From: Loxodes magnus | Lineage: Eukaryota > Ciliophora > Karyorelictea > Loxodida > Loxodidae | DNA: 64,000 nt | NCBI GenBank assembly: GCA_946699065.1 | Contig: CAMPDV010000112.1 | Span: 62,001 to 126,000 of the forward strand | Direction: 5' to 3' | Part shown: in pieces, positions 1 through 64,000 of the stretch | Numbering within the stretch: the first letter of the stretch is position 1 | How the letters are laid out: each line of letters begins with the position of its first letter | Program-made: the position numbers and the translations under genes | The notes under the pieces: generated by a model | The model's database searches: none | What the model was told of the DNA's origin: nothing | The model's input: the letters and a program-made list of their open reading frames with translations, nothing else

Positions 1-1438
1 TCTATATGCTTTCTAGTTCAATTTATTACTATTATACCTTAGTATTCTATACCAAAAAGAGAAATTTTAAGAAACTCCCTAGAAGTATATGGCAGCTTAT
101 AAGTTAGAAAGTTAGTATTATTCTTATGCTTTTCCTTTCTATAATAAGCTAGTTAATAATCTAGCAATTTTTAGAAGGTGTACTATTAAAGCTTTATTAG
201 GAGACATTCTCTGCATATTTGGTACTAAAATGAGAGACTAACATTATATTAAACTAATAGCTTTATATATTGAAAGGCTAAGCTTTTTTAAAAAGAAGTA
301 CTATTTCGGAAGAAAGATTATTAAAACTGAAACGGACATCTACTAAAGCAGAAATAGCAAAATTAAAGAGACTGTAAAGATTTATAGTAGTACATTTAAA
401 GGATAAATTGCTTTATTTAGTTGTAAAGTAGTTAAGTTATAGCTAAAGCAAGATATCAGATAACTTAGCTGCTTAGTATATAAACATCTCTATATTATAA
501 CTCCATTCTCTATACTAAACTTTGCTTTTATAGCTTAATATTTAGCTTGGATATATTATAAGTGCAATAGTTCTAAATACTCATTGCACTAAGCATTATT
601 AAAGTATAGTAACCGTATTAAGGCTAAATTTACGTGATCTTATAAACTTTAAAATTGAGATTATTATCCAATGTATGAAAAGCAAGAATCGCCATATATT
701 TTGCTGTTTCTCCTTTAAAATAAAGAATTAAAGGTTTGGTGAAGTATAAAATGATTAATGATAAAGTAGAAATTAGATATTTAAAGAGTTAGTTGATACT
801 AACTTAACAATCAGTTTATTTGATTTATTAATAGAATTATATAAAGAATAGAAGCACATTTAAACAGAGAGGATACTTTTAATACCTAAGTTAAATAATT
901 AAATTACTCACTTAAAACTCTAGAAGTAAAGTTAATTCTCTTTTGATTTATTAGTTTTATCGCATTTAGATTTTCATAGTCAAAGAGCTTATAGCAGAAT
1001 ATTTAAAAGACTTAGAGGAGTAAATTGATTGATATAGTGTTTTAAATATGGAGATTTGGTAATATATCTATGATAGAGTTGTAGTCTATTCTTGCATCTT
1101 ATTTATTATCATACTCGCTTCTTCGAAAATCATTCCTTTTTATTTTTTTCCTTTATCTAGTCTGATAAAAATTCTTAAGCTCAACTTTTTATGAAAGTAC
1201 ATTTCAAAGGATTTAATAGTCTTCATAAACTGATATATTATTATAGTAGGAGTTAGAAAAAAAAGTAAAATAAGATAACAGAATTTTATTAAACCAGCTA
1301 GATAAGTAAAAGTCTTAAGAGAATAGAAGAGAAGCAGTTGCTGAAATGATTGATATGAGGATAGTAATGCTCATTATTTTATTACTTTACTTTATTTTAA
1401 ATCCAATATTCGTTTATAAAAGACTCCATAGTATAAAT
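1..1438. other. AT-rich region without a confident gene
   Basis: No start-to-stop gene with recognisable content was found. Stretches such as 290-700 on the plus strand stay open when only TGA is a stop and contain a charged helix-like segment, but no domain, conserved motif or consistent frame is visible. Chance openness is expected in AT-rich DNA read with one stop codon. Confidence 0.5.
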
Positions 1439-3969
1439 ATGAGTATATCAAATGAAGCAATTGGTAACACTTAAGGTAAATAGAAAAGTATGTGGGCTTC
1501 CTTTACTTATTAAAAAAAGAGAAGATAGATGAGACGCTTTTTTGGGTAGAATACTAGCGATAAGGATTAAGAAGTTGAAGAAGCAAAGAAAAATGATTCA
1601 ACAATGACTAGTTTAACTAAAACGATTTTAAGTTTATCACTATAGACAAGTGAATTAAATAGCAAGAAGTCTAATAATAAAGCTTAAAATAATATATTCT
1701 TAAAGACGTTACAGAAAAAGAAGAAAGATGAAGTAGAAGACATTGAATAAAATAAAATTGCTGCATAGTAATAATAAAGCAAGAAAAGGAATCAAAACTT
1801 AAAGTAAGGATTTACACTTGATGGTGCTAAGAGAAAAATGACATTTATAAAGCCCCCTTGGAACTATTTTTTTCCGATAGAGTTTGTAGATTTTGCTCCA
1901 GATAGTCATATTCTAAGAATTTAATTGAAAAAGATTAAACTTTACGATATTATAATTACAATAGGTTCTCTTGTAGGCTATTTTTTTGGTCTATCTGAGG
2001 TAAATTACTATATAGAATAGTATGTATTTTAACGACGGAAATGAAGCTAATATCACTGTAGATACCTTAAGAACATTTAACTGTGTGCTTACCTTGATTT
2101 TAGGTAATTTTAATAATTTTAGTTATTTTGCTGATCAAGAGATCTACTATTATTGTAAACTATCGTAAAGAGTTTAAATTTATTGATTTCAGTTCCACTT
2201 TACTGGAAGATGTTGATTAAATGAAATTTTTGATATTTGACTTATTGATAGTAATATGAGTATGTCCTCCTGGAGTTGATTTTGAAGCAGAATGCGATAT
2301 AATGGGTTCAATATATACATACTCAGCTAGTGATATTATAGTTTTTTTTATGTCCTTTCGTTTCTTTTTCTTACTGAAGCTTGTGTTCACATTTTCAGCT
2401 TATGGGAGTTATTAAGCTGAAAGACTTTGTGACCTTAATGTAGTAAAGCATGGTCCATAATGAATGCTAAAGTGCTTTTTAAAAGACTAACCGTTTTATT
2501 TTTCGACAGTCCTTATGTTTGTATTCTTGATGTTCTTTGGTATGAATGTTCGAATATTTGAGCGTCCATTAAAAGGAGAGGATTCTTAATGATATTATGG
2601 TAATTCCTTATGATGTATTATTGTAACAATGACAACAGTGGGGTATGGAGACTTCAGTCCAAAAACACACATGGGAAGATTAATAGCAGTATCAGCAGCA
2701 GTAACAGGTGCTTACTTGATTTCGCTGCTAGTTATTTCCCTTGCTTCAAATTTATGTGATCTAAGTAGTTGTGAATAGAATACACTACTAGAAGTTACAA
2801 TTAACGAAAGGAAGAATAACTTAAAGCAACTGGCAGCGTAAATCATTTAAAGGCTCTTTAGAAATCACTAATGTAAGAAGAATTAAATTATTCCTACAAC
2901 CAAAAAGCAGTCTTTTCCAGCTAAAAATTTACGTTCACTGCTAAAAATAAAAAAAAATAAGGTAAGATGGGATTTAAACGCTCAGGAAATACTTAGACAA
3001 TTGATTTTCTAGACTGAAGTTGTATTTAATGGTTATAAGATATAACTCTCAAATCTTGAATAAATCTACAATAAGCTGGAAGAGGTTAGAGTAACATAAG
3101 TAAGTTAGGTTGCAAAACTATAAGAAATGATATTCAAAACTATATTCATTTCTAATTTTTATCATACTGATTAAACTGATTCTAATACTAAACCGCTAAC
3201 TTAAACTAAAATACAATTAGGTTAATCTCTTAGCTCATAGACCAAAAGAAATATGATTAATGCATTAGCAAAATATCAGTTTAACAGAAAAAAAATGAAT
3301 CAATTTGATGGATTGAAAATGATTACTAGCATCGAAAAACTGTTTAAACAGATAGAAGTTTAGAAATCTCAATCCTATAAAGATTTTGATTATTATAGAG
3401 AAATAATGAAAGTAGATTCAAAATAGCTTAATGAAGACTACCAAGATATAGCTAAGGATATTATTAGTAGCAAACAAAACAGCAAACATTTTGGCTTCCT
3501 AAAAGCCATATTTGAGAGAAGTCTTTCTTTTAAAAAAAGTTTTCCTCCTTAGAAAGCTATGAAATAAAAGGATAGAGTTAGCAAAGAAGAATAAAATAAA
3601 TAGAATAAGAAATTTTAGAGTGATTTTGCTTATTAAAAGATAACAACCTTAAGGACTGACGTAAGTTCAAATCCAGCCAGTTCAAGTAATTCTCCCGCAA
3701 AAATTACCAGCAAAGAAAAGACATCACCTTCGAAACTCGGACAATCTACTACTTTTCAAACTACAACTTCAACTTAAGTTATACCAGAAGTAGATGAAGA
3801 GTAATCAGGTTCAGTTTAGGATATAATTTAAGAAAGCAGATAAAAGTTAATACCTACATTTGTTTTTTTCAATGTAAAAGAAGATAAGGCAATAGAAGAG
3901 TTGAAAGATATTGAAGAAATAGCTATTTAATAATCTAATATTGTCAGTATTATTTTAGTGTTGAATTGA
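1439..3969 (+). CDS. Six-TM potassium channel, SK-like
   Basis: Predicted 831-residue plasma-membrane or ciliary K+ channel. The selectivity filter T-V-G-Y-G-D lies near residues 386-391, flanked by hydrophobic S5 (F-L-M-F-F-G-M-N) and S6 (A-Y-L-I-S-L-L-V-I-S). Four more hydrophobic segments precede it. A basic Q-rich helix just after S6 sits where SK channels bind calmodulin, and there is a long polar C-terminal tail. Two inferred introns, 16 nt (2000-2015) and 19 nt (2104-2122), join three frames into one protein and fall in or beside S1/S2; a 19-nt alternative for the second one starts about 20 nt earlier. TGA reads as Trp several times, including I-W-V-C-P-P before S4 and S-L-W-C in the pore helix. 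The final TGA is preceded by tandem TAA codons at about 3928, so a shorter C-terminus is possible. The SK-like assignment rests on architecture only. Confidence 0.88.
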
Positions 3970-5512
3970 ATAATATTAATAATAATAAAAGCTATTAACT
4001 TATCGTTCTTAGAGTAATGATTATTATATCTTTTCTTATATTATAACAGTAATTCTTAATAAATACCATTTCAATCCTTATTCATTTGTTTTTCAAATAT
4101 TCCTTCAAACATTTATTAGGTTCTAATATGAAATACTTAGTCCTTAATTAGTATTATCATATTACTGCAAAGTGTTTATTGGTAGATCTTATTATATTTA
4201 AGTTAGATTAGTTTCAGTGATATCTAAGTTTAGCTTTTAGATTAAATCAATAAAAGGAACTAAAAAGGAAGTTTTATTCCTTATTAGTTCTGAAAATATT
4301 AACTGATATCTTTATAACTCTACTACTTGTAGCTTTAGCTATCTGCTAGAATATACTTTTTAGGATTTTCCTTTATTTCTAATTATTATCTGTAACTAGA
4401 AAAACGTTTCGTATATAAAGAGGAAATAATATACTTCAAGGGGCAAACTAAATTAATTATCCAGCAGCTTCTAATTACATAGAGAGTAATGATTGTTAAT
4501 TACTATAGACATATCAAAGCAAATATCTTCTATAATAGCTTTATTTAGTCTAATTTAATAAGAAAGCTCCATAATCATTATACATATTCATACTTCATCG
4601 AGCTTCACTATTATTTCAGACCTAATTTTAAATAGAATCACAGAAGATACTTATTCTTGATAATATAAAAAGGATATTAGAGTGAGAAATGCTAAAAGGA
4701 GTAAATAAATTAGTAGCCATTATAGTTAATATTTTTTAGGTTTGTATAATTGAGTTTAATAAAGTTCATTATGAATACTATCTCCAAAAATTGAACATTA
4801 AGTAAGTTTTATTCTTCTGTAAATAGATTGAATAAAGTATCTTAAGTTACCCTTAAATTACTAAAGAATAGCTTTTATTAGAAGCTACCAAGGTTAAATA
4901 TTACTAACTAAGTTTTCTCTTGTTCGTATAACAAATCTAATTACTTTTAAAGATAGTTCTTTTTAAGAAGGTTATCATATTTAACAAAGTCTAAATAGCT
5001 TCTTAGAGCTTTGAAACTATTAATAATAATTGGGTATCCAATTAGAGGCAGTTAATGAAAAAGAGTTAAAATAGATGAAGAAGATATATAATAATGCTAG
5101 ATATAAATGTATGCTCCTAATTAATTTAATGTCTATAAATAAGCAATCATATATAATTTTGGGATAGTAGAAAGCTATAAAGCAAAAAGGGATTACTTTA
5201 ATATTACAAACTCCTTCAAATTTTATATTTATAATCAAAATTATTATTTTAACTTGCCATATTTATCTGTTTTTCATTCCAATTTTATATATTTATAATC
5301 AATTTATCACTTTCTAATCTACGACTTTTTAGGCTTTTGGAAATTCATAATATTTAACCCTAATTTACATATTCCAAAATTTCATTTAGTGAATAGCAGT
5401 ATATTTAACATTATAAAGCTTATTTCATTATATTTAAGTCATTTATTTGATTAATAAATAAATAGTTTTTAATTAAACGTATTAAGTTTATTATGTAGTT
5501 CTATAATAATAA
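3970..5512. other. Intergenic, AT-rich
   Basis: Convergent interval between the K+ channel and the WLM-domain gene. Several TGA-free stretches occur on both strands (for example around 4450-4850, plus), but none shows a domain, a signal peptide or consistent codon character. No repeat or structured RNA was recognised. Confidence 0.5.
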
Positions 5513-8029
5513 TCATAAGCCTTTTTACTGCTTAAGAAGATAAATATAATTTAGAGATAATTTTATTTATAAATCTTAATTCAAAAATTATTCAGATTTA
5601 ACACAAAACTCCTTTGCCTCTGTATTTGAGTTTTCTTCTACCTTTTCTTTTTCTTATGCCTTTTCTCTGTCCCAAATCTATTTTAATTCTTCGTCAGTTA
5701 TAAAACCAGAAGTTTCGAAGATTCTTTGTTCTCATTTCCTGCAGCTGGGAATCATATGATAATCCTAGCTGAATATTTTGTTCTTTCCTGCATAATTGTA
5801 AATTTGCTTTAGAAAGTACATAAATTCCTTTTCGTGATTCATAAACTTAATATGTGCAAGTTCATGGAACAATAAAGCGAGGCATGTAGCTCTATTTAAA
5901 AATTTTGTAGGATCGTTTGGATCTTTAGAGTTTCTTATTTTTAACTTAATAACATGAATGTAAGCAGTCATTTTTTCTCCTTCGCATCAGCTACTGACTG
6001 GTAATCTCTCCGTAATTGCAGCATTTTGACTTTCAATATTATTTTCACATAAACATTAATAACTCAAATCGAAACTCGTTAAAAGAGGTAAAATGGATTG
6101 ATGCAAATTTTTAAGAATCGTGTACACTTTATACTTATGATTTAATTCTATTTTATCTCCTTAAGCTTTATCCATATAAAAATCTACTGTTGCAAACATC
6201 TCAGGATAAGTTCTTTTTTCCAGTCTGAAAGTTTGACAAATTAAGGATTAATTGTAAATTTTTTCTTTGGATTCTTGAATTTTTTTCTAGGAATTTGTTA
6301 GTTAATTTGATTTTAATTAGAGTTGCTTTCTATAACTGCATTAAGAATTTGGTCTTACTTCCTATTATTCTATTCTCTTATTATTCTTCTGATGATGTTC
6401 AATTCCAATACTTTAATTGAGAGTCAGGAAGCTTGAGTCATTACTCTGGCAAATTTAGGTACCTGCTTTAACAAGAGCTTTATTTAAGGATGTACTAAAC
6501 TTTTACAAATTGTTATCCCATTTAGTTTTGGGTAGTTCTCTAGTCTTAAGAGTATTAGTTTTAACAATTTCTTCGTCTCATTTTTTTGTTTCTTATTATT
6601 TTTCAGTTTGATTTAAGGCAATATCTTTATTATATTTCAAAGTATCCTTCTTAATCAGCAAATTTTAATTTCTATTAAAAGTTGTACTTTTGGAAACTTA
6701 ACTAATTTATCTTTTTGAGTGCTGTTTCATCGGTGTAAGTTTATAATTTGTATTTTCTTCCTCCATTGATGTTTATAATTTTAGCTATAATTGTTGCTTT
6801 TATTGTATTTCCTACTGTCACTTTTTAAAAGAAGTCTGACTTTTCTCTTCTCTACTCTTCTTCTTTTATTTCTTCTTCTTAAATTTTTTTTTAAAACTTA
6901 AATTCTTTTATTTAGTTATAGGCTGTAATTCAGCACTATTTTCCTTTTCTTCATCTTAATCTTAACTATTTTTATCTTCGTTAAGTACAGCTTATACTGA
7001 ATTCTTAATAGTAGCTAATATATTTATTTTACTCACGTTAACTCCTTAAAACGCATTTTTACTATTTTGAGCTTAGCTTTGACCGACGATATTTTATCTT
7101 TACTAGTTTTAGTTTTAATAAGATGTTTATGGATTGACTATTTAGTTATTATTCTGAAGTTAATACTTCTTCCTTGATGTGTTAACATTGTTAGAAATAA
7201 CTTACTCTTTTTCTTCCTCTTATACTTAATCATTTCATCTCATATTTTCTCAAGCCTATTATTTTTGACTCTATTCTTTTAGAATTTCTAGAATAGCAGC
7301 ATCATAAATATACTTTTCTTGTTCATCTTCTAAATTTTGGTAAATGGTTTAAGTATTATGAATTGAAAACTGTGTAGGAACAGTAGGTTAAATAACTTCC
7401 GTTTTATTATGTCTTTTTAAGCATTACTCTTCTATCTTATTTTTAATGATAAATCTCTTGCTTCTGCTTATCTTTTCATTTCTAAATTATTATTTAAGCT
7501 TTTGGTAGTTATACTAGAGACCATTTTTCTCTTCCAATTCTACTTTCTAAAGTGACATGCTTTATATTAAAGGGTTCTATTCTTTCTAATTTTGGCTATA
7601 GAATTAAAAGTTTTTAAAGATGCCATTGGAGTTGATTGCATAAGTCTATTGGTCTATTTCTTACTGAGTCTTCTAAATTTCCTAATCAATATTTTCAATT
7701 TGCTTTTTTATGTATTGACGCATCTAGTCGTTCTTACATTTTACGAAAGCAGGAACAGATTTTTTTTTGGTTATATCTTAAGAATGCTAAAATGTCTAGC
7801 AAGTTTCTAATACATTTGTATAGAAGTCTTTTTATTCTTTAAGGTTAAAGTGAGTGTTTATAACAATAGGAGAGTTTCTGACACTTTTAGATACACTAGA
7901 TTCTGTTTAGGTATTAAATCTTATTTCTTAGTTCTTGAAGTTCTTTCCTTCTATCGAAATTTTCCATGGATATTCTACAGTGAACTCTTAAGGATAGCTT
8001 TAGAGTGGCTGAAACGCCTTTAATATCAT
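5513..8029 (-). CDS. WLM-domain metalloprotease-like protein
   Basis: Predicted 838-residue protein with no intron. The last quarter carries a WLM/Wss1-type metalloprotease core: the zinc motif H-E-L-A-H-I-K followed by M-N-H, giving HExxH plus a third His, preceded by a beta-strand rich segment ending K-L-K-I-R. WLM proteases related to Wss1 act on sumoylated or DNA-crosslinked proteins; that role is inferred from family only. The N-terminal 600 residues are polar, Gln- and Lys-rich with coiled-coil-like stretches (I-D-Q-E-I-Q-K-T-Q-Q-E-I). Trp is repeatedly TGA (S-S-W-C, K-K-W-D). The start at 8029 was chosen over an internal Met at 7558 because the upstream frame stays open and reads as coding. 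The terminal TGA at 5513 lies 27 codons beyond a TAA, so the exact C-terminus is uncertain. Confidence 0.75.
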
Positions 8030-8618
8030 TATTGCCTCTTATTTTATAAAGGAATGAAAAATAAATAAAAGTAAAAGAATTAGCCCTTTTATAACTATCT
8101 TAACTATATATCCTTCAACATTCATCTAATTATCTAACTACTTCTAGTCTTTCTATTAACCCATTTATTAGCCTTATCTCACTATTAATACTATTTACTC
8201 CTAGGAAACTTAGAACCTAAACCTAGTAATTTAGTAAGTATAAAGCGTTAAGTATTTATTATATCTAGATAATGTTTAATTAGTTTATTTATACCACCAA
8301 TTAATAATGAAAAAGATGAAAATTGCAACTTAAACTAGATTTGAATGAAATCAAGATACATGCTAATTTCCTAGCTTTATTAAATTTATTTAACGTATCC
8401 ATTTCTCTTTAACATCATATGTTTTATTATACGCTCCTTCTCTAGACACTCTCTTACTTTTGTATTATAGCTATAGAATGCCATTTTAGTTTTTGATCTA
8501 TTTAGTTTGAAGTAACTTCTAATAATTGACATAGATAAACAGTTTATTAGACGTTTATGTAAGAATTTTTCCAGGTGCTAGATGAATAAATTAGATGTTA
8601 ATACAAAAACTCATTTTA
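8030..8618. other. Intergenic, AT-rich
   Basis: Interval between two reverse-strand genes. Short open stretches here are read-through of neighbouring frames; nothing recognisable is present. Confidence 0.5.
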
Positions 8619-9296
8619 TCAAAATATTTTACATACATACTAGTGACTACTGTTGCTATCCATCCAAAAGCATACACAATTACATAGCTTTCTTTACTGC
8701 CTCCCTTCAAGTTGAGTTTAAATTTAATCTTTTTGAACCTACTAAAGCTAACTGTTTGCATATTCGCTACCTTTATCATTAAATTCTACTTCTCAATTTG
8801 GAGTGAATATTTGCTAATTTATGATAAATCCCTATTACTAAGTTGAAGTTGGTTGAAATTTTATAGATGAAACTTGACTTTAATTTTATGAAGGGGATTT
8901 ACTTTACTTCTAGTGCATGGTATCTTAATTTAAATCCTTCTACTAGTCATTCATTTTCTTAATTTATACATCATGGTTTTATTAATATGCACCTTCATTA
9001 TTTTAACTCTCTTCTCTGCTAAAAATTTCAAACTCTAAGATTTCTTTAAAAGAAAAACTTGAAATTTTACTTTGATTAAGTATGGTACTTTTATTATGTG
9101 CTTCAAACTAAAAATCCGAAATGTTTTCAAAAGTTTCTTTTTCTTAGTTTTGCAACGTAGTAATAAAATCTTCTAAGTCAACATTTTCAGATGAAAGTTT
9201 ACTTTCATTGGTTAAGAAGTTCTTTTCTTTTTCTCTTCCCTGATTTATTTCTTGTTTCTTAAATTCTGCTTCGTTTTCTTATTCTTTTTAAATCAT
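8619..9296 (-). CDS. Polar hypothetical protein
   Basis: Unrecognised 225-residue protein in one uninterrupted frame from ATG to a TGA directly after the last residues. It is rich in Glu, Gln, Lys and Ser, with no hydrophobic segment, and ends in a small cysteine-containing stretch C-N-C-V-C-F-W-M-D followed by V-C-K-I-F. The cluster of four Cys near the C-terminus could bind metal or be lipidated, but it fits no motif I can name. It lies in a run of three reverse-strand genes, 420 bp downstream of the TPR/RRM-like gene. Confidence in the gene is fair because of its length and codon character; function is unknown. Confidence 0.6.
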
Positions 9297-9716
9297 GTTA
9301 CTAAATATGTTATTATAATAATATTTCCTTACAAATATTTCATTTAAAATACACTTTAAACTCCATTTAATCATTATAACTAATTTGCTAAATTCTCACT
9401 ATAAGTAAGCAATCGCTTTTTATATCATTGTTAATAGCTTTATAATCTTATGGTTCTAGAGCTACTGTAATTATATTACATATTCAAATTTGACTTTCAT
9501 TCTGTTTCTAAAAGACTATTTTAAACTAAGCAAGGAAAATGATACTCTAAGTAGATATTTTTATTTAAAAGAAATATGTAGCTTATGTTTTTATTTAGCT
9601 AATTAAGCTAAGGATCAATTGATTTTTTTAAAGCCTTCATTAATATAGGAATCTTTCCTTTTCATTTATGTAAATAATACCAAAATTAAATAAAAATTTT
9701 CTGCTAAAACCAAGAT
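9297..9716. other. Intergenic, AT-rich
   Basis: Spacer between two reverse-strand genes. No gene, repeat or structured element recognised. Confidence 0.5.
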
Positions 9717-10745
9717 TCAAACATTTAACCTCCTAACCCATGCATTTTTCTGAGTTTCTTTTTTTTGTACTAAGCTTACTTTTATCTTTGTAAAATTGAT
9801 TTCATCTCACAAGTGATCTCCTAGCAAAAACTTTCCTTCTTGTTAATTAAACTCATACTTCTCAGATCCTTCCAACTCTTCTTATTTCTTAATTTCTTCC
9901 TTCTAGTCTGTAAAATAATTCTAAGTAGATTCCTTTGTTTGACTTAACACTTTGAACTAAAATTTTTTATCTTAATTTCTCTCTTCTCTTGATTTTTTGG
10001 CTTCTTCTTAAGCTTTAACTCTAGCTTCGTAAGCATCAGCTATAACTTCATCATTTACATTTACCCAAAAAACTCTGTTTTTTTCTCAAATTCTAATACC
10101 ATCTAGTGTTTTCCTAGCCGCTGAATGACTTTTAAAATCTAATATCGCTCACTTATTTGCTCCTTCTCCTAAAATCCTAATAGACAAAATTCTTGACGAG
10201 TTCTTAAAATTCCTTTTAATATCTAAAGGATACTATAAACCATCTAATTTCAGCTTCAGCTTTTTATTAAAGCAATTTCCAGTTGGAATTATTTACCTTT
10301 GCAAGTTTTCAATTAGGTTTAGAAACTTCTCTTTATCCTCAACAAATTCATGCTTATTTTCTAGAAGCATCTTAACAGCATAGTATGTTCTTCCTTATTG
10401 ATGTAACACTCCAGCTAAATCTTTGATTGCGCTTTAGATTCTCTCTTTATTATGAATTGCTGCTTTATATAAATCTTCAGCTTTTTACAAGTTTTTTTCT
10501 ACATATTCTGCATGCTTTGCTTTACTGTAATAACTAGAGTCCTTAGGAATAGGATACTACTAGTTATTCTAAGAAAAATCAAACCTTTAATTCATTTGAC
10601 TAGGTGTCAAAAGAGCCAATCTATCATTTCTCTTATAAATGCCTTTCTTAATCTCTTAACTTGCATTCTAATTTATATTTTCTTTGTTAGCTCTAGAATT
10701 TAAACTAGTTTTAGGACTGGGCAGTTTCCTTTATAAGGTGTTCAT
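9717..10745 (-). CDS. TPR protein with RRM-like domain
   Basis: Predicted 342-residue protein, no intron. Residues about 80-170 form helix pairs typical of tetratricopeptide repeats (A-E-Y-V-E-K-N-L-Q-K-A-E-D-L-Y-K-A-A-I, then A-G-V-L-H-Q-Q-G-R-T-Y-Y-A-V-K-M-L-L-E-N). Residues about 200-250 resemble an RNA-recognition fold: S-I-R-I-L, then W-A-I-L-D-F-K-S-H-S-A-A-R-K-T-L-D-G, then V-F-W-V-N-V. A charged helical tail rich in E and K follows. Trp is TGA at K-W-A-I, I-W-E-K and L-W-D-E. The family suggests a scaffold that may contact RNA or tubulin; the RRM assignment is weak and by eye. It ends with TGA after a basic R-R-L-N-V. Confidence 0.72.
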
Positions 10746-11798
10746 GTTAATTTTGTAGTAAATAACAAGCAGCAAGGATTTAAAATAGCATATCTTAAAG
10801 TTTGGTATTTTAGTCTTAGTTATATCTATCAAATAGCTTTAAGATTTACTATTAAAGTTAAATTTATTTAAACCCTTCTAGATATCATTACACTTCACTT
10901 TCATTCTCACTCTTCAATCTCTCTTAATACAGAAATTGCTTTCACTACTCTTATTAGTTTCCATCCATGAAATTGCTTTATCTTATGGATATACTAACTA
11001 GAGAGTAAGTTTGAATAAGTTATTAAAGAGAGGTATAAAGTTAAGAGTATAAAGGTATTTAAGTCTTAGTATTCTATTGACTTTGATATAAAGTATTTTA
11101 GATTTAGGCTTAAGATTAACTATTACTATATAACCAATTTAAGAATGAACTTAAATTGGTATTTATAAATAGACTAAGCATCATGTTGAATGGATTTTGT
11201 AGGTTTGTAAAGTTAAACTTATCAGCAAGGAAGCTAAGATAACTAGGGTAAATCTAATCTTACTCTAAAGGAGAATCTCAATCTATAGAGTACCTTTAGT
11301 TATTAAATTTACTAAATGTATAATAGACTAAGCTATAGAGCTATAGAGTGACTTTATAGATGCTATTTACTCTTTATAAATTAAAATCTCTTGTTTGTTT
11401 CTATCTTCTGAAGAAGCTAACAAGATTAAGTAGTTTAAAAGATACTTTCGAGAATAAATTATTTTTGTAATAAGTGAAAAGAGAGATGCCACTAAAAATA
11501 TCTTAAGTAGATATGCTTAAAACATCTAGCCAGTAACATCATATGAAATACTATAATTAAGTATTGGGATAATTTTATCTTCCTTTGGTTGGAATTTAAT
11601 AACCAGAAGGGTAGATTAGCCAATCAATAATATAAGGTAAACATTAAATTGAGAGAGTATAAGATATTGTAAGATATATAGGTTGCATTTAGTTATATGA
11701 GCCTATTATTAGAGCGTAGCTAATTAGTTAGCTGTTTATTGAAGATTAGAAGCTATCTATCCTAAATATTTATAATATTTCATTTTATCTTTAAAAGA
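10746..11798. other. Divergent intergenic region
   Basis: Lies between the start codons of a reverse and a forward gene, so both promoters should be inside. From about 11130 to 11657 the plus strand stays open with coding-like composition but has no ATG-anchored or recognisable product. A short perfect inverted repeat lies at 11133-11160. Confidence 0.5.
11133..11160. repeat. 11-bp inverted repeat, 6-nt loop
   Basis: Arms ACCAATTTAAG (11133-11143) and CTTAAATTGGT (11150-11160) are exact reverse complements around the loop AATGAA. It could form a hairpin in DNA or RNA, or be a dyad binding site in the shared upstream region of two divergent genes. Function is unknown; AT-rich DNA does generate such dyads by chance. 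Confidence 0.6.
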
Positions 11799-14140
11799 AT
11801 GGAAATCTTAGGAGCAGTAAAAATAAAAGACGGCTTGTTCATTGGGGATGAATTTGCAGCATAGGATTTAGATTTTCTGGTAGCTAACAAAGTGACTCAT
11901 ATCATAAACTGTGGAGCTAATTAAATTCCTAATCACTGGCAATAAGTTGGAGTCTAATATCTTTCCTTTTAATGGCTTGATAGTGACTCTTAAATAATAT
12001 TTGACATGAAGAATCAAGTTGTCAATGATATCTTTAATTTTATTTAAAAAGCTCTAAGTGCATGCGAAAGTGTACTTGTGCATAGCATTAAAGGATAATC
12101 CAGAGCTTGCTCTGTTGTGATTGCCTTTTTGATGAAAAAGTTTAGATGGTCACTTTTTAAAACGCTTGAGTTTATGAACTCAAGAAGACCAGATCTTTAA
12201 ATAAGAAATTGCTTCATTTAGTAACTAGCTGCTCTTGAAAATAGACTCGTAAAGGCAGGTCTTTGGGTAAAGACAACTAAATGAAGCGAGTTAAGTCATA
12301 ATTAAGAGTACATATATGAAGAGCTACTTTTAAGGAATACTTACCTGAACTCCCTAATATTAACTAACACCTAGAAGCAATAAAAACTTTCCTAGCCTTT
12401 ACTAAAATAAACTAAAGCACTTAGAATCACTTGGTCTGATAATAATACTAATGACGTTAAAAAGTTAACTAACTTCTCACATTTTCAGTCCAGAAATCCA
12501 ATAAAGAATGGATTTGTAATTATAAAATCCTGCATAAAAGGAGCAAAAACCTCAGAAACCTTCATTCCTATAAAGTATGTCTCTTAAGCTCTTTCTTAAA
12601 AATTAAAAATATAAGAAGAGACTAGCTAAATAAAGAATTCAATAAGCAATTAAATCAGCAATATTTCTACTTAAAATAGCTCTTTTGCCACTGAAGAGAA
12701 TAAGAAGGAGAATCTCCATAGTAAAAATAGTATAAATGAGTCAAATAAGCAAATAAAGAAAGTAAGACCTCCATCTCCTATACAAATATCTCAGGTAAGA
12801 AATCCAACCACTTAGTAAACCTCAATCCATTAGTTTCTCTTACTTAAGTAAGCATAGTAATAATAAGTTAACTTGATTCAAAAGTATTAAGCTTAATAAT
12901 AATCTCTATAGTAATAGCCATAGAAATAATAATCATTATCTAACTAACTTTCTTAGTTCTAGTACCAAAATGAAAACAGAGCTAGCATAATTTAAAGACT
13001 ATTAGATTAAAATTAAAAGCAAGAAAGTAATAACCAATAAAGCGAGCCTTAGCACAATACTAGTGATTATCTTAACAATATCCAGTAATAAAGTTAGTTA
13101 TTAAGGATAAAATAAAGGTTTAAGTAGGAAATTGAATAGTAGAAAAAAGATCAATAAAAGCTTCAAATGCAGTTGAAGATAAGCTCTAATTCATTTTAGA
13201 GTTATATTTCTTCGATAGAATAGTCAAAATAAGTTACACCAAATAACTAGTAATAATAATCTCAACCATATACACCAATTTATATTAAAAAGCAGTAGTA
13301 AAGTAGCGAGGAATTTAAGAGCTAAAAAGATTAAACCAAAGTGACTATATAGTAAGATAAAAATTATGATTTACCTTTTAAGAAAGAAGAAGCTAAGTAA
13401 GTTTCTAGTTTGTAATCACCTAAGGCAAAATAATCTACCATAAGTATTTAACTGCAAAAAAATAAATCGGAGTGCTAAAAGGATTTTGCAATTTTATAAC
13501 TACCGTAAGATATTTAATACTTAGTAGATAATAAACTGAAAAAGATGTAGTGAGAACTCGACCTGAATCAGCTCCAAGGTATTTTTCATTTATTTTTAAT
13601 TAGATCTGCAAGAGGTGAATCACCATAAAGTTAGGTCTAAAGATAATCCCAAACTCCAACCAAAATAAATGGAAGTCAAGATCATCCTTTAACATCTGCT
13701 TAAAATAACATTGCTAGCTTTTTATAAAGAACGTTAAATGGGAACTAAGTGAATGTTTAAGATAAAGAGTAAGCTAAAAAGGCACCTATAAAGTAATAAA
13801 TTATATTTTCAGATCTTCTAAAGAAATCATACAAAAGCATAAATAGGAGAAGCTGCAAGATAACTACAATGCCATAAAGGAGAAGTTTAGTTCACTCCTA
13901 AATGGATAATTAAATACTGAAAGAAAAATTATTATAAAGCCTTAAACTTCTATTATTATGAGAGCTTAATCACCTACTCCTGGAATAAAATCTAACTCTC
14001 AGCTAAATTTCGAAAGAAAATCTAGAATAGAAGAGTTCTAAAATACCAATTCTAAAAGATCGTAATCAACTTCTTAATCAGCAATTCTATTATCATTAAT
14101 GAAGGAAAGGAAAAGTTTGGTACAATTAAAAAAGCATTGA
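11799..14140 (+). CDS. Dual-specificity phosphatase-like, Cys replaced by Ser
   Basis: Predicted 773-residue protein. Residues 1-170 form a dual-specificity phosphatase domain: K-D-G-L-F-I-G-D-E start, V-T-H-I-I-N-C strand, and the signature loop V-L-V-H-S-I-K-G-Q-S-R-A. The family loop is H-C-x5-R; here the catalytic Cys is Ser, so it is probably a phosphate-binding pseudophosphatase. The remaining 600 residues are Gln/Ser/Asn-rich and low complexity, with TAA and TAG supplying most Gln, and end in a basic coiled segment. A 20-nt intron at 13793-13812 restores the frame for the final part, which ends K-K-H and TGA. A second possible intron near 13573 (25 nt) was not accepted because the downstream frame reads better without it. 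Trp by TGA occurs in K-W-S-E-L. Confidence 0.82.
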
Positions 14141-14841
14141 ATATATTTTTATTTTATTTCTTTTTATTACTAGTTATAAAAACTTTTTTCCCTGCCTATT
14201 AAACTAAATACCAAGTTGAAACCGCTAACAAAATTCTTTTTTACTATAAAAGATACTGATAATCAACCATTCACACTAAAATTATAATTTTTATAATAAA
14301 TATCCAGAAATGATTCTACTAGTTTAGTCTTACTTCTAAAAAAGGATATAATCAATTAGCTTATTTTAGGCATCAATTAAATTAATGTCCTTCTTAATAA
14401 TATATCCATATTTTACTTATACTTAAGCTTTATATAGTTTGTCAATATCCCCAATTAGCACCCAGAACTTTTTAAGTATAACTTAATAATTAAAAATGCT
14501 AAATATCTTCCTCTATAGCTTACATTCCATATCTTTTACTTAATATATTATAACATTATCAGTTTTAATTGAGTAGTTATGTCTTTATTTACTAGTTAGA
14601 TTGGGCTAATAATCTAATTTTGGTTAAAAGTTGAATGTATTATTAGAAGATTGCTATTTATATAAGTAAAAATTATATTTTCAGTTATATTAGAAATAAA
14701 AGAGTATAGCTAGATTTAATCTTTTAGCTAATCTGAAATAACTGTAATATGTTCAAAGTTTGATAAGCATTTGATAAAATGATACTGTAAATGTGTAAAA
14801 CTGATCTACTAAATGAAATAATTAATAAATTGCATAAAACC
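14141..14841. other. Convergent intergenic region
   Basis: Lies between the 3' ends of two genes. AT-rich; no gene, repeat or RNA recognised. Confidence 0.5.
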
Positions 14842-15906
14842 TCAGGAGTTTAAAACTCTGCACAAAATCTAGTATATTGCAAACAGGAGAAAACACATCA
14901 CTCCAAAAAGTATTTTATTGAGAATGTTATTTCTGTATGTGATGATAAATAGAGATTTATTGGCTTTATTCTACTCTAATTCGTTTTCTATACTTTAAAT
15001 TGGAGAATCTTTTGTTCATGGTTCTTCTTATTGATCAATTTTTATCTCCTTTTTTAGAAGCATTTTTCTAGAAACACACTAAATATGATTACCATTAGTT
15101 TTAGATTTTTCTACATTTTACCTGGGTGTTTCCTAAATATTCATCTATATTTAGCTCTGGATTTAATTAATTTAATTTTTAATTTACTATTTCTAGAAGA
15201 TGATATTTTGCTATGCTAGGATGTATTTATGCTGTACTTACTCAGATATCTATTTTTTCTTTTCCTTTATTTTTTCAATGCTCTGCTTAATAACAGACTA
15301 TTATTTGTTTATCTTGTTTAGTTTCTAAACTAGTAGATCAAGATTTTTTTAAAGCTCTTCTTAAGATTTTTATTCAGAACAGTGAGGATTTCTATTAACG
15401 TTTCTTGCGCTTATTAAGATATCAGTTTTGTTATTAGAATTCGCTGAACTTTCTTAACTTTGATTTAATATGCCTTGATTTTTTAATCTAGCAGCTATTC
15501 TCTGAAGTTTACATTGAAATAGATTTGGTGATTTGTTCGATTTAATAGGACTTGAATTTTTATACTTTTCGAACAATATTCTGGATTTATTTAAAAATAT
15601 ATCTCCCGTGTAAGCAAAGGGAGTGCTGTTTAGGGAGCTATTTAAAGAAAAGTTAGCTGATCTGTTTTAACTTTATACAGCTGACTTAGATTTCAAAAAG
15701 AGGTTATCAGGATCTTTGTTAAAGTCAATTATCTTCTCTTACCCACTTTCTAATATTTAACTCTTACTTCCTCCTTACTACTAATTCAAATTTCCTTTTT
15801 CTATGTTATTTGAATGTCCTTCTTAACTGTCATCATCACTACTTGAATTAATTGGAAATAAACCTTCACTAGCAAAGCTTGAAGTCTAATTAAGTCTTTC
15901 CGACAT
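14842..15906 (-). CDS. Tail-anchored coiled-coil protein
   Basis: Predicted 354-residue protein, no intron. The N-terminal half is Ser/Asn-rich and disordered-looking. Residues about 200-270 form a heptad-rich coil (L-Q-K-N-L-D-L-L-V-Q-K-L-N-K-I). The last 25 residues contain one strongly hydrophobic helix (I-L-F-G-V-M-C-F-L-L-F-A-I-Y) with only a short tail, the architecture of tail-anchored proteins inserted in ER or other membranes with a cytosolic coil; SNAREs and golgins share it. I see no clear SNARE zero-layer motif, so I do not assign a family. It ends directly with TGA after R-V-L-N-S. It lies tail to tail with the pseudophosphatase gene. Confidence 0.72.
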
Positions 15907-16688
15907 ATTTAAAGTAAATAAAAAGACTAGAAGCTACTTAAAAAGGAATATCTTATTAACTTTCTCCTTTATATTAGCCTTTCATCTTTACTATTATCTA
16001 CTAATCTTATAACTCCCTTCTTCTTATTACTCTTTTTAGTAAGCATTAGCCTTTAAACTTACTGTTGTAGATCTAAGATAGAAGGTAATATTTTTGTCTC
16101 TTAATGTTGGTAGAGAATAAAAAAGAAGAGCAATTATTATAGCAATAGAAGTAATTAGTCATACATACTTTACACTGATTATCATAATTAATCATCTACT
16201 TTATTTTAATTAAGTCTACCTAAGAATGCTCATTGTGCTAACCATAAATTAGCAATTATAAAGAAAAGAGCTTTGATTAAAAGAGCAAAAAGCTGAATTT
16301 AAAGATAAGTAAATTAGGTAGTTTTGGAGATTAGTAAATAGCATTTCTACTTCTTAAATTCAAGCTTACTTAAAGGAGTATTTATAAGAAATTCAAACTG
16401 GAATTCAAGCTTAAATTCTAATATCCTAGAATTCATCTTTATTGCCTTTATGTTATTCTTACATTACACCATATGCAGTCTCTTTATTATTAACTGCAGG
16501 ATAGCAAATGCTACTACTTTGTAAAATTGAAATAAGTTGATAGAATTTGATTTAAGTGAGGAATAATAAAAGATATAATTTGAATAAAATAAAGGACTAA
16601 TGTATCTTAATTAAGCGTATTAATATCATTACTAGCTAAATCAGATTTATTTACTTGTTTTTATATGTAGTTTCTTTAAGTAACTAGA
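15907..16688. other. Divergent intergenic region
   Basis: Lies upstream of two divergent genes. The string ATTCAAGCTTA recurs around 16360 and 16400; no gene recognised. Confidence 0.45.
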
Positions 16689-18146
16689 ATGCCACTTAGA
16701 CTGTCACCTTTTAGACAGGATTTTAGAAAAATCTATATCTTTAATTTTTGTCTAAATTTGAACTCCAAAGGGAGGTAAAAAAATGTTATTATAACTATAG
16801 AAAATACTTTTTTAAATATCCTCTATAATGATGGCTTATTAAGCTGCATAGTGGATGCTTTCTTTATTGGTTAGTATGATATAAAAGGCTTTGCTTATAG
16901 AACATCTTAGCGAAACTTAGTTCAAACGTATTTTTTATTACTAACGATGCATATATGAATTTTGGATTTTGGACATCTTAATATAAAAAGTCTAATTAAA
17001 TAAAGCTATTTATTACCTAAGTATATAAGGAAGAGCGTCTGTTGATTAAATTAGCAAAGCTTCTTAAATAAAGTACTAGGGGTGGCTTGAAGAGATGATA
17101 AATGGATAATCATGAAATTTATTTTTATTTTTGAAGAACGAAAATAATCTTACCAGCAATGATAGCTTCTTAAATAGCCATGATATCTTTGAAAATCGTT
17201 ATGACTAATTTACTTTTAAAATCTACTTCAATAAGAAACTTGAATTTAATAATAAATTAGTAACGCATAAAGGAAGAAGAGAATTAGGATAGAAATGAGA
17301 ATAATCTAGGATAAAACAAAGTTTTATTGAAGTAAAAATGGAAAATTTAGAAATAAAAGAGTAAAACTATCTTTATTTAGATACTTTTTTAATAAAAAAG
17401 CTATCATGCTAATAAACAGCTATCTATATTGAAGATGTTTCTTAGTCATAGAATAATATGATAATAGATGGAATTTGAATAGTCTAAGCTATATCGATAA
17501 TAATAAAATACTTAGAACTTTTTATAAAATTCCTACTTCAAGAAAAGATGATAATATTTATTTAGCTAAGTCACTATTTTGTAAGAGTGGAAAAAGGAAA
17601 GATTAATGTAGAGAAAAAGAAAATTTTATGAAGCTTAGATTAAAAGGTTTGATTTATACTTTAAAAACAGACAAGATAGAATTAATATCAGCTTTAATTT
17701 AAATAGCTAAAGTTAAAAAGTTTAATGGACTTAGTGAAAAAATTTTCATATATTATCCCTTGGAGGAAATATATATCGTTTAAGTAGCTAAATCAAATAG
17801 AAAATAGAGTTTAAGCAATAGAGCTGATTAAGATTTAATAAAGTTGCATACATTATTTTTTCATAGTTAGGCCAAATACTCTTTCTTTACTCTATCGTTA
17901 GTTATTTTTATTGAAAAAAGCAAAAATTTAATTCTTTTTACTTCTATCAATCATTTAAATGCTTTGCAAATAAACTTAAAGCTTATTGAAGTAAAAAATT
18001 AAAGTAACTAGAGCTAATAGTTAAATTAAGCTAAATTGGATATCTATACAGCCTGCCTCTTTTACTATTTATTAACTATTTTACCATTTTCATATTAGAA
18101 ATTTCGTAATTACATCTTTGATATAATTATTCTTATTGTATAATGA
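16689..18146 (+). CDS. Unresolved multi-exon gene
   Basis: Purine-rich plus-strand region with coding-like blocks in different frames, so probably a gene cut by several tiny introns that I could not place. The first ATG is at 16689. A block around 16950-17090 reads Y-M-N-F-G-F-W-T-S then E-E-R-L-L-I-K-L-A-K-L-L. The block from about 17465 to the TGA at 18144-18146 is a single open frame of some 220 codons with charged and hydrophobic segments (A-K-Y-S-F-F-T-L-S-L-V-I-F-I). No domain was recognised. Boundaries and frame order are provisional, and the 3' part could be chance openness. Confidence 0.35.
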
Positions 18147-18367
18147 GATAAGATGTAAAGCAGTAATAAATTTAAAATTGTATTATATATTTTGCTATAA
18201 ACAGATAAAATGATAAATTAAAGATCATCTAGTTATTTATATACTCATATATTAGCTACTCTGTTTAGTCTTATTGAGAACTTGCTATTTATATATTTAT
18301 AAGGATTTATTTTGACATTATTGCCTTAAAAATAAAAAGTATATTCTATTAATTTTGTTAATTTTCA

Positions 18368-19620
18368 TCAATGAGCATTTCCTATTCTAAAAATGCTGTC
18401 CATTGTAGCTTTGATATGTTTTGTTACTGTATTATAAAAGATACCTGTGCTTTATCGTATAAATTAGAAACTATTAAGTTGTGAGAAGGATGATTTTGAG
18501 GGAGTTAGAGCTTTATTGTTAGGACTTATTTGTAGAACTATCTTCTAAGTTATTAGTCTTCATCTTCGATAGTTTCTTCTTGATTTTATGTTTCTGATAT
18601 CTAAGTGTTAAATACTTGGAATTGCTGTGAAGCTTCAGTTGAAATTGGAGAAAATAGAGAGTTTAATTACTAATTTTCTTTTGTTGGTGTTATTGACCTT
18701 TTAAGGGAGTTGAATTAGAAAAAAACAGATGTATCGGAAAGTTCGGACATGCAGTCACTTTCGCTCCCACAATCACTCTAAACAGATTTTAGTTGATTTT
18801 TGTTTTGAACTAGAAAACTACTTATCTAAGAGTTCATCAGCATCTATAGTTCCATTTTTTTCTTTATCGTTTCTTACTCCATCTATTACAAGACAGTTCT
18901 CAACTCTCCAGTTAATCCTTCTTCATGTAATTCATATAGTCTCTCTTTACATAGAGATTATGCTCTTTTAGCATAAATTAAAGACTGCAAATGATTAGGT
19001 GTAAAGGTAGTTAATAGTATTTGCATGTGTTCATAAAGTTATTGGAAATTACAAGCTGATATAATGTCTTAAATTCTATCCTTCAGTGTAATCAAATTTT
19101 CCTACTTCTCTTAGTTTTTTTGATTTGCTATAATTTCATCTAATGTAAATACTAATTTTCAAAGTTTAGCATCGAAATCAAATTATGGAGGGGGATCTTT
19201 GTATACATTGCACATTTAACTGTGGATTTGAATATTCTCATATTTAATAAACTCTTAGCAGTTTATACATAGCAAGTCTAATTATTCTAACTCCTCTTTA
19301 TCTATTTACTAAACCAGTTTTTCTTCATTTTCTTGCAAAATTAAAGTTTCTTATTCATTTTCATTACCTGACAAGTCAGATAATTAATCTTCATACTCAA
19401 ACTAATTGTTATACTGTTCCGAAGTCTGTTTTATGAAGCTTTGATACTCAAACTCATCTTTAAAAGAAGGATCATTAGTTTTTTATTCCATCAAGTTTTG
19501 AGATCATTTGAAACTTTTTTTTTGTTTATTTTATAAGCATTCTTCAGCAGTTTCTCTTAGACTTTTCTATTCACTCTTCTCTTTCTAAGATTAATCTTCC
19601 ATATATTCTTTTTAAGCCAT
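18368..19620 (-). CDS. C2HC zinc-finger coiled-coil protein
   Basis: Predicted 412-residue protein. Acidic, Gln-rich N-terminus, then about residues 125-145 a C-x2-C-x12-H-x3-C cluster (C-I-N-C-Q-E-F and H-S-Q-M-C) that fits a C2HC zinc finger. This is followed by a long helical region (L-D-E-I-I-A-N-Q-K-N, then L-L-T-T-F-T-P-N-H-L) and a Ser-rich tail. The reading frame changes near 18530. The best GT...AG candidate is only 14 nt (18525-18538), and removing it joins a clearly coding tail (S-P-N-N-K-A-L-T-P-S-K-S-S) to a TGA at 18368. No other GT...AG pair gives the right phase. Zinc-finger coils of this layout are common in ciliary and centrosomal proteins, but the function here is unknown. 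Confidence 0.65.
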
Positions 19621-21754
19621 TACTTTAATTAATTATGTAAAGCTTTTAATCTATAAAATCAAGTTATTATCTATTTTCTGTACTCCTCTCTAGACTGGTA
19701 TAGCATTAACTCTTAATATACCTATAAATCTTTAATCTTATATCGCTTACATTTTAACTTGGCTATATTCATTTAATTACACTTCCTTTCATACTATTCT
19801 CCTTCTATAATACTGGTAGTTGATAATGATTTTCAGATTATTCGCTTATGTTATAAGATTATTAAGTCTTAATAAGAAAGTAAAGTATAAAGAGTGTAAA
19901 TTAGCACTATAATGATTAAAGGCTGTATCTTGTTAATATTATTTATACTTTATAGTCAACCTTAGTTCTAATAATACCTCTTGCCTCTTTAATACCCTTA
20001 TATCAACTATAGATTTATTTTAGCCTCTATCTAATTAGCTAGCTTTGCTCCTTTTATTTTCGTTCTGGAGCAGCTTAAGAAGATTATGCTGATGTTGAAG
20101 TATTATAAAAGCTATGATTTCTGAAATTATATTAAAGGTCTTAGTTTCCAAGTTTATGAAGAGATTGGAGAATTACTAAGCATTTGGTTTTTAATATGCT
20201 AGCAATCTATTTAAAATTAGATTATAGTTTTATTGGCTTATTATCATAATCAGCAGGAACTGTGATCAAATGAGAGAAAGATAGCAATAGAGCCAGGGTA
20301 GTAATTTAACTAGGCTTTCAATAAATTAAAGGCTTACTTTTATATATCTTATAACTAATTAGACTCGCTTTCAAAATAAATAGTGAGATTTATTAAACAG
20401 CTCCATTTACAAAGCTAGGAAAGGGGTATAATATGAGCTTTCTATGATTTATGCTAAATTGAATTTATAGTTTATTAACTATTTTAATGATTTACCATAA
20501 ATAAAATAGTAAACTTTAGTTTGATAAAAGTGAAGTCTAGATGCTATTGTTCAACTTTAAATAAGTTTTTTTCATTTTATGAGTTTTTCCTTTCAGAAGT
20601 GAGTTTTGTCATATCAACTTATTTTGTTACAAAGTCTCGCTTATCTAAAGCGCTTATTACTTTATATGCAATTTCCAATTTCTTTTCCTGTTTATAATTT
20701 TTATATATAGTTCATCAAAAATCACTTTCGAAACACCTAGTAACTACTACAATTGTCTCTATTGATTGCTTTTTTAATTGCTAGTTATTTCCTAATGCTT
20801 CAAAGCTAAATACTCTTACAAAGTTATAATCATTAAAATAAGCGTAGAAGTAAGAAAAATATTTTATATACTCTGCAATCATCTTTAACTAGGTATATCC
20901 TTAGACTTTACTACTATATTTTAGCTTTCCTCCTAGTTTTACGAGGATAACACGATGATTATGGAGTAAGAGCATTTAATATCCTAAGATTGATTTAATA
21001 GCTTTCGCTATTAAACCCCCATTAGTGTCATCCATAGTTTTACCTTAGCATAAATACTAATTACTATTAATTATCCTTTAGATATCTACTTTTTAGATAT
21101 AAATACATTGATTAAATTTTTTCCTTTTAAACATATACAATTACTAAACTATTATCCTTACTACCATTTTTTAATGCTTGGGATAATTTAAAAGATATTC
21201 TAAAAGAATGGATTTATGAAGAGAGGTAGAGTTTAATAGCCCCATAGTATCAAATTTAAATTTGTAGTTAATGATTGAAAATAGAATCAATAAATAGAGA
21301 TAAAAAGCTACTTGATGAAAATACATAATAAGGCTATCTCTATGGCTAAGTTACTGGTACATTCATTAATCATATAGATTAAGCATATCATTTAGATTCA
21401 TAATTGCCTATTATTAAAATGCATTCTAGTATCTTAAGTTATCAACTACTAAATGCTACCTGACTTAATAAGCTTGTTATTTGATCAGATAATCTCTATT
21501 ATACAGTTTAAATATAAGCCATTTAAGAAGGGCTTTCTTACTCTTTATCGTTTAACTAAATCTAATATACTAAGATGTAATAATGGGATAAAGAAAATGC
21601 CTAACATTAATTAATTATACCTCCTTTAGTGATGCTTATCTTCACCTAGCTCAAAATACTTCTAAAAGACAGATTAGCATATAAGCTAAGAGTTATATAA
21701 ATAAAGCTAATTTATTAAATTATATTAGTTCGAATATTCAATAATCAAGTGAAT
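19621..21754. other. Long AT-rich intergenic region
   Basis: About 2.1 kb between the start of one reverse gene and the end of another. I see no coding-like frame, repeat family, tRNA or structured RNA. Promoter elements of the zinc-finger gene should lie near 19621-19900 but none can be named. Confidence 0.5.
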
Positions 21755-24428
21755 TCAGTGTTTTAGATTTCTTTTTATTGTAATTTCTTCTCCTGTTTCC
21801 TTCTTTTTATCCCTTAGAAATTGCTTTACTTGCTCTATAATTTTATCTCTTTCTGAGTTTTAAAACTTGCGGCCTTTGTCTTTTTGCTTCGTCATATAAA
21901 TTGAATTTACAGTCTAGACTACTAGCTCTTTCAATTCTTATTAGTATTGTTAGGATTAAATTTAAATTAGTAAAGATTAGAAATCATTATCCTTTTGTGT
22001 CTCCAAATTAACCTACATAATAAGCTTACTTCATAGTTAAATTAATTGATTCAATTATTATATTAATTTACTGTTATAGTTCAAAACTACTTGTAGAGAA
22101 ACTCGACTCCAGCATCAGGAAATTCATCCAACACGCTTTACCTTAGTTCAAGTTGCTTAGCAATGAATAGTTTAAAATTCTCGTTTAGCAATTCTAGTTT
22201 TGATTACTCTTTTTCATTTTAAACCATTTCAGTGCTAATAATCTGCTTTTTTTCTTAAGTTTAAGTTTCTTAGTTCCTATTCATGCTTTTAGTATGGTTC
22301 TTGATAATCTAAAGATGTTTCTGCTAATATTGAAAATCAAAGCTCTTATTTACGCTTTTGTTTTCTTTCCTAGCCTTAGAATGAAAATGATCGTTTTTAG
22401 AAGTATATTAAGTTGTACAAGTAGATTGAAACTAATTTATAAATGGTGCTTTTTATACTGTAACATCCATAGAGTTATATGCAGGAGATATCTTATTGTT
22501 ATTATGAAAATTCTCTTCTTTTTCTGTTGATTGAGGAGTCGAAAAGTAAGATTTTTGACCTATTAAAGAATCATTCAAGCTTCTAACAGGAATCTATAGA
22601 TTAACATTCTTCTTAATGAAACTAGCCTTTCTTTTTAATGCTTTATAGTATTCTAGAACATTTTTAACATATTACTGAAAGGTAATTTCAAAGTTCTCCT
22701 TTTACTCTTCTTTTCTCAGCTATTAATATGCTTCTAGGTTCAATTTACTGAATTCGTATTACTACTATGTAAGGAGTTTTTACTCTAATCTGATTATTAT
22801 AGTCTTCGCTACTTATAAAAATAAGTTATGATTTTTTAAGCTTGCTATTATTTATTCTCATGTTGGGTTAGTAATATCAAATTTAATATGCTTGCAGCTG
22901 GTTTATAATCCCATTAATGAGAATAATAGGTTTTATACATATTAAGGACTTTTATTTTTATACTTTGCTAGTATACTTTAAATCATCTACTCCGTTATTT
23001 TTGAGGAAGAATACGTTACGTTTTCAGTTACTATATTTAAGGAGTTTTAAGGACTTAAAACTCTATCTGAAAAAGGAACTCTTATATCTTACTACTATTT
23101 TTTGGTCTTTTAAACTGCTTTTTCTTATATGGGAGGTTTTTAATTAACTCCAGCAGATTTTTTTTGAGACGTTTTAATTATGGGTTTTCTTTTTTTAATA
23201 ATTGTCTAAGTGAGAGACATTTCTTAATTATTTCTCTAGTTAATTAATTAATCAATATGCTAAATAGTATTTTCGAGTCTGTTAAATCCTCCTTAGGAGT
23301 TATCAGTATCAAACTGCGAAATTTTAATTTATCGTTCTTTCCATCTATTAGATTTCTTTAGTTCTTAGTATTATTACAAATAAAACGTCTAATCTGACTA
23401 ATTTCTCACGTGTATATCTACATTCTTATCATATGATTCTAAAGAATTCTTTCTCTCAGAGTTATTTTTTCCTCTCAATTGCTTGCTTTACTATATTTTA
23501 GTCTTAGGGGAACTACAAGTAGAATTTGAGCAACTTAATGAAACAAACTTACTGCCATTAGTTGCATAAGTATTGCTCATAAAATTAGAATCAGCTTGAC
23601 TTTTGTTTTAATTAAGAAAGGTTACAGAGGAACTTTCTCTATCAATAACAATAGCAGTTTTTATCCCCTTTCTCTTAGTACTTAAAAGCTTAAATTTGAT
23701 AGCTTTTTGGTCTTACATATTGTAGAAATTTTAAACTAACTGCATTTTTTACTTTATAACCTTAGCTCTTTTCCTTATTACTTAAGAACTATCACAGAAC
23801 TCTAGATTTTCAGCTTATTGGATGCTTATCTTCTATTAGTTCTATATCTTTATATAATTTTCAGGGGAAAATAGAGGTCTAAATTACTTTGCCATTACTA
23901 AATTTCCTCTATATTCATGGAGATAAGGAGGGAGGATTATTGGATTTTAGTCTTAGTCAGAGTTGGAAGATTCCGTTCGAAGATATTCTTCCGCAAGTTC
24001 ATGTATTATGCTTTCCATTTTTTATAAATATAGATTGTGAAATTATGCTTATAAAGATTAAAAATAGATAGGATCTATATAATATTCAGTCCTAAGCTTT
24101 ATTCTTATATCCTTATTTTATTACTAATTTTCTTCTTATTTCAACGCTTTTCTATCCTAATTTAGATAGATGTTCTCGTTTATTCCTAAGTATAACATTT
24201 GAAGAAGACTCTGCTCTTTTAATCCTTCTGCTAGAAGAAGGTCTAATTCATAATATTAAAGATCTTTTTGCTATGTTGGTCTAAATTCATCTTATAGAGT
24301 AAATTATTTACATTCTAGATCCAAAATTTATCTCAAATAGTAGCTTAGAAGCTATTGTGGTTATAGAAGAGCTAGGGGTATTTAAAAGGATGAGAGTTGT
24401 AGGTGTTGGAGTTAGTTTAATTATGCAT
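21755..24428 (-). CDS. Large basic hypothetical protein
   Basis: Predicted 877-residue protein of unknown function, spread over three exons joined by two inferred 20-nt introns (23879-23898 and 22071-22090). Exon lengths add to an exact multiple of three. It is Lys-, Gln- and Ser-rich with basic low-complexity stretches (K-R-K-P-I-I-K-T-S-Q-K-K) and long amphipathic helices in the middle and C-terminal parts (Q-Q-Y-Q-Q-E-L-K-E-L-V-V-Q-T-V-N). No transmembrane segment or signal peptide. Trp is TGA at A-T-I-W-D-K, P-T-W-E-Q and Q-L-W-S-K. It ends with TGA after K-R-N-L-K-H. It starts 55 bp from the divergent chaperonin-10 gene. A plus-strand open frame over its first exon is antisense. Confidence 0.75.
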
Positions 24429-24483
24429 ATTTGATATTTAGCGGCTTAAATTTAGCATTTTTCTTTAATATCATACAATAATA
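24429..24483. promoter_or_regulatory. Compact bidirectional promoter region
   Basis: Only 55 bp separate the two divergent start codons (reverse 24428, forward 24484). Both transcripts must start in this interval or inside the opposite gene. It is AT-rich with runs of T followed by ATCATAC next to the chaperonin start. No consensus element can be named. Confidence 0.5.
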
Positions 24484-24780
24484 ATGGCCTCAAAGTTCAA
24501 AAGAGTTTTGCCTCTTCTCAATAGAGTTTTGGTTAAGAGACTAGATGCACCTAAAAAGACTGCTTCTGGAATTATTTTACCAGACAAAGTTGACTTTGAA
24601 CTTGCGACTGTTATGGAAGTCGGGCCAGGAGTTGTTGAAGAAGGAAAGTTCAGAGAATGCTTCGTAAAGAAGGGACAAGTTGTAATGCTTCCTAGCTATG
24701 GAGGCATGGAATTCGAATTCAAAGGAGAGAAAGTAAATATTTATAAGGATTCTGAGTTCCTGGCCGTCTTTTAGGAATGA
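24484..24780 (+). CDS. HSPE1: Chaperonin 10 (GroES/HSP10)
   Basis: 98-residue co-chaperonin that caps the Hsp60 ring in the mitochondrial matrix. The whole Cpn10 fold is visible: the start L-P-L-L-N-R-V-L-V-K-R, then the mobile-loop segment K-K-T-A-S-G-I-I-L-P, then A-T-V-M-E-V-G-P-G, then V-V-M-L-P-S-Y-G-G and the final strand. Length matches the family. The last codons are TTT TAG GAA TGA TGA. With TAG as Gln the protein ends L-A-V-F-Q-E, close to the usual acidic Cpn10 C-terminus, which supports TGA as the real stop; termination at TAG would lose only two residues. No intron. It shares a 55-bp divergent promoter region with the upstream reverse gene. Confidence 0.97.
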
Positions 24781-27188
24781 TGAGTCACAAACAAATTAAA
24801 AATTTTTAATTTTAAACTCTTATTTACACTTCTAACCCATAACTCCTATCTTATATCAACAGGTCTATAATTAACCTTCCATTATTTAACATATTAACAT
24901 TAGCTAAAAGTAAAGTGTGGCTGATACCTAACTGAAACTATTATTATATAAGAACAAAAAACCAAATATGGTAAGCAGAGAACTAGATAATCAAGATTTT
25001 ACTAGTTAAATGAATTAAATTTATGCTTGCTGAGATATTGCGATAATAAAGGTGTAATCCCTTCTTATTCTATAACTAGCAATAAATATAAAATGTATAC
25101 CTGATTTTTATAAGTCAGTAGAATAAATTTCGTAGACCAAAAAGGAATAAGGTATGTTAAATATAAAAATCTAATAAAGTAGATATGAGAATAAAGCTTT
25201 AAAGCTAGATAATTTCATTAAACTCTAAGCTAAGTATACAATAAAGGATAAAATATTACTAATGAAGGTAAAACGGTAAGTAATTTAGAATATACCAAAA
25301 TCAAAAAGTATCAAGCTTAGAAAATAGTCCCAAATAAATAATGAATAGACATTCTCAAATAGAAAGCAACAATTAATGCTGATTCGGTTAAAATATCTTA
25401 ACTAAATTAGCATGTAGAATATAAAAAGTTAAAAGTACTAATTTAATTTTGATTTTTCAGCATATTTCTTCAATATTTGTTTCTCTATCTACTAAATCAT
25501 TATTAATACCTTATAGCTATAGTTCAGTTATAATCGATTTTTCACTTAAGTATAAAAGTAGTTTAAACGAATAGACTTAATTAAATGCAAAATGGTATAA
25601 AATCTAATTGCATCAATTCTACTTTTTCAAGATACTCAGTATCCCATTATCTCAATTCATTTAGTTCCTCTCTTAATTTCACACTTCTAACACTTATCAA
25701 TACAAAATAGAAATAAACCTTTTATACAAGCTAATGATTAAATAATCAATAGATAAAATAGAAAAGCCTTGCTAATAGAAGGTTTATAATTTTTATTAGC
25801 ATAATAAAGCTAAAACTTCATAGTTTTTAGCTTATAAGCATACGATTCTATTACTTTAATATTGGTATGATTCAATCTTTCTCCTTATTATATTAACCCT
25901 TCAAAAATTAAATAAAGATTAGTCGTTTATTACTTCCTAGTGTAATTAAAGCAAGTAACTAGTGTATGGTAATCTATTATATATGCTTCCATATTAGCAG
26001 ACTAATTGCTTTAATAGTACAATTCTTAATGATAATCATGCTAATAAAATTAGTTAGCTTACCATAATTCCATTTTTAGTGTAAGCTAACTAAGAGTTTA
26101 TGCTTAAACCTATTGCTTTATTATTTAAATTAGCAGAACAAAATAGAGGTATGAAAGTGAAAATAATTGCAGTTTTAAGAGCGAAAGATTCCCTATAGCT
26201 ATGTAAGGTAAGATTGATAGACTAGTAATAGCTATTCTAAGTATAATACCTTAACTAATAGGATCAAAACTAAATTAATTGATTAGATAATTACTTATTA
26301 ATACATTCTCCAGTTTAAAGGAACACTTTAGGATAAAATGAATAGTATTCAATATAATATCTAATTAGCTTCAATACTCATATTTAAACTAAGGAATTAT
26401 AATTAGTTTATCAGGTTTCCTTACTATGCAATATAAATTAACTATATGATACTATTAGATTTCATATACTTAGTATACTAACTGAAGGATATTTAATCTA
26501 TTCTACTAGTAACTTAGTTTAGTTGCTTACTTCAATGATACCAATATAATATACGTTCCTAGTACTTAGAGAGCTTATAGTTATCACTTTTACTTAAGAT
26601 GAATCTTAATTTATTTCTAGTCAATTTTTTCCGACTAAAGTAATTGAATTAAATCTAATCTAGTAAGTTTTAAACTTAGATAGGAGCTAAAACAGAAAAA
26701 GCTTTCTATATAGCTACTGGTAATAAAATAGGTTTGGTAATTAATGTTATTGTATTTGATTATTGATTTATAAGCTTAAATAATAGCTACGAGATTATAT
26801 TATGATACTATTAAGCATAGTATACCTTTTAAAGAGGTATATAGGCTTAATTATTCTAGTTTGTTCAACATGAAATCGAAATATAGAAAGGAATAAATTT
26901 GCTTTGCTTAAGATAATTGCATTTATTCTTTAATTTAGCTTTGAAAGCTGTAATAAGGCAGATGCTACGATAAATAAATGCTAGTATGACTAACTTAAGA
27001 CATCTTCTTATTCATATCTTAACTAGTATTTACTTTAGTCTTTATTAGAATAAATCTCCTTATCATTTCCTTGTTCTTAGTAATTAACTAAGTTGCTTCA
27101 ATACCCAGAAGATTAAAATTCTAAGGAATCAGTGCTATATATATATTACCTGATTATATACATAAAGCAAAATAATTAAAGGGTAAAA
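24781..27188. other. Long AT-rich intergenic region
   Basis: About 2.4 kb between chaperonin 10 and the EGF-RING gene. No gene, tRNA or mobile element recognised. It contains an exact inverted repeat at 26050-26093. Confidence 0.5.
26050..26093. repeat. 13-bp inverted repeat with 18-nt loop
   Basis: Arms TTAGTTAGCTTAC (26050-26062) and GTAAGCTAACTAA (26081-26093) are perfect reverse complements. The stem is long and contains GC steps, which is less likely by chance than pure A/T dyads. It could be a cruciform, a terminator-like hairpin or the remnant of a small inverted-repeat element; no flanking duplication was found. Confidence 0.65.
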
Positions 27189-28598
27189 ATGAGGATTAAA
27201 AGACTGGTGATAATATTTTAGCTGAATATAATAAAACTAGTCTGATGCTAATGATTCCAATAAGTCACTCAATAAGATGCCTTTTACTATTTTCCTCTTA
27301 GTTATCATTAAGCAAACTTTGTATTAATAGAAGTCTAGACTCTTAATGGTGATACTAACTTCTCTTTAACTGCTAATGAAACTTTAAGTAGATAAAAAAA
27401 TTAATTAGATTTGAATGCTTATAAGTATGTGGACTGAAATGGATATTATTAGAATGAAAACTACTAGTACTTGGTCTTATAGCCTTAGCAAAAGCAATGA
27501 TACATTCAAATTATCAACTTTAAATTTAGTTCAATACCAAGTCTTAGTAGTTACTTGGTATATAATTTGAGTATTATAGAGTCATCATAATATATCTGCT
27601 CTCACAGCTGTTATAATCATGGAAGTTGCAATCAAAGCTGCCTTTGCATTTTTGGATGAATTGGATATGACTGCTCTTAGTAAGCAATTTATGCTGAATT
27701 TGGAAAGGACTATGAATTTAATTTAAGTCCTTAGCAAGTCTAATGATTTTACTTATAAAATGAAAAAGATAATTCTAAGTTATAGATAGTCTACAAAACT
27801 AACTCTAGTAACTTGAAATTTAGTATAAGCATTAAAAGCAAAAGCTATGGAAAAGCCTTATTACCTTCTTAATACGAAAGTCAATATTAATGAACTATTA
27901 CTGAGAGCGGTATCCTATAAATTAGGATGGAAAAAGACTAGTGGTATGTTAAAGTTACCAATATCAATTTTGAAGATGCATAGCTGTCTGTTATGTTCAA
28001 AAATAAAAAGGAGAATTAGAAAAGAAAGTAAAGTAAAATGTCTAAGATACTGATCTCTATTACTCTTTCAATAGTCGTTTTAATTCTGATTTATTTGATG
28101 TGTCTGTTTTTCAATTCTTGCAAATAGCATACTTAAATACTAAACTCCAGTAATTTACACAATTAATCTGAAAATATACCTTAAAGCTAAAATGAAGAAT
28201 TCGTAATCCCAGACTTTCCAGCAAAATAATTTGGTACGATTATACAAAATAAGAAGAAGGTTTATAACATGGAATGTGTAATTTGCCTAGAATAGTTCAA
28301 GCAAATTGATTTAATAAAAGAACTGCCTTGTACACATTTATATCACAAATGCTGCATTGATGAATGATTCAAACATAACTCTTTCTGCTGTATTTGCAAG
28401 AGAGATTATAATAACTATGAAATATAGCTTCAAAATGGAGGTCTAAATGGTCTTTAGAGCATATAGTAGCAAAGCACAAGCATGTAAACTCATATCCAAT
28501 CATTGGCTGAGTTTAACTAGGAGTTCGATAATACAACAGTTATTAATTAGACATTCGACTAGAACTTAGAATTTTAGAGCATAGAAGAATCGCACTGA
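27189..28598 (+). CDS. EGF-TM-RING-H2 membrane protein
   Basis: Predicted 469-residue single-pass membrane protein in one uninterrupted frame. It starts with a basic and hydrophobic signal peptide (M-R-I-K-R-L-V-I-I-F), then an ectodomain. An EGF-like module lies at about residues 137-165 (C-Y-N-H-G-S-C and C-L-C-I-F-G-W-I-G-Y-D-C). A beta-rich segment follows, then one transmembrane helix at about 286-310 (I-L-I-S-I-T-L-S-I-V-V-L-I-L-I-Y). The cytosolic tail carries a RING-H2 finger from residue 363 (C-V-I-C, C-T-H-L-Y-H-K-C-C, F-C-C-I-C). TGA encodes the Trp after I-D-E in the RING and the Trp of the EGF G-W-I-G motif. The layout resembles PA-TM-RING E3 ligases, with EGF in place of PA; ligase activity is inferred. 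Confidence 0.9.
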
Positions 28599-29192
28599 TA
28601 CAGTATAAAACTAGCTTGTTTGATAATTCCCCAGAACAAATAGTTTAATATTTATTTTTTTGAATAGTCACTTGTGCTTATTCTATATTGCATACCAATA
28701 TTAATAATAGCAGCTTTAGACTTTCTTCCTTCCTATAATTTTTATTTCCTTTATTTCCCTTCTTTATTCTAGTCTAAGTTCAACACTTCAAATTAGCACG
28801 TTTATTTTCTATCTCTCAAACTTTAAGGAATAAATTCTTTTTGATCTTACATTTAAAGATAAACTTAGAGTTTATGATTTTAGGTAGAAATGGCAAAATA
28901 ACTAAGTCTCAACATAGTAGGAATTTAACAAGTTAAATGAACTTTTTTAATTAGCAACTAAAGATTTATTTAATTAATCAGTTCCTTTAAAAAACTTTAG
29001 GATCTATATATTATAATCTTATTTCTTAAGAACTGGAAAAATAACTTCATTACTACTATACTATTTTATTATTTGTCATGTCCTATTAAAATAGTAAAAT
29101 TGATTCGTTCTTAAAATGTGAAATTACTGGGTGCATTTTAAAATATTGTCAAAGAGATTAATGAATATTTAGCTTGTACTTTCAAAAATGAA
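28599..29192. other. Convergent intergenic region
   Basis: Lies between the 3' ends of the EGF-RING gene and the MTRFR-like gene. AT-rich; nothing recognised. Confidence 0.5.
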
Positions 29193-29746
29193 TCATAGAA
29201 TTGAATGCTTAGCTTTGGTGTATAAAGTTAATAAAGATTAATTAGGGTTGTTTTTTTCTGAGGTATCTGGGATGCCTTCTTGCAATTTTTTCTTAGTTCT
29301 TCTATAGCTTCTATCCTTCTACTTCGCAATTTTATTTCACTTTTTTACTATTTTAGATTCTGCTCCTTTTTCAGCCATTTCGATTTTATCTTTCAGTCGT
29401 TTGAAAGCATAATTCTTGTTTGTTTCAAAATCTCTTGAAGAATGGACTTTTACTTATAAATCAGTAACAGGGTCAACCATTCGAACGCAATTAGCCGTTT
29501 TGTTAACTTTTTACCCTCCTTTACCTCATCCTTTTATTTACTTGAACTCAAATCTCTATCAAAGCTGATCATCTTTAGTAGAGAAGCATCGTAAACTGAG
29601 CCAACTTGATGGATAACTCCTTTAATAGCTTGATAATTACCTGAGAGAGGATAATGAAAATAATCTATAGCAATTCATTTTTATTGCCCTATAAACTAAG
29701 ATAAGATATTTAAAAACAGGCAAGGAAATTAAAGTCTTCTTATCAT
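29193..29746 (-). CDS. Mitochondrial release factor-like protein (MTRFR/C12orf65-type)
   Basis: Predicted 178-residue protein with an Arg-containing hydrophobic N-terminus suited to mitochondrial import. The core is a class I release-factor catalytic domain: S-S-S-K-G-G-Q-K-V-N-K-T, then A-N-C-V-R-M, and a basic C-terminal helix (K-W-N-K-I-A-K-Q-K-D-R-S-Y-R-R). There is no codon-recognition domain, as in MTRFR and ICT1, which rescue stalled mitoribosomes. The GGQ glutamine is encoded by TAA. A 17-nt intron (29525-29541) lies immediately before it and must be removed to give S-S-x-x-G-G-Q. Trp by TGA occurs in the presequence region and in K-K-W-N-K. The frame closes at TGA 29193; a TAA 15 codons earlier leaves the exact C-terminus open. 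The start is 91 bp from the divergent kinase gene. Confidence 0.88.
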
Positions 29747-29837
29747 ATTAGTATTTTACCTTCTTTATTTAACTAGCAGTTTTGCGTTTAATGATTACTC
29801 ATTTTTTATATAATTTTAGCAACTATTATTAAATAAA

Positions 29838-31376
<1,539 letters not shown>

Positions 31377-31522
31377 TTATACTTACTTAAATAGATATAA
31401 TTATTATACTTTAAAATCATTCTTACATTATTATGCTATACTTTCCTTTTTAATTCAAAGCTAAGAAATTTCTATTCCTTTTGCTTATAAAAGTTAGTAA
31501 GAAGGAAAAAGCTGTGATTGAT

Positions 31523-32021
31523 ATGCAAAAGCCTTTTATTTAAATGAAAGCGAAAAACTTTGATTTCAGTATGATATTAGAGATATCAAGTGGCATGAAA
31601 TGATGAGCATCTAACATTTGAGACTTAAGCTAGCAGGACATTCAAGATAGTTAAAATTTTGAAATTAAGCATTTAATCAAAAAGTTAAAAGATACTTACT
31701 CTGAAAAAAGGCTTTATTTTATTAATAGGATTTAGTTCATTTTACAGGATTCTAAAAGAAAGATACACAATTCACTACTAAAACGAACTGCAAAATAATA
31801 AAAATTAATAAAGTAGAGACAGTAATAGAATAAAGAGAAAGAGTCTACTTCCAAAAGACAATAATCTCTTGATTATGATCATAAGATATAAATATATTTT
31901 TATTATAGAAAGATAGAACAGAACGGAGAAAGTATAAAGATTATAAACTAGCAACATAAATAAGAAGGTAGATATGGTGTTTAAAGCATAATTACTATAA
32001 TATATTCTAAATTTTAAATGA
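31523..32021 (+). CDS. Small basic hypothetical protein
   Basis: Predicted protein of about 159 residues just downstream of the kinase gene. Features seen: an N-terminal segment F-D-F-S-M-I-L-E-I-S, consecutive TGA codons read as Trp (G-M-K-W-W-A-S), a basic helix (H-L-I-K-K-L-K-D-T-Y-S-E-K-R), a Gln/Lys/Arg-rich stretch and a C-terminal strand pair (D-H-K-I-Q-I-Y-F-Y-Y-R-K). A 19-nt intron (31968-31986) leads to a short last exon closed by TGA at 32019-32021; without it the frame runs on without a sensible end. An upstream in-frame ATG at 31433 exists, but the intervening DNA is pyrimidine-rich. Family not recognised. Confidence 0.6.
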
Positions 32022-34731
32022 AAATTAGAAATATATTTTATTAATAATTAGATGCAAGAAGGAAAAAGTCAAAATTATCATTCTTCTTTTTCTATTTTCG
32101 TTTAAAAGTAGTACTCATCTCTTTTAATCTTAGAATTTTAGAGTCACAAAATATGTATAACAGGGAAAAAGAAAAAAACGAAATTAAGAGGAGAAAATTT
32201 AAATATTATAGTAGCTGCTTTAAATATAGAAGAGCTTTAATTATTATTAATCGAAAAGAAAACTAACAAAGAAAAATATTTTTGAAGATTATTTTAATTT
32301 AATTTCGCAAAAAATTTAATTAAACTTTGAATGTCTAAAGTATAACGAAATGCTCATTCTATATTAGGTAGTTTTACTTTTTAATAACTAAATATAAGTA
32401 CATTTTTTATACTTTTTATTACAATAATTTAAATTGCTCAATTCGCCAATTAATTTGTATGTACATTTCTTAAATTAACTTCGCTTCTTTCTTATCTTAA
32501 GAAATTAGTGAAATTAGTTTGGCTTATAGGTTTACTTTTTAAGTTCTGATTTAATTCAGGTGACTAATAGCCAAGTTTTAATTTTAGTTATTTTAACTAT
32601 ATTATTACCTTTCTCTTTGCATTCGCTTCTATTTCTCCAAAACTATTATATTAAACAAACTTGCTTTTGTAGAGTTCTAAATTATAGGCATGCTAAAGTT
32701 ATATTATTTGAAAGTTTCTATTTTGCTTTATTAAGTCCATGTTAGCTTCAGGAGAAAGAAGCTAATATATCCAAATAAATTTTAATAGCTAACTTGGTTT
32801 GATGTCTTGACTAATTTTATCAAATATAATGCTCTAATTTATTCTTTTTGCTGATAGTTTAAGTTAAGAGTCTTAAAATTAATTAATTAACTCTATAATA
32901 AAAAGTAATAGATACTCAAATATTATTATGAGAGTGCTTAAAGATCTAAAGGTAAATAGCAGCAAATACTTAGATTAGGAGTAAGTCTAATTTATTTAAT
33001 AAAAGCTTCATAATTTGCAGTTCCTAAATACAAACTACTTGCTATACTTTAATACTTTATTATTGCTATTTAAAGACACTTTTTTAGACACTTATTTCTA
33101 AGAAAAATTAGATATAAATGTTGACTTTATTGCTTCTTCAAAAAAGGAGCTAAGATATAGTTGGAATATCAAAGGCAATTTTTCTCTATATATTCTTATA
33201 GACACAACCAAATGCTTCATAAACCGTAAATTTCTAAGAAGCTGCTGCTTTAAAGTCTAATTTTGGTAAGGGAATGTAATATAAATGCCTTATCAAATCT
33301 TTTGATAAGCATAAGTTTATCCTTTGAGTTAATCTTAATACAGATATCATAAAATAGATTTCCTAATTTATCTAAATATTCCACCTAACTAATTATAATC
33401 CAGTCTATCATAAAATAAGACTTTGCTATTAACATTGTTTAATAGTTTGTACTTTTAAAGAGTAATGCTTATTAGTAAATTTGATACTATTGATAACTAG
33501 AAGTTATTTGTTTTAAGATTAATTATCTGGTGATGTAATTTAATCTTTTTGTGTAGAATTAATTTTCTTTCTTCAAATTATTTTAGTAAAAGTCTAAAAT
33601 TAATTATTTAGAATAGCAAGGTAAAATGTTGCCCTAATTAAAGATAGATAAAGATTAGGTCGATATTATTAATCTGTTTTATTGTGCTTTTAGTTAATGC
33701 TTAACATGCATATTTATATGACTGTATTCTAATTTCTCTAGAATATTACTGAATCTTTAGTTTGATCCCCTCTCATATCTCAACCATCAGTTCTAAACTC
33801 TCTTTTCCTTCTTGTTTTTAATTAATAATTCCAGAACTGATTCTTATAAATTTGAAAGCCTTAACTTAAATGATTGATTTATGTTAATGATTAACAAATG
33901 TACCTACATCATAAAATGTAATGTTCTATATACCTTATATTAAATAAAGTTCCTTTTACTATATTAAAACTAATGGACTTTTGCTTAATACTAATATCTA
34001 CTTTTAATAGTCTAACCTAAAGATGTTTATAATCTCCTTTTTAGATCTATTCACTTATTTATACCGCTAAATTTCTTATTAATCTAGCACTGAGTTTTTT
34101 AATGGTAAGGCTAGTATAGATAGATGCTAATAGTAATAACTAGTTCATAGGGGCTATATAGCGTACTTATGTTAAAAAAGCAAGCTTCTAGTTAAAGTTG
34201 ATAGATTAAAAGCATCAAGAGAATATCTAAATCCTAAGAATTTTTATCCTTCTTGACTTTCTTAATTCAACCTTCTAAGCTTTAGATATAGCAACCTATA
34301 TATACTAATATTCTAATATAGGTAATAGTATCTAAATAAGTGAAACAGATATACAATATTGCTTTGATAATGGTATTAAGAATAAAATAAACGGAAAGGA
34401 TAATAATAAGTAGATAAAGATTATATTGCTTTATATAATAGAATTAAGTCCCTGCTAATGCTTTAAGTAATTCACTATTATTCAGGCATTTTTACTGAAT
34501 TTATAATATCAGAACATCTATCAGTAACATTTTAAAAGGACTAATATATTACTTATTGCCTGCATCTAAAGCTTACAATAATATGCTAGCAATGTTTTGC
34601 ACATAATCATATTAGTTTCAATTTATGACCTTTCAGGGATATTAAATTAACTCTTTTGCTATTATTTAAAATAACTCCAGTAACTAAGAGTAACTCTTTA
34701 AGCTTATTAGGAAAGTAAGAATTAGCATAAA
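32022..34731. other. Long AT-rich intergenic region
   Basis: About 2.7 kb upstream of the glucanase gene. A few hydrophobic open stretches (for example 32560-32745, plus) are low complexity and lack a plausible start context. No repeat, RNA gene or mobile element recognised. Confidence 0.45.
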
Positions 34732-36336
34732 ATGAACGGTTTAGTAACCATTGTAGCAACATTGTTAATAGCTTAAATTAGCCAATCTGCTAACTTTTAG
34801 ACAGTACAAATTCCAGTCTTTAGTAATGCAATTGCTTAAGCAATCACTGTTAAATTTAGAGCGGTTAACACAAATTGCTGGCTTAGTGAATATTTCACTC
34901 CTTCTTAGTCAGGTGAATGGTTTTATATAAATGCTTGGGGACTTGCATGGAATTATGTTGATGTGTTTTAGAGAACTGAAGGAAGCTTTTAGATATAGTC
35001 TGTAAAAACTAGCAAATGGGTTGTTGCTTGGTCAAATGGAAACTCTTCAGTTGATGTAGCATCAGCAAAAGCATAAGGATGGGAAACTTTTAAGTATGTG
35101 AAAGTTGGAAGTGATGCAATCAAAATAATGAAAGGTATTTATTATTTGACTCTTATCAATGGAAAAATGATGGCAATAGAAACAAATGCAAGTAAAGCAG
35201 AAGTTTTCTAAGTTTATCGAATTACCTAGAGACTTAATTAGAAAATATCAGGAGTAAATTTAGGTTCATGACTTGTTTTGGAGAAATGGATGGTACCAAA
35301 CGTTTTTCAAGGTACTTAAGCAGTAGACTATTATACTTGGTGTTAGGAATTAGGTTTAAGCTAATGTACTAGTAGATTAACACAACATATGGATACTTTT
35401 CTTAATTTAGAATCAGATTTTGCTTGGCTATAGTCAAAAAATATTAATTTAGTAAGAATTCCAGTTGGATTTTGGATAACAAAAACATAGTAGGAACTTA
35501 TTGATCTAGGATTACCTTATTCCAATGTAGGACTTTAACATTTGGATAATGCCTTTAGAATAGCATAGAATTATTAAATTGATGTCTTGATATCTTTTCA
35601 TGGAGCTATTGGATCATAAAATGGAGCTGATCATAGTGGATAAAAACGTGATAGAGAGTATTGGACTACAAATCTCACTTTCACTCTTCCTGACACAGTA
35701 AAGTCCTTAACTTTTTTAGCATAGAGATATTCAAGCTATCCAAATTTCCATGGAATAGGTCTTCTTAATGAACCCTCTACATCAATTTCCTTTTCAACTC
35801 TAGAAACTTTCTATAAGCAAGCATATGACTCTATTAATTAAGTATGTCCTTAATGTTTTGTATGGATGAGTGATAGTTGATTAGGATCGTCACTATTTTC
35901 AGACACGCGTATTCCTAAGTTCTCTTAAAAATACTAACGTGTTATAGTAGAATCACATGATTACTAAGTATTTGATTCATATACCAAAAGCTTGAGTTGT
36001 TAAGGTCACTTAGATTATACTGATACTTAATGGAGATAGCAATATTCAGCTGTTTCTTAATTCTATATGATAGCTTCTGGAGAATGGAGCTTAGCATTGG
36101 AAACTTGTACATATAGTGGAATGACATAGTAACAGATAGATCAGTTTAAAACAAACTTTGCCTAAAAAATGCTAGCAGTATTTAACATAGGAGATGGAAG
36201 TTGTTTTTGGGCGTATAAAAATAGTGTTGGATGGAATGATTGGCAATTTGTATCAAGCGTTAAATATATTCAACCTCAATCAACAAGCTTCTTGGAAGTT
36301 AAAGCAAAGAAAGTAAGAAAGCATTATGATAACTGA
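34732..36336 (+). CDS. Exo-1,3-beta-glucanase, GH5 family
   Basis: Predicted 534-residue secreted glycoside hydrolase that removes glucose from the ends of beta-1,3-glucans. Signal peptide M-N-G-L-V-T-I-V-A-T-L-L-I-A. Residues about 25-170 form a beta-trefoil-like/fascin-like region with repeated Trp and Val strands. The GH5 barrel follows: G-S-W-L-V-L-E-K-W, then N-L-V-R-I-P-V-G-F-W, then I-S-F-H-G-A. The acid/base motif L-L-N-E-P-S has Glu at about residue 347 and the nucleophile motif A-S-G-E-W-S has Glu at about residue 451. Both catalytic Glu are present. TGA encodes Trp in G-S-W-L and D-S-W-L-G. No intron. It resembles fungal and oomycete exo-beta-1,3-glucanases; roles could be digestion of algal or fungal food or remodelling of a cyst wall. 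Confidence 0.93.
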
Positions 36337-37414
36337 GAACTGTATAGATTTTAAATATCTTTATATACATATAAATGAAACTTTTCTAAGCTTATAAAAT
36401 ACTGAAATCTTTGAATCATTTTAAAGTTTAAATTTATCATCAGCCAAAACTTAAGTATCAATAAATAGCCCTAATGCTAAATCTTTCCATCTAAACTACC
36501 TCGTATTTCAGTTATAGTTTATATAAGACTAATTTCCTTTAATTTTACTTTTAGGTATTAGAACAGTAATTGAATAGGGCATTGGATTCACTATATTTGC
36601 ATATCGTAAAATAGGTAATTTAGTAAATTTATGAACCATAGCAATTATCTTAACTTATATAATTAGTAGAAAATTCTAAGTTATTCGTACCATTTTTGCA
36701 CTATTAAATACTAATCATGGACTAAATATTTAATCAATTGTATAAAATTTACTTTAAATGACACTCATTAGCCTTTTTAATTTTATTAGGTAAAAAGATT
36801 GGAATCATAAGGCTAATTTTTCATTGATTATTAATTAAAAAGTACCTTTATGAATCTTGTATCATATATGCTTCCATCTATTTAAGTTATGAGACTAAAC
36901 TAATAGTCTTTTTTAAGAAAAATTTAGGCTTTTACTATTTTCAAACCTCTAACAATTTTTATCTTCATTATGATTTTTTTACGATAATGTGTATTCATAA
37001 TAGAAGTATAGAAGGTGTTGATTTTACCTAGCTTAATTAGAAAATATCTCTTAGTAAGTATCTAGCATATTTGTATTATGTGGTATCTTGATGAATTAAT
37101 CTTAGTATTTTTAGATTAACTAAATAGAAATAAGGAAGTGGTATCAAAAAATAGCTTCTACTTACTTTTTTGGTTTTTTCTTTTATAACAGTTCTATTAA
37201 ACTTTAAAAGAGTAAAAATAAAGTGGAAGAAAAAGTATTTAAGGAGACTGATTTTTAATTGGTTTCTTGTCTGTTTGCAGATCTTTTTGTCAAAAGTTTT
37301 AGCGATTTGTGTTGAAGGAAAAATTGATGAGTGTAAAGTTTTCTTTAATATAGTAAAAATAAAGGTAAATGAAGAGTGTAAATCCTGATTAAAAATTGAA
37401 ACTAAATATACCAT
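36337..37414. other. Convergent intergenic region with an unusual open frame
   Basis: Lies between the 3' ends of the glucanase and CFAP96 genes. On the minus strand, directly after the CFAP96 TGA and in the same frame, 37414-36995 is open to the next TGA; its first 112 codons contain no TAA, TAG or TGA. It reads as an F/L/I/K-rich peptide with no domain. I treat it as untranslated unless read-through occurs. Confidence 0.4.
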
Positions 37415-38461
37415 TCATACTCTCAATCTTACTAAGCTTGAGAATTCTTTTCTTAAATTTATTTTCGAAGTTTACACGGAAGGAATTGGACTTGATTATG
37501 ATTCATAAGTAGTTTTCCATAACAATTAATCTTCTTAAATTTTCTTTTTAACTGGCTATTGAGGAGGATTTTCAATATATGCAGGAAACTTTGAAATCGT
37601 TTTATCTATTATGCCTTTTTTTGGGGGATTAGAAGGAATGAATGGATTTTCATGGATCACCTTACTAACAGATACAGATCTAATTACTTTCTTGTATTTA
37701 TATGGCTTACCTTTTCTGGAAAAATACCTCCATAAGTATCTATGTTATTAGAAAATGAGTTTCCATGTAAAGAAACAGGCTTGAAAGGGTTTTCTTATAG
37801 TTTAGCACGATGCAGTGCTCTTTCTTTAGTAGCAATTTTTCAAGCATTATTATAATCATCTTCTTTATGATAAGGATACTTAGCTAATGTAATATCCGGA
37901 GTCATCGAAGTTCCTTTTTTGGGAGGATTTGTTAGGATGTTTCTAGGCCCTATTATGACCTATCCTTACTCATCTTTATGCGCAATTTTCTTTACTATAG
38001 GATCTTAGGGTTTGTAATTGTAATCTGTGTAACGATGAGATACAGAACCACAAGGTACGAATTAAACCTCATGCAGTTTTTATGCTTTTTAAGCTCGAAT
38101 ATGATCATTTAAGTACTTTACTTTTGAATGATCTATATAAGGATCGTTATAAGTATGAAATTACGGTGGACTAAAATAAGCATCAGGGCCTTTCCCTTTT
38201 TTGGGGTTAGTATTTGCAAACTACCTAGGAGCTATTATTACATCTCCATTTGGATCTCTTTATCTTGGCTTTACTTTTCTATATGTAAAATCTTAATCAG
38301 AATACAGAGGAGCATAGCTAAACAAACCATATCGATGACTATTTATTAAAAAAACATTACAAGCTTGTGTTTAATATAGAAGAGGTGAAGTACTTTTCTC
38401 TATTAGTCTAATTCAAAGCTTCTCTTTCTGTTTCACTCAATCTTTTTCCCATTTTCTTCAT
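37415..38461 (-). CDS. CFAP96: Cilia- and flagella-associated protein 96 (C4orf47 family)
   Basis: 335-residue axonemal protein; members associate with ciliary microtubules and basal-body regions. Family landmarks: the early R-Y-G-L-F-S-Y-A-P-L block, two N-P-P-K-K-G or N-P-K-K-G repeats (T-N-P-K-K-G-K-G-P-D-A-Y-F, L-T-N-P-P-K-K-G-T), and the late S-N-P-P-K-K-G. Three exons: a 22-nt intron (38339-38360) precedes R-Y-G-L-F, and a 17-nt intron (37711-37727) lies between G-G and K-P-Y-K-Y-K-K. Exon lengths sum to a multiple of three. One Trp is TGA (N-N-A-W-K-I). The stop TGA is immediately followed by ATG in the same frame. It is the clearest cilium-specific gene here and fits a ciliate host. 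Confidence 0.9.
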
Positions 38462-38644
38462 TAGATAAATCTAATCAATCAGCAAAAATTTAATTCGAAG
38501 AGCTAAAACTATAATATTTCTAAAATCGATCCAAGATTAAATAAGTCCTTATAAAGCATAGCCTTCAATATAGTAAGTAGTACGTTTACAGTTAAAATTA
38601 AAGAAAATTATGGGTTTATTAATTATTTAAGACTTTTAAATGTT

Positions 38645-39253
38645 TCATATTGCATTACTTCGAAGGTTGTCTAGATAGCACTATCTACATAAAGGTATAT
38701 ATTTGTCTAAACCACCCACTACTTTTAAATTTGTTTCACTGGTTGTTCTAAACGAAAATGCTGCTTATGTACCACATTGAACACATACAGAAGTAAGTTT
38801 GCTGACGTCTTCGGATTTAGCAACTAGCTTACATATTTCTAGAAAAGGTTCTCTTTAGTAGGTAGCGTCTAAAGCTGACACTATTACTATTTTTTTATTA
38901 TTAGCTAGTTTGTCACTGAAACTTACAATATCTTCAAAAAAATGTCCTTCATCTACTCCAATCACATCATAATCAAGAGCTTTATCATACTATTCCATCA
39001 AAGAAATACATCTTTCAGCTTAAAATTTTACTTCTTTGTCATGATTTATTATTAAATCATCCTACTCTTAGTAAATCTTAGAGTTCCTGTCGTCTTTGCT
39101 CCATTTAAACAAAATACACTTAGCTCCAGAAATCTGAAACCTCTTTATTCTTCTTATTAGCTCTGAAGTTTTTCCAGCGAACATAGGGCCAATAATGAGT
39201 TATACTAATCCTTATGGTTAAGTTTTATAAGCCTTACTGAAATAATGTTTCAT
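38645..39253 (-). CDS. TK1: Thymidine kinase, TK1 type
   Basis: 202-residue cytosolic deoxythymidine salvage enzyme (dThd + ATP to dTMP). The P-loop G-P-M-F-A-G-K-T-S-E-L lies at about residues 23-33, followed by R-R-I-K-R-F, the Walker-B-like I-G-V-D-E-G-H-F-F and S-A-L-D-A-T-Y lasso region. The C-terminal zinc site has C-V-Q-C-G and C-R-Q-C. Length is typical of the family. One frame, no intron, TGA directly after N-A-I. It lies 183 bp upstream of the CFAP96 start on the same strand; nothing suggests co-transcription. All active-site elements are intact, so it should be functional. Confidence 0.95.
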
Positions 39254-39872
39254 TTATATAATTTTGATTTTCTTTTTATTTAAGCTTTGTTCCTTCTTTT
39301 AAGCTTCTTTCGTTCCTATCCTTAAAGCTATAAACTATCTTGCTTAGGTCTTTATGATGCAGAGTTAACTTTATAAAGAAAAATCTGCTAGAATTTTCTA
39401 TTTACTGCTTAATAGTTTTTACCTTGGGTATTTAAGCTAATAAAGGAAAAGCTAAGTTTTATCAAAGGCTAGTTCTTAGATTCAAAGATAAGGAGCTATA
39501 ATTGATATCTAAACTTAGCATTAAAAGATACTAGCAGTTAATTAGAAATGATATACAAAAGATAGGACTTTATTACTTTAAGTAGCAGGGAAGGAAGATA
39601 CTATAAAGCTTATAAAGTAGATATGAGATAATCTTTATTATTATATAAAGCTTGAATTTTCTAAAGGAGTTTACTATATATTATTAACTAACAGTTTAGA
39701 AAAACCTTAAGAGATCAATAGAAAGAATAGTTTGGTTAAGATTTAAGTATCTATTAGTTAGGAAATCTGACTGTCAGCAATAAAGTAACTAGGACTAGAA
39801 TTTAATGAAAGGATGAAGGGACTGATAAGAGTAAAGATATTAAATATGCATATAGATATTATAAAAAGTGAA
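39254..39872. other. Intergenic, AT-rich
   Basis: Spacer upstream of thymidine kinase and downstream of the LRR protein gene. Nothing recognised. Confidence 0.5.
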
Positions 39873-42613
39873 TCATGGATTGTCTTTATAATTTGCGGGA
39901 GTAAGATCTAAGTTTCCGTCTTTATCTAGTAAAATTTCAGCCATTTTTCTATCAATTGCATCTTCGCATTGAATTAGTCGAGCTTTTAGTTTGTCTTCGA
40001 CAAATTTGCTAGACTAAACCCATCTTTTTAAACTTTCTGCCATGAGATTATGCCCAAAATCTCCAAATCTCTCATTTGTAGCTTTCATTTTGGCATATTA
40101 AATATTGAATACCACAGACTGCTAAATTAGATCAATCTCATTCTAATGTATCTCATTTTCACCAATACTCAGTTTCTAAATTATAAAATTAGTAGTCAGA
40201 CTTGATCCTATTGCTTTTCCTCCAGCATGCTGTATTCCATTATTAAAAAGATCTAACTCTAAAATAGCATGATTATTCTTTAGTAATTCAGCTACTCTAA
40301 TTGCTCCTTCATCCTCAATCATATTATTGCTAAGATAGATCCATTTTATACTTTTAAATGGTTGCAAGATCTAGCATATTTAAATACATCCTTGAGGTCC
40401 TATTTTGCAGCTTGTCAGGTTTATATACTCTAATTAAGTATTCTTTGCCAGAGGAATACAGATCTTGCAACAATTCTCTGGTCCAACGTCATTTCTACTA
40501 ATATCAAAACTGGTCAATTTAGTGTGTTCTTCTAGTGCACTTATAAAGTAATTTATACAAGTTTCATAGTATTTATGTACCTAAGACCTCTCTATATCTG
40601 AATGTCTAAATGCCAGAAAGTTACTAAATATTAAAAGGTTACTTAGAAAAATTAATAGACTTCAGGCTTGAGTTATAAGGAAGGATATGAAAGAGAGCAA
40701 TAAAATCTTCAGCATATAAACCTTTATTGGATAGATTTAGATCCTCTATAGTGTTATTCTTAAGAACACTGATAGGTAACTAACCACCAAATATGCTGAG
40801 ATATTGTATATTTGACTCGTATATATATTTGTATAGATACTCAAGAGCAAAGTCAATAAGTCGATATTCCCTGAAATCTACATTTACGCCAGGCGCTGTC
40901 CAATTTGTCGCACTTTCAACGAATTCTAGAGCCTAAAATAATAACTTTGGAGTTTCATGCAATGATTGCTGTAGAGCCATTAAGTCAGATCTTAGTTCTA
41001 AACTGCTCTTGTATCTTAGTTTTTTATTCTCAGCTAGAAGTTTTATCAGTAAAGTTGACATTGAATTAGACATAACTAAGCCTTCAAAAACTGCAGGTAG
41101 TTCATAAGGCTAAAGAGGAATAGCTCTTGTTTGGTGTATTATATGTTCTGCTGTATCTTTAGAGAAGTTTCCTGGTGGTTACCCTGTTATGCATCTAAAG
41201 AGAATGCAGCCCAAGGAATACAAGTCACTTTAAACGCCTACATTCTAAAAAAACTAGGTATCAGTAATTTGCTTTTGGTTGCAAGTAAATAAATGCTCAG
41301 GACTCATATAGCTGAAGTTATTATACTTACTCTTTATTCCTGTATGTTATATCTAGCTTATCTCTTGCATCTTAAATAAAGTATGGATTATGCTCACCTA
41401 AGATATCCTCAGGATTTCATATGCACATTTCAAGATCTCTCAAAACAGGTTCTTCTAAAAGTCCATTTTTCAAGTGAATTGAGGAAGGACTAAAATTCAA
41501 GTGTAAAACGTTTCTTTAATGTAAGTTATCTAAGAGTGAAAGAAGCCTTAAGCCAAGAGAAACTGTTTACTCTTCAGACAAGAGAGGTTAGAAGGATCTA
41601 TTATTATTTTTAGGTCTCTATTTAAGCTTTTGCTGTAAGAATGATTCTAGAGTTATGAACTGTTCAGTTACAGGTCTGTATAGCTTATATATTATATTTC
41701 CAGGAATCTAACCAAACTCTAGAGGTTGTTCTTCATCCAAATGCTCTAAGTTAAAAGCTTACTTAGTAGAACAACTTCTCTAAAGAAGTTAGTGACGTAG
41801 CAAGTATCAAGCGTAAATCCAGATACATAAACAAGTTCATATGTCATATCTTCTTCCTAAGTAAAGACAGGCTAAACCTCCAATTTGGCTCTTTTATATT
41901 TATTTTTATATTAGCTATCAGTATTTTCTAGAAGCTCTGCTGGACATATAATTCTATACTTTCCAAGGAAAATTTCTCCAGGCTATAAAAATTAAATAAC
42001 TTAGAAAGGATTTTCATCAAATTGGGTAGATAAATTATGCAGATATGCGCTGCTATGCTGCAAAATCTAAGTCCACTGTTTGCATTATTTCTTCATAATA
42101 ATCAAAAAATCATCAAGCTTTAAATCCTCATTTTGAGTTAGAGATGACTAAAGTTAAAAAGGTACCTTAAAGTCTTCAATATTGTCTTATGTGATGTATT
42201 AATACTGAACTGTCCCTATTTTGCTTAATGATTTAAGAGTTTTGTCAATAGCAACATACAACTCCTCCCCTGTTAAACTCCCACTATCACTTAAATTAAA
42301 CAATTAAAAACAAGTAGTTAGCTTTTCATCTATCGTTCCCTAGCTGGTAGTTATCAAACTACAAAAGAAGTCTAGGACTTCAATATTAGTTTGATTTTGC
42401 TAGAAAGCCTGAATTAGAAATTACAGAATAATCAATCGAGATAAAGTCTTCTTAAACCAATAGTTTATGGAAATCGTTTATAGATAGAAAGAAGGGAATA
42501 CCAAGCTGTTTTCATCTTTAAATCATTATCTGTATTTCCTTTATATTGATGCTAACAAGTTTCTTTCTATACAGACTATGTTGTTCATAATAGCTTATTA
42601 ATGTGTTGCCCAT
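39873..42613 (-). CDS. EF-hand, pseudokinase and LRR protein
   Basis: Predicted 889-residue protein assembled from five exons with four tiny introns (42409-42424, 16 nt; 41746-41762, 17; 41312-41330, 19; 40624-40642, 19); total coding length is a multiple of three. The N-terminus M-G-N-T fits myristoylation. Residues about 60-130 hold EF-hand-like calcium loops (N-L-S-D-S-G-S-L-T-G-E-E). A protein-kinase fold spans about 190-480, but the catalytic loop reads V-L-H-L-N-F-S-P-S and no DFG is visible, while S-P-E-H and D-L-Y-S-L-G-C-I-L remain, so it is probably a pseudokinase. The last 350 residues contain leucine-rich repeats of the RI type (I-E-D-L-N-L-S-N-K-G-L, then I-K-W-I-Y-L-S-N-N-M-I, then A-I-L-E-L-D-L-F-N-N-G). 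Probably a membrane-associated calcium-regulated scaffold. Confidence 0.85.
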
Positions 42614-43793
42614 TTTAAAATTAATAACCGAATATTCTAAAATTTATATCTTTTGAAACCAATATTTGTATAGCTTTCTGGCTATACATAAAAACAGGCT
42701 ATTATAAGTTTTAAAAAGTGTTTCCAAAAGAAAATTCTTAGAAGGTAGTTAAAATAAACCATATCTCTAATCATCAAAGAATACAGAAAGAAAGCGATTC
42801 CTTTATAAAGTTAGCGATAATATTGGATCTTATATTTTAGCTTTATACAAGCAAGTTTCAAAGGTTATTCAATAATCTTATTTACTTTATAAGCTTTATT
42901 ATACTTTATTGATTTAAGTGTAAAGATATTAATTAGATCTTCATACTTTATTTTAATACTCTCTTCCTTTTCTTGCTAGTAGATAAGCTAGCATTCACTA
43001 TTTGTTTTTATAAAGATATTCAATAAAGTTTGATATATCCAATAGTATCATTTGCTTATGTTCTATACCTCAGTAAATGCTTCTAATGTTTAGTATTTAT
43101 TTGTGAGGTTGATTAGATGGACTGAAGATGCTTTAATATGAATTTCTATACTTATATATATATTTACCTTACTACTGCATAAAAAACTAATCATTAGATT
43201 TAATTCTTCAATCAGCTGATTTAGTTAATCATACCATTATTTAAAAAGCCTTGAAGAGAGTAATCCAGTAATGATTTATAGAGGTCATAGCAACTGTCTA
43301 GTAATAATAACCATGAACTAGCTAAGTAATAAAGTTAGATACTATAAGCCATTCAATATCCTAACTTATCTGAAAAGAAATTCGTTAGTTATAAGTTTAC
43401 TTACACTGTATTTAGCATTCCTCTAGTTACTATTTTTATTCAAATAGCCTTAGATAGTTTTGATATAACCCCAATTGGTTTTATTCAAAATATAGAAGAA
43501 TATTAATAGGATACTTAGAAACTATTTATCAAAGACTAATTTATATGACCTTAATTAACTTAAAATAAGAATGGTTCGCTTAAATATAAAAGTATGATAT
43601 TCTTTTAACTCAATCGCTTCAGAATTTTTTTTTTACATATTATTGATTTAAAATTACGCTTTAAGTATTTAAGGTATATTATATATGATTAAATTTAGCT
43701 TTATATAAACTTATTTTATCGATAGATTTTATGTAATAAGACAGGAATAGTTGGATATTAGCTTATATAAAGTTATTAAAGTCTTTATTTAAA
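42614..43793. other. Intergenic, AT-rich
   Basis: About 1.2 kb. It contains the promoter of the LRR protein and any 3' extension of the TPR gene, whose frame finds no TGA until 43485. No other feature recognised. Confidence 0.45.
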
Positions 43794-44634
43794 TTAAAGA
43801 GGATGCTTGTTCTTCAAAATTTCTTGATTTTTTTCAAATAGCTAATCAGACTTATCTTTCCACCCTGCCATTTAAAGAACCTCGGCTAAATTATGTCTGC
43901 ATGCTAGTGTATCTGGATGATCTTCTCCGTTCCATTGTTCTCGTAAATTTAAAGATCTGAAGATAAAAAATTACTGTCTGTGCATTTGAATTGATAGATC
44001 GAGTTTACTTTGATCTTTAAATATTAAGCCGCTTATAGTATATACATTACTGAGTAAAACGTTGCCTTCTCCAAACTTTTTAACTAAAATTTCGTAAGCT
44101 TCCTATAATAATTCTAAAGCTTCATCCAGCTTTTTCTCCTCTAAGTGCCTCATGCATCCTGCAATTTATATTAAAGTCATAGCAACATCAGGGTGATCTT
44201 TTCCTTAGATTTCTCTTCTCATTTCTAAGTTTTTTTATAAAAGCTCATAAGCTTCTTAGTGCTAATTTAGCAGTTTGAGAACATTAGCTAGATTTTGTTA
44301 GCTAGTTAGCGTAGATGTATGCTTATCGCCAAACATCTACTAATACTTCTGATTAACTTCTCTAAAAGCTTTTTAAGCTTCCTCATAGTTTCCTTACATC
44401 TGCATTACTGCATACCTTTAACAGTAAAGCGTTATTATTTTAAACAGATAGATATGCTGGATGCGATTCTCCAAACTAAGATAGAGCTAATTATTTAAGT
44501 TGAACTCCAACATTTTCAGCGTCTTAGTACTTACCTTACGAGAACATCTCACTAAATTTCGTTTATAGTTGTGCAATCTGCTGCTCCGAAAAAGACCTTC
44601 GGACAAAATTCTAAAAAATCTTTTACATTAGCAT
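43794..44634 (-). CDS. TPR protein, possibly mitochondrial
   Basis: Predicted protein of about 274 residues. The N-terminus M-L-M-Q-K-I-F-Q-N-F-V-R-R-S-F-S looks like a mitochondrial presequence. The rest is kinesin-light-chain-type tetratricopeptide repeats: F-G-E-S-H-P-A-Y-L, F-G-D-K-H-T-S-T-L, G-K-D-H-P-D-V-A and G-E-D-H-P-D-T-L-A at regular spacing, each with N-L-A or similar helices. TTC19, a mitochondrial complex III factor, has this layout, but I cannot confirm it. One 16-nt intron lies at 44400-44415. The repeat homology ends at K-N-K-H-P-L followed by TAA at 43794; the frame has no TGA for another 300 nt. Either TAA stops here or a 3' intron was missed. Coordinates assume the TAA. 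Confidence 0.75.
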
Positions 44635-45177
44635 TTACCAAATTAATTTAATTTAAATTCAAACTTCTCAGTCTTCATTACTAAATACTACCTCTACTAT
44701 TACCATCCACCTCCTTATAGAAGATATTACAAGTCAAGCAAACGAAGAATTATTGCTCCGAACTTCTGTCTTTTATATCTTCGTAGATCTTGCCTAAGTT
44801 ATATTATTAGTCTATATCTGACTTTAAATTGTTCTAATTAGAAAGTTTTAGTATAATACTTATTTTAAAGGAAAAGAGCTACATAACGTACTCTGATACT
44901 TAATACTTTAATTCGCGAATTAAAACTAATTTGTGTAGTTTAAAATTAAATGCTAGTCATTTATAATTTTATGTAATTATGGACAAAATTAAGGCATCTA
45001 AGAATAACCTTTATGCTCTTTAGTTTTTGCCATTTATATAACTACAAATTTCTGAATTGGATTAGCTTTTTAAACTTTTTTCCTTGCTGTTAAAAGCTTT
45101 AGTAGTTTGGAAGATTATTAGAAATTTTAAATTAAAACAATTAATTTTGGTACAGAGGAACACCCTAAAGCAACAAA
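44635..45177. other. Intergenic, AT-rich
   Basis: Lies between the TPR gene start and the ZSWIM2-like gene end. Part of it may belong to the unresolved 3' end of the latter. No independent gene recognised. Confidence 0.4.
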
Positions 45178-46739
45178 TCAACAGCTTCTGGTCTTTCTTC
45201 ATTGTTTACATTTCTTCTCACAGCATTTTTTGGTTTGATAGGTTAGATTTCCATATTATTTTTCGTTATTCTTTTTTATCTGCTTACACGACTTTAACTA
45301 GTAGGATGAATCAAAGGATGCTATGACGGAGTAATTTATTATTAATTTTCTTCGGCATTCTCTGAAGAGCCTAATTATAACCCAATCCCAATCCCAATTC
45401 CTGTAATTCCTATATTAATTTCTTGCTTTTTCTCTTCAATATTATTAGTCACAAGAGTTCTATTGTTTTTATACAGTTTACCATTAACTTTTTTCCTATT
45501 TGGTAATTGCACTCCTGTTATCCCTATTAATTACTATAAGCTCTCAGTATTGTCATGCTTTGCTTCTTCAGTGGGACCTGGTAGTTTACGAAGTTAATGA
45601 GTTTTAGGTTTTTATGGTATTTAAGTAGGTTCATTTACATAATTCATGCTAATTAAGCCTGGAAGTAACATTTTGCCGTCAAAAGGACAAGAATTTTTTT
45701 CTTCGCTAAAATGCTTTTTTAAGCATTCAGTATCTGCATGATGTCCACATGGGAATTGATGCTTCATATCTTAGTTAGTCTATAAGCAGATACAACATAA
45801 ATTAGCTTAATGTTTCTAGAGAGCTATTAATTTAAGTTCATCAAGTGATGGTGGTCCACTATCTAAATTCATTAGAATATCATAGTCATTATTGCTTAAC
45901 TCTCTACTCATCAGCTCTTAAATTAATTATTCGTTAGCATTTGTGTGTACTACTGGAAGTCAAGCACCTTTAGGGCTGGTTTTTCTCACAAATTGATGCT
46001 TTGCATGAGCGCCATTATTCCAACATTTTAAGCAAATATCATAGTTCTCACATTAAATGCAATGGTAGCGTTCTCCACAAATAGGATTGGCTTTACATTT
46101 CCCACATTAAACTCCTTTATGAGGTCATTTACGTTGTACTGGCTACTCTGTGACAACATTTCACTCTTTTCTGCATAGAACACAAGTTATTTATTCATTT
46201 GAAGCTTTTTTGTGTGAAGCCCATACCTTCATGCATTAAACATGAAAGTTATGCCCACATCCTGACTTACAATAGGTGAGATCTTCTGTTGGTCTCATTT
46301 CTTCACAACATATAGGACAGTTTTTTTCTTCTAGCACGTTTTAGCGTGGAACAGAACTAGGTCTTTTTTTAACGTTAGGTTAATGTAAAGCAGGTTTGCT
46401 TTTATATTATGAAGGATTATATCTATTTTTACACATTCTATCCACTTCATGATCTAAGTAAGACAACTATCACATAAGTGGATCCTATAAGCTAAGCTTA
46501 TAAACCTTATGCAATATGAATAGAGTATGTGTACAGTGCTCTATTTTTCCTCCTCCACATGAGCAGCTAACTTTATGTCCAATTGAAACTTTAAATTTTC
46601 TTTCTTAAGTATCCTGAAGTAAAAAACTAGTTGGACCCGATTCACTTAATACATAATAGCGAATATCATTAACCATTTAAAGCACCATCACTAAAGCTTC
46701 AGAAGGTTTACTTCTAAAAGGAACAGATCTTTAATCCAT
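45178..46739 (-). CDS. ZSWIM2: ZSWIM2-like E3 ubiquitin ligase
   Basis: Predicted protein of about 465 residues or more. Domain order is that of ZSWIM2: a SWIM zinc finger at about residues 55-85 (C-S-C then H-C-T-H), a RING at about 145-205 (C-P-I-C-C-E-E, G-C-G-H-N-F-H, C-V-L-C-R-K-E-W), a ZZ finger at about 220-265 (C-G-K-C, Y-H-C-I-Q-C, C-L-K-C-W) and a C-terminal RING-H2 at about 325-375 (C-C-I-C-L, P-C-G-H-H-A, C-P-F-D). In animals it is a testis-expressed E3 ligase. TGA encodes the Trp in R-K-E-W and R-K-W-P-H. The 3' end is unclear: three TAA in a row at 45342 may be Gln or stop. One 17-nt intron candidate ends the frame at the TGA at 45178. Confidence 0.88.
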
Positions 46740-47556
46740 TTTTTACAATCAAAAGCTATTTAAGATTTGTTAAAGTCTTTTAATAAATCATACCAGCACT
46801 CTAGTTATATTTATAATATACAAACATTTCTTGTTTATTCTACCATCAAATAACTAAGCTCATATCTCCCCTTTAATAGAATATACCATACTAGTATGTT
46901 CGCTGTTTTATAAGAAGATTGAAATGCTTCATTTTATAAAAAGTATTGAAGTATCTCTTTAATTTTTATTACTATAGTACGAAAAGGGTAATAAGAGAAA
47001 CTAGGCAAACTGAAATAAAGAGAAATAGGAGAGAAGTGACTTGAATGCACTTCGAAATTAAGAAAAAAAGAGATTCTATAGTGAATCATTTGTTATAGTC
47101 AAACTATCTCTTATCATAAATAAAGCCATTTTAAATATTAGAATGTCTATTCATCTTCTATTATTAGCTTACTCAATCATTTGTAAAGCAGTTTAAATTT
47201 CTTACCTTTTTAAATGGAATTTCATTATTTTCAGCTTACTAGTAAATCACTAAATTACAGTTTAAGATTTATTTTAGTTTAAATGATTGATTGACTGTAA
47301 ACAGTAAAAGAAAGATAATTATCTATGAGTTGGGTAGTTTTCTCTAATGTCTTGGTATCACTTAATTTATCTATATCTTACCTATTTTCTAGTCCTTTAA
47401 TGTTAAAGCTATTAAGATCATAATTACTAAGCCTATGGTACTAAGTTAATTTTCCTTCTTAGTAGGTTTTGAAGATAAAGTTAAATACTTAATTGATTAA
47501 CTTAGGTATATTTAATTTGGCCTTTCAAATAAATATTATAAAGATTGGCGGTTCAA
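46740..47556. other. Divergent intergenic region
   Basis: Contains the upstream regions of the ZSWIM2-like and POLA2 genes. AT-rich with purine-rich patches near 46980-47100 that lack a consistent reading frame. Confidence 0.5.
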
Positions 47557-49149
47557 ATGTAATTCTAAGTTGGAGACATAAAGGAAAAGATCAGAGAGTA
47601 TTTAGATGGAAAGACGATATCAGAAGAAATGCTAGATAAAGTTACTAACGCAGTTAAGAATCTTAGCATTGACTAGAGACTTCTTGCTGAAATTGAATCT
47701 TTTATGCTAAACATCTAATAAATGGAATTTGGATAGTAGCATTATTAAAATTTTGAAAACAAGGTTATAAAACCTGTATAAACTAAAGGCTAAAATAGCG
47801 AGTTAAAAAGTGGTTTGTAAAAGCAAGTTCAGTAAGTTTAATCAAGTGCTTAGTAATAAGGATAATCAAATTAAAAATAGCTTAATGTGAATAACCAAAA
47901 TTTGGTCAATGTTTTAAGCAAACCAAATGAATAGCAAATAAAAAGTAATAAAGTTCCACTCCTTCAAAGAAATAATTCTTTTTTATGTGCGGAGTATGTA
48001 ATTTTCGACTTTACTTACTATGATTTTAGATAAGAGCAGATTTTCTATGAAATTTAGTAAAGGATAAAATATTATGAAAAGCATCTAATGGCATCACTCA
48101 AGAAGGCTAAGAATAAAAACTTTGAAATAGGAGTCATTTTTATAGAGGAAGATAGAATAGTTCTCAAAAACTCCTATGATGAGTTTCAAAGGAATTAGAA
48201 AACTTTTGTACTATAATTTAAGGAAGAACTCTAGATAAGATTGCATGAAGGCTAAATATCACTTGTTGTAGGTACGACTTAAGATGAAAATTTGTCAAAG
48301 AGAGAATGAAATTATGATGTAGATGAAATTTTTACTCTTGAGCACTGTAGTTAAAGTATAAGATAAGTTTCTCTTACTCATTTGCAAAACTTGAGTATAG
48401 CAATAGCAAATGGTCCTTTTACAAATCCACAAGATTTTAAGTATCGAGAGATGAAACTTTTCTTTCAATCAATCTAAAATAATCCACCTGATGTAATAAT
48501 TTTGACAGGACCTCTTGTGGATTTGAATCATGATTCTATTATTGAAAAAAATTATGTGATTGATGAAGCATTCGATTTGAAGGGAATGTGGTCTTATGAT
48601 GATATTTTCTAAAACATCGTTTAGCTAATATATTAAACTGTCTCTTCATTTACCAAGAAATCAGAAGTTTGACTGATTCCTTCAATTAATGATGTAATAG
48701 TATGTAGACCACTTCCATAGAGACCTATTGAAATACCTAGTCGACTTGAAAATATAATAAGTAGCTCCAGTAATCCTACAGTTCTTAAAATAAAAAACTA
48801 ACTTCAAATAGTTGTTAATCCTGAAGGCCTTCTTTCTAAAGCCACAAGCAAGGTTTCTCCAGATATGAATCAGCAAAACTTAGTTGAATTTGGATTAAAA
48901 AGCATAATAAACGACAAATAGTTGCTTTCCAAATATTTTTTAGTTAAAAGTCAAGACATCAATGAAGATTGCTTTTTCCATGAGGCTCCTGAAATAATGA
49001 TATGTCCTGAAGCTTCTATGGATCCTTTCAATATAATATTGGACGGTATTCATTGCATCAATCCAGGAGTAGCGTCATCCCAAGTAAAAACATACTCAAG
49101 AGTGAATGTTTAGGCTGGATAGATATAGGTAGAAATTGTATCTTTTTGA
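47557..49149 (+). CDS. POLA2: DNA polymerase alpha subunit B
   Basis: 530-residue regulatory subunit of the primase-polymerase alpha complex in the nucleus. It has an N-terminal helical domain, a Gln-rich linker in which most Gln are TAA/TAG, an OB-fold region, and the inactive calcineurin-like phosphoesterase domain: L-S-I-A-I-A-N-G-P-F-T, then D-V-I-I-L-T-G-P-L-V-D, then W-L-I-P-S-I-N-D-V, then H-E-A-P-E-I-M-I-C-P and N-P-G. Metal-binding His/Asp of active phosphoesterases are absent, as in the family. One frame without introns. It ends V-E-I-V-S-F then TGA at 49147; reading that TGA as Trp would add only W-K-F before a TAA. Trp by TGA is seen at R-E-W-N and V-W-L-I. Confidence 0.93.
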
Positions 49150-49462
49150 AAATTTTAATGGATAATAAATAAGTTTCTTATGAATCTATACTACATAACT
49201 TAACTTCAATTCCATTTAAGTATCTATCTACAAGTAGTTAGCATACTATTTCTATCCAAAATTATGATTCTATAAATTTAGCTTCATAACTATGAGATAA
49301 TTTCTAAGATCTATTTAATTTTTTAATTAACCATACCAATTGTTTCTCACTTAATGCTTGAAACTTTTAGTCTCAATTTTGGGTATAAAAATAGTTTATA
49401 TTTTATTATTAGATTTAGGAGGTTAAAGAAACATAATTTTTAGCAAAGTTAAAAATAATAAA
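49150..49462. other. Convergent intergenic region
   Basis: Short AT-rich spacer between the 3' ends of POLA2 and the SAM-domain gene. Confidence 0.5.
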
Positions 49463-51390
49463 TCAAGGATATTGTTCTTGTGAAAAATAGCTTCCTGTTC
49501 TACTTCTTTTTCCTGATGTAACAGACTTCTAATGGTAAGATGAGATATTAGGTGACTAAAATTAAAATTTACTTAAACCATAGACTGTATTATTTCTTAG
49601 TCTTTCTTCATTTGGCCAATCATTTACTCTTGCTATTTTACAAAAGATATTAACAAAGTCATTAATTATTCATTATTTACTCCCTCTTGTTATAATTTGG
49701 CTAAAGAATCTATACCTGAAAACATTTATGGTCTTATTGTATTTTTTTCCTTTCTATCAAATGAATTTTAGTTGTCCATGTTTGTGGCTCTTTTTTATTC
49801 GCTATTTTGTTATTTCATCTTTCTATTATTTTATGAAATATGGTTAATACCTTAAGTACGACTAGTCTAAAAAGGACTCATTCTATTTTACTAATCTTCC
49901 TTTTCATTTCGTAGAATTTCCAAATTATGTTATCCTCCAGTGGTATTCTTTTAAAACATTTACTGAACTTAATACTATTAATGCTTTATTTAATCAAGTT
50001 CCTTCTTTTTTCTTTCATTATCTTCAAGTAAATCATGGATTATTTCACTTCTTTATTTCCTGTGGTGTGGAATATTTTATTTTTTATACATTTTTTGATC
50101 TGATTATTAGTTTTAATACCTAGTCTAGATATTATCTTAACGATATTCTTGCTTTTAGTTTGTCTACCATTATGGTAAATTTTCCTCAAGATTCTTTAAA
50201 GGGCTATTTTCGCGTCTACTCTATAAATTACTTGTATCAACCTTAAAATTTTCAATTTCTTTCAGAAAGTTGGAAACTTCGCTTCCTAGCTGTCTTCTAT
50301 TTTTATATCTAACTAAATCTCTTTTATCGCCTAAAATTGGACTCATTACTCTCTTTCCTTAAGGTTGAATATTTACTCCAATTTTATTAAAAGCATTCAT
50401 ATCAATATACTCTTATTAAGCTTCTATTTCCTCTATGTTTTCTTAATAATTATTTTAGTCTTAATAGCCATTTTCTCCTTAGTTTTGCCTTAGAGCGTAT
50501 TCTAGTCTTTCCGTATTTTTATCAGAATCTAAACTTTGGTTATTTGAGTATTTTTCTTTTTCGATATTTTACCTCCATTTTTATTAGGTAAATTTCTATC
50601 TTTAAAACGCTTATTCTGGAAGTGAATTTCTCTAATACGCATCATTATGATCGACTATATTTTGATCTAATGTGAAGCGTTATTAATTGGTAATCTTTTA
50701 GAAGTTTTCTTGCTAAGGAAATCTATTTCTTACCTCCTGCAAAATTTTATTTCTAGGGCCTATTTAAACTCCCATATCTTGCAAATCCTCTTTAGTTATA
50801 AGTCTTAAATCTTGAACGTTAGTGATTTGATTATCTTTAAAGACTTTCAGATATTATGTTAGTTGAATACTATGCAGAAATTCTGCTATAGACCCTTTTT
50901 AATCTTTCTCTTACTCATCATTTTACTTTAAGTGCTTAATTTACTAAATTTGGTTTTGGATTTGATTGTATAAGATCTCAGATCTTTAAGAATCCTTTTT
51001 TACTCCTTGCGTAGAAATAGGATTTATATTAGAGTAAGTCTTCCTATGATAACTCTACCGAAATTGATTTTTTTGATTGTTAAAATCATAAGAGCTTTGC
51101 TTTTGACCCTATTTTTTATTCCCACTATCTTAAAATTATTGATTATTGTCAGTAGAATAATTGTTAACATCATGATCAGAGACGTTCAAATTTTAAGCTT
51201 ATTAACCTGAATAGTAATTCTAACGACTAGTAACTCCTCTTCTAGAATTAGCTGCTTGGTTAGAGTTAGTCCTTTATGAATAAATTCCCTCAGCTAATTA
51301 GTGATTAATCTTCTTAATTTACTAGTGAATATCTTAAATCTTCCTTTAAGACTACTGAAAAGGTCTTTAAATATTTCTTTTTTAGTTCAT
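49463..51390 (-). CDS. SAM-domain protein, Gln-rich
   Basis: Predicted 636-residue protein. A sterile alpha motif lies at about residues 165-225 (I-A-E-F-L-H-S-I, Y-L-K-V-F-K-D-N-Q-I-T, L-R-L-I-T-K-E-D-L, M-G-V-Q-I-G-P-R-N-K-I-L), a protein- or RNA-binding five-helix bundle. The rest is Gln/Asn-rich and predicted disordered, with a coiled-coil region near the C-terminus (L-Q-Q-E-G-V-N-N-E-Q-L and E-Q-M-I-G-Q-M-K-K-D-Q-E). A 17-nt intron (49556-49572) gives a final exon with a Ser/Arg-rich tail (S-V-T-S-G-K-R-S-R-T) ending at TGA; without it the frame loses its TGA. Nearly all Gln are TAA/TAG. Confidence 0.82.
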
Positions 51391-52152
51391 TTTTTCAAAT
51401 ATGAAAATTAAGCTTTTTATTAGTTTCCTTCTATATGAAAAATACTTTTTATGGTTTATTTAAATCAATTCTAGGATGAATTTTGTATTAGCAACACTTA
51501 CTGTTGATATTACATAAAGCTACTTTTAATACTTAGAGTTATTTATTTTCCTTTCTATTACCTTTATCAACTTAAACAGAGTTAAACTCCTATTTTACTA
51601 AAAGGGAATGATTTAATTAGTGTATGAGATGAAAACTGAGGATAATACACAAGAAATAAAGCAGGAAATGATTCCTAACTTGATTATATTTACCAAAAGC
51701 GTGCTATATAATAAGCACGAGTTTTGTTATTTTCTATTACTGTTCTAGATATAAGATATTATATTCTAATATTAATGTCTCTTTTACTAGAAATAATTCA
51801 ACTCTATATTATTTCTTTTTACCTTTCTCCTAGATATCCTTTTTTAATCTCTTAGTTTAAGACTTTTCAACTTAATTTTTTTATGTATATTAGAAAGCCT
51901 TTTAATGGGGGATTTTATATTATCAATAACTCATCGCTTTATACATCAATTTCTTTCTGAAATGTGAGGATATTTTTGGTGAAAATAGCTTAGCTTGTGC
52001 AATTATAAAAAAGGGGATTTTAAGTTATTTTTTTACGAATGAAGAGAGGTTTTTAGTATGTGCTTAATATAATTTTGATTGACTTTATATGGAAATTTCT
52101 TTTCTTAAGATTTATTTTAATTAAAATAGCATATTCAACAGATCTTACCATC
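51391..52152. other. Intergenic, AT-rich
   Basis: Lies between the SAM-domain gene start and the MORN gene end. Nothing recognised. Confidence 0.5.
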
Positions 52153-53258
52153 TCAACTATGCATCCAATTTACTCTTTTTCCATTATCCCATTTACCCTT
52201 TTTAATAGAACCATCTTGGTTTATATAGCAACCATCTCCATGCTATTTTCCGTCTTTTCATCCACCTTCGTAATGTCTTCCGTCTGCCCATACATAAACA
52301 CCGTAACCATGCTTTTTGTCATTTTTGTATTCTCCTACATACTTTCGGCCATCTGCTCAAGTATAAGTACCTTTTCCATGCATATTATTATTTAATCAAT
52401 CTCCTTCAAAAGTTCTTCCATCTGCTCACAAATATTTGCCTTTACCGTTGATTTTGTTTTCACTTCAATTTCCTTCATAATAAGATCCATCAGTCCAAAA
52501 ATATTTTCCAAATCCTGTCTTTTACCCTACTTTATATTATCCTTCGTATTTTGATCCGTCTATCCAGGTTTCAACGCCTGCATTAAAAGTTACCTTCTCC
52601 ATCTTAAAGATCATCTTTTCAATTTCCTTCATATTTAGCTCCATTAATATGTGTATAAACCCCTCTACCATTTGCTTTATCATCAATTCATTCTCCTATA
52701 TAAAAAAGTACCTTCAAATATATCGCCATCTACATGCCAAAAAGTACCATATCCACAAGCTCTGTTTTCCTTTCATCTTCCTTCATATTTTGCTGAATCA
52801 GGCCAAATCTATACGCCTTACCCATGCCTCTTTCCATTTTTCCACTAGCCTCTATAAATAGCTCCAGTTTTAAAAGTATAAGTAGCTTATTCATTACTAG
52901 GAGTTGTAAATTCTTCACCCATAGATTCGATTGTTTCTTAATACTCACTCTGCAAAAAATATCTTGCACTGCCTCTGCGTTACTACTTCAAATGATTAAC
53001 AAGCACTCTAGTTTAATATCCTCTTCATGCAGCTTAAAGCTTGATAACTTATTTAACATGTTACTTATATTTCTAAATGATATCCTCTTTAGACTTACTA
53101 TGACTACTAGATTAGGTACTATACTATATTTCATTTTGCTGCTCTTTTTTCATATTCTTCTTCTCAAATTTAGGTTACTGGTTATTCTTTATCTCTATCT
53201 ATGATGACCTTTCAAACTCTTTTGTACAGTTGCAGTCTGAGCAATTCAAATTTCCCAT
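52153..53258 (-). CDS. MORN-repeat protein with IQ-like motif
   Basis: 357-residue protein in three exons; introns of 16 nt at 52696-52711 and 52578-52593 each fall inside a repeat and restore its phase. The N-terminus [11 protein letters not shown] fits myristoylation plus palmitoylation. An IQ-like helix follows (I-K-L-Q-A-A-W-R-G-Y-Q-T-R), then about eight to nine MORN repeats ([25 protein letters not shown]). The conserved Trp of the repeats is TGA in about half of them and TGG in the others, an internal control for the code. MORN proteins link membranes to the cytoskeleton and are common in cilia. It ends W-M-H-S then TGA. Confidence 0.95.
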
Positions 53259-53653
53259 TTTGTCTATCTAATTAAAATAAACTTAGCATACGATTTTATA
53301 AATAAAGCCTTATATCTCTTTAGATTATACCCAGGTTATAGTTACTATTACTAAAGCACCAATTTAGAACTCAGTAGATTAAGTCAAGGCTATTAATTTT
53401 AATTACCTGGCAATGAAATATTTCTTGATAGTTAAACTTCTTTTAATTTAGCTATCCAAGAATGAGAACATTTTGGAGTTAAAAATAGGGTTTAAATAGT
53501 CATTTTATCTCTAAGATATATAGAAGTAAAAATAGTAAGTTAGATATAGTTATCAAAAATAGAAACTACACTTTTTATATAAACATACCATTACTCTATC
53601 TAACCCTATAAATCAGGAAATATTTACATGTTGGGTAAGAAGGATTAACGCTT
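53259..53653. other. Divergent intergenic region
   Basis: Upstream region of the MORN gene and of the helical-repeat gene. AT-rich; nothing recognised. Confidence 0.5.
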
Positions 53654-54311
53654 ATGGATTTAATAAGAGGGATTCGCTTTGTTAAGGGAGATTAAAAAAG
53701 CTATAAATAGTAAATGCAAACTATGAAGAAAAGTTGATGACTAAGGAAGAGATTTTCAAACATAATGGAATAATTAAATTGATTGCTAGAATCAACAGGG
53801 ATTAATAGAATAAGAGACTTATATTTTTGGTTTGAAAATAGTAGAACTTTCTCAAGAAGATAATTAAAAAGCAGAAATAGAATATTTAATTATAATTAAA
53901 ATTGATAAAGAAGAAGCAAAATATAGTAATAAAATGAATCTAAAAATGATAAACCAATAAGCAAAATAACAAGCATCGATTAAATTGCAAATACTACTTG
54001 GAAAGATTTATTAAGTTAGTTAAGAATTGTGAAATATTCTGAAGTTGGAAGAAGATAAGAGACTAAAGATAATTTAAATTAAAATAATATAGCATAACAA
54101 TAATTTATACTAGTATAGAAGATGTTTGCGTATTGCTATACATCATATTCAATGCTAATAAAAAGCGGTATAAAATTACTTTTAAGGAGCGAAAAGGATA
54201 AAAAGCGAGTAAAATAAATTTTCAATAGTTCTTCTATTATAATATTTTAATTCTTAGGGTTTGGATAAATATAACTATCTTTTTAAAAAAGTAAACAGTT
54301 AATTGAATTGA
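53654..54311 (+). CDS. Helical-repeat (TPR-like) protein, one junction unresolved
   Basis: Probable protein of roughly 210-220 residues. The first block, from ATG 53654, reads R-F-V-K-G-D-Q-K-K-L, N-A-N-Y-E-E-K-L-M-T-K-E-E and N-G-I-I-K-L-I-A-R-I-N-R-D. The second block, in another frame, reads G-L-K-I-V-E-L-S-Q-E-D-N-Q-K-A-E-I-E, L-Q-I-L-L-G-K-I-Y-Q and R-C-L-R-I-A-I-H-H, ending at TGA 54309-54311. Both have TPR-like helix character. A small intron should join them near 53830, but no GT...AG pair of the right length was convincing. A rival frame from ATG 53628 stays open to the same TGA and cannot be excluded. Strand is supported by purine richness. Confidence 0.5.
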
Positions 54312-54511
54312 GTAAAGCAGTACAAAAGAATATAAAAAAAGTGATTTCTAATATATATTAAAAGTTCAAGCATTAGATTGAAGTTTATTTAGAAAATTAT
54401 ATATTAGCATCATACTATTGAGCTATAAATTATTAATCAAACTAAGAGAGTTTTTCATATTACTTCTGTTTAGCAGTTGAAAGTTAAATTTTAAAATAAA
54501 TTAAATTAAGG

Positions 54512-57445
54512 TCAGTTAATCTTATATCCGTTATATATATCTTGATCTTTCTAATTCTTATCATCCGGATTTTAGCTTGCTTCTATTAAGTTAGCCTTCT
54601 TTTTGAAATACAGATATTAGCTTAAGTAACATAGAGTAATTGAAACGAATATTAAGAATAGAAACGTGAATAAGTATTAAGCCACTATGAAATTAGTTCT
54701 TTTACTTTGAGTTTTCTTTTTGAAGAAAGTTTAATTTGCCTCCAAGTCTATAAACTAGATCATGCTTTACCTTTTTGTTTAAAAAGGAGATTTATTTTTT
54801 GTTCTCTTCTATAATTATTTATCTAATGGAAGATTAACCCTTTAATGAGATTAGTTCTAATCTTTCTTATTTTTCCATTATTATTTTTAGATCTTTTACA
54901 GACTTCTAAAAGCAGGAGATTCTTTTGCATCTTACCTTTAAATATATTTCTTTGCTTATATATCTATTTATTAGCTCTAAATTATACTCCTTTTGTCATT
55001 TTATTGTTGAGTATCATTTTACGATTTTTTTATTTTATTATCCTTCAAGCTTTTTAATGATTTTTACTATAGTTAATTACTTGTCATGTTTTTAGATTAT
55101 GATATATACGAATAATTTTTGTAATCATTCTGAGTTAATTCTTATGTATATTATATCATTATTTTACTGCTATTTTTTTCAATTTCTTTCTTATTCTCTT
55201 AAAGCAAACTATTATTATTAATCGTTTTTATATCTACCTTTTATGATTTTTAGATTTAATGTAAACCTTAAGATTAGTTCGTTTATCTATGTACTAATGT
55301 TTAGTTTATATCTTATAACTTAACTTCCTTAATAGTATTATTTTATTTATTTTCCTTAGCATTTTATAATTAAGTTTAGTTATCCTCTTTTACAACTTCT
55401 TTTTCATTTTTAGAGTGTTAAATGGATCTATTGTTTACTTTTATTTCTTGAGAGATATTTATTCGCTTGGTATGATTAGTTTAACTTATATTTTAATAAA
55501 AAGCTTCTTTTATTGAGATATTTTCATATGATGAAACGTTTTAATTGATATTAGTGATATTTAAATATATACCAAGCTCTGATTTTTTTGGTTCTTCTTT
55601 TTAATCAGTGGAATTTAAGTTTTTGATCTAAGTTGCATTATTAATTTTTATATCCTTAACTGTTTAATTTACACTATCTATTTACATATAATCAAAGGAA
55701 GTCTATTTTGAACTATTGCTACTGAAATTAGTATTATTCGCTTTTGAGATATTCTAATATGTAGAATTCTAAATACCTCTTGCTGGTTTAATTTCTTAGT
55801 TTTCATTTACTTTATTAATAGATTTTTGTTAAGTGGAATAAAGCGAATTAGTCTAATTATTAAGATATTACTTTTTAGTTGTATTAGCTTCTTGGCTGTT
55901 CTTCTAATAAAACTCTTATGATGCATTTATTTCCTTTTCCTAGATCTAGCTGCTAGTATTCCTAGTACTTGTATTTTCAGTATCAGGCTCTGTATTATCT
56001 ATACCTTTTCATAGAGAAGTTTTATTTTAGATTATAAACTAAGAAATCAATTAAGTTTTAAGGAAATTCTAAACTATTTGATATTTAAAGTTTTCTGAAA
56101 AATTGGAATTTTCTAATCCAACTGATTACATAAATTTTTTATCGTTTATAATTACTTTTACTATATCTTAGGTAAAGTTATTTTTGGTGAAGTAAGCATC
56201 AAGAATCTGGGAAAGTTTCTAGTCTTTATTATTAAATTTTTGATTTTGGTATTTCAGTATCTATTAGGAATCTTTTTAAATCTTTCTAGTTTCTAGTTTC
56301 TTTTTATCAAAAGCACTATTATATGTAATAATTTTCCTCTCTTTGGTAGTTTCTTTATCAGTTATTATTTCAGTTTGCTCGCTATTTTTCTCATTAGTAC
56401 CCTATGTTTCTGCATTCAATCCATTATCCATTCTTTCAAATTATGAAGGATTAGGGTACATTTAGTTAAGAAACTACAGAGTTTCCTACTAAGTATATTC
56501 GATTATTTGAGGATCTTCTGTTTCAATGTTATCATTCAAGCATATAAACTTCTATCTAGAACTTATCAATTTTTTGAACTACTTTTTATCATACTCTTTA
56601 TTACCAGACACATACATAAAACCAAAGGTTATAGGATTCTGATTAATAGGTTTTCCTTTAATAGTTACCTTATTCTCAAACATAGATAGGTTCTTTTTAT
56701 AATACCTCTAGAATACTCTAAACATTTCGCTATTTTTGATTAAATCTTCAGTTTTTAAGTTAATTTTATCAAACTATCTTTTTAAGGTCTCGTTGAAGAA
56801 AAAGCTTTCAACGATTTAGTTATTTAGATCAATTCCTTCTATGTTTAGGTTAGTAAACTATATTATTTAGTCTTTTAGTACTTTTAATAAATTATCTATC
56901 TCTTGCTTTATATAAACTGTCTTATCTGATTGTGAAATTATCTATATCCATCTTTTATAATCTCCCTTTTACATCAATTGGTTTTCCTCCCATTCAAAAT
57001 GCAGCTTTAGTATAATTAAATAGACTTCAGGAAGACTTATAACTCCGTTTTAGTCTTAGTCAATCTTTCGTATTTCTTTGCTATAAGCTTCGCGTACTGA
57101 ATGCATACTTAGATCTATGATTTATACTCCTTTAGCATCTATTAGAAACTACTGGTATAACTATAGAATTATAACACTTTCGTTTGCTCTAAATTTGAAT
57201 GAAGAAGATTTCTCAATTTAGGGTTTTCAAATTTCTTAGATTTAGTTTAGAATTTACCTGTTCATTAAGAAAGGAACATGGTTATAATTAGCTCTTTTGC
57301 CTTGTAGCTTAAAATGCTGGTTAACTAGGTTATTAGTATTCTCCATTGCTAGATTTCATAAATCCGTTTTCTTTACTTTTGTGCTCATTTACTTAAATAG
57401 TCTTATCTTCTACTCGTTATTTTCTATGAAGTCCTCAATAGACAT
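54512..57445 (-). CDS. Large EF-hand protein with C-terminal TM helix
   Basis: Predicted 977-residue protein in a single 978-codon frame, no intron. The N-terminal 200 residues hold at least one canonical EF-hand loop (D-Q-D-Q-N-G-V-I-S-L-P-E) with flanking helices. A middle region is structured and charged (T-I-K-G-K-P-I-N, F-G-F-M-Y-V-S-G-N-K). Then come 400 residues of low-complexity Asn/Gln/Lys/Ser sequence. Near the end one hydrophobic helix (Y-L-F-T-F-L-F-L-I-F-V-S-I-T-L-C-Y-L) is followed by a short basic and acidic tail. Trp by TGA: D-L-W-N, E-I-W-K, S-L-W-K. It ends at TGA 54512. No family recognised; the layout suggests a calcium-responsive membrane-anchored scaffold. Confidence 0.8.
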
Positions 57446-57901
57446 TTATTACCCTAAAAAAAAGTCATCGTTGAAGTAAAAGAATCAGTCAGTTAGATTT
57501 TGGATTTTGTTGAGTCATAAATCAATGGCAAAGGAATTAAAGGTAGGCAAATGAGATGTGCTAGGGAATGTTTAGCTGTGTGTTACTATCTGTATTTTAG
57601 GATTTGACAGATTTAGTCAGTTTGGCACTTAACCATTAGTTAATAAGTAGATTTTGTTTAATTTGCTTTTAGGGAAATATAAATCAACTGACCGAAGGGA
57701 GTATTTCAGTTCTTGGTTATCTCTTATTCTGCTTTCAGGCTAATAGCCGTATTTTTTCATAAGCCCTTAATAAGAAGGACTAGTTCCATTTACTCATGTA
57801 AATACAATATCTACTTTATCTATCTAAGCAAAAGAGGTTATTAAGCAAATTTAAAAGACCCCAATTAAGGATTTTCAGGTAATTTTCATTTATAGTAAAA
57901 A
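57446..57901. other. Divergent intergenic region
   Basis: Upstream of the EF-hand/TM gene and the MFS gene. An in-frame-looking ATG at about 57500 on the minus strand could be an upstream exon, but no clean link to the main ORF was found. Confidence 0.45.
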
Positions 57902-59728
57902 ATGGAAAAACATCACCATATTAATAACTCTTCCCCTATTTAGAGTCCTTAAGCATAGAAATAAATCAAGTTAGATGTTCTTAGTCAGTCAGATGTATGA
58001 GCGTATTCTCTAGGTCATTTAATGAATGATCTTGTCGTTTGCTTGTTTTTTACCTATTATTTATACTTTGTCATAGGAGTTATAGGTCTTGACTCTTAAT
58101 TAGCAGGAGCATCAATTTTACTTGGATAAATAGTTGATATTACTTCAACGCTTTTAGTTGGTCATTTCTCTAATAAAATAAATACAAGGTTTGGTAAGAG
58201 AAAACCATGGTATACTATAGGAACTTTATTAACTGCAGTTAGCATTTTAAACTTATTCTGGAAATGTGCCTTGTGTGGCTCTTCAAATTAGGATATTTAC
58301 GAGTTTCTCTGGTATGCTACTTGTATAGTTATATTAAATATTGGATTTTGCTTTGTACAAATTAATCATATGTCTCTAGTTCCTGAAATCACCTACAGTT
58401 ATGAAATGAGAAATAAATTAGTTAGCAACGTCAATCAAGCTACATTTATGGCTAATGCCACCTTATTAATAGTAGCATTACTATGTGTTCTTTTGTTTGA
58501 AAAGCCTTTGACTTAATTTAATATGCTTAGCTTATTCACCTGCTTAATTGGAGCTTGCTTTAATGTTTTTTTCATTGTAAAGATTGATGAAATTCGCTTA
58601 ACAAGTAAGGCTGAAGCATTAAAACAGGAATAAGATTAATCAATTTATTCATCGTTGATTAGTCAAATTCACTCTTAATATCTAAGCTTAGAAAATAGCC
58701 AAAAAAAGAATTTTAAGGATGAAGGCTTATTTCAGATACCAGAAGAGCAAAGCAACGTGACAAGTAGAAAAGATTCAGGCAAAAAGACTTCTTTCTCTTC
58801 ATAAATTTAAGGGAAGACACGCAGAGTTACTAACGAAAGAATGACTTTTATTAGCTTAATATAAAACGTGGATTATAACAATGAAAGATTCTCAGATTAG
58901 AGTTCTTATATTTGTGATACAGAAAACTAAAGCCAAGATTAGTAAAACAATAAAGGATGAAAAGAACTACTTATGACCAAGAATTTCTATTATTCTGGCT
59001 TGATGTATATCACTGCTAGGCTTGCCAATAACATATCTATGGCTATGCTTCCATTTTATTTGATTAATATTTTACATGTAGACGGGATTTCAAACTTAGA
59101 ATAAACTTAGTCAAGAACTCCTTGGCAGATTATGGTAGTACCCATGAATATGTACTTAGGAAGCTCACTTGCATCGTTTTTCATGAATAAAGTATCTATA
59201 AAAATGAGGAAGAAGTTCGTGTATGGAATAGGAACTTTCATTGCCTTTATTTCACTTATTCCTTTTGTTCTGTTAGATGAACATACTTATCCTTGAATAT
59301 TCATAGCATGCTTTTTCCTTGGTTTAGGTCTTTCAATATAGTTAGGTGCAGCTATGTGCTTAATAGCTAACTACGTTAATTTAAGAGGAAGAGGAGGAGG
59401 CTTTATTTATAAATCCTATGCTCTTTCTGATAAAATTCTTAGTGGAATTGTCCTTTTTATTGTTGCAGGAACTCAACTATTTTAAAACCAAGACGACCTA
59501 TTTATACTTTGTATGATAATCGGTATTCCAAGCGCTAGTTCCTTAATTGGATTTTTGAGTGCATTAGCTAGCAAGACTCAAATTTAGGAATGTGTAGATT
59601 AAGAGTTAGACGAAGAGAACTCAGAAGATCCAGATTCCATAAACAGTGACTTCAAAGGAGACCAAAACTGGAACTCATTTGAAAATATTAACTCTTCAAG
59701 AGATACAAACGCTACTAGAACCTCTTGA
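57902..59728 (+). CDS. Major facilitator transporter, MFSD12/GPH-like
   Basis: 608-residue polytopic membrane transporter of the GPH/MFSD12 type. Six TM helices precede and six follow a Ser/Lys/Gln-rich loop of about 130 residues. Family signatures: G-H-L-M-N-D-L near the start of TM1, D-I-T-S-T-L-L-V-G, F-G-K-R-K-P-W in the TM2-3 loop, M-S-L-V-P-E-I-T and R-L-A-N-N-I-S in TM7. Animal MFSD12 is a lysosomal/melanosomal cysteine transporter; substrate here is unknown. The loop and tail contain many Ser and could be phosphorylated. Trp is TGA at D-V-W-A-Y and Y-P-W-I-F. One frame, no intron, TGA after R-T-S. Confidence 0.93.
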
Positions 59729-60619
59729 TTATACCTTTGCTAACTTATATATAAAGTTGCTTATTTAATTTCAAATTTATGAGAAGCTTCTTAAGGCTAA
59801 AAGTATCTTTTATCTAAAAAAGTAATTAAAGTACTTAAAGGTGATATCTTTAGATATTTAGCCTATTCAAATATATTCTTACCCTAACATATATTTTATA
59901 GACCAAGCTACAGTTATTAGCTTCAGTAAGAGTCTTTCCAGAGTTTTCTAAGACTTTATATCTAGTCTCATTTGAATATTTCCATAATGAGATTTTTATC
60001 ATTTTAACTAAGCTAGAGTAGTTAGATTTACATGCTAGCATTTATCAAAAGGTGTGCTAGTATATAATATAATCAGATAAGGTTTAATAAAGTGTGGGTG
60101 TAAATATATCTTATATCAAGGATGTGATTAAGTAAAGTGTAATAAAAGGTTAAGCTAGGAATGCTTAGCTAGATTAGATAGGCTAAGATATAGTTAAATG
60201 AATATAAAAGGATTTAAATCAATATAATGTTATCTAGAGCACGTTCTTAATATATAGTTATCATTATTATGGTATAGTGGCAGAATACTAACTACGTGGC
60301 CTAAGTATGTTTACAAATGAGAAGGGAGCAAATAGTGGAATAAGGTATATAATGTCTAAGTTTGACGAGAAGCTAAAATAGATTTTTGATGTAATATAAG
60401 AGAGAAATTAGTGAAATAAAATAAGGAAATAAGTAAAGAAAAATAATCAAAATAATTGAAAGTAATATCATAACTAGGATTATTTTGGTAATTAGAATAC
60501 CCTTCTAGTTTATTAAAGTATATAAAAGGTAGTGAGATAGATAAAGAGTCTTGTATTGGATTTAAAGTTATAATGATGATCTAAAATAAAATATAATTAA
60601 AATATTAAACTCAGGATAA
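59729..60619. other. Intergenic, AT-rich
   Basis: Lies between the MFS gene and the GPI-type gene, both forward. A reverse-strand open stretch at 59850-60041 has 63 codons with moderate coding character but no recognisable domain and no clear extension. No RNA gene recognised. Confidence 0.45.
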
Positions 60620-61488
60620 ATGAAAGGTTAAGCTATTATATTCTTTGTTAGTCTATTTATTACAATTAGAGGTTAAAGCTTAGAATGTACAGAGATTAAT
60701 ATTGACTAAACGAAGGTAGTGATTTCTAACGGTAAATAAAAATGTGTATAGTTCAACAATGAAACTTAAAAAATTGATCTCTTTGTATGCCAAAATCAAA
60801 ATGAAAGCTGCGATTTTTTAGAATTCATTAAAAGCTTCGAAGAAAGTTGGTATTATAAAAGAAGCAAAAATTTCCCAGATTAATATTGTACACCACATTA
60901 TACATAAGCTATTAATAAAGTATTCGAGCAAACCTTTTACTTGGCAACCTTAGTCGATTTTGTTAATGCTGATGATGATTGGTATGATGTTTGCTATGAA
61001 TACGTCCCCAATAATTGTGAAACTATGGGGGAAATTTTCGGAAAAAGTTCTTCAGGCATGGCGTTAAAATGCAAAACACTACCGAATATAGATATAAGTC
61101 TTGATTGTCCTTATAGTCATAAATTTTAAAGACATGGAAGATGTTAATGCTCATTTGATGGAAATTAATATTGCGAATTAATGGAGGGTGATCTCCCTTG
61201 GTGTGATTTTTTCCGTTATGTATGTCGACATCTTATACAAGGAGATGATTTATATCACGACTGAATGAATGACACAAACCAAATAGTAGATTTGAACGCT
61301 TAGCATATCTATACCAAAGCAAGAGCATATCATCACTTACAAGTAATCTATTTATTCAGAAAATTCCAAATGATTTATTCAAAGTCTTTACTAAATATGA
61401 TTATATCGCTACATATCAAGAAAATATGAAAGAAGATTCAGCTTTTCTCCTTAAATGTTTAGCCATTCTGGCTTTAATTTTCTTATGA
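60620..61488 (+). CDS. Secreted Cys-rich protein, probably GPI-anchored
   Basis: Predicted 283-residue surface protein. A signal peptide (A-I-I-F-F-V-S-L-F-I-T-I) follows M-K-G-Q. The mature part has about 17 Cys, with clusters such as C-E-L, W-C-D-F-F-R-Y-V-C and R-C-Q-C-S-F-D-G, and an acidic D-D-D-W-Y-D-V-C segment. A 17-nt intron at 61343-61359 leads to a last exon that ends in a hydrophobic tail with no cytosolic residues (C-L-A-I-L-A-L-I-F-L then TGA), the hallmark of a GPI attachment signal. Ciliates carry abundant GPI-anchored surface proteins, but no family is recognised. Trp is TGA in H-D-W-M-N. Confidence 0.8.
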
Positions 61489-62161
61489 CACTTAACTTTT
61501 AATTTTATACTTTTAACTATGTACTTTATTATTCTAATTCTTAGAAGTATATTACAGTACTTTTATTTCATTTTCATTTAAAAGAAAATGATAAGTTTGT
61601 GTAATATGATAAATAGTTATCTCAAATATGTATGTGTTAAGTAAGTTGCTTTAATACCTGAATTTCTAAGTTATTGACTATCTTAATGCTTCATTATTTA
61701 TAATAAACTGGTACGGTCAGATCTAAGTTTGAAGCTAAAAATTTAAGTAATAACATACTCTTCAACCAACCTACCTTCAATTTTTAATCTACAGGAAGAT
61801 GCTTTTATGGCCAGTTTAGATAGCAATTCTCACCTAATTAATATACCTTTAACACCTTTATAATTTCATTTAAAGTATAATATGTAAAATGTATATAAAA
61901 GTGAAGATTCTATTTAGATATGTTATAAGATAGTAAAATATGGCTATAAGCATTTAAGACTAAGAAGCAAAGATATTTTATATAGCTACTTTTAATTCTT
62001 ACAATTAGACTTTGCTTTACTTTTTTCTTTCAAACCTATTGAATTTTTATGGGTTGATCAGCTCTATTAATTTTATACTTTGAGTGTAAAAAATGTGAGA
62101 TGAATTTTTAATGATTTAATTATGCTTTGGTTTGACTATAATTTTTAAGTTTAAACAAAAA
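61489..62161. other. Convergent intergenic region
   Basis: Lies between the 3' ends of the GPI-type and IQ-motif genes. AT-rich; nothing recognised. Confidence 0.5.
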
Positions 62162-64000
62162 TCAAATTTTGCATGAAATTTTCTGCTCGTTAGCTTTGTC
62201 TCTATCAATGCATAAAATCCTTCCTCTAGATTTATCTATATATAAGCTTCCCATAATAATATTCCAGTCTTCTTGAGTTCTTTTAATCTTAGTATTTGTG
62301 ACAGGTTATAAAGTCGGAAGGTCAAGTCTTAAGATTTCATCTGAAATCAGATTCCAGGCTTCTATTTTTTATTTGACTTCTTCTTGATAAACTAGAATTG
62401 CATACATTGCTCCATCTAAGCATTCACATCCTTTAGCTATTAATTGCTTTTATACTTTATTAGCTTGCTCAGATAATTAGGCATATCTTCCTGATTTTCT
62501 ATAATTAGCAAATTTGTTTTCGCATATTTTTAATACTTCTTATGGATCTAATGGAGGAGCTTATCGAAGCCAAATAGTGCCATCTTCATTTACTTAGATG
62601 ATTTCTTTTAGTATAAACTAAGCATTTTCGTGAATTAGTTCCTTAGGCAAGCCTGTTAAATTTGCAGCTTGATTCAAAGTAAAGGTAAGATTAGCCATTT
62701 TCCATCCTTTCATAAATACCTAAAATTCTAGTTTATCGGAGTCTTCTAAAATTTGTTTCTGCTTAATCAAATTGATTCTGATATCTATTTGCTTGCTGTT
62801 TATGGTTTGTTATGCATTTATCAAGTTTCCTGATGCTATTTGACTGCAAGCAAAAGCTTAATCTGCAAATGTTAGATTTGGCTTTACTACAATACCTTAA
62901 TAGAGTTTGTCTAGCTTGAAATAAATTCCTTCAGGAGTGATTCGCATTTTTTCCACTACTTTATCAAACTGGGTGTAGATATCATTCACATCAATATTAG
63001 GAAATATCTTCTACCATTAAATGAAGCTAACTTAGTGCTTTAGACTATAATTAAGTTTTCCTATCTCAGAGACATTCCATAGTAGATGATCCTTTAGTGC
63101 GTATATTGTAATAATATAAAAAGCGTCATCTAATTTGATTCCTTTTTTGACAATTAATTTGAATTTTTTGCTTTCTAACTTAATGTTTTTATAGAACTTA
63201 TGAACGCTATACCTCTTCCACATCTTAGCTATAGTATTAGTAGCTTCAATTAATATACTATAAAACCGTTTTGAAATATCCACCTTTACAGTTCTTTTAT
63301 CCTTCTTAATTTTAGTTTCTACACCTAACTTTATTTAATTTCCACGTAGCTCTATTGATTCTGCTAGCTTTTCACATGAAACTTTAATGGAATTCTTATT
63401 GAATGAGGGAAAAATAGCTTTAGGGTCTTAGATCTCTCTCTGAATTGGAATAGAATCATTAAAAGTCTGTTCATAAACCTGGACAACCAAGGTTTTTTAC
63501 TTCTTTTTGATAAAAGTCTCAAAGAAGCTAATGGTGTAATAAAACCCATCTATGTTCTTAATGATTCTAAATACTAATCTTCTTTTTCTAATCCAATGAA
63601 GCCATTTCTAGTAGTACAATCTTCTAGCTTACTTCTTCCTCCAAGATGACTAAATCAAAACTATAGCATTTAGAATCTCCTTATTATTGTATCTTGATCA
63701 GTAGTTGTTTTGAACGTGATTAGCTTATTGAGAGTCGTCAATTGAAGAAAGAGATAGATCAGGTATATTAGGATGATCAATTCCTATTTTTCTTTTCTTA
63801 ATATAAGCACCATTGGTGTCTATTTTAATTATATTTAGTATCTTATCATAGCAAGTTGGAAGCTAAACTTCAGATATTTTTAGGATTTTACAGAGCTCTC
63901 TTAGTCCTATTTTGTTCTTGAACTTTTTGTTAAAGTCTTTTAGCTTAATTATTTCTATCGAAATTTCTCTCCCAAGCTTATAGACATTGATTTCATACTC
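62162..64000 (-). CDS. IQ-motif protein, partial at window edge
   Basis: C-terminal 612 residues of a larger protein; the 5' end lies beyond 64000. Two calmodulin-binding IQ-like helices are visible (I-V-L-I-Q-S-S-W-R-K-K-Q-A-R-R-L-Y and N-T-I-A-K-M-W-K-R-Y-S-V-H-K-F-Y), separated by a beta-rich segment. A globular helical and strand-rich C-terminal half follows (G-W-K-M-A-N-L-T-F-T-L-N-Q-A-A, then D-E-I-L-R-L-D-L-P-T-L). IQ proteins of this kind often bind calmodulin in cilia or cortex. Trp by TGA occurs once early (N-Y-W-S-R). No intron was needed over 1839 nt. The frame ends with TGA after S-C-K-I. Family not recognised. Confidence 0.78.

Follow-up and report, generated by a model that had tools for sequence, protein, structure and literature searches.

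TGA as both tryptophan and stop, with TAA and TAG as glutamine, in a 64,000-nucleotide stretch of AT-rich eukaryotic DNA

The window, by which we mean the whole stretch of 64,000 nucleotides that was analysed, is AT-rich eukaryotic DNA whose genes run through TAA, TAG and TGA. It very probably represents ciliate nuclear DNA read by the karyorelict ambiguous code (NCBI table 27), under which TAA and TAG would be decoded as glutamine, and TGA would mean tryptophan within the coding sequence but stop at the gene end. The amino-acid meanings and the role of TGA as terminator are demonstrated on this window; the residue and terminator tests bear out the original prediction, which had given the three codons the same meanings and equals table 27. 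The phenomenon is already known, the code having been described for Parduczia and Loxodes magnus (PMC4967479, PMC11441545).

Genes and codon usage

Gene modelling, in which only TGA was allowed as an end and the codon table was seeded from seven long TGA-free open reading frames, yielded 34 models. Of these, 22 were kept and one was merged from two (the MFS gene), giving 23, and 10 were dropped by eye: four shorter than 60 codons, one antisense to the K+ channel and five with doubtful ends. The homology set comprises 15 gene models that Pfam or PDB matches support, in some cases weakly, with 8,100 internal codons; it omits the RING gene despite its Pfam hit, and the tails of many of its genes extend past the homologous region. 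Internal codons of this set include TAA 436 times, TAG 188, CAA 164, CAG 55, TGA 40 and TGG 54. TAA is 2.7 times as frequent as CAA, TAA and TAG together make up 7.7% of the internal codons, and sense TGA makes up 0.49%. The GC content of the coding sequence is 29.7%. The main features are collected in Table 1.

Table 1. Genes of the window with their supporting matches, in-frame sense TGA codons and terminal TGA codons (positions in the window; facing residues from alignments with PDB chains)
Gene	Positions	Strand	Support	Sense TGA	Terminal TGA
K+ channel, 3' part	2041..3969	+	Pfam Ion_trans_2, 1.8e-14	2611-2613 (pore-helix position; faces W in SK2, Y or F in TOK); 2590-2592 (faces S or I)	3967-3969
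Dual-specificity phosphatase gene model	11799..14140	+	DSPc; 3' exons and stop from gene model only		14138-14140
Cpn10 (GroES/Hsp10)	24484..24780	+	Cpn10, 2.8e-16; PDB alignments		24778-24780
EGF-like motif and RING finger, one frame	27600..28598	+	zf-RING_2, 2.6e-9; EGF_TEN, 0.0018 (below cut-off)	~27657 (EGF-like); 28365-28367 (RING)	28596-28598 (modelled, uncertain)
Calcium-dependent protein kinase (CDPK)	29838..31376	+	Pkinase, 266.8 bits	30588-30590 and 30807-30809 (both face W in 5/5 chains shown)	31374-31376
Exo-1,3-beta-glucanase-like	34732..36336	+	PDB alignments	35269-35271 (faces W in 3/3 chains shown); 35878-35880 (faces F in 3/3)	36334-36336
CFAP96 (cilia/flagella-associated)	37415..38461	-	Spliced: CFAP96 profile 2-295 of 296, 101.3 bits; intron 37691-37710	37840-37842	37415-37417
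Thymidine kinase	38645..39253	-	TK, 187.0 bits, profile to 176/176; PDB alignments	none	38645-38647
DNA polymerase alpha subunit B-like	47557..49149	+	DNA_pol_E_B, 58.5 bits	48307-48309; 48670-48672	49147-49149
MORN-repeat gene with weak IQ motif	52153..53258	-	MORN profile, PDB alignments, gene models; introns 52578-52593 and 52696-52711	nine	52153-52155 (another TGA 6 codons on)
Stealth/GNPTAB-like phosphotransferase	54512..57760	-	Stealth_CR2/CR3/CR4	six, including 57617-57619 (conserved Trp; faces W in 3/3 chains shown)	54512-54514
MFS-type transporter	58370..59728	+	MFS_1, 6.3e-8; translation	58958-58960; 59294-59296	59726-59728

TAA and TAG as glutamine

Summed over six genes, the domain scores reach 977.4 bits with TAA and TAG read as Gln, compared to 959.7 with Glu and 954.7 with Lys, a lead of 17.7 and 22.7 bits, respectively; both rival residues are disfavoured by their lower sums. 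The phosphatase domain DSPc by itself scores 70.0 bits with Gln versus 63.3 with Glu and 64.8 with Lys. In the TK and PolB genes Lys equals or slightly exceeds Gln, and single EF-hand profiles of the CDPK place Lys or Arg slightly above it. A shortened TPR stretch, which gave no Pfam match under Gln, Glu or Lys, was left out of the sum.

TGA as tryptophan inside genes

Among the nine residues tried for TGA against the MORN profile, Trp scored best (110.8 bits), followed by Phe (106.6), Tyr (97.8), Leu (94.3), Ser (88.3) and Cys (79.9); an unspecified residue X gave 76.4, above Arg (72.5), Gln (69.5) and Gly (65.1). After splicing, the MORN gene reached 182 bits with TGA as Trp and 122 with TGA as X.

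We further masked TGA as X at 16 sites and read by eye the residues that face them in the printed PDB chains, three to five per gene. Trp stands in all shown chains at seven sites and in some at one; five sites face Phe or Tyr, and the three non-aromatic sites face His, Lys or Ser/Ile. For MORN, the tally was restricted to the domain that aligns first in each chain, with a query that includes five of the gene's nine sense TGAs; two of the three alignments to a first domain extend over the fifth of these. In one chain, a domain further along has Cys opposite one of these MORN sites. Five of the six Stealth sites are covered, and the TGAs of the EGF, RING, CFAP96, polymerase and MFS genes lie outside the tally.

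These masked alignments confirm the predicted TGA codons at Trp positions in the kinase (CDPK), the MORN gene and the glucanase gene, the last of which we take to be the predicted GH5 member. The RING domain itself is confirmed by Pfam, and its TGA presumably occupies the Trp position of the domain. The EGF match is sub-threshold (E 0.0018), yet the translation CLCIFG-TGA-IGYDC places TGA at what we take, from the motif, to be the usual EGF Trp. The Pfam match of the MFS gene, at 32.3 bits, falls short of the cut-off of 33.4.

TGA as the terminator

When all 64 codons were treated alike as the sole gene-ending codon, TGA came first by 13.2 nats. Codons of similar frequency (AAC, GAT, TCA and TTG) trailed it by 15.6 to 42.4 nats, and in the same gene model ATG ranked first of 64 as start codon, which served as a positive control. 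TAA was 14th and TAG 20th. The count of genes closing with TGA, predicted at about 22, came to 23 here, though with ends drawn from a model that allows only TGA.

Five homology-anchored C-termini close at TGA, those of Cpn10, CDPK, thymidine kinase, CFAP96 and the DNA polymerase alpha subunit B. The Cpn10 profile is complete to 93/93 and ends two codons before TGA, within the predicted 0-2 codons between the last conserved residue and the stop. The other four exceed that distance: 3 residues follow the last aligned one in CDPK, where the alignment reaches residue 509 of 512, 6-9 in thymidine kinase, 14 in CFAP96 and 7 in the polymerase, where the match to POLA2 extends to residue 262 of 269 (row 8g99). 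The masked PDB search for the polymerase returned nothing at 1e-5, and the POLA2 chains came from an unmasked search at E up to 1. In a stop-neutral segmentation, an in-frame TGA lay within 8 codons of 12/33 coding-segment ends versus 9/33 for each off-frame; this is a weak check, as TTG was more enriched than TGA at these ends and the segmentation is too imprecise to place gene ends.

Sequence near gene ends

Over the 23 genes, none of 52 sense TGAs falls in the last 29 codons, compared to 5 of 72 TGGs, a difference that is not significant (Fisher 0.07; 0.26 in the 15 homology genes). Under the karyorelict code sense UGA is depleted over roughly 20 codons ahead of the stop; in the last 20 codons of the 23 genes it is found at 0 of 460 codons with 2.2 expected, which chance may explain. 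In the last 20 codons of the homology genes TAA occurs 6 times in 300 versus 16.5 expected (random-window P 0.015, with five window widths tried), but the deficit fades over all 23 ends (18 vs 25.2, binomial 0.08; random windows 22.8, P 0.18). TAG is at expectation in both sets (7 of 300 vs 7.0, and 12 of 460 vs 11.3); the RING gene has no TAA and three TAGs in its last 20 codons. The GC content, 29.8% over the final 50 codons, drops to 18.4% in the 50 nt that follow the stop, a drop that is partly selected, because four of the five dropped models with doubtful ends had at least 30% GC in those 50 nt. In L. magnus, UGA and UAA are depleted and UAG is not, and the GC content is 33.5% in the CDS and 18.6% in the 3' UTR (PMC11441545).

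Introns and other searches

Homology supports two introns of 16 nt in the MORN gene and one of 20 nt in CFAP96. Together with the presence of a cilia gene, these lengths are consistent with a karyorelict ciliate. A scan of fixed intron lengths from 13 to 33, comparing GT-AG with four control dinucleotide pairs, showed no length that stood out, and the controls often fitted better. The intron claim is therefore confined to the MORN and CFAP96 genes; lengths divisible by three escape such a scan. Within the window no tRNA gene and no rRNA or other Rfam match was found. Pfam scans, which covered part of the window's frames, found no family at E 0.01 in 31.4-34.5 kb (six frames), 19.7-22.1 kb and 15.9-18.2 kb (plus strand) or 20.0-22.1 kb (minus strand).

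Comparison with other codes

The window shares with the karyorelict code of Parduczia and L. magnus the reading of TAA and TAG as Gln, TGA as Trp inside genes and as the supported stop, a scarcity of TAA but not TAG before stops (in the homology set), an AT-rich sequence after the stop, and introns of 16-20 nt. It differs from Parduczia in the share of sense TGA, 0.12% of codons there (PMC4967479), and from L. magnus in its lower CDS GC (PMC11441545). It is unlikely that the DNA comes from a lineage outside the sampled karyorelicts that has reached the same TGA = Trp/stop code or uses it far more heavily. TGA accounts for 43% of the Trp codons in the homology genes (40/94), and in such a lineage the switch between sense and stop must be unusually efficient.

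It is improbable that the window follows a Condylostoma-type code, in which TAA, TAG and TGA may each be read as sense or, near the ends of transcripts, terminate the gene. That code is NCBI table 28. The sense meanings in Condylostoma magnum are identical, the homology genes hold few TAAs near their ends, and a three-stop gene model beats TGA alone by 3.0 nats, with 20 TGA, 9 TAG and 6 TAA ends. However, among 63 candidate second stops TAA and TAG come only 12th and 13th; 11 other codons improve the gene model more, and the gain is no larger than arbitrary codons give. Of the second codons other than TGA, the 24 best each account for 8 to 16 ends. The suggestion that a few genes end at TAA or TAG thus finds no clear support, given also the low ranks of both as sole stop. 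In C. magnum all three codons terminate and are depleted before ends, whereas in the window TGA alone is prominent as a stop and TAG shows no depletion. The TAG two codons upstream of the Cpn10 stop makes that stop ambiguous between TAG and TGA, and a second TGA follows directly 3' of the terminal one. The polymerase gene has TAGs 12, 9 and 7 codons ahead of its terminal TGA, the first two of which fall within POLA2-matched sequence. Moreover, sense TGA is only 0.042% of codons in C. magnum, and the 20-nt intron does not match heterotrich introns of 15-16 nt.

Still less probable is a non-ciliate source that shares the code, namely a syndinean dinoflagellate of the Amoebophrya type. Amoebophrya sp. 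ex Karlodinium veneficum has the same sense meanings (UAA/UAG = Gln, UGA = Trp) with UGA as its apparent sole stop, and both CDPK and cilia genes are present in ciliates and dinoflagellates alike. Its order of Gln codons is CAA > CAG > UAA, however, the reverse of the preference for TAA over CAA in the window, only about half of its gene models contain in-frame stops, and its 3' UTRs are longer than those of ciliates. The introns of 16 and 20 nt in the window are ciliate-like.

Other reassignments are highly implausible: Blastocrithidia-type (UAR = Glu, UAA stop) and Blepharisma-type (UGA = Trp, UAR stop) codes share TGA = Trp, but Gln outscores Glu in the six-gene sum, TAA performs less well than TGA as a terminator, and the share of TAA and TAG among internal codons means that they are not dedicated stops. 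It is equally implausible that the genes are pseudogenes in decay or that non-coding DNA was mistaken for genes, since, although some gene models are spurious (e.g. the one antisense to the K+ channel), CDPK with its 27 in-frame stop codons, TK and MORN score highly against their families across the stops, and which residue scores best depends on the codon.

Implications of the karyorelict code

For the karyorelict code, it has been proposed in the literature that Gln tRNAs cognate to UAA and UAG, and a Trp tRNA reading UGA, would compete with the release factor eRF1, which would win where a short 3' UTR keeps UGA close to the poly(A) tail. The idea that closeness to the mRNA end acts as the switch comes from this literature and may be considered compatible with the window. 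As a conserved sense TGA of the MORN gene lies 35 codons before its terminal TGA, the termination zone would extend less than ~105 nt upstream of the stop.

A double meaning of one codon that is set by position shows that a codon can signal stop without being reserved for it. To this the window contributes gene-level examples in which TGA occupies a conserved Trp position, and the MORN gene, with its many sense TGAs and the last of them 35 codons from the stop, would be a good test bed for the distance of the switch from the mRNA end.

Coding content of the window

The genetic code of the window very probably equals NCBI table 27, in which TAA and TAG encode Gln, and TGA encodes Trp inside genes and stops translation at their ends. 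The window is AT-rich (GC 27.3% across 64 kb, from base counts), and Pfam scans revealed eukaryotic genes, with matches to a potassium channel, dual-specificity phosphatase, RING, CDPK, CFAP96, thymidine kinase (TK), LRR, TPR, RING/ZZ, DNA polymerase subunit B, SAM, MORN, Stealth and Cpn10, in addition to a kinase fragment slightly under the cut-off. Every Pfam-matched stretch contains in-frame TAA or TAG, and many contain in-frame TGA. When segmentation was run with no stop rule, starting from seven long TGA-free ORFs, the model's coding usage converged on 53.4 TAA, 24.2 TAG and 4.7 TGA per thousand codons. Neither tRNA genes nor Rfam matches at gathering score were found in the 64-kb window.

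Features of the window and observations at their termini or along their length
Feature	Position	Strand	Observation
Potassium channel	1439-2870		N-terminal part and pore in different frames; there may be an intron or assembly slip near 1980-2050
Cpn10	24484-24780	+	TGA 2 codons past profile end, second TGA immediately after (tandem TGA-TGA, 24778-24783), possibly a back-up stop; TAG two codons upstream
CDPK	29838-31376	+	alignment extends to residue 509 of 512
Stretch without Pfam match	31376-34510		3.1 kb; none of the six frames gives a match (E up to 0.01); may be non-coding or hold a gene missed by the model
Exo-1,3-beta-glucanase-like	34732-36336		weak, sub-threshold DUF7910-like match ahead of it
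CFAP96	37415-38461	-	profile position 295 of 296 at residue 320 of 334
TK	38645-39253	-	residue 193 of 202 is the last covered by the profile, 196 the last in the PDB match
DNA polymerase alpha subunit B	47557-49149	+	match to residue 262 of 269, through TAGs at 258 and 261 (row 8g99; as given by the match range)
MORN	52153-53258	-	
Stealth/GNPTAB-like phosphotransferase	54512-57760		CR2, CR3 and CR4 in a ciliate-like genome; C-terminal half very Gln/Asn-rich

Sense codons

Six genes were rescored with TAA and TAG read as Gln, Glu or Lys, and the domain scores of CDPK (Pkinase and EF-hand_7), TK, Stealth CR2-4, polymerase B, DSPc and CFAP96 were summed. Gln gave the highest sum (977.4 bits), followed by Glu (959.7) and Lys (954.7). 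Tested against eight residues and X in CDPK, Gln ranked top on both kinase profiles, with Glu exceeding it by 0.1 bit on EF-hand_7, and Lys or Arg by 0.5 to 1.7 bits on some single EF-hand profiles. TK alone and polymerase B alone did not separate Gln from Lys, and a shortened TPR stretch gave no Pfam match under rescoring.

Reading TGA as Trp gave the MORN stretch 110.8 bits, compared to 65.1 to 106.6 for eight other residues and 76.4 for X; the spliced gene scored 182 bits with Trp and 122 with X. With stops masked as X and proteins aligned to PDB chains, 16 TGA sites were readable in the chains displayed (CDPK 2, glucanase 2, MORN 5, Stealth 5, potassium channel 2; for MORN, in each chain's first aligned domain). 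Trp lies opposite TGA in all displayed chains at seven sites (CDPK 2, glucanase 1, MORN 3, Stealth 1), and at the pore-helix site of the potassium channel in SK2 but not TOK. Phe or Tyr occupies five sites (glucanase 1, MORN 2, Stealth 2), and His, Lys, or Ser/Ile three (Stealth 2, channel 1).

Termination codon

When exactly one of the 64 codons was allowed to end genes, TGA ranked top, 13.2 nats over the runner-up AAA, with TAA 14th and TAG 20th. This test works, as ATG ranks first in a start-codon scan of the same design. As a second terminator beside TGA, TAA gained 6.9 and TAG 6.8 nats (ranks 12 and 13 of 63); TTG, TCT and AAC gained 11.5 to 12.6 nats. A three-stop model, ending 20 models at TGA, nine at TAG and six at TAA, scored 3.0 nats above TGA-only, which counts against the latter. 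Homology anchors five C-termini (Cpn10, CDPK, TK, CFAP96 and polymerase alpha subunit B). With stop codons neutralised, the result was weak: an in-frame TGA lies within 8 codons of the coding-segment end in 12 of 33 cases, compared to 9 for each off-frame and 6 for 5′ ends (33 cases each). TTG is more strongly enriched than TGA at the coding-segment ends.

Context near gene ends and introns

In 23 chosen genes (22 kept and one merged from two, out of 34 gene models, with ends from the TGA-only model), the 29 codons before the terminal TGA hold none of the 52 sense TGA codons, compared to 5 of 72 TGG codons (Fisher 0.07). Among homology-supported sense TGA codons, one in MORN comes closest to a stop, preceding it by 35 codons (105 nt). 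Over the final 20 codons of 15 genes with Pfam or PDB support, some of it weak (RING gene left out), TAA occurs six times against 16.5 expected (binomial 0.002; random windows 0.015), and TAG seven times against 7.0; over all 23 genes, TAA stands at 18 against 25.2 (binomial 0.08; random windows 0.18). As L. magnus is reported to deplete UGA and UAA but not UAG (PMC11441545), whereas all three codons are reported depleted in C. magnum (PMC4967479), the pattern leans weakly to the karyorelict type. GC is 29.8% over the final 50 codons and falls to 18.4% over the 50 nt following the stop, much as it does from CDS (33.5%) to 3′ UTR (18.6%) in L. magnus (PMC11441545).

Removal of two 16-nt introns from MORN and one 20-nt intron from CFAP96 recovered the domain matches: 182 bits for spliced MORN, where two stretches left unspliced had scored 95.9 and 110.8, and 101.3 bits in one piece for CFAP96 versus 82.4 and 22.2 across two frames. 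Introns of L. magnus are described as having a mode of 17 and a mean of 19.3, with hardly any below 16, and those of heterotrichs as ~95% 15 bp and the remainder 16 (PMC11441545); thus the lengths here favour a karyorelict source over Condylostoma.

Comparison with known codes

According to PMC6935857, UGA serves as a stop in every karyorelict it covers and UAR encodes Gln in four groups; for Kentrophoros, UAA is reported as unclear. Amoebophrya ex K. veneficum shares the codon meanings of the window but, unlike it, is reported to prefer CAA (PMC12005148, PMC6394959). The table 27 code was described in Parduczia, where proximity to the end of the transcript was put forward as the switch (PMC4967479), and also in L. 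magnus (PMC11441545). Altogether, the ambiguous code of the window is real and striking in the raw sequence, yet already published.
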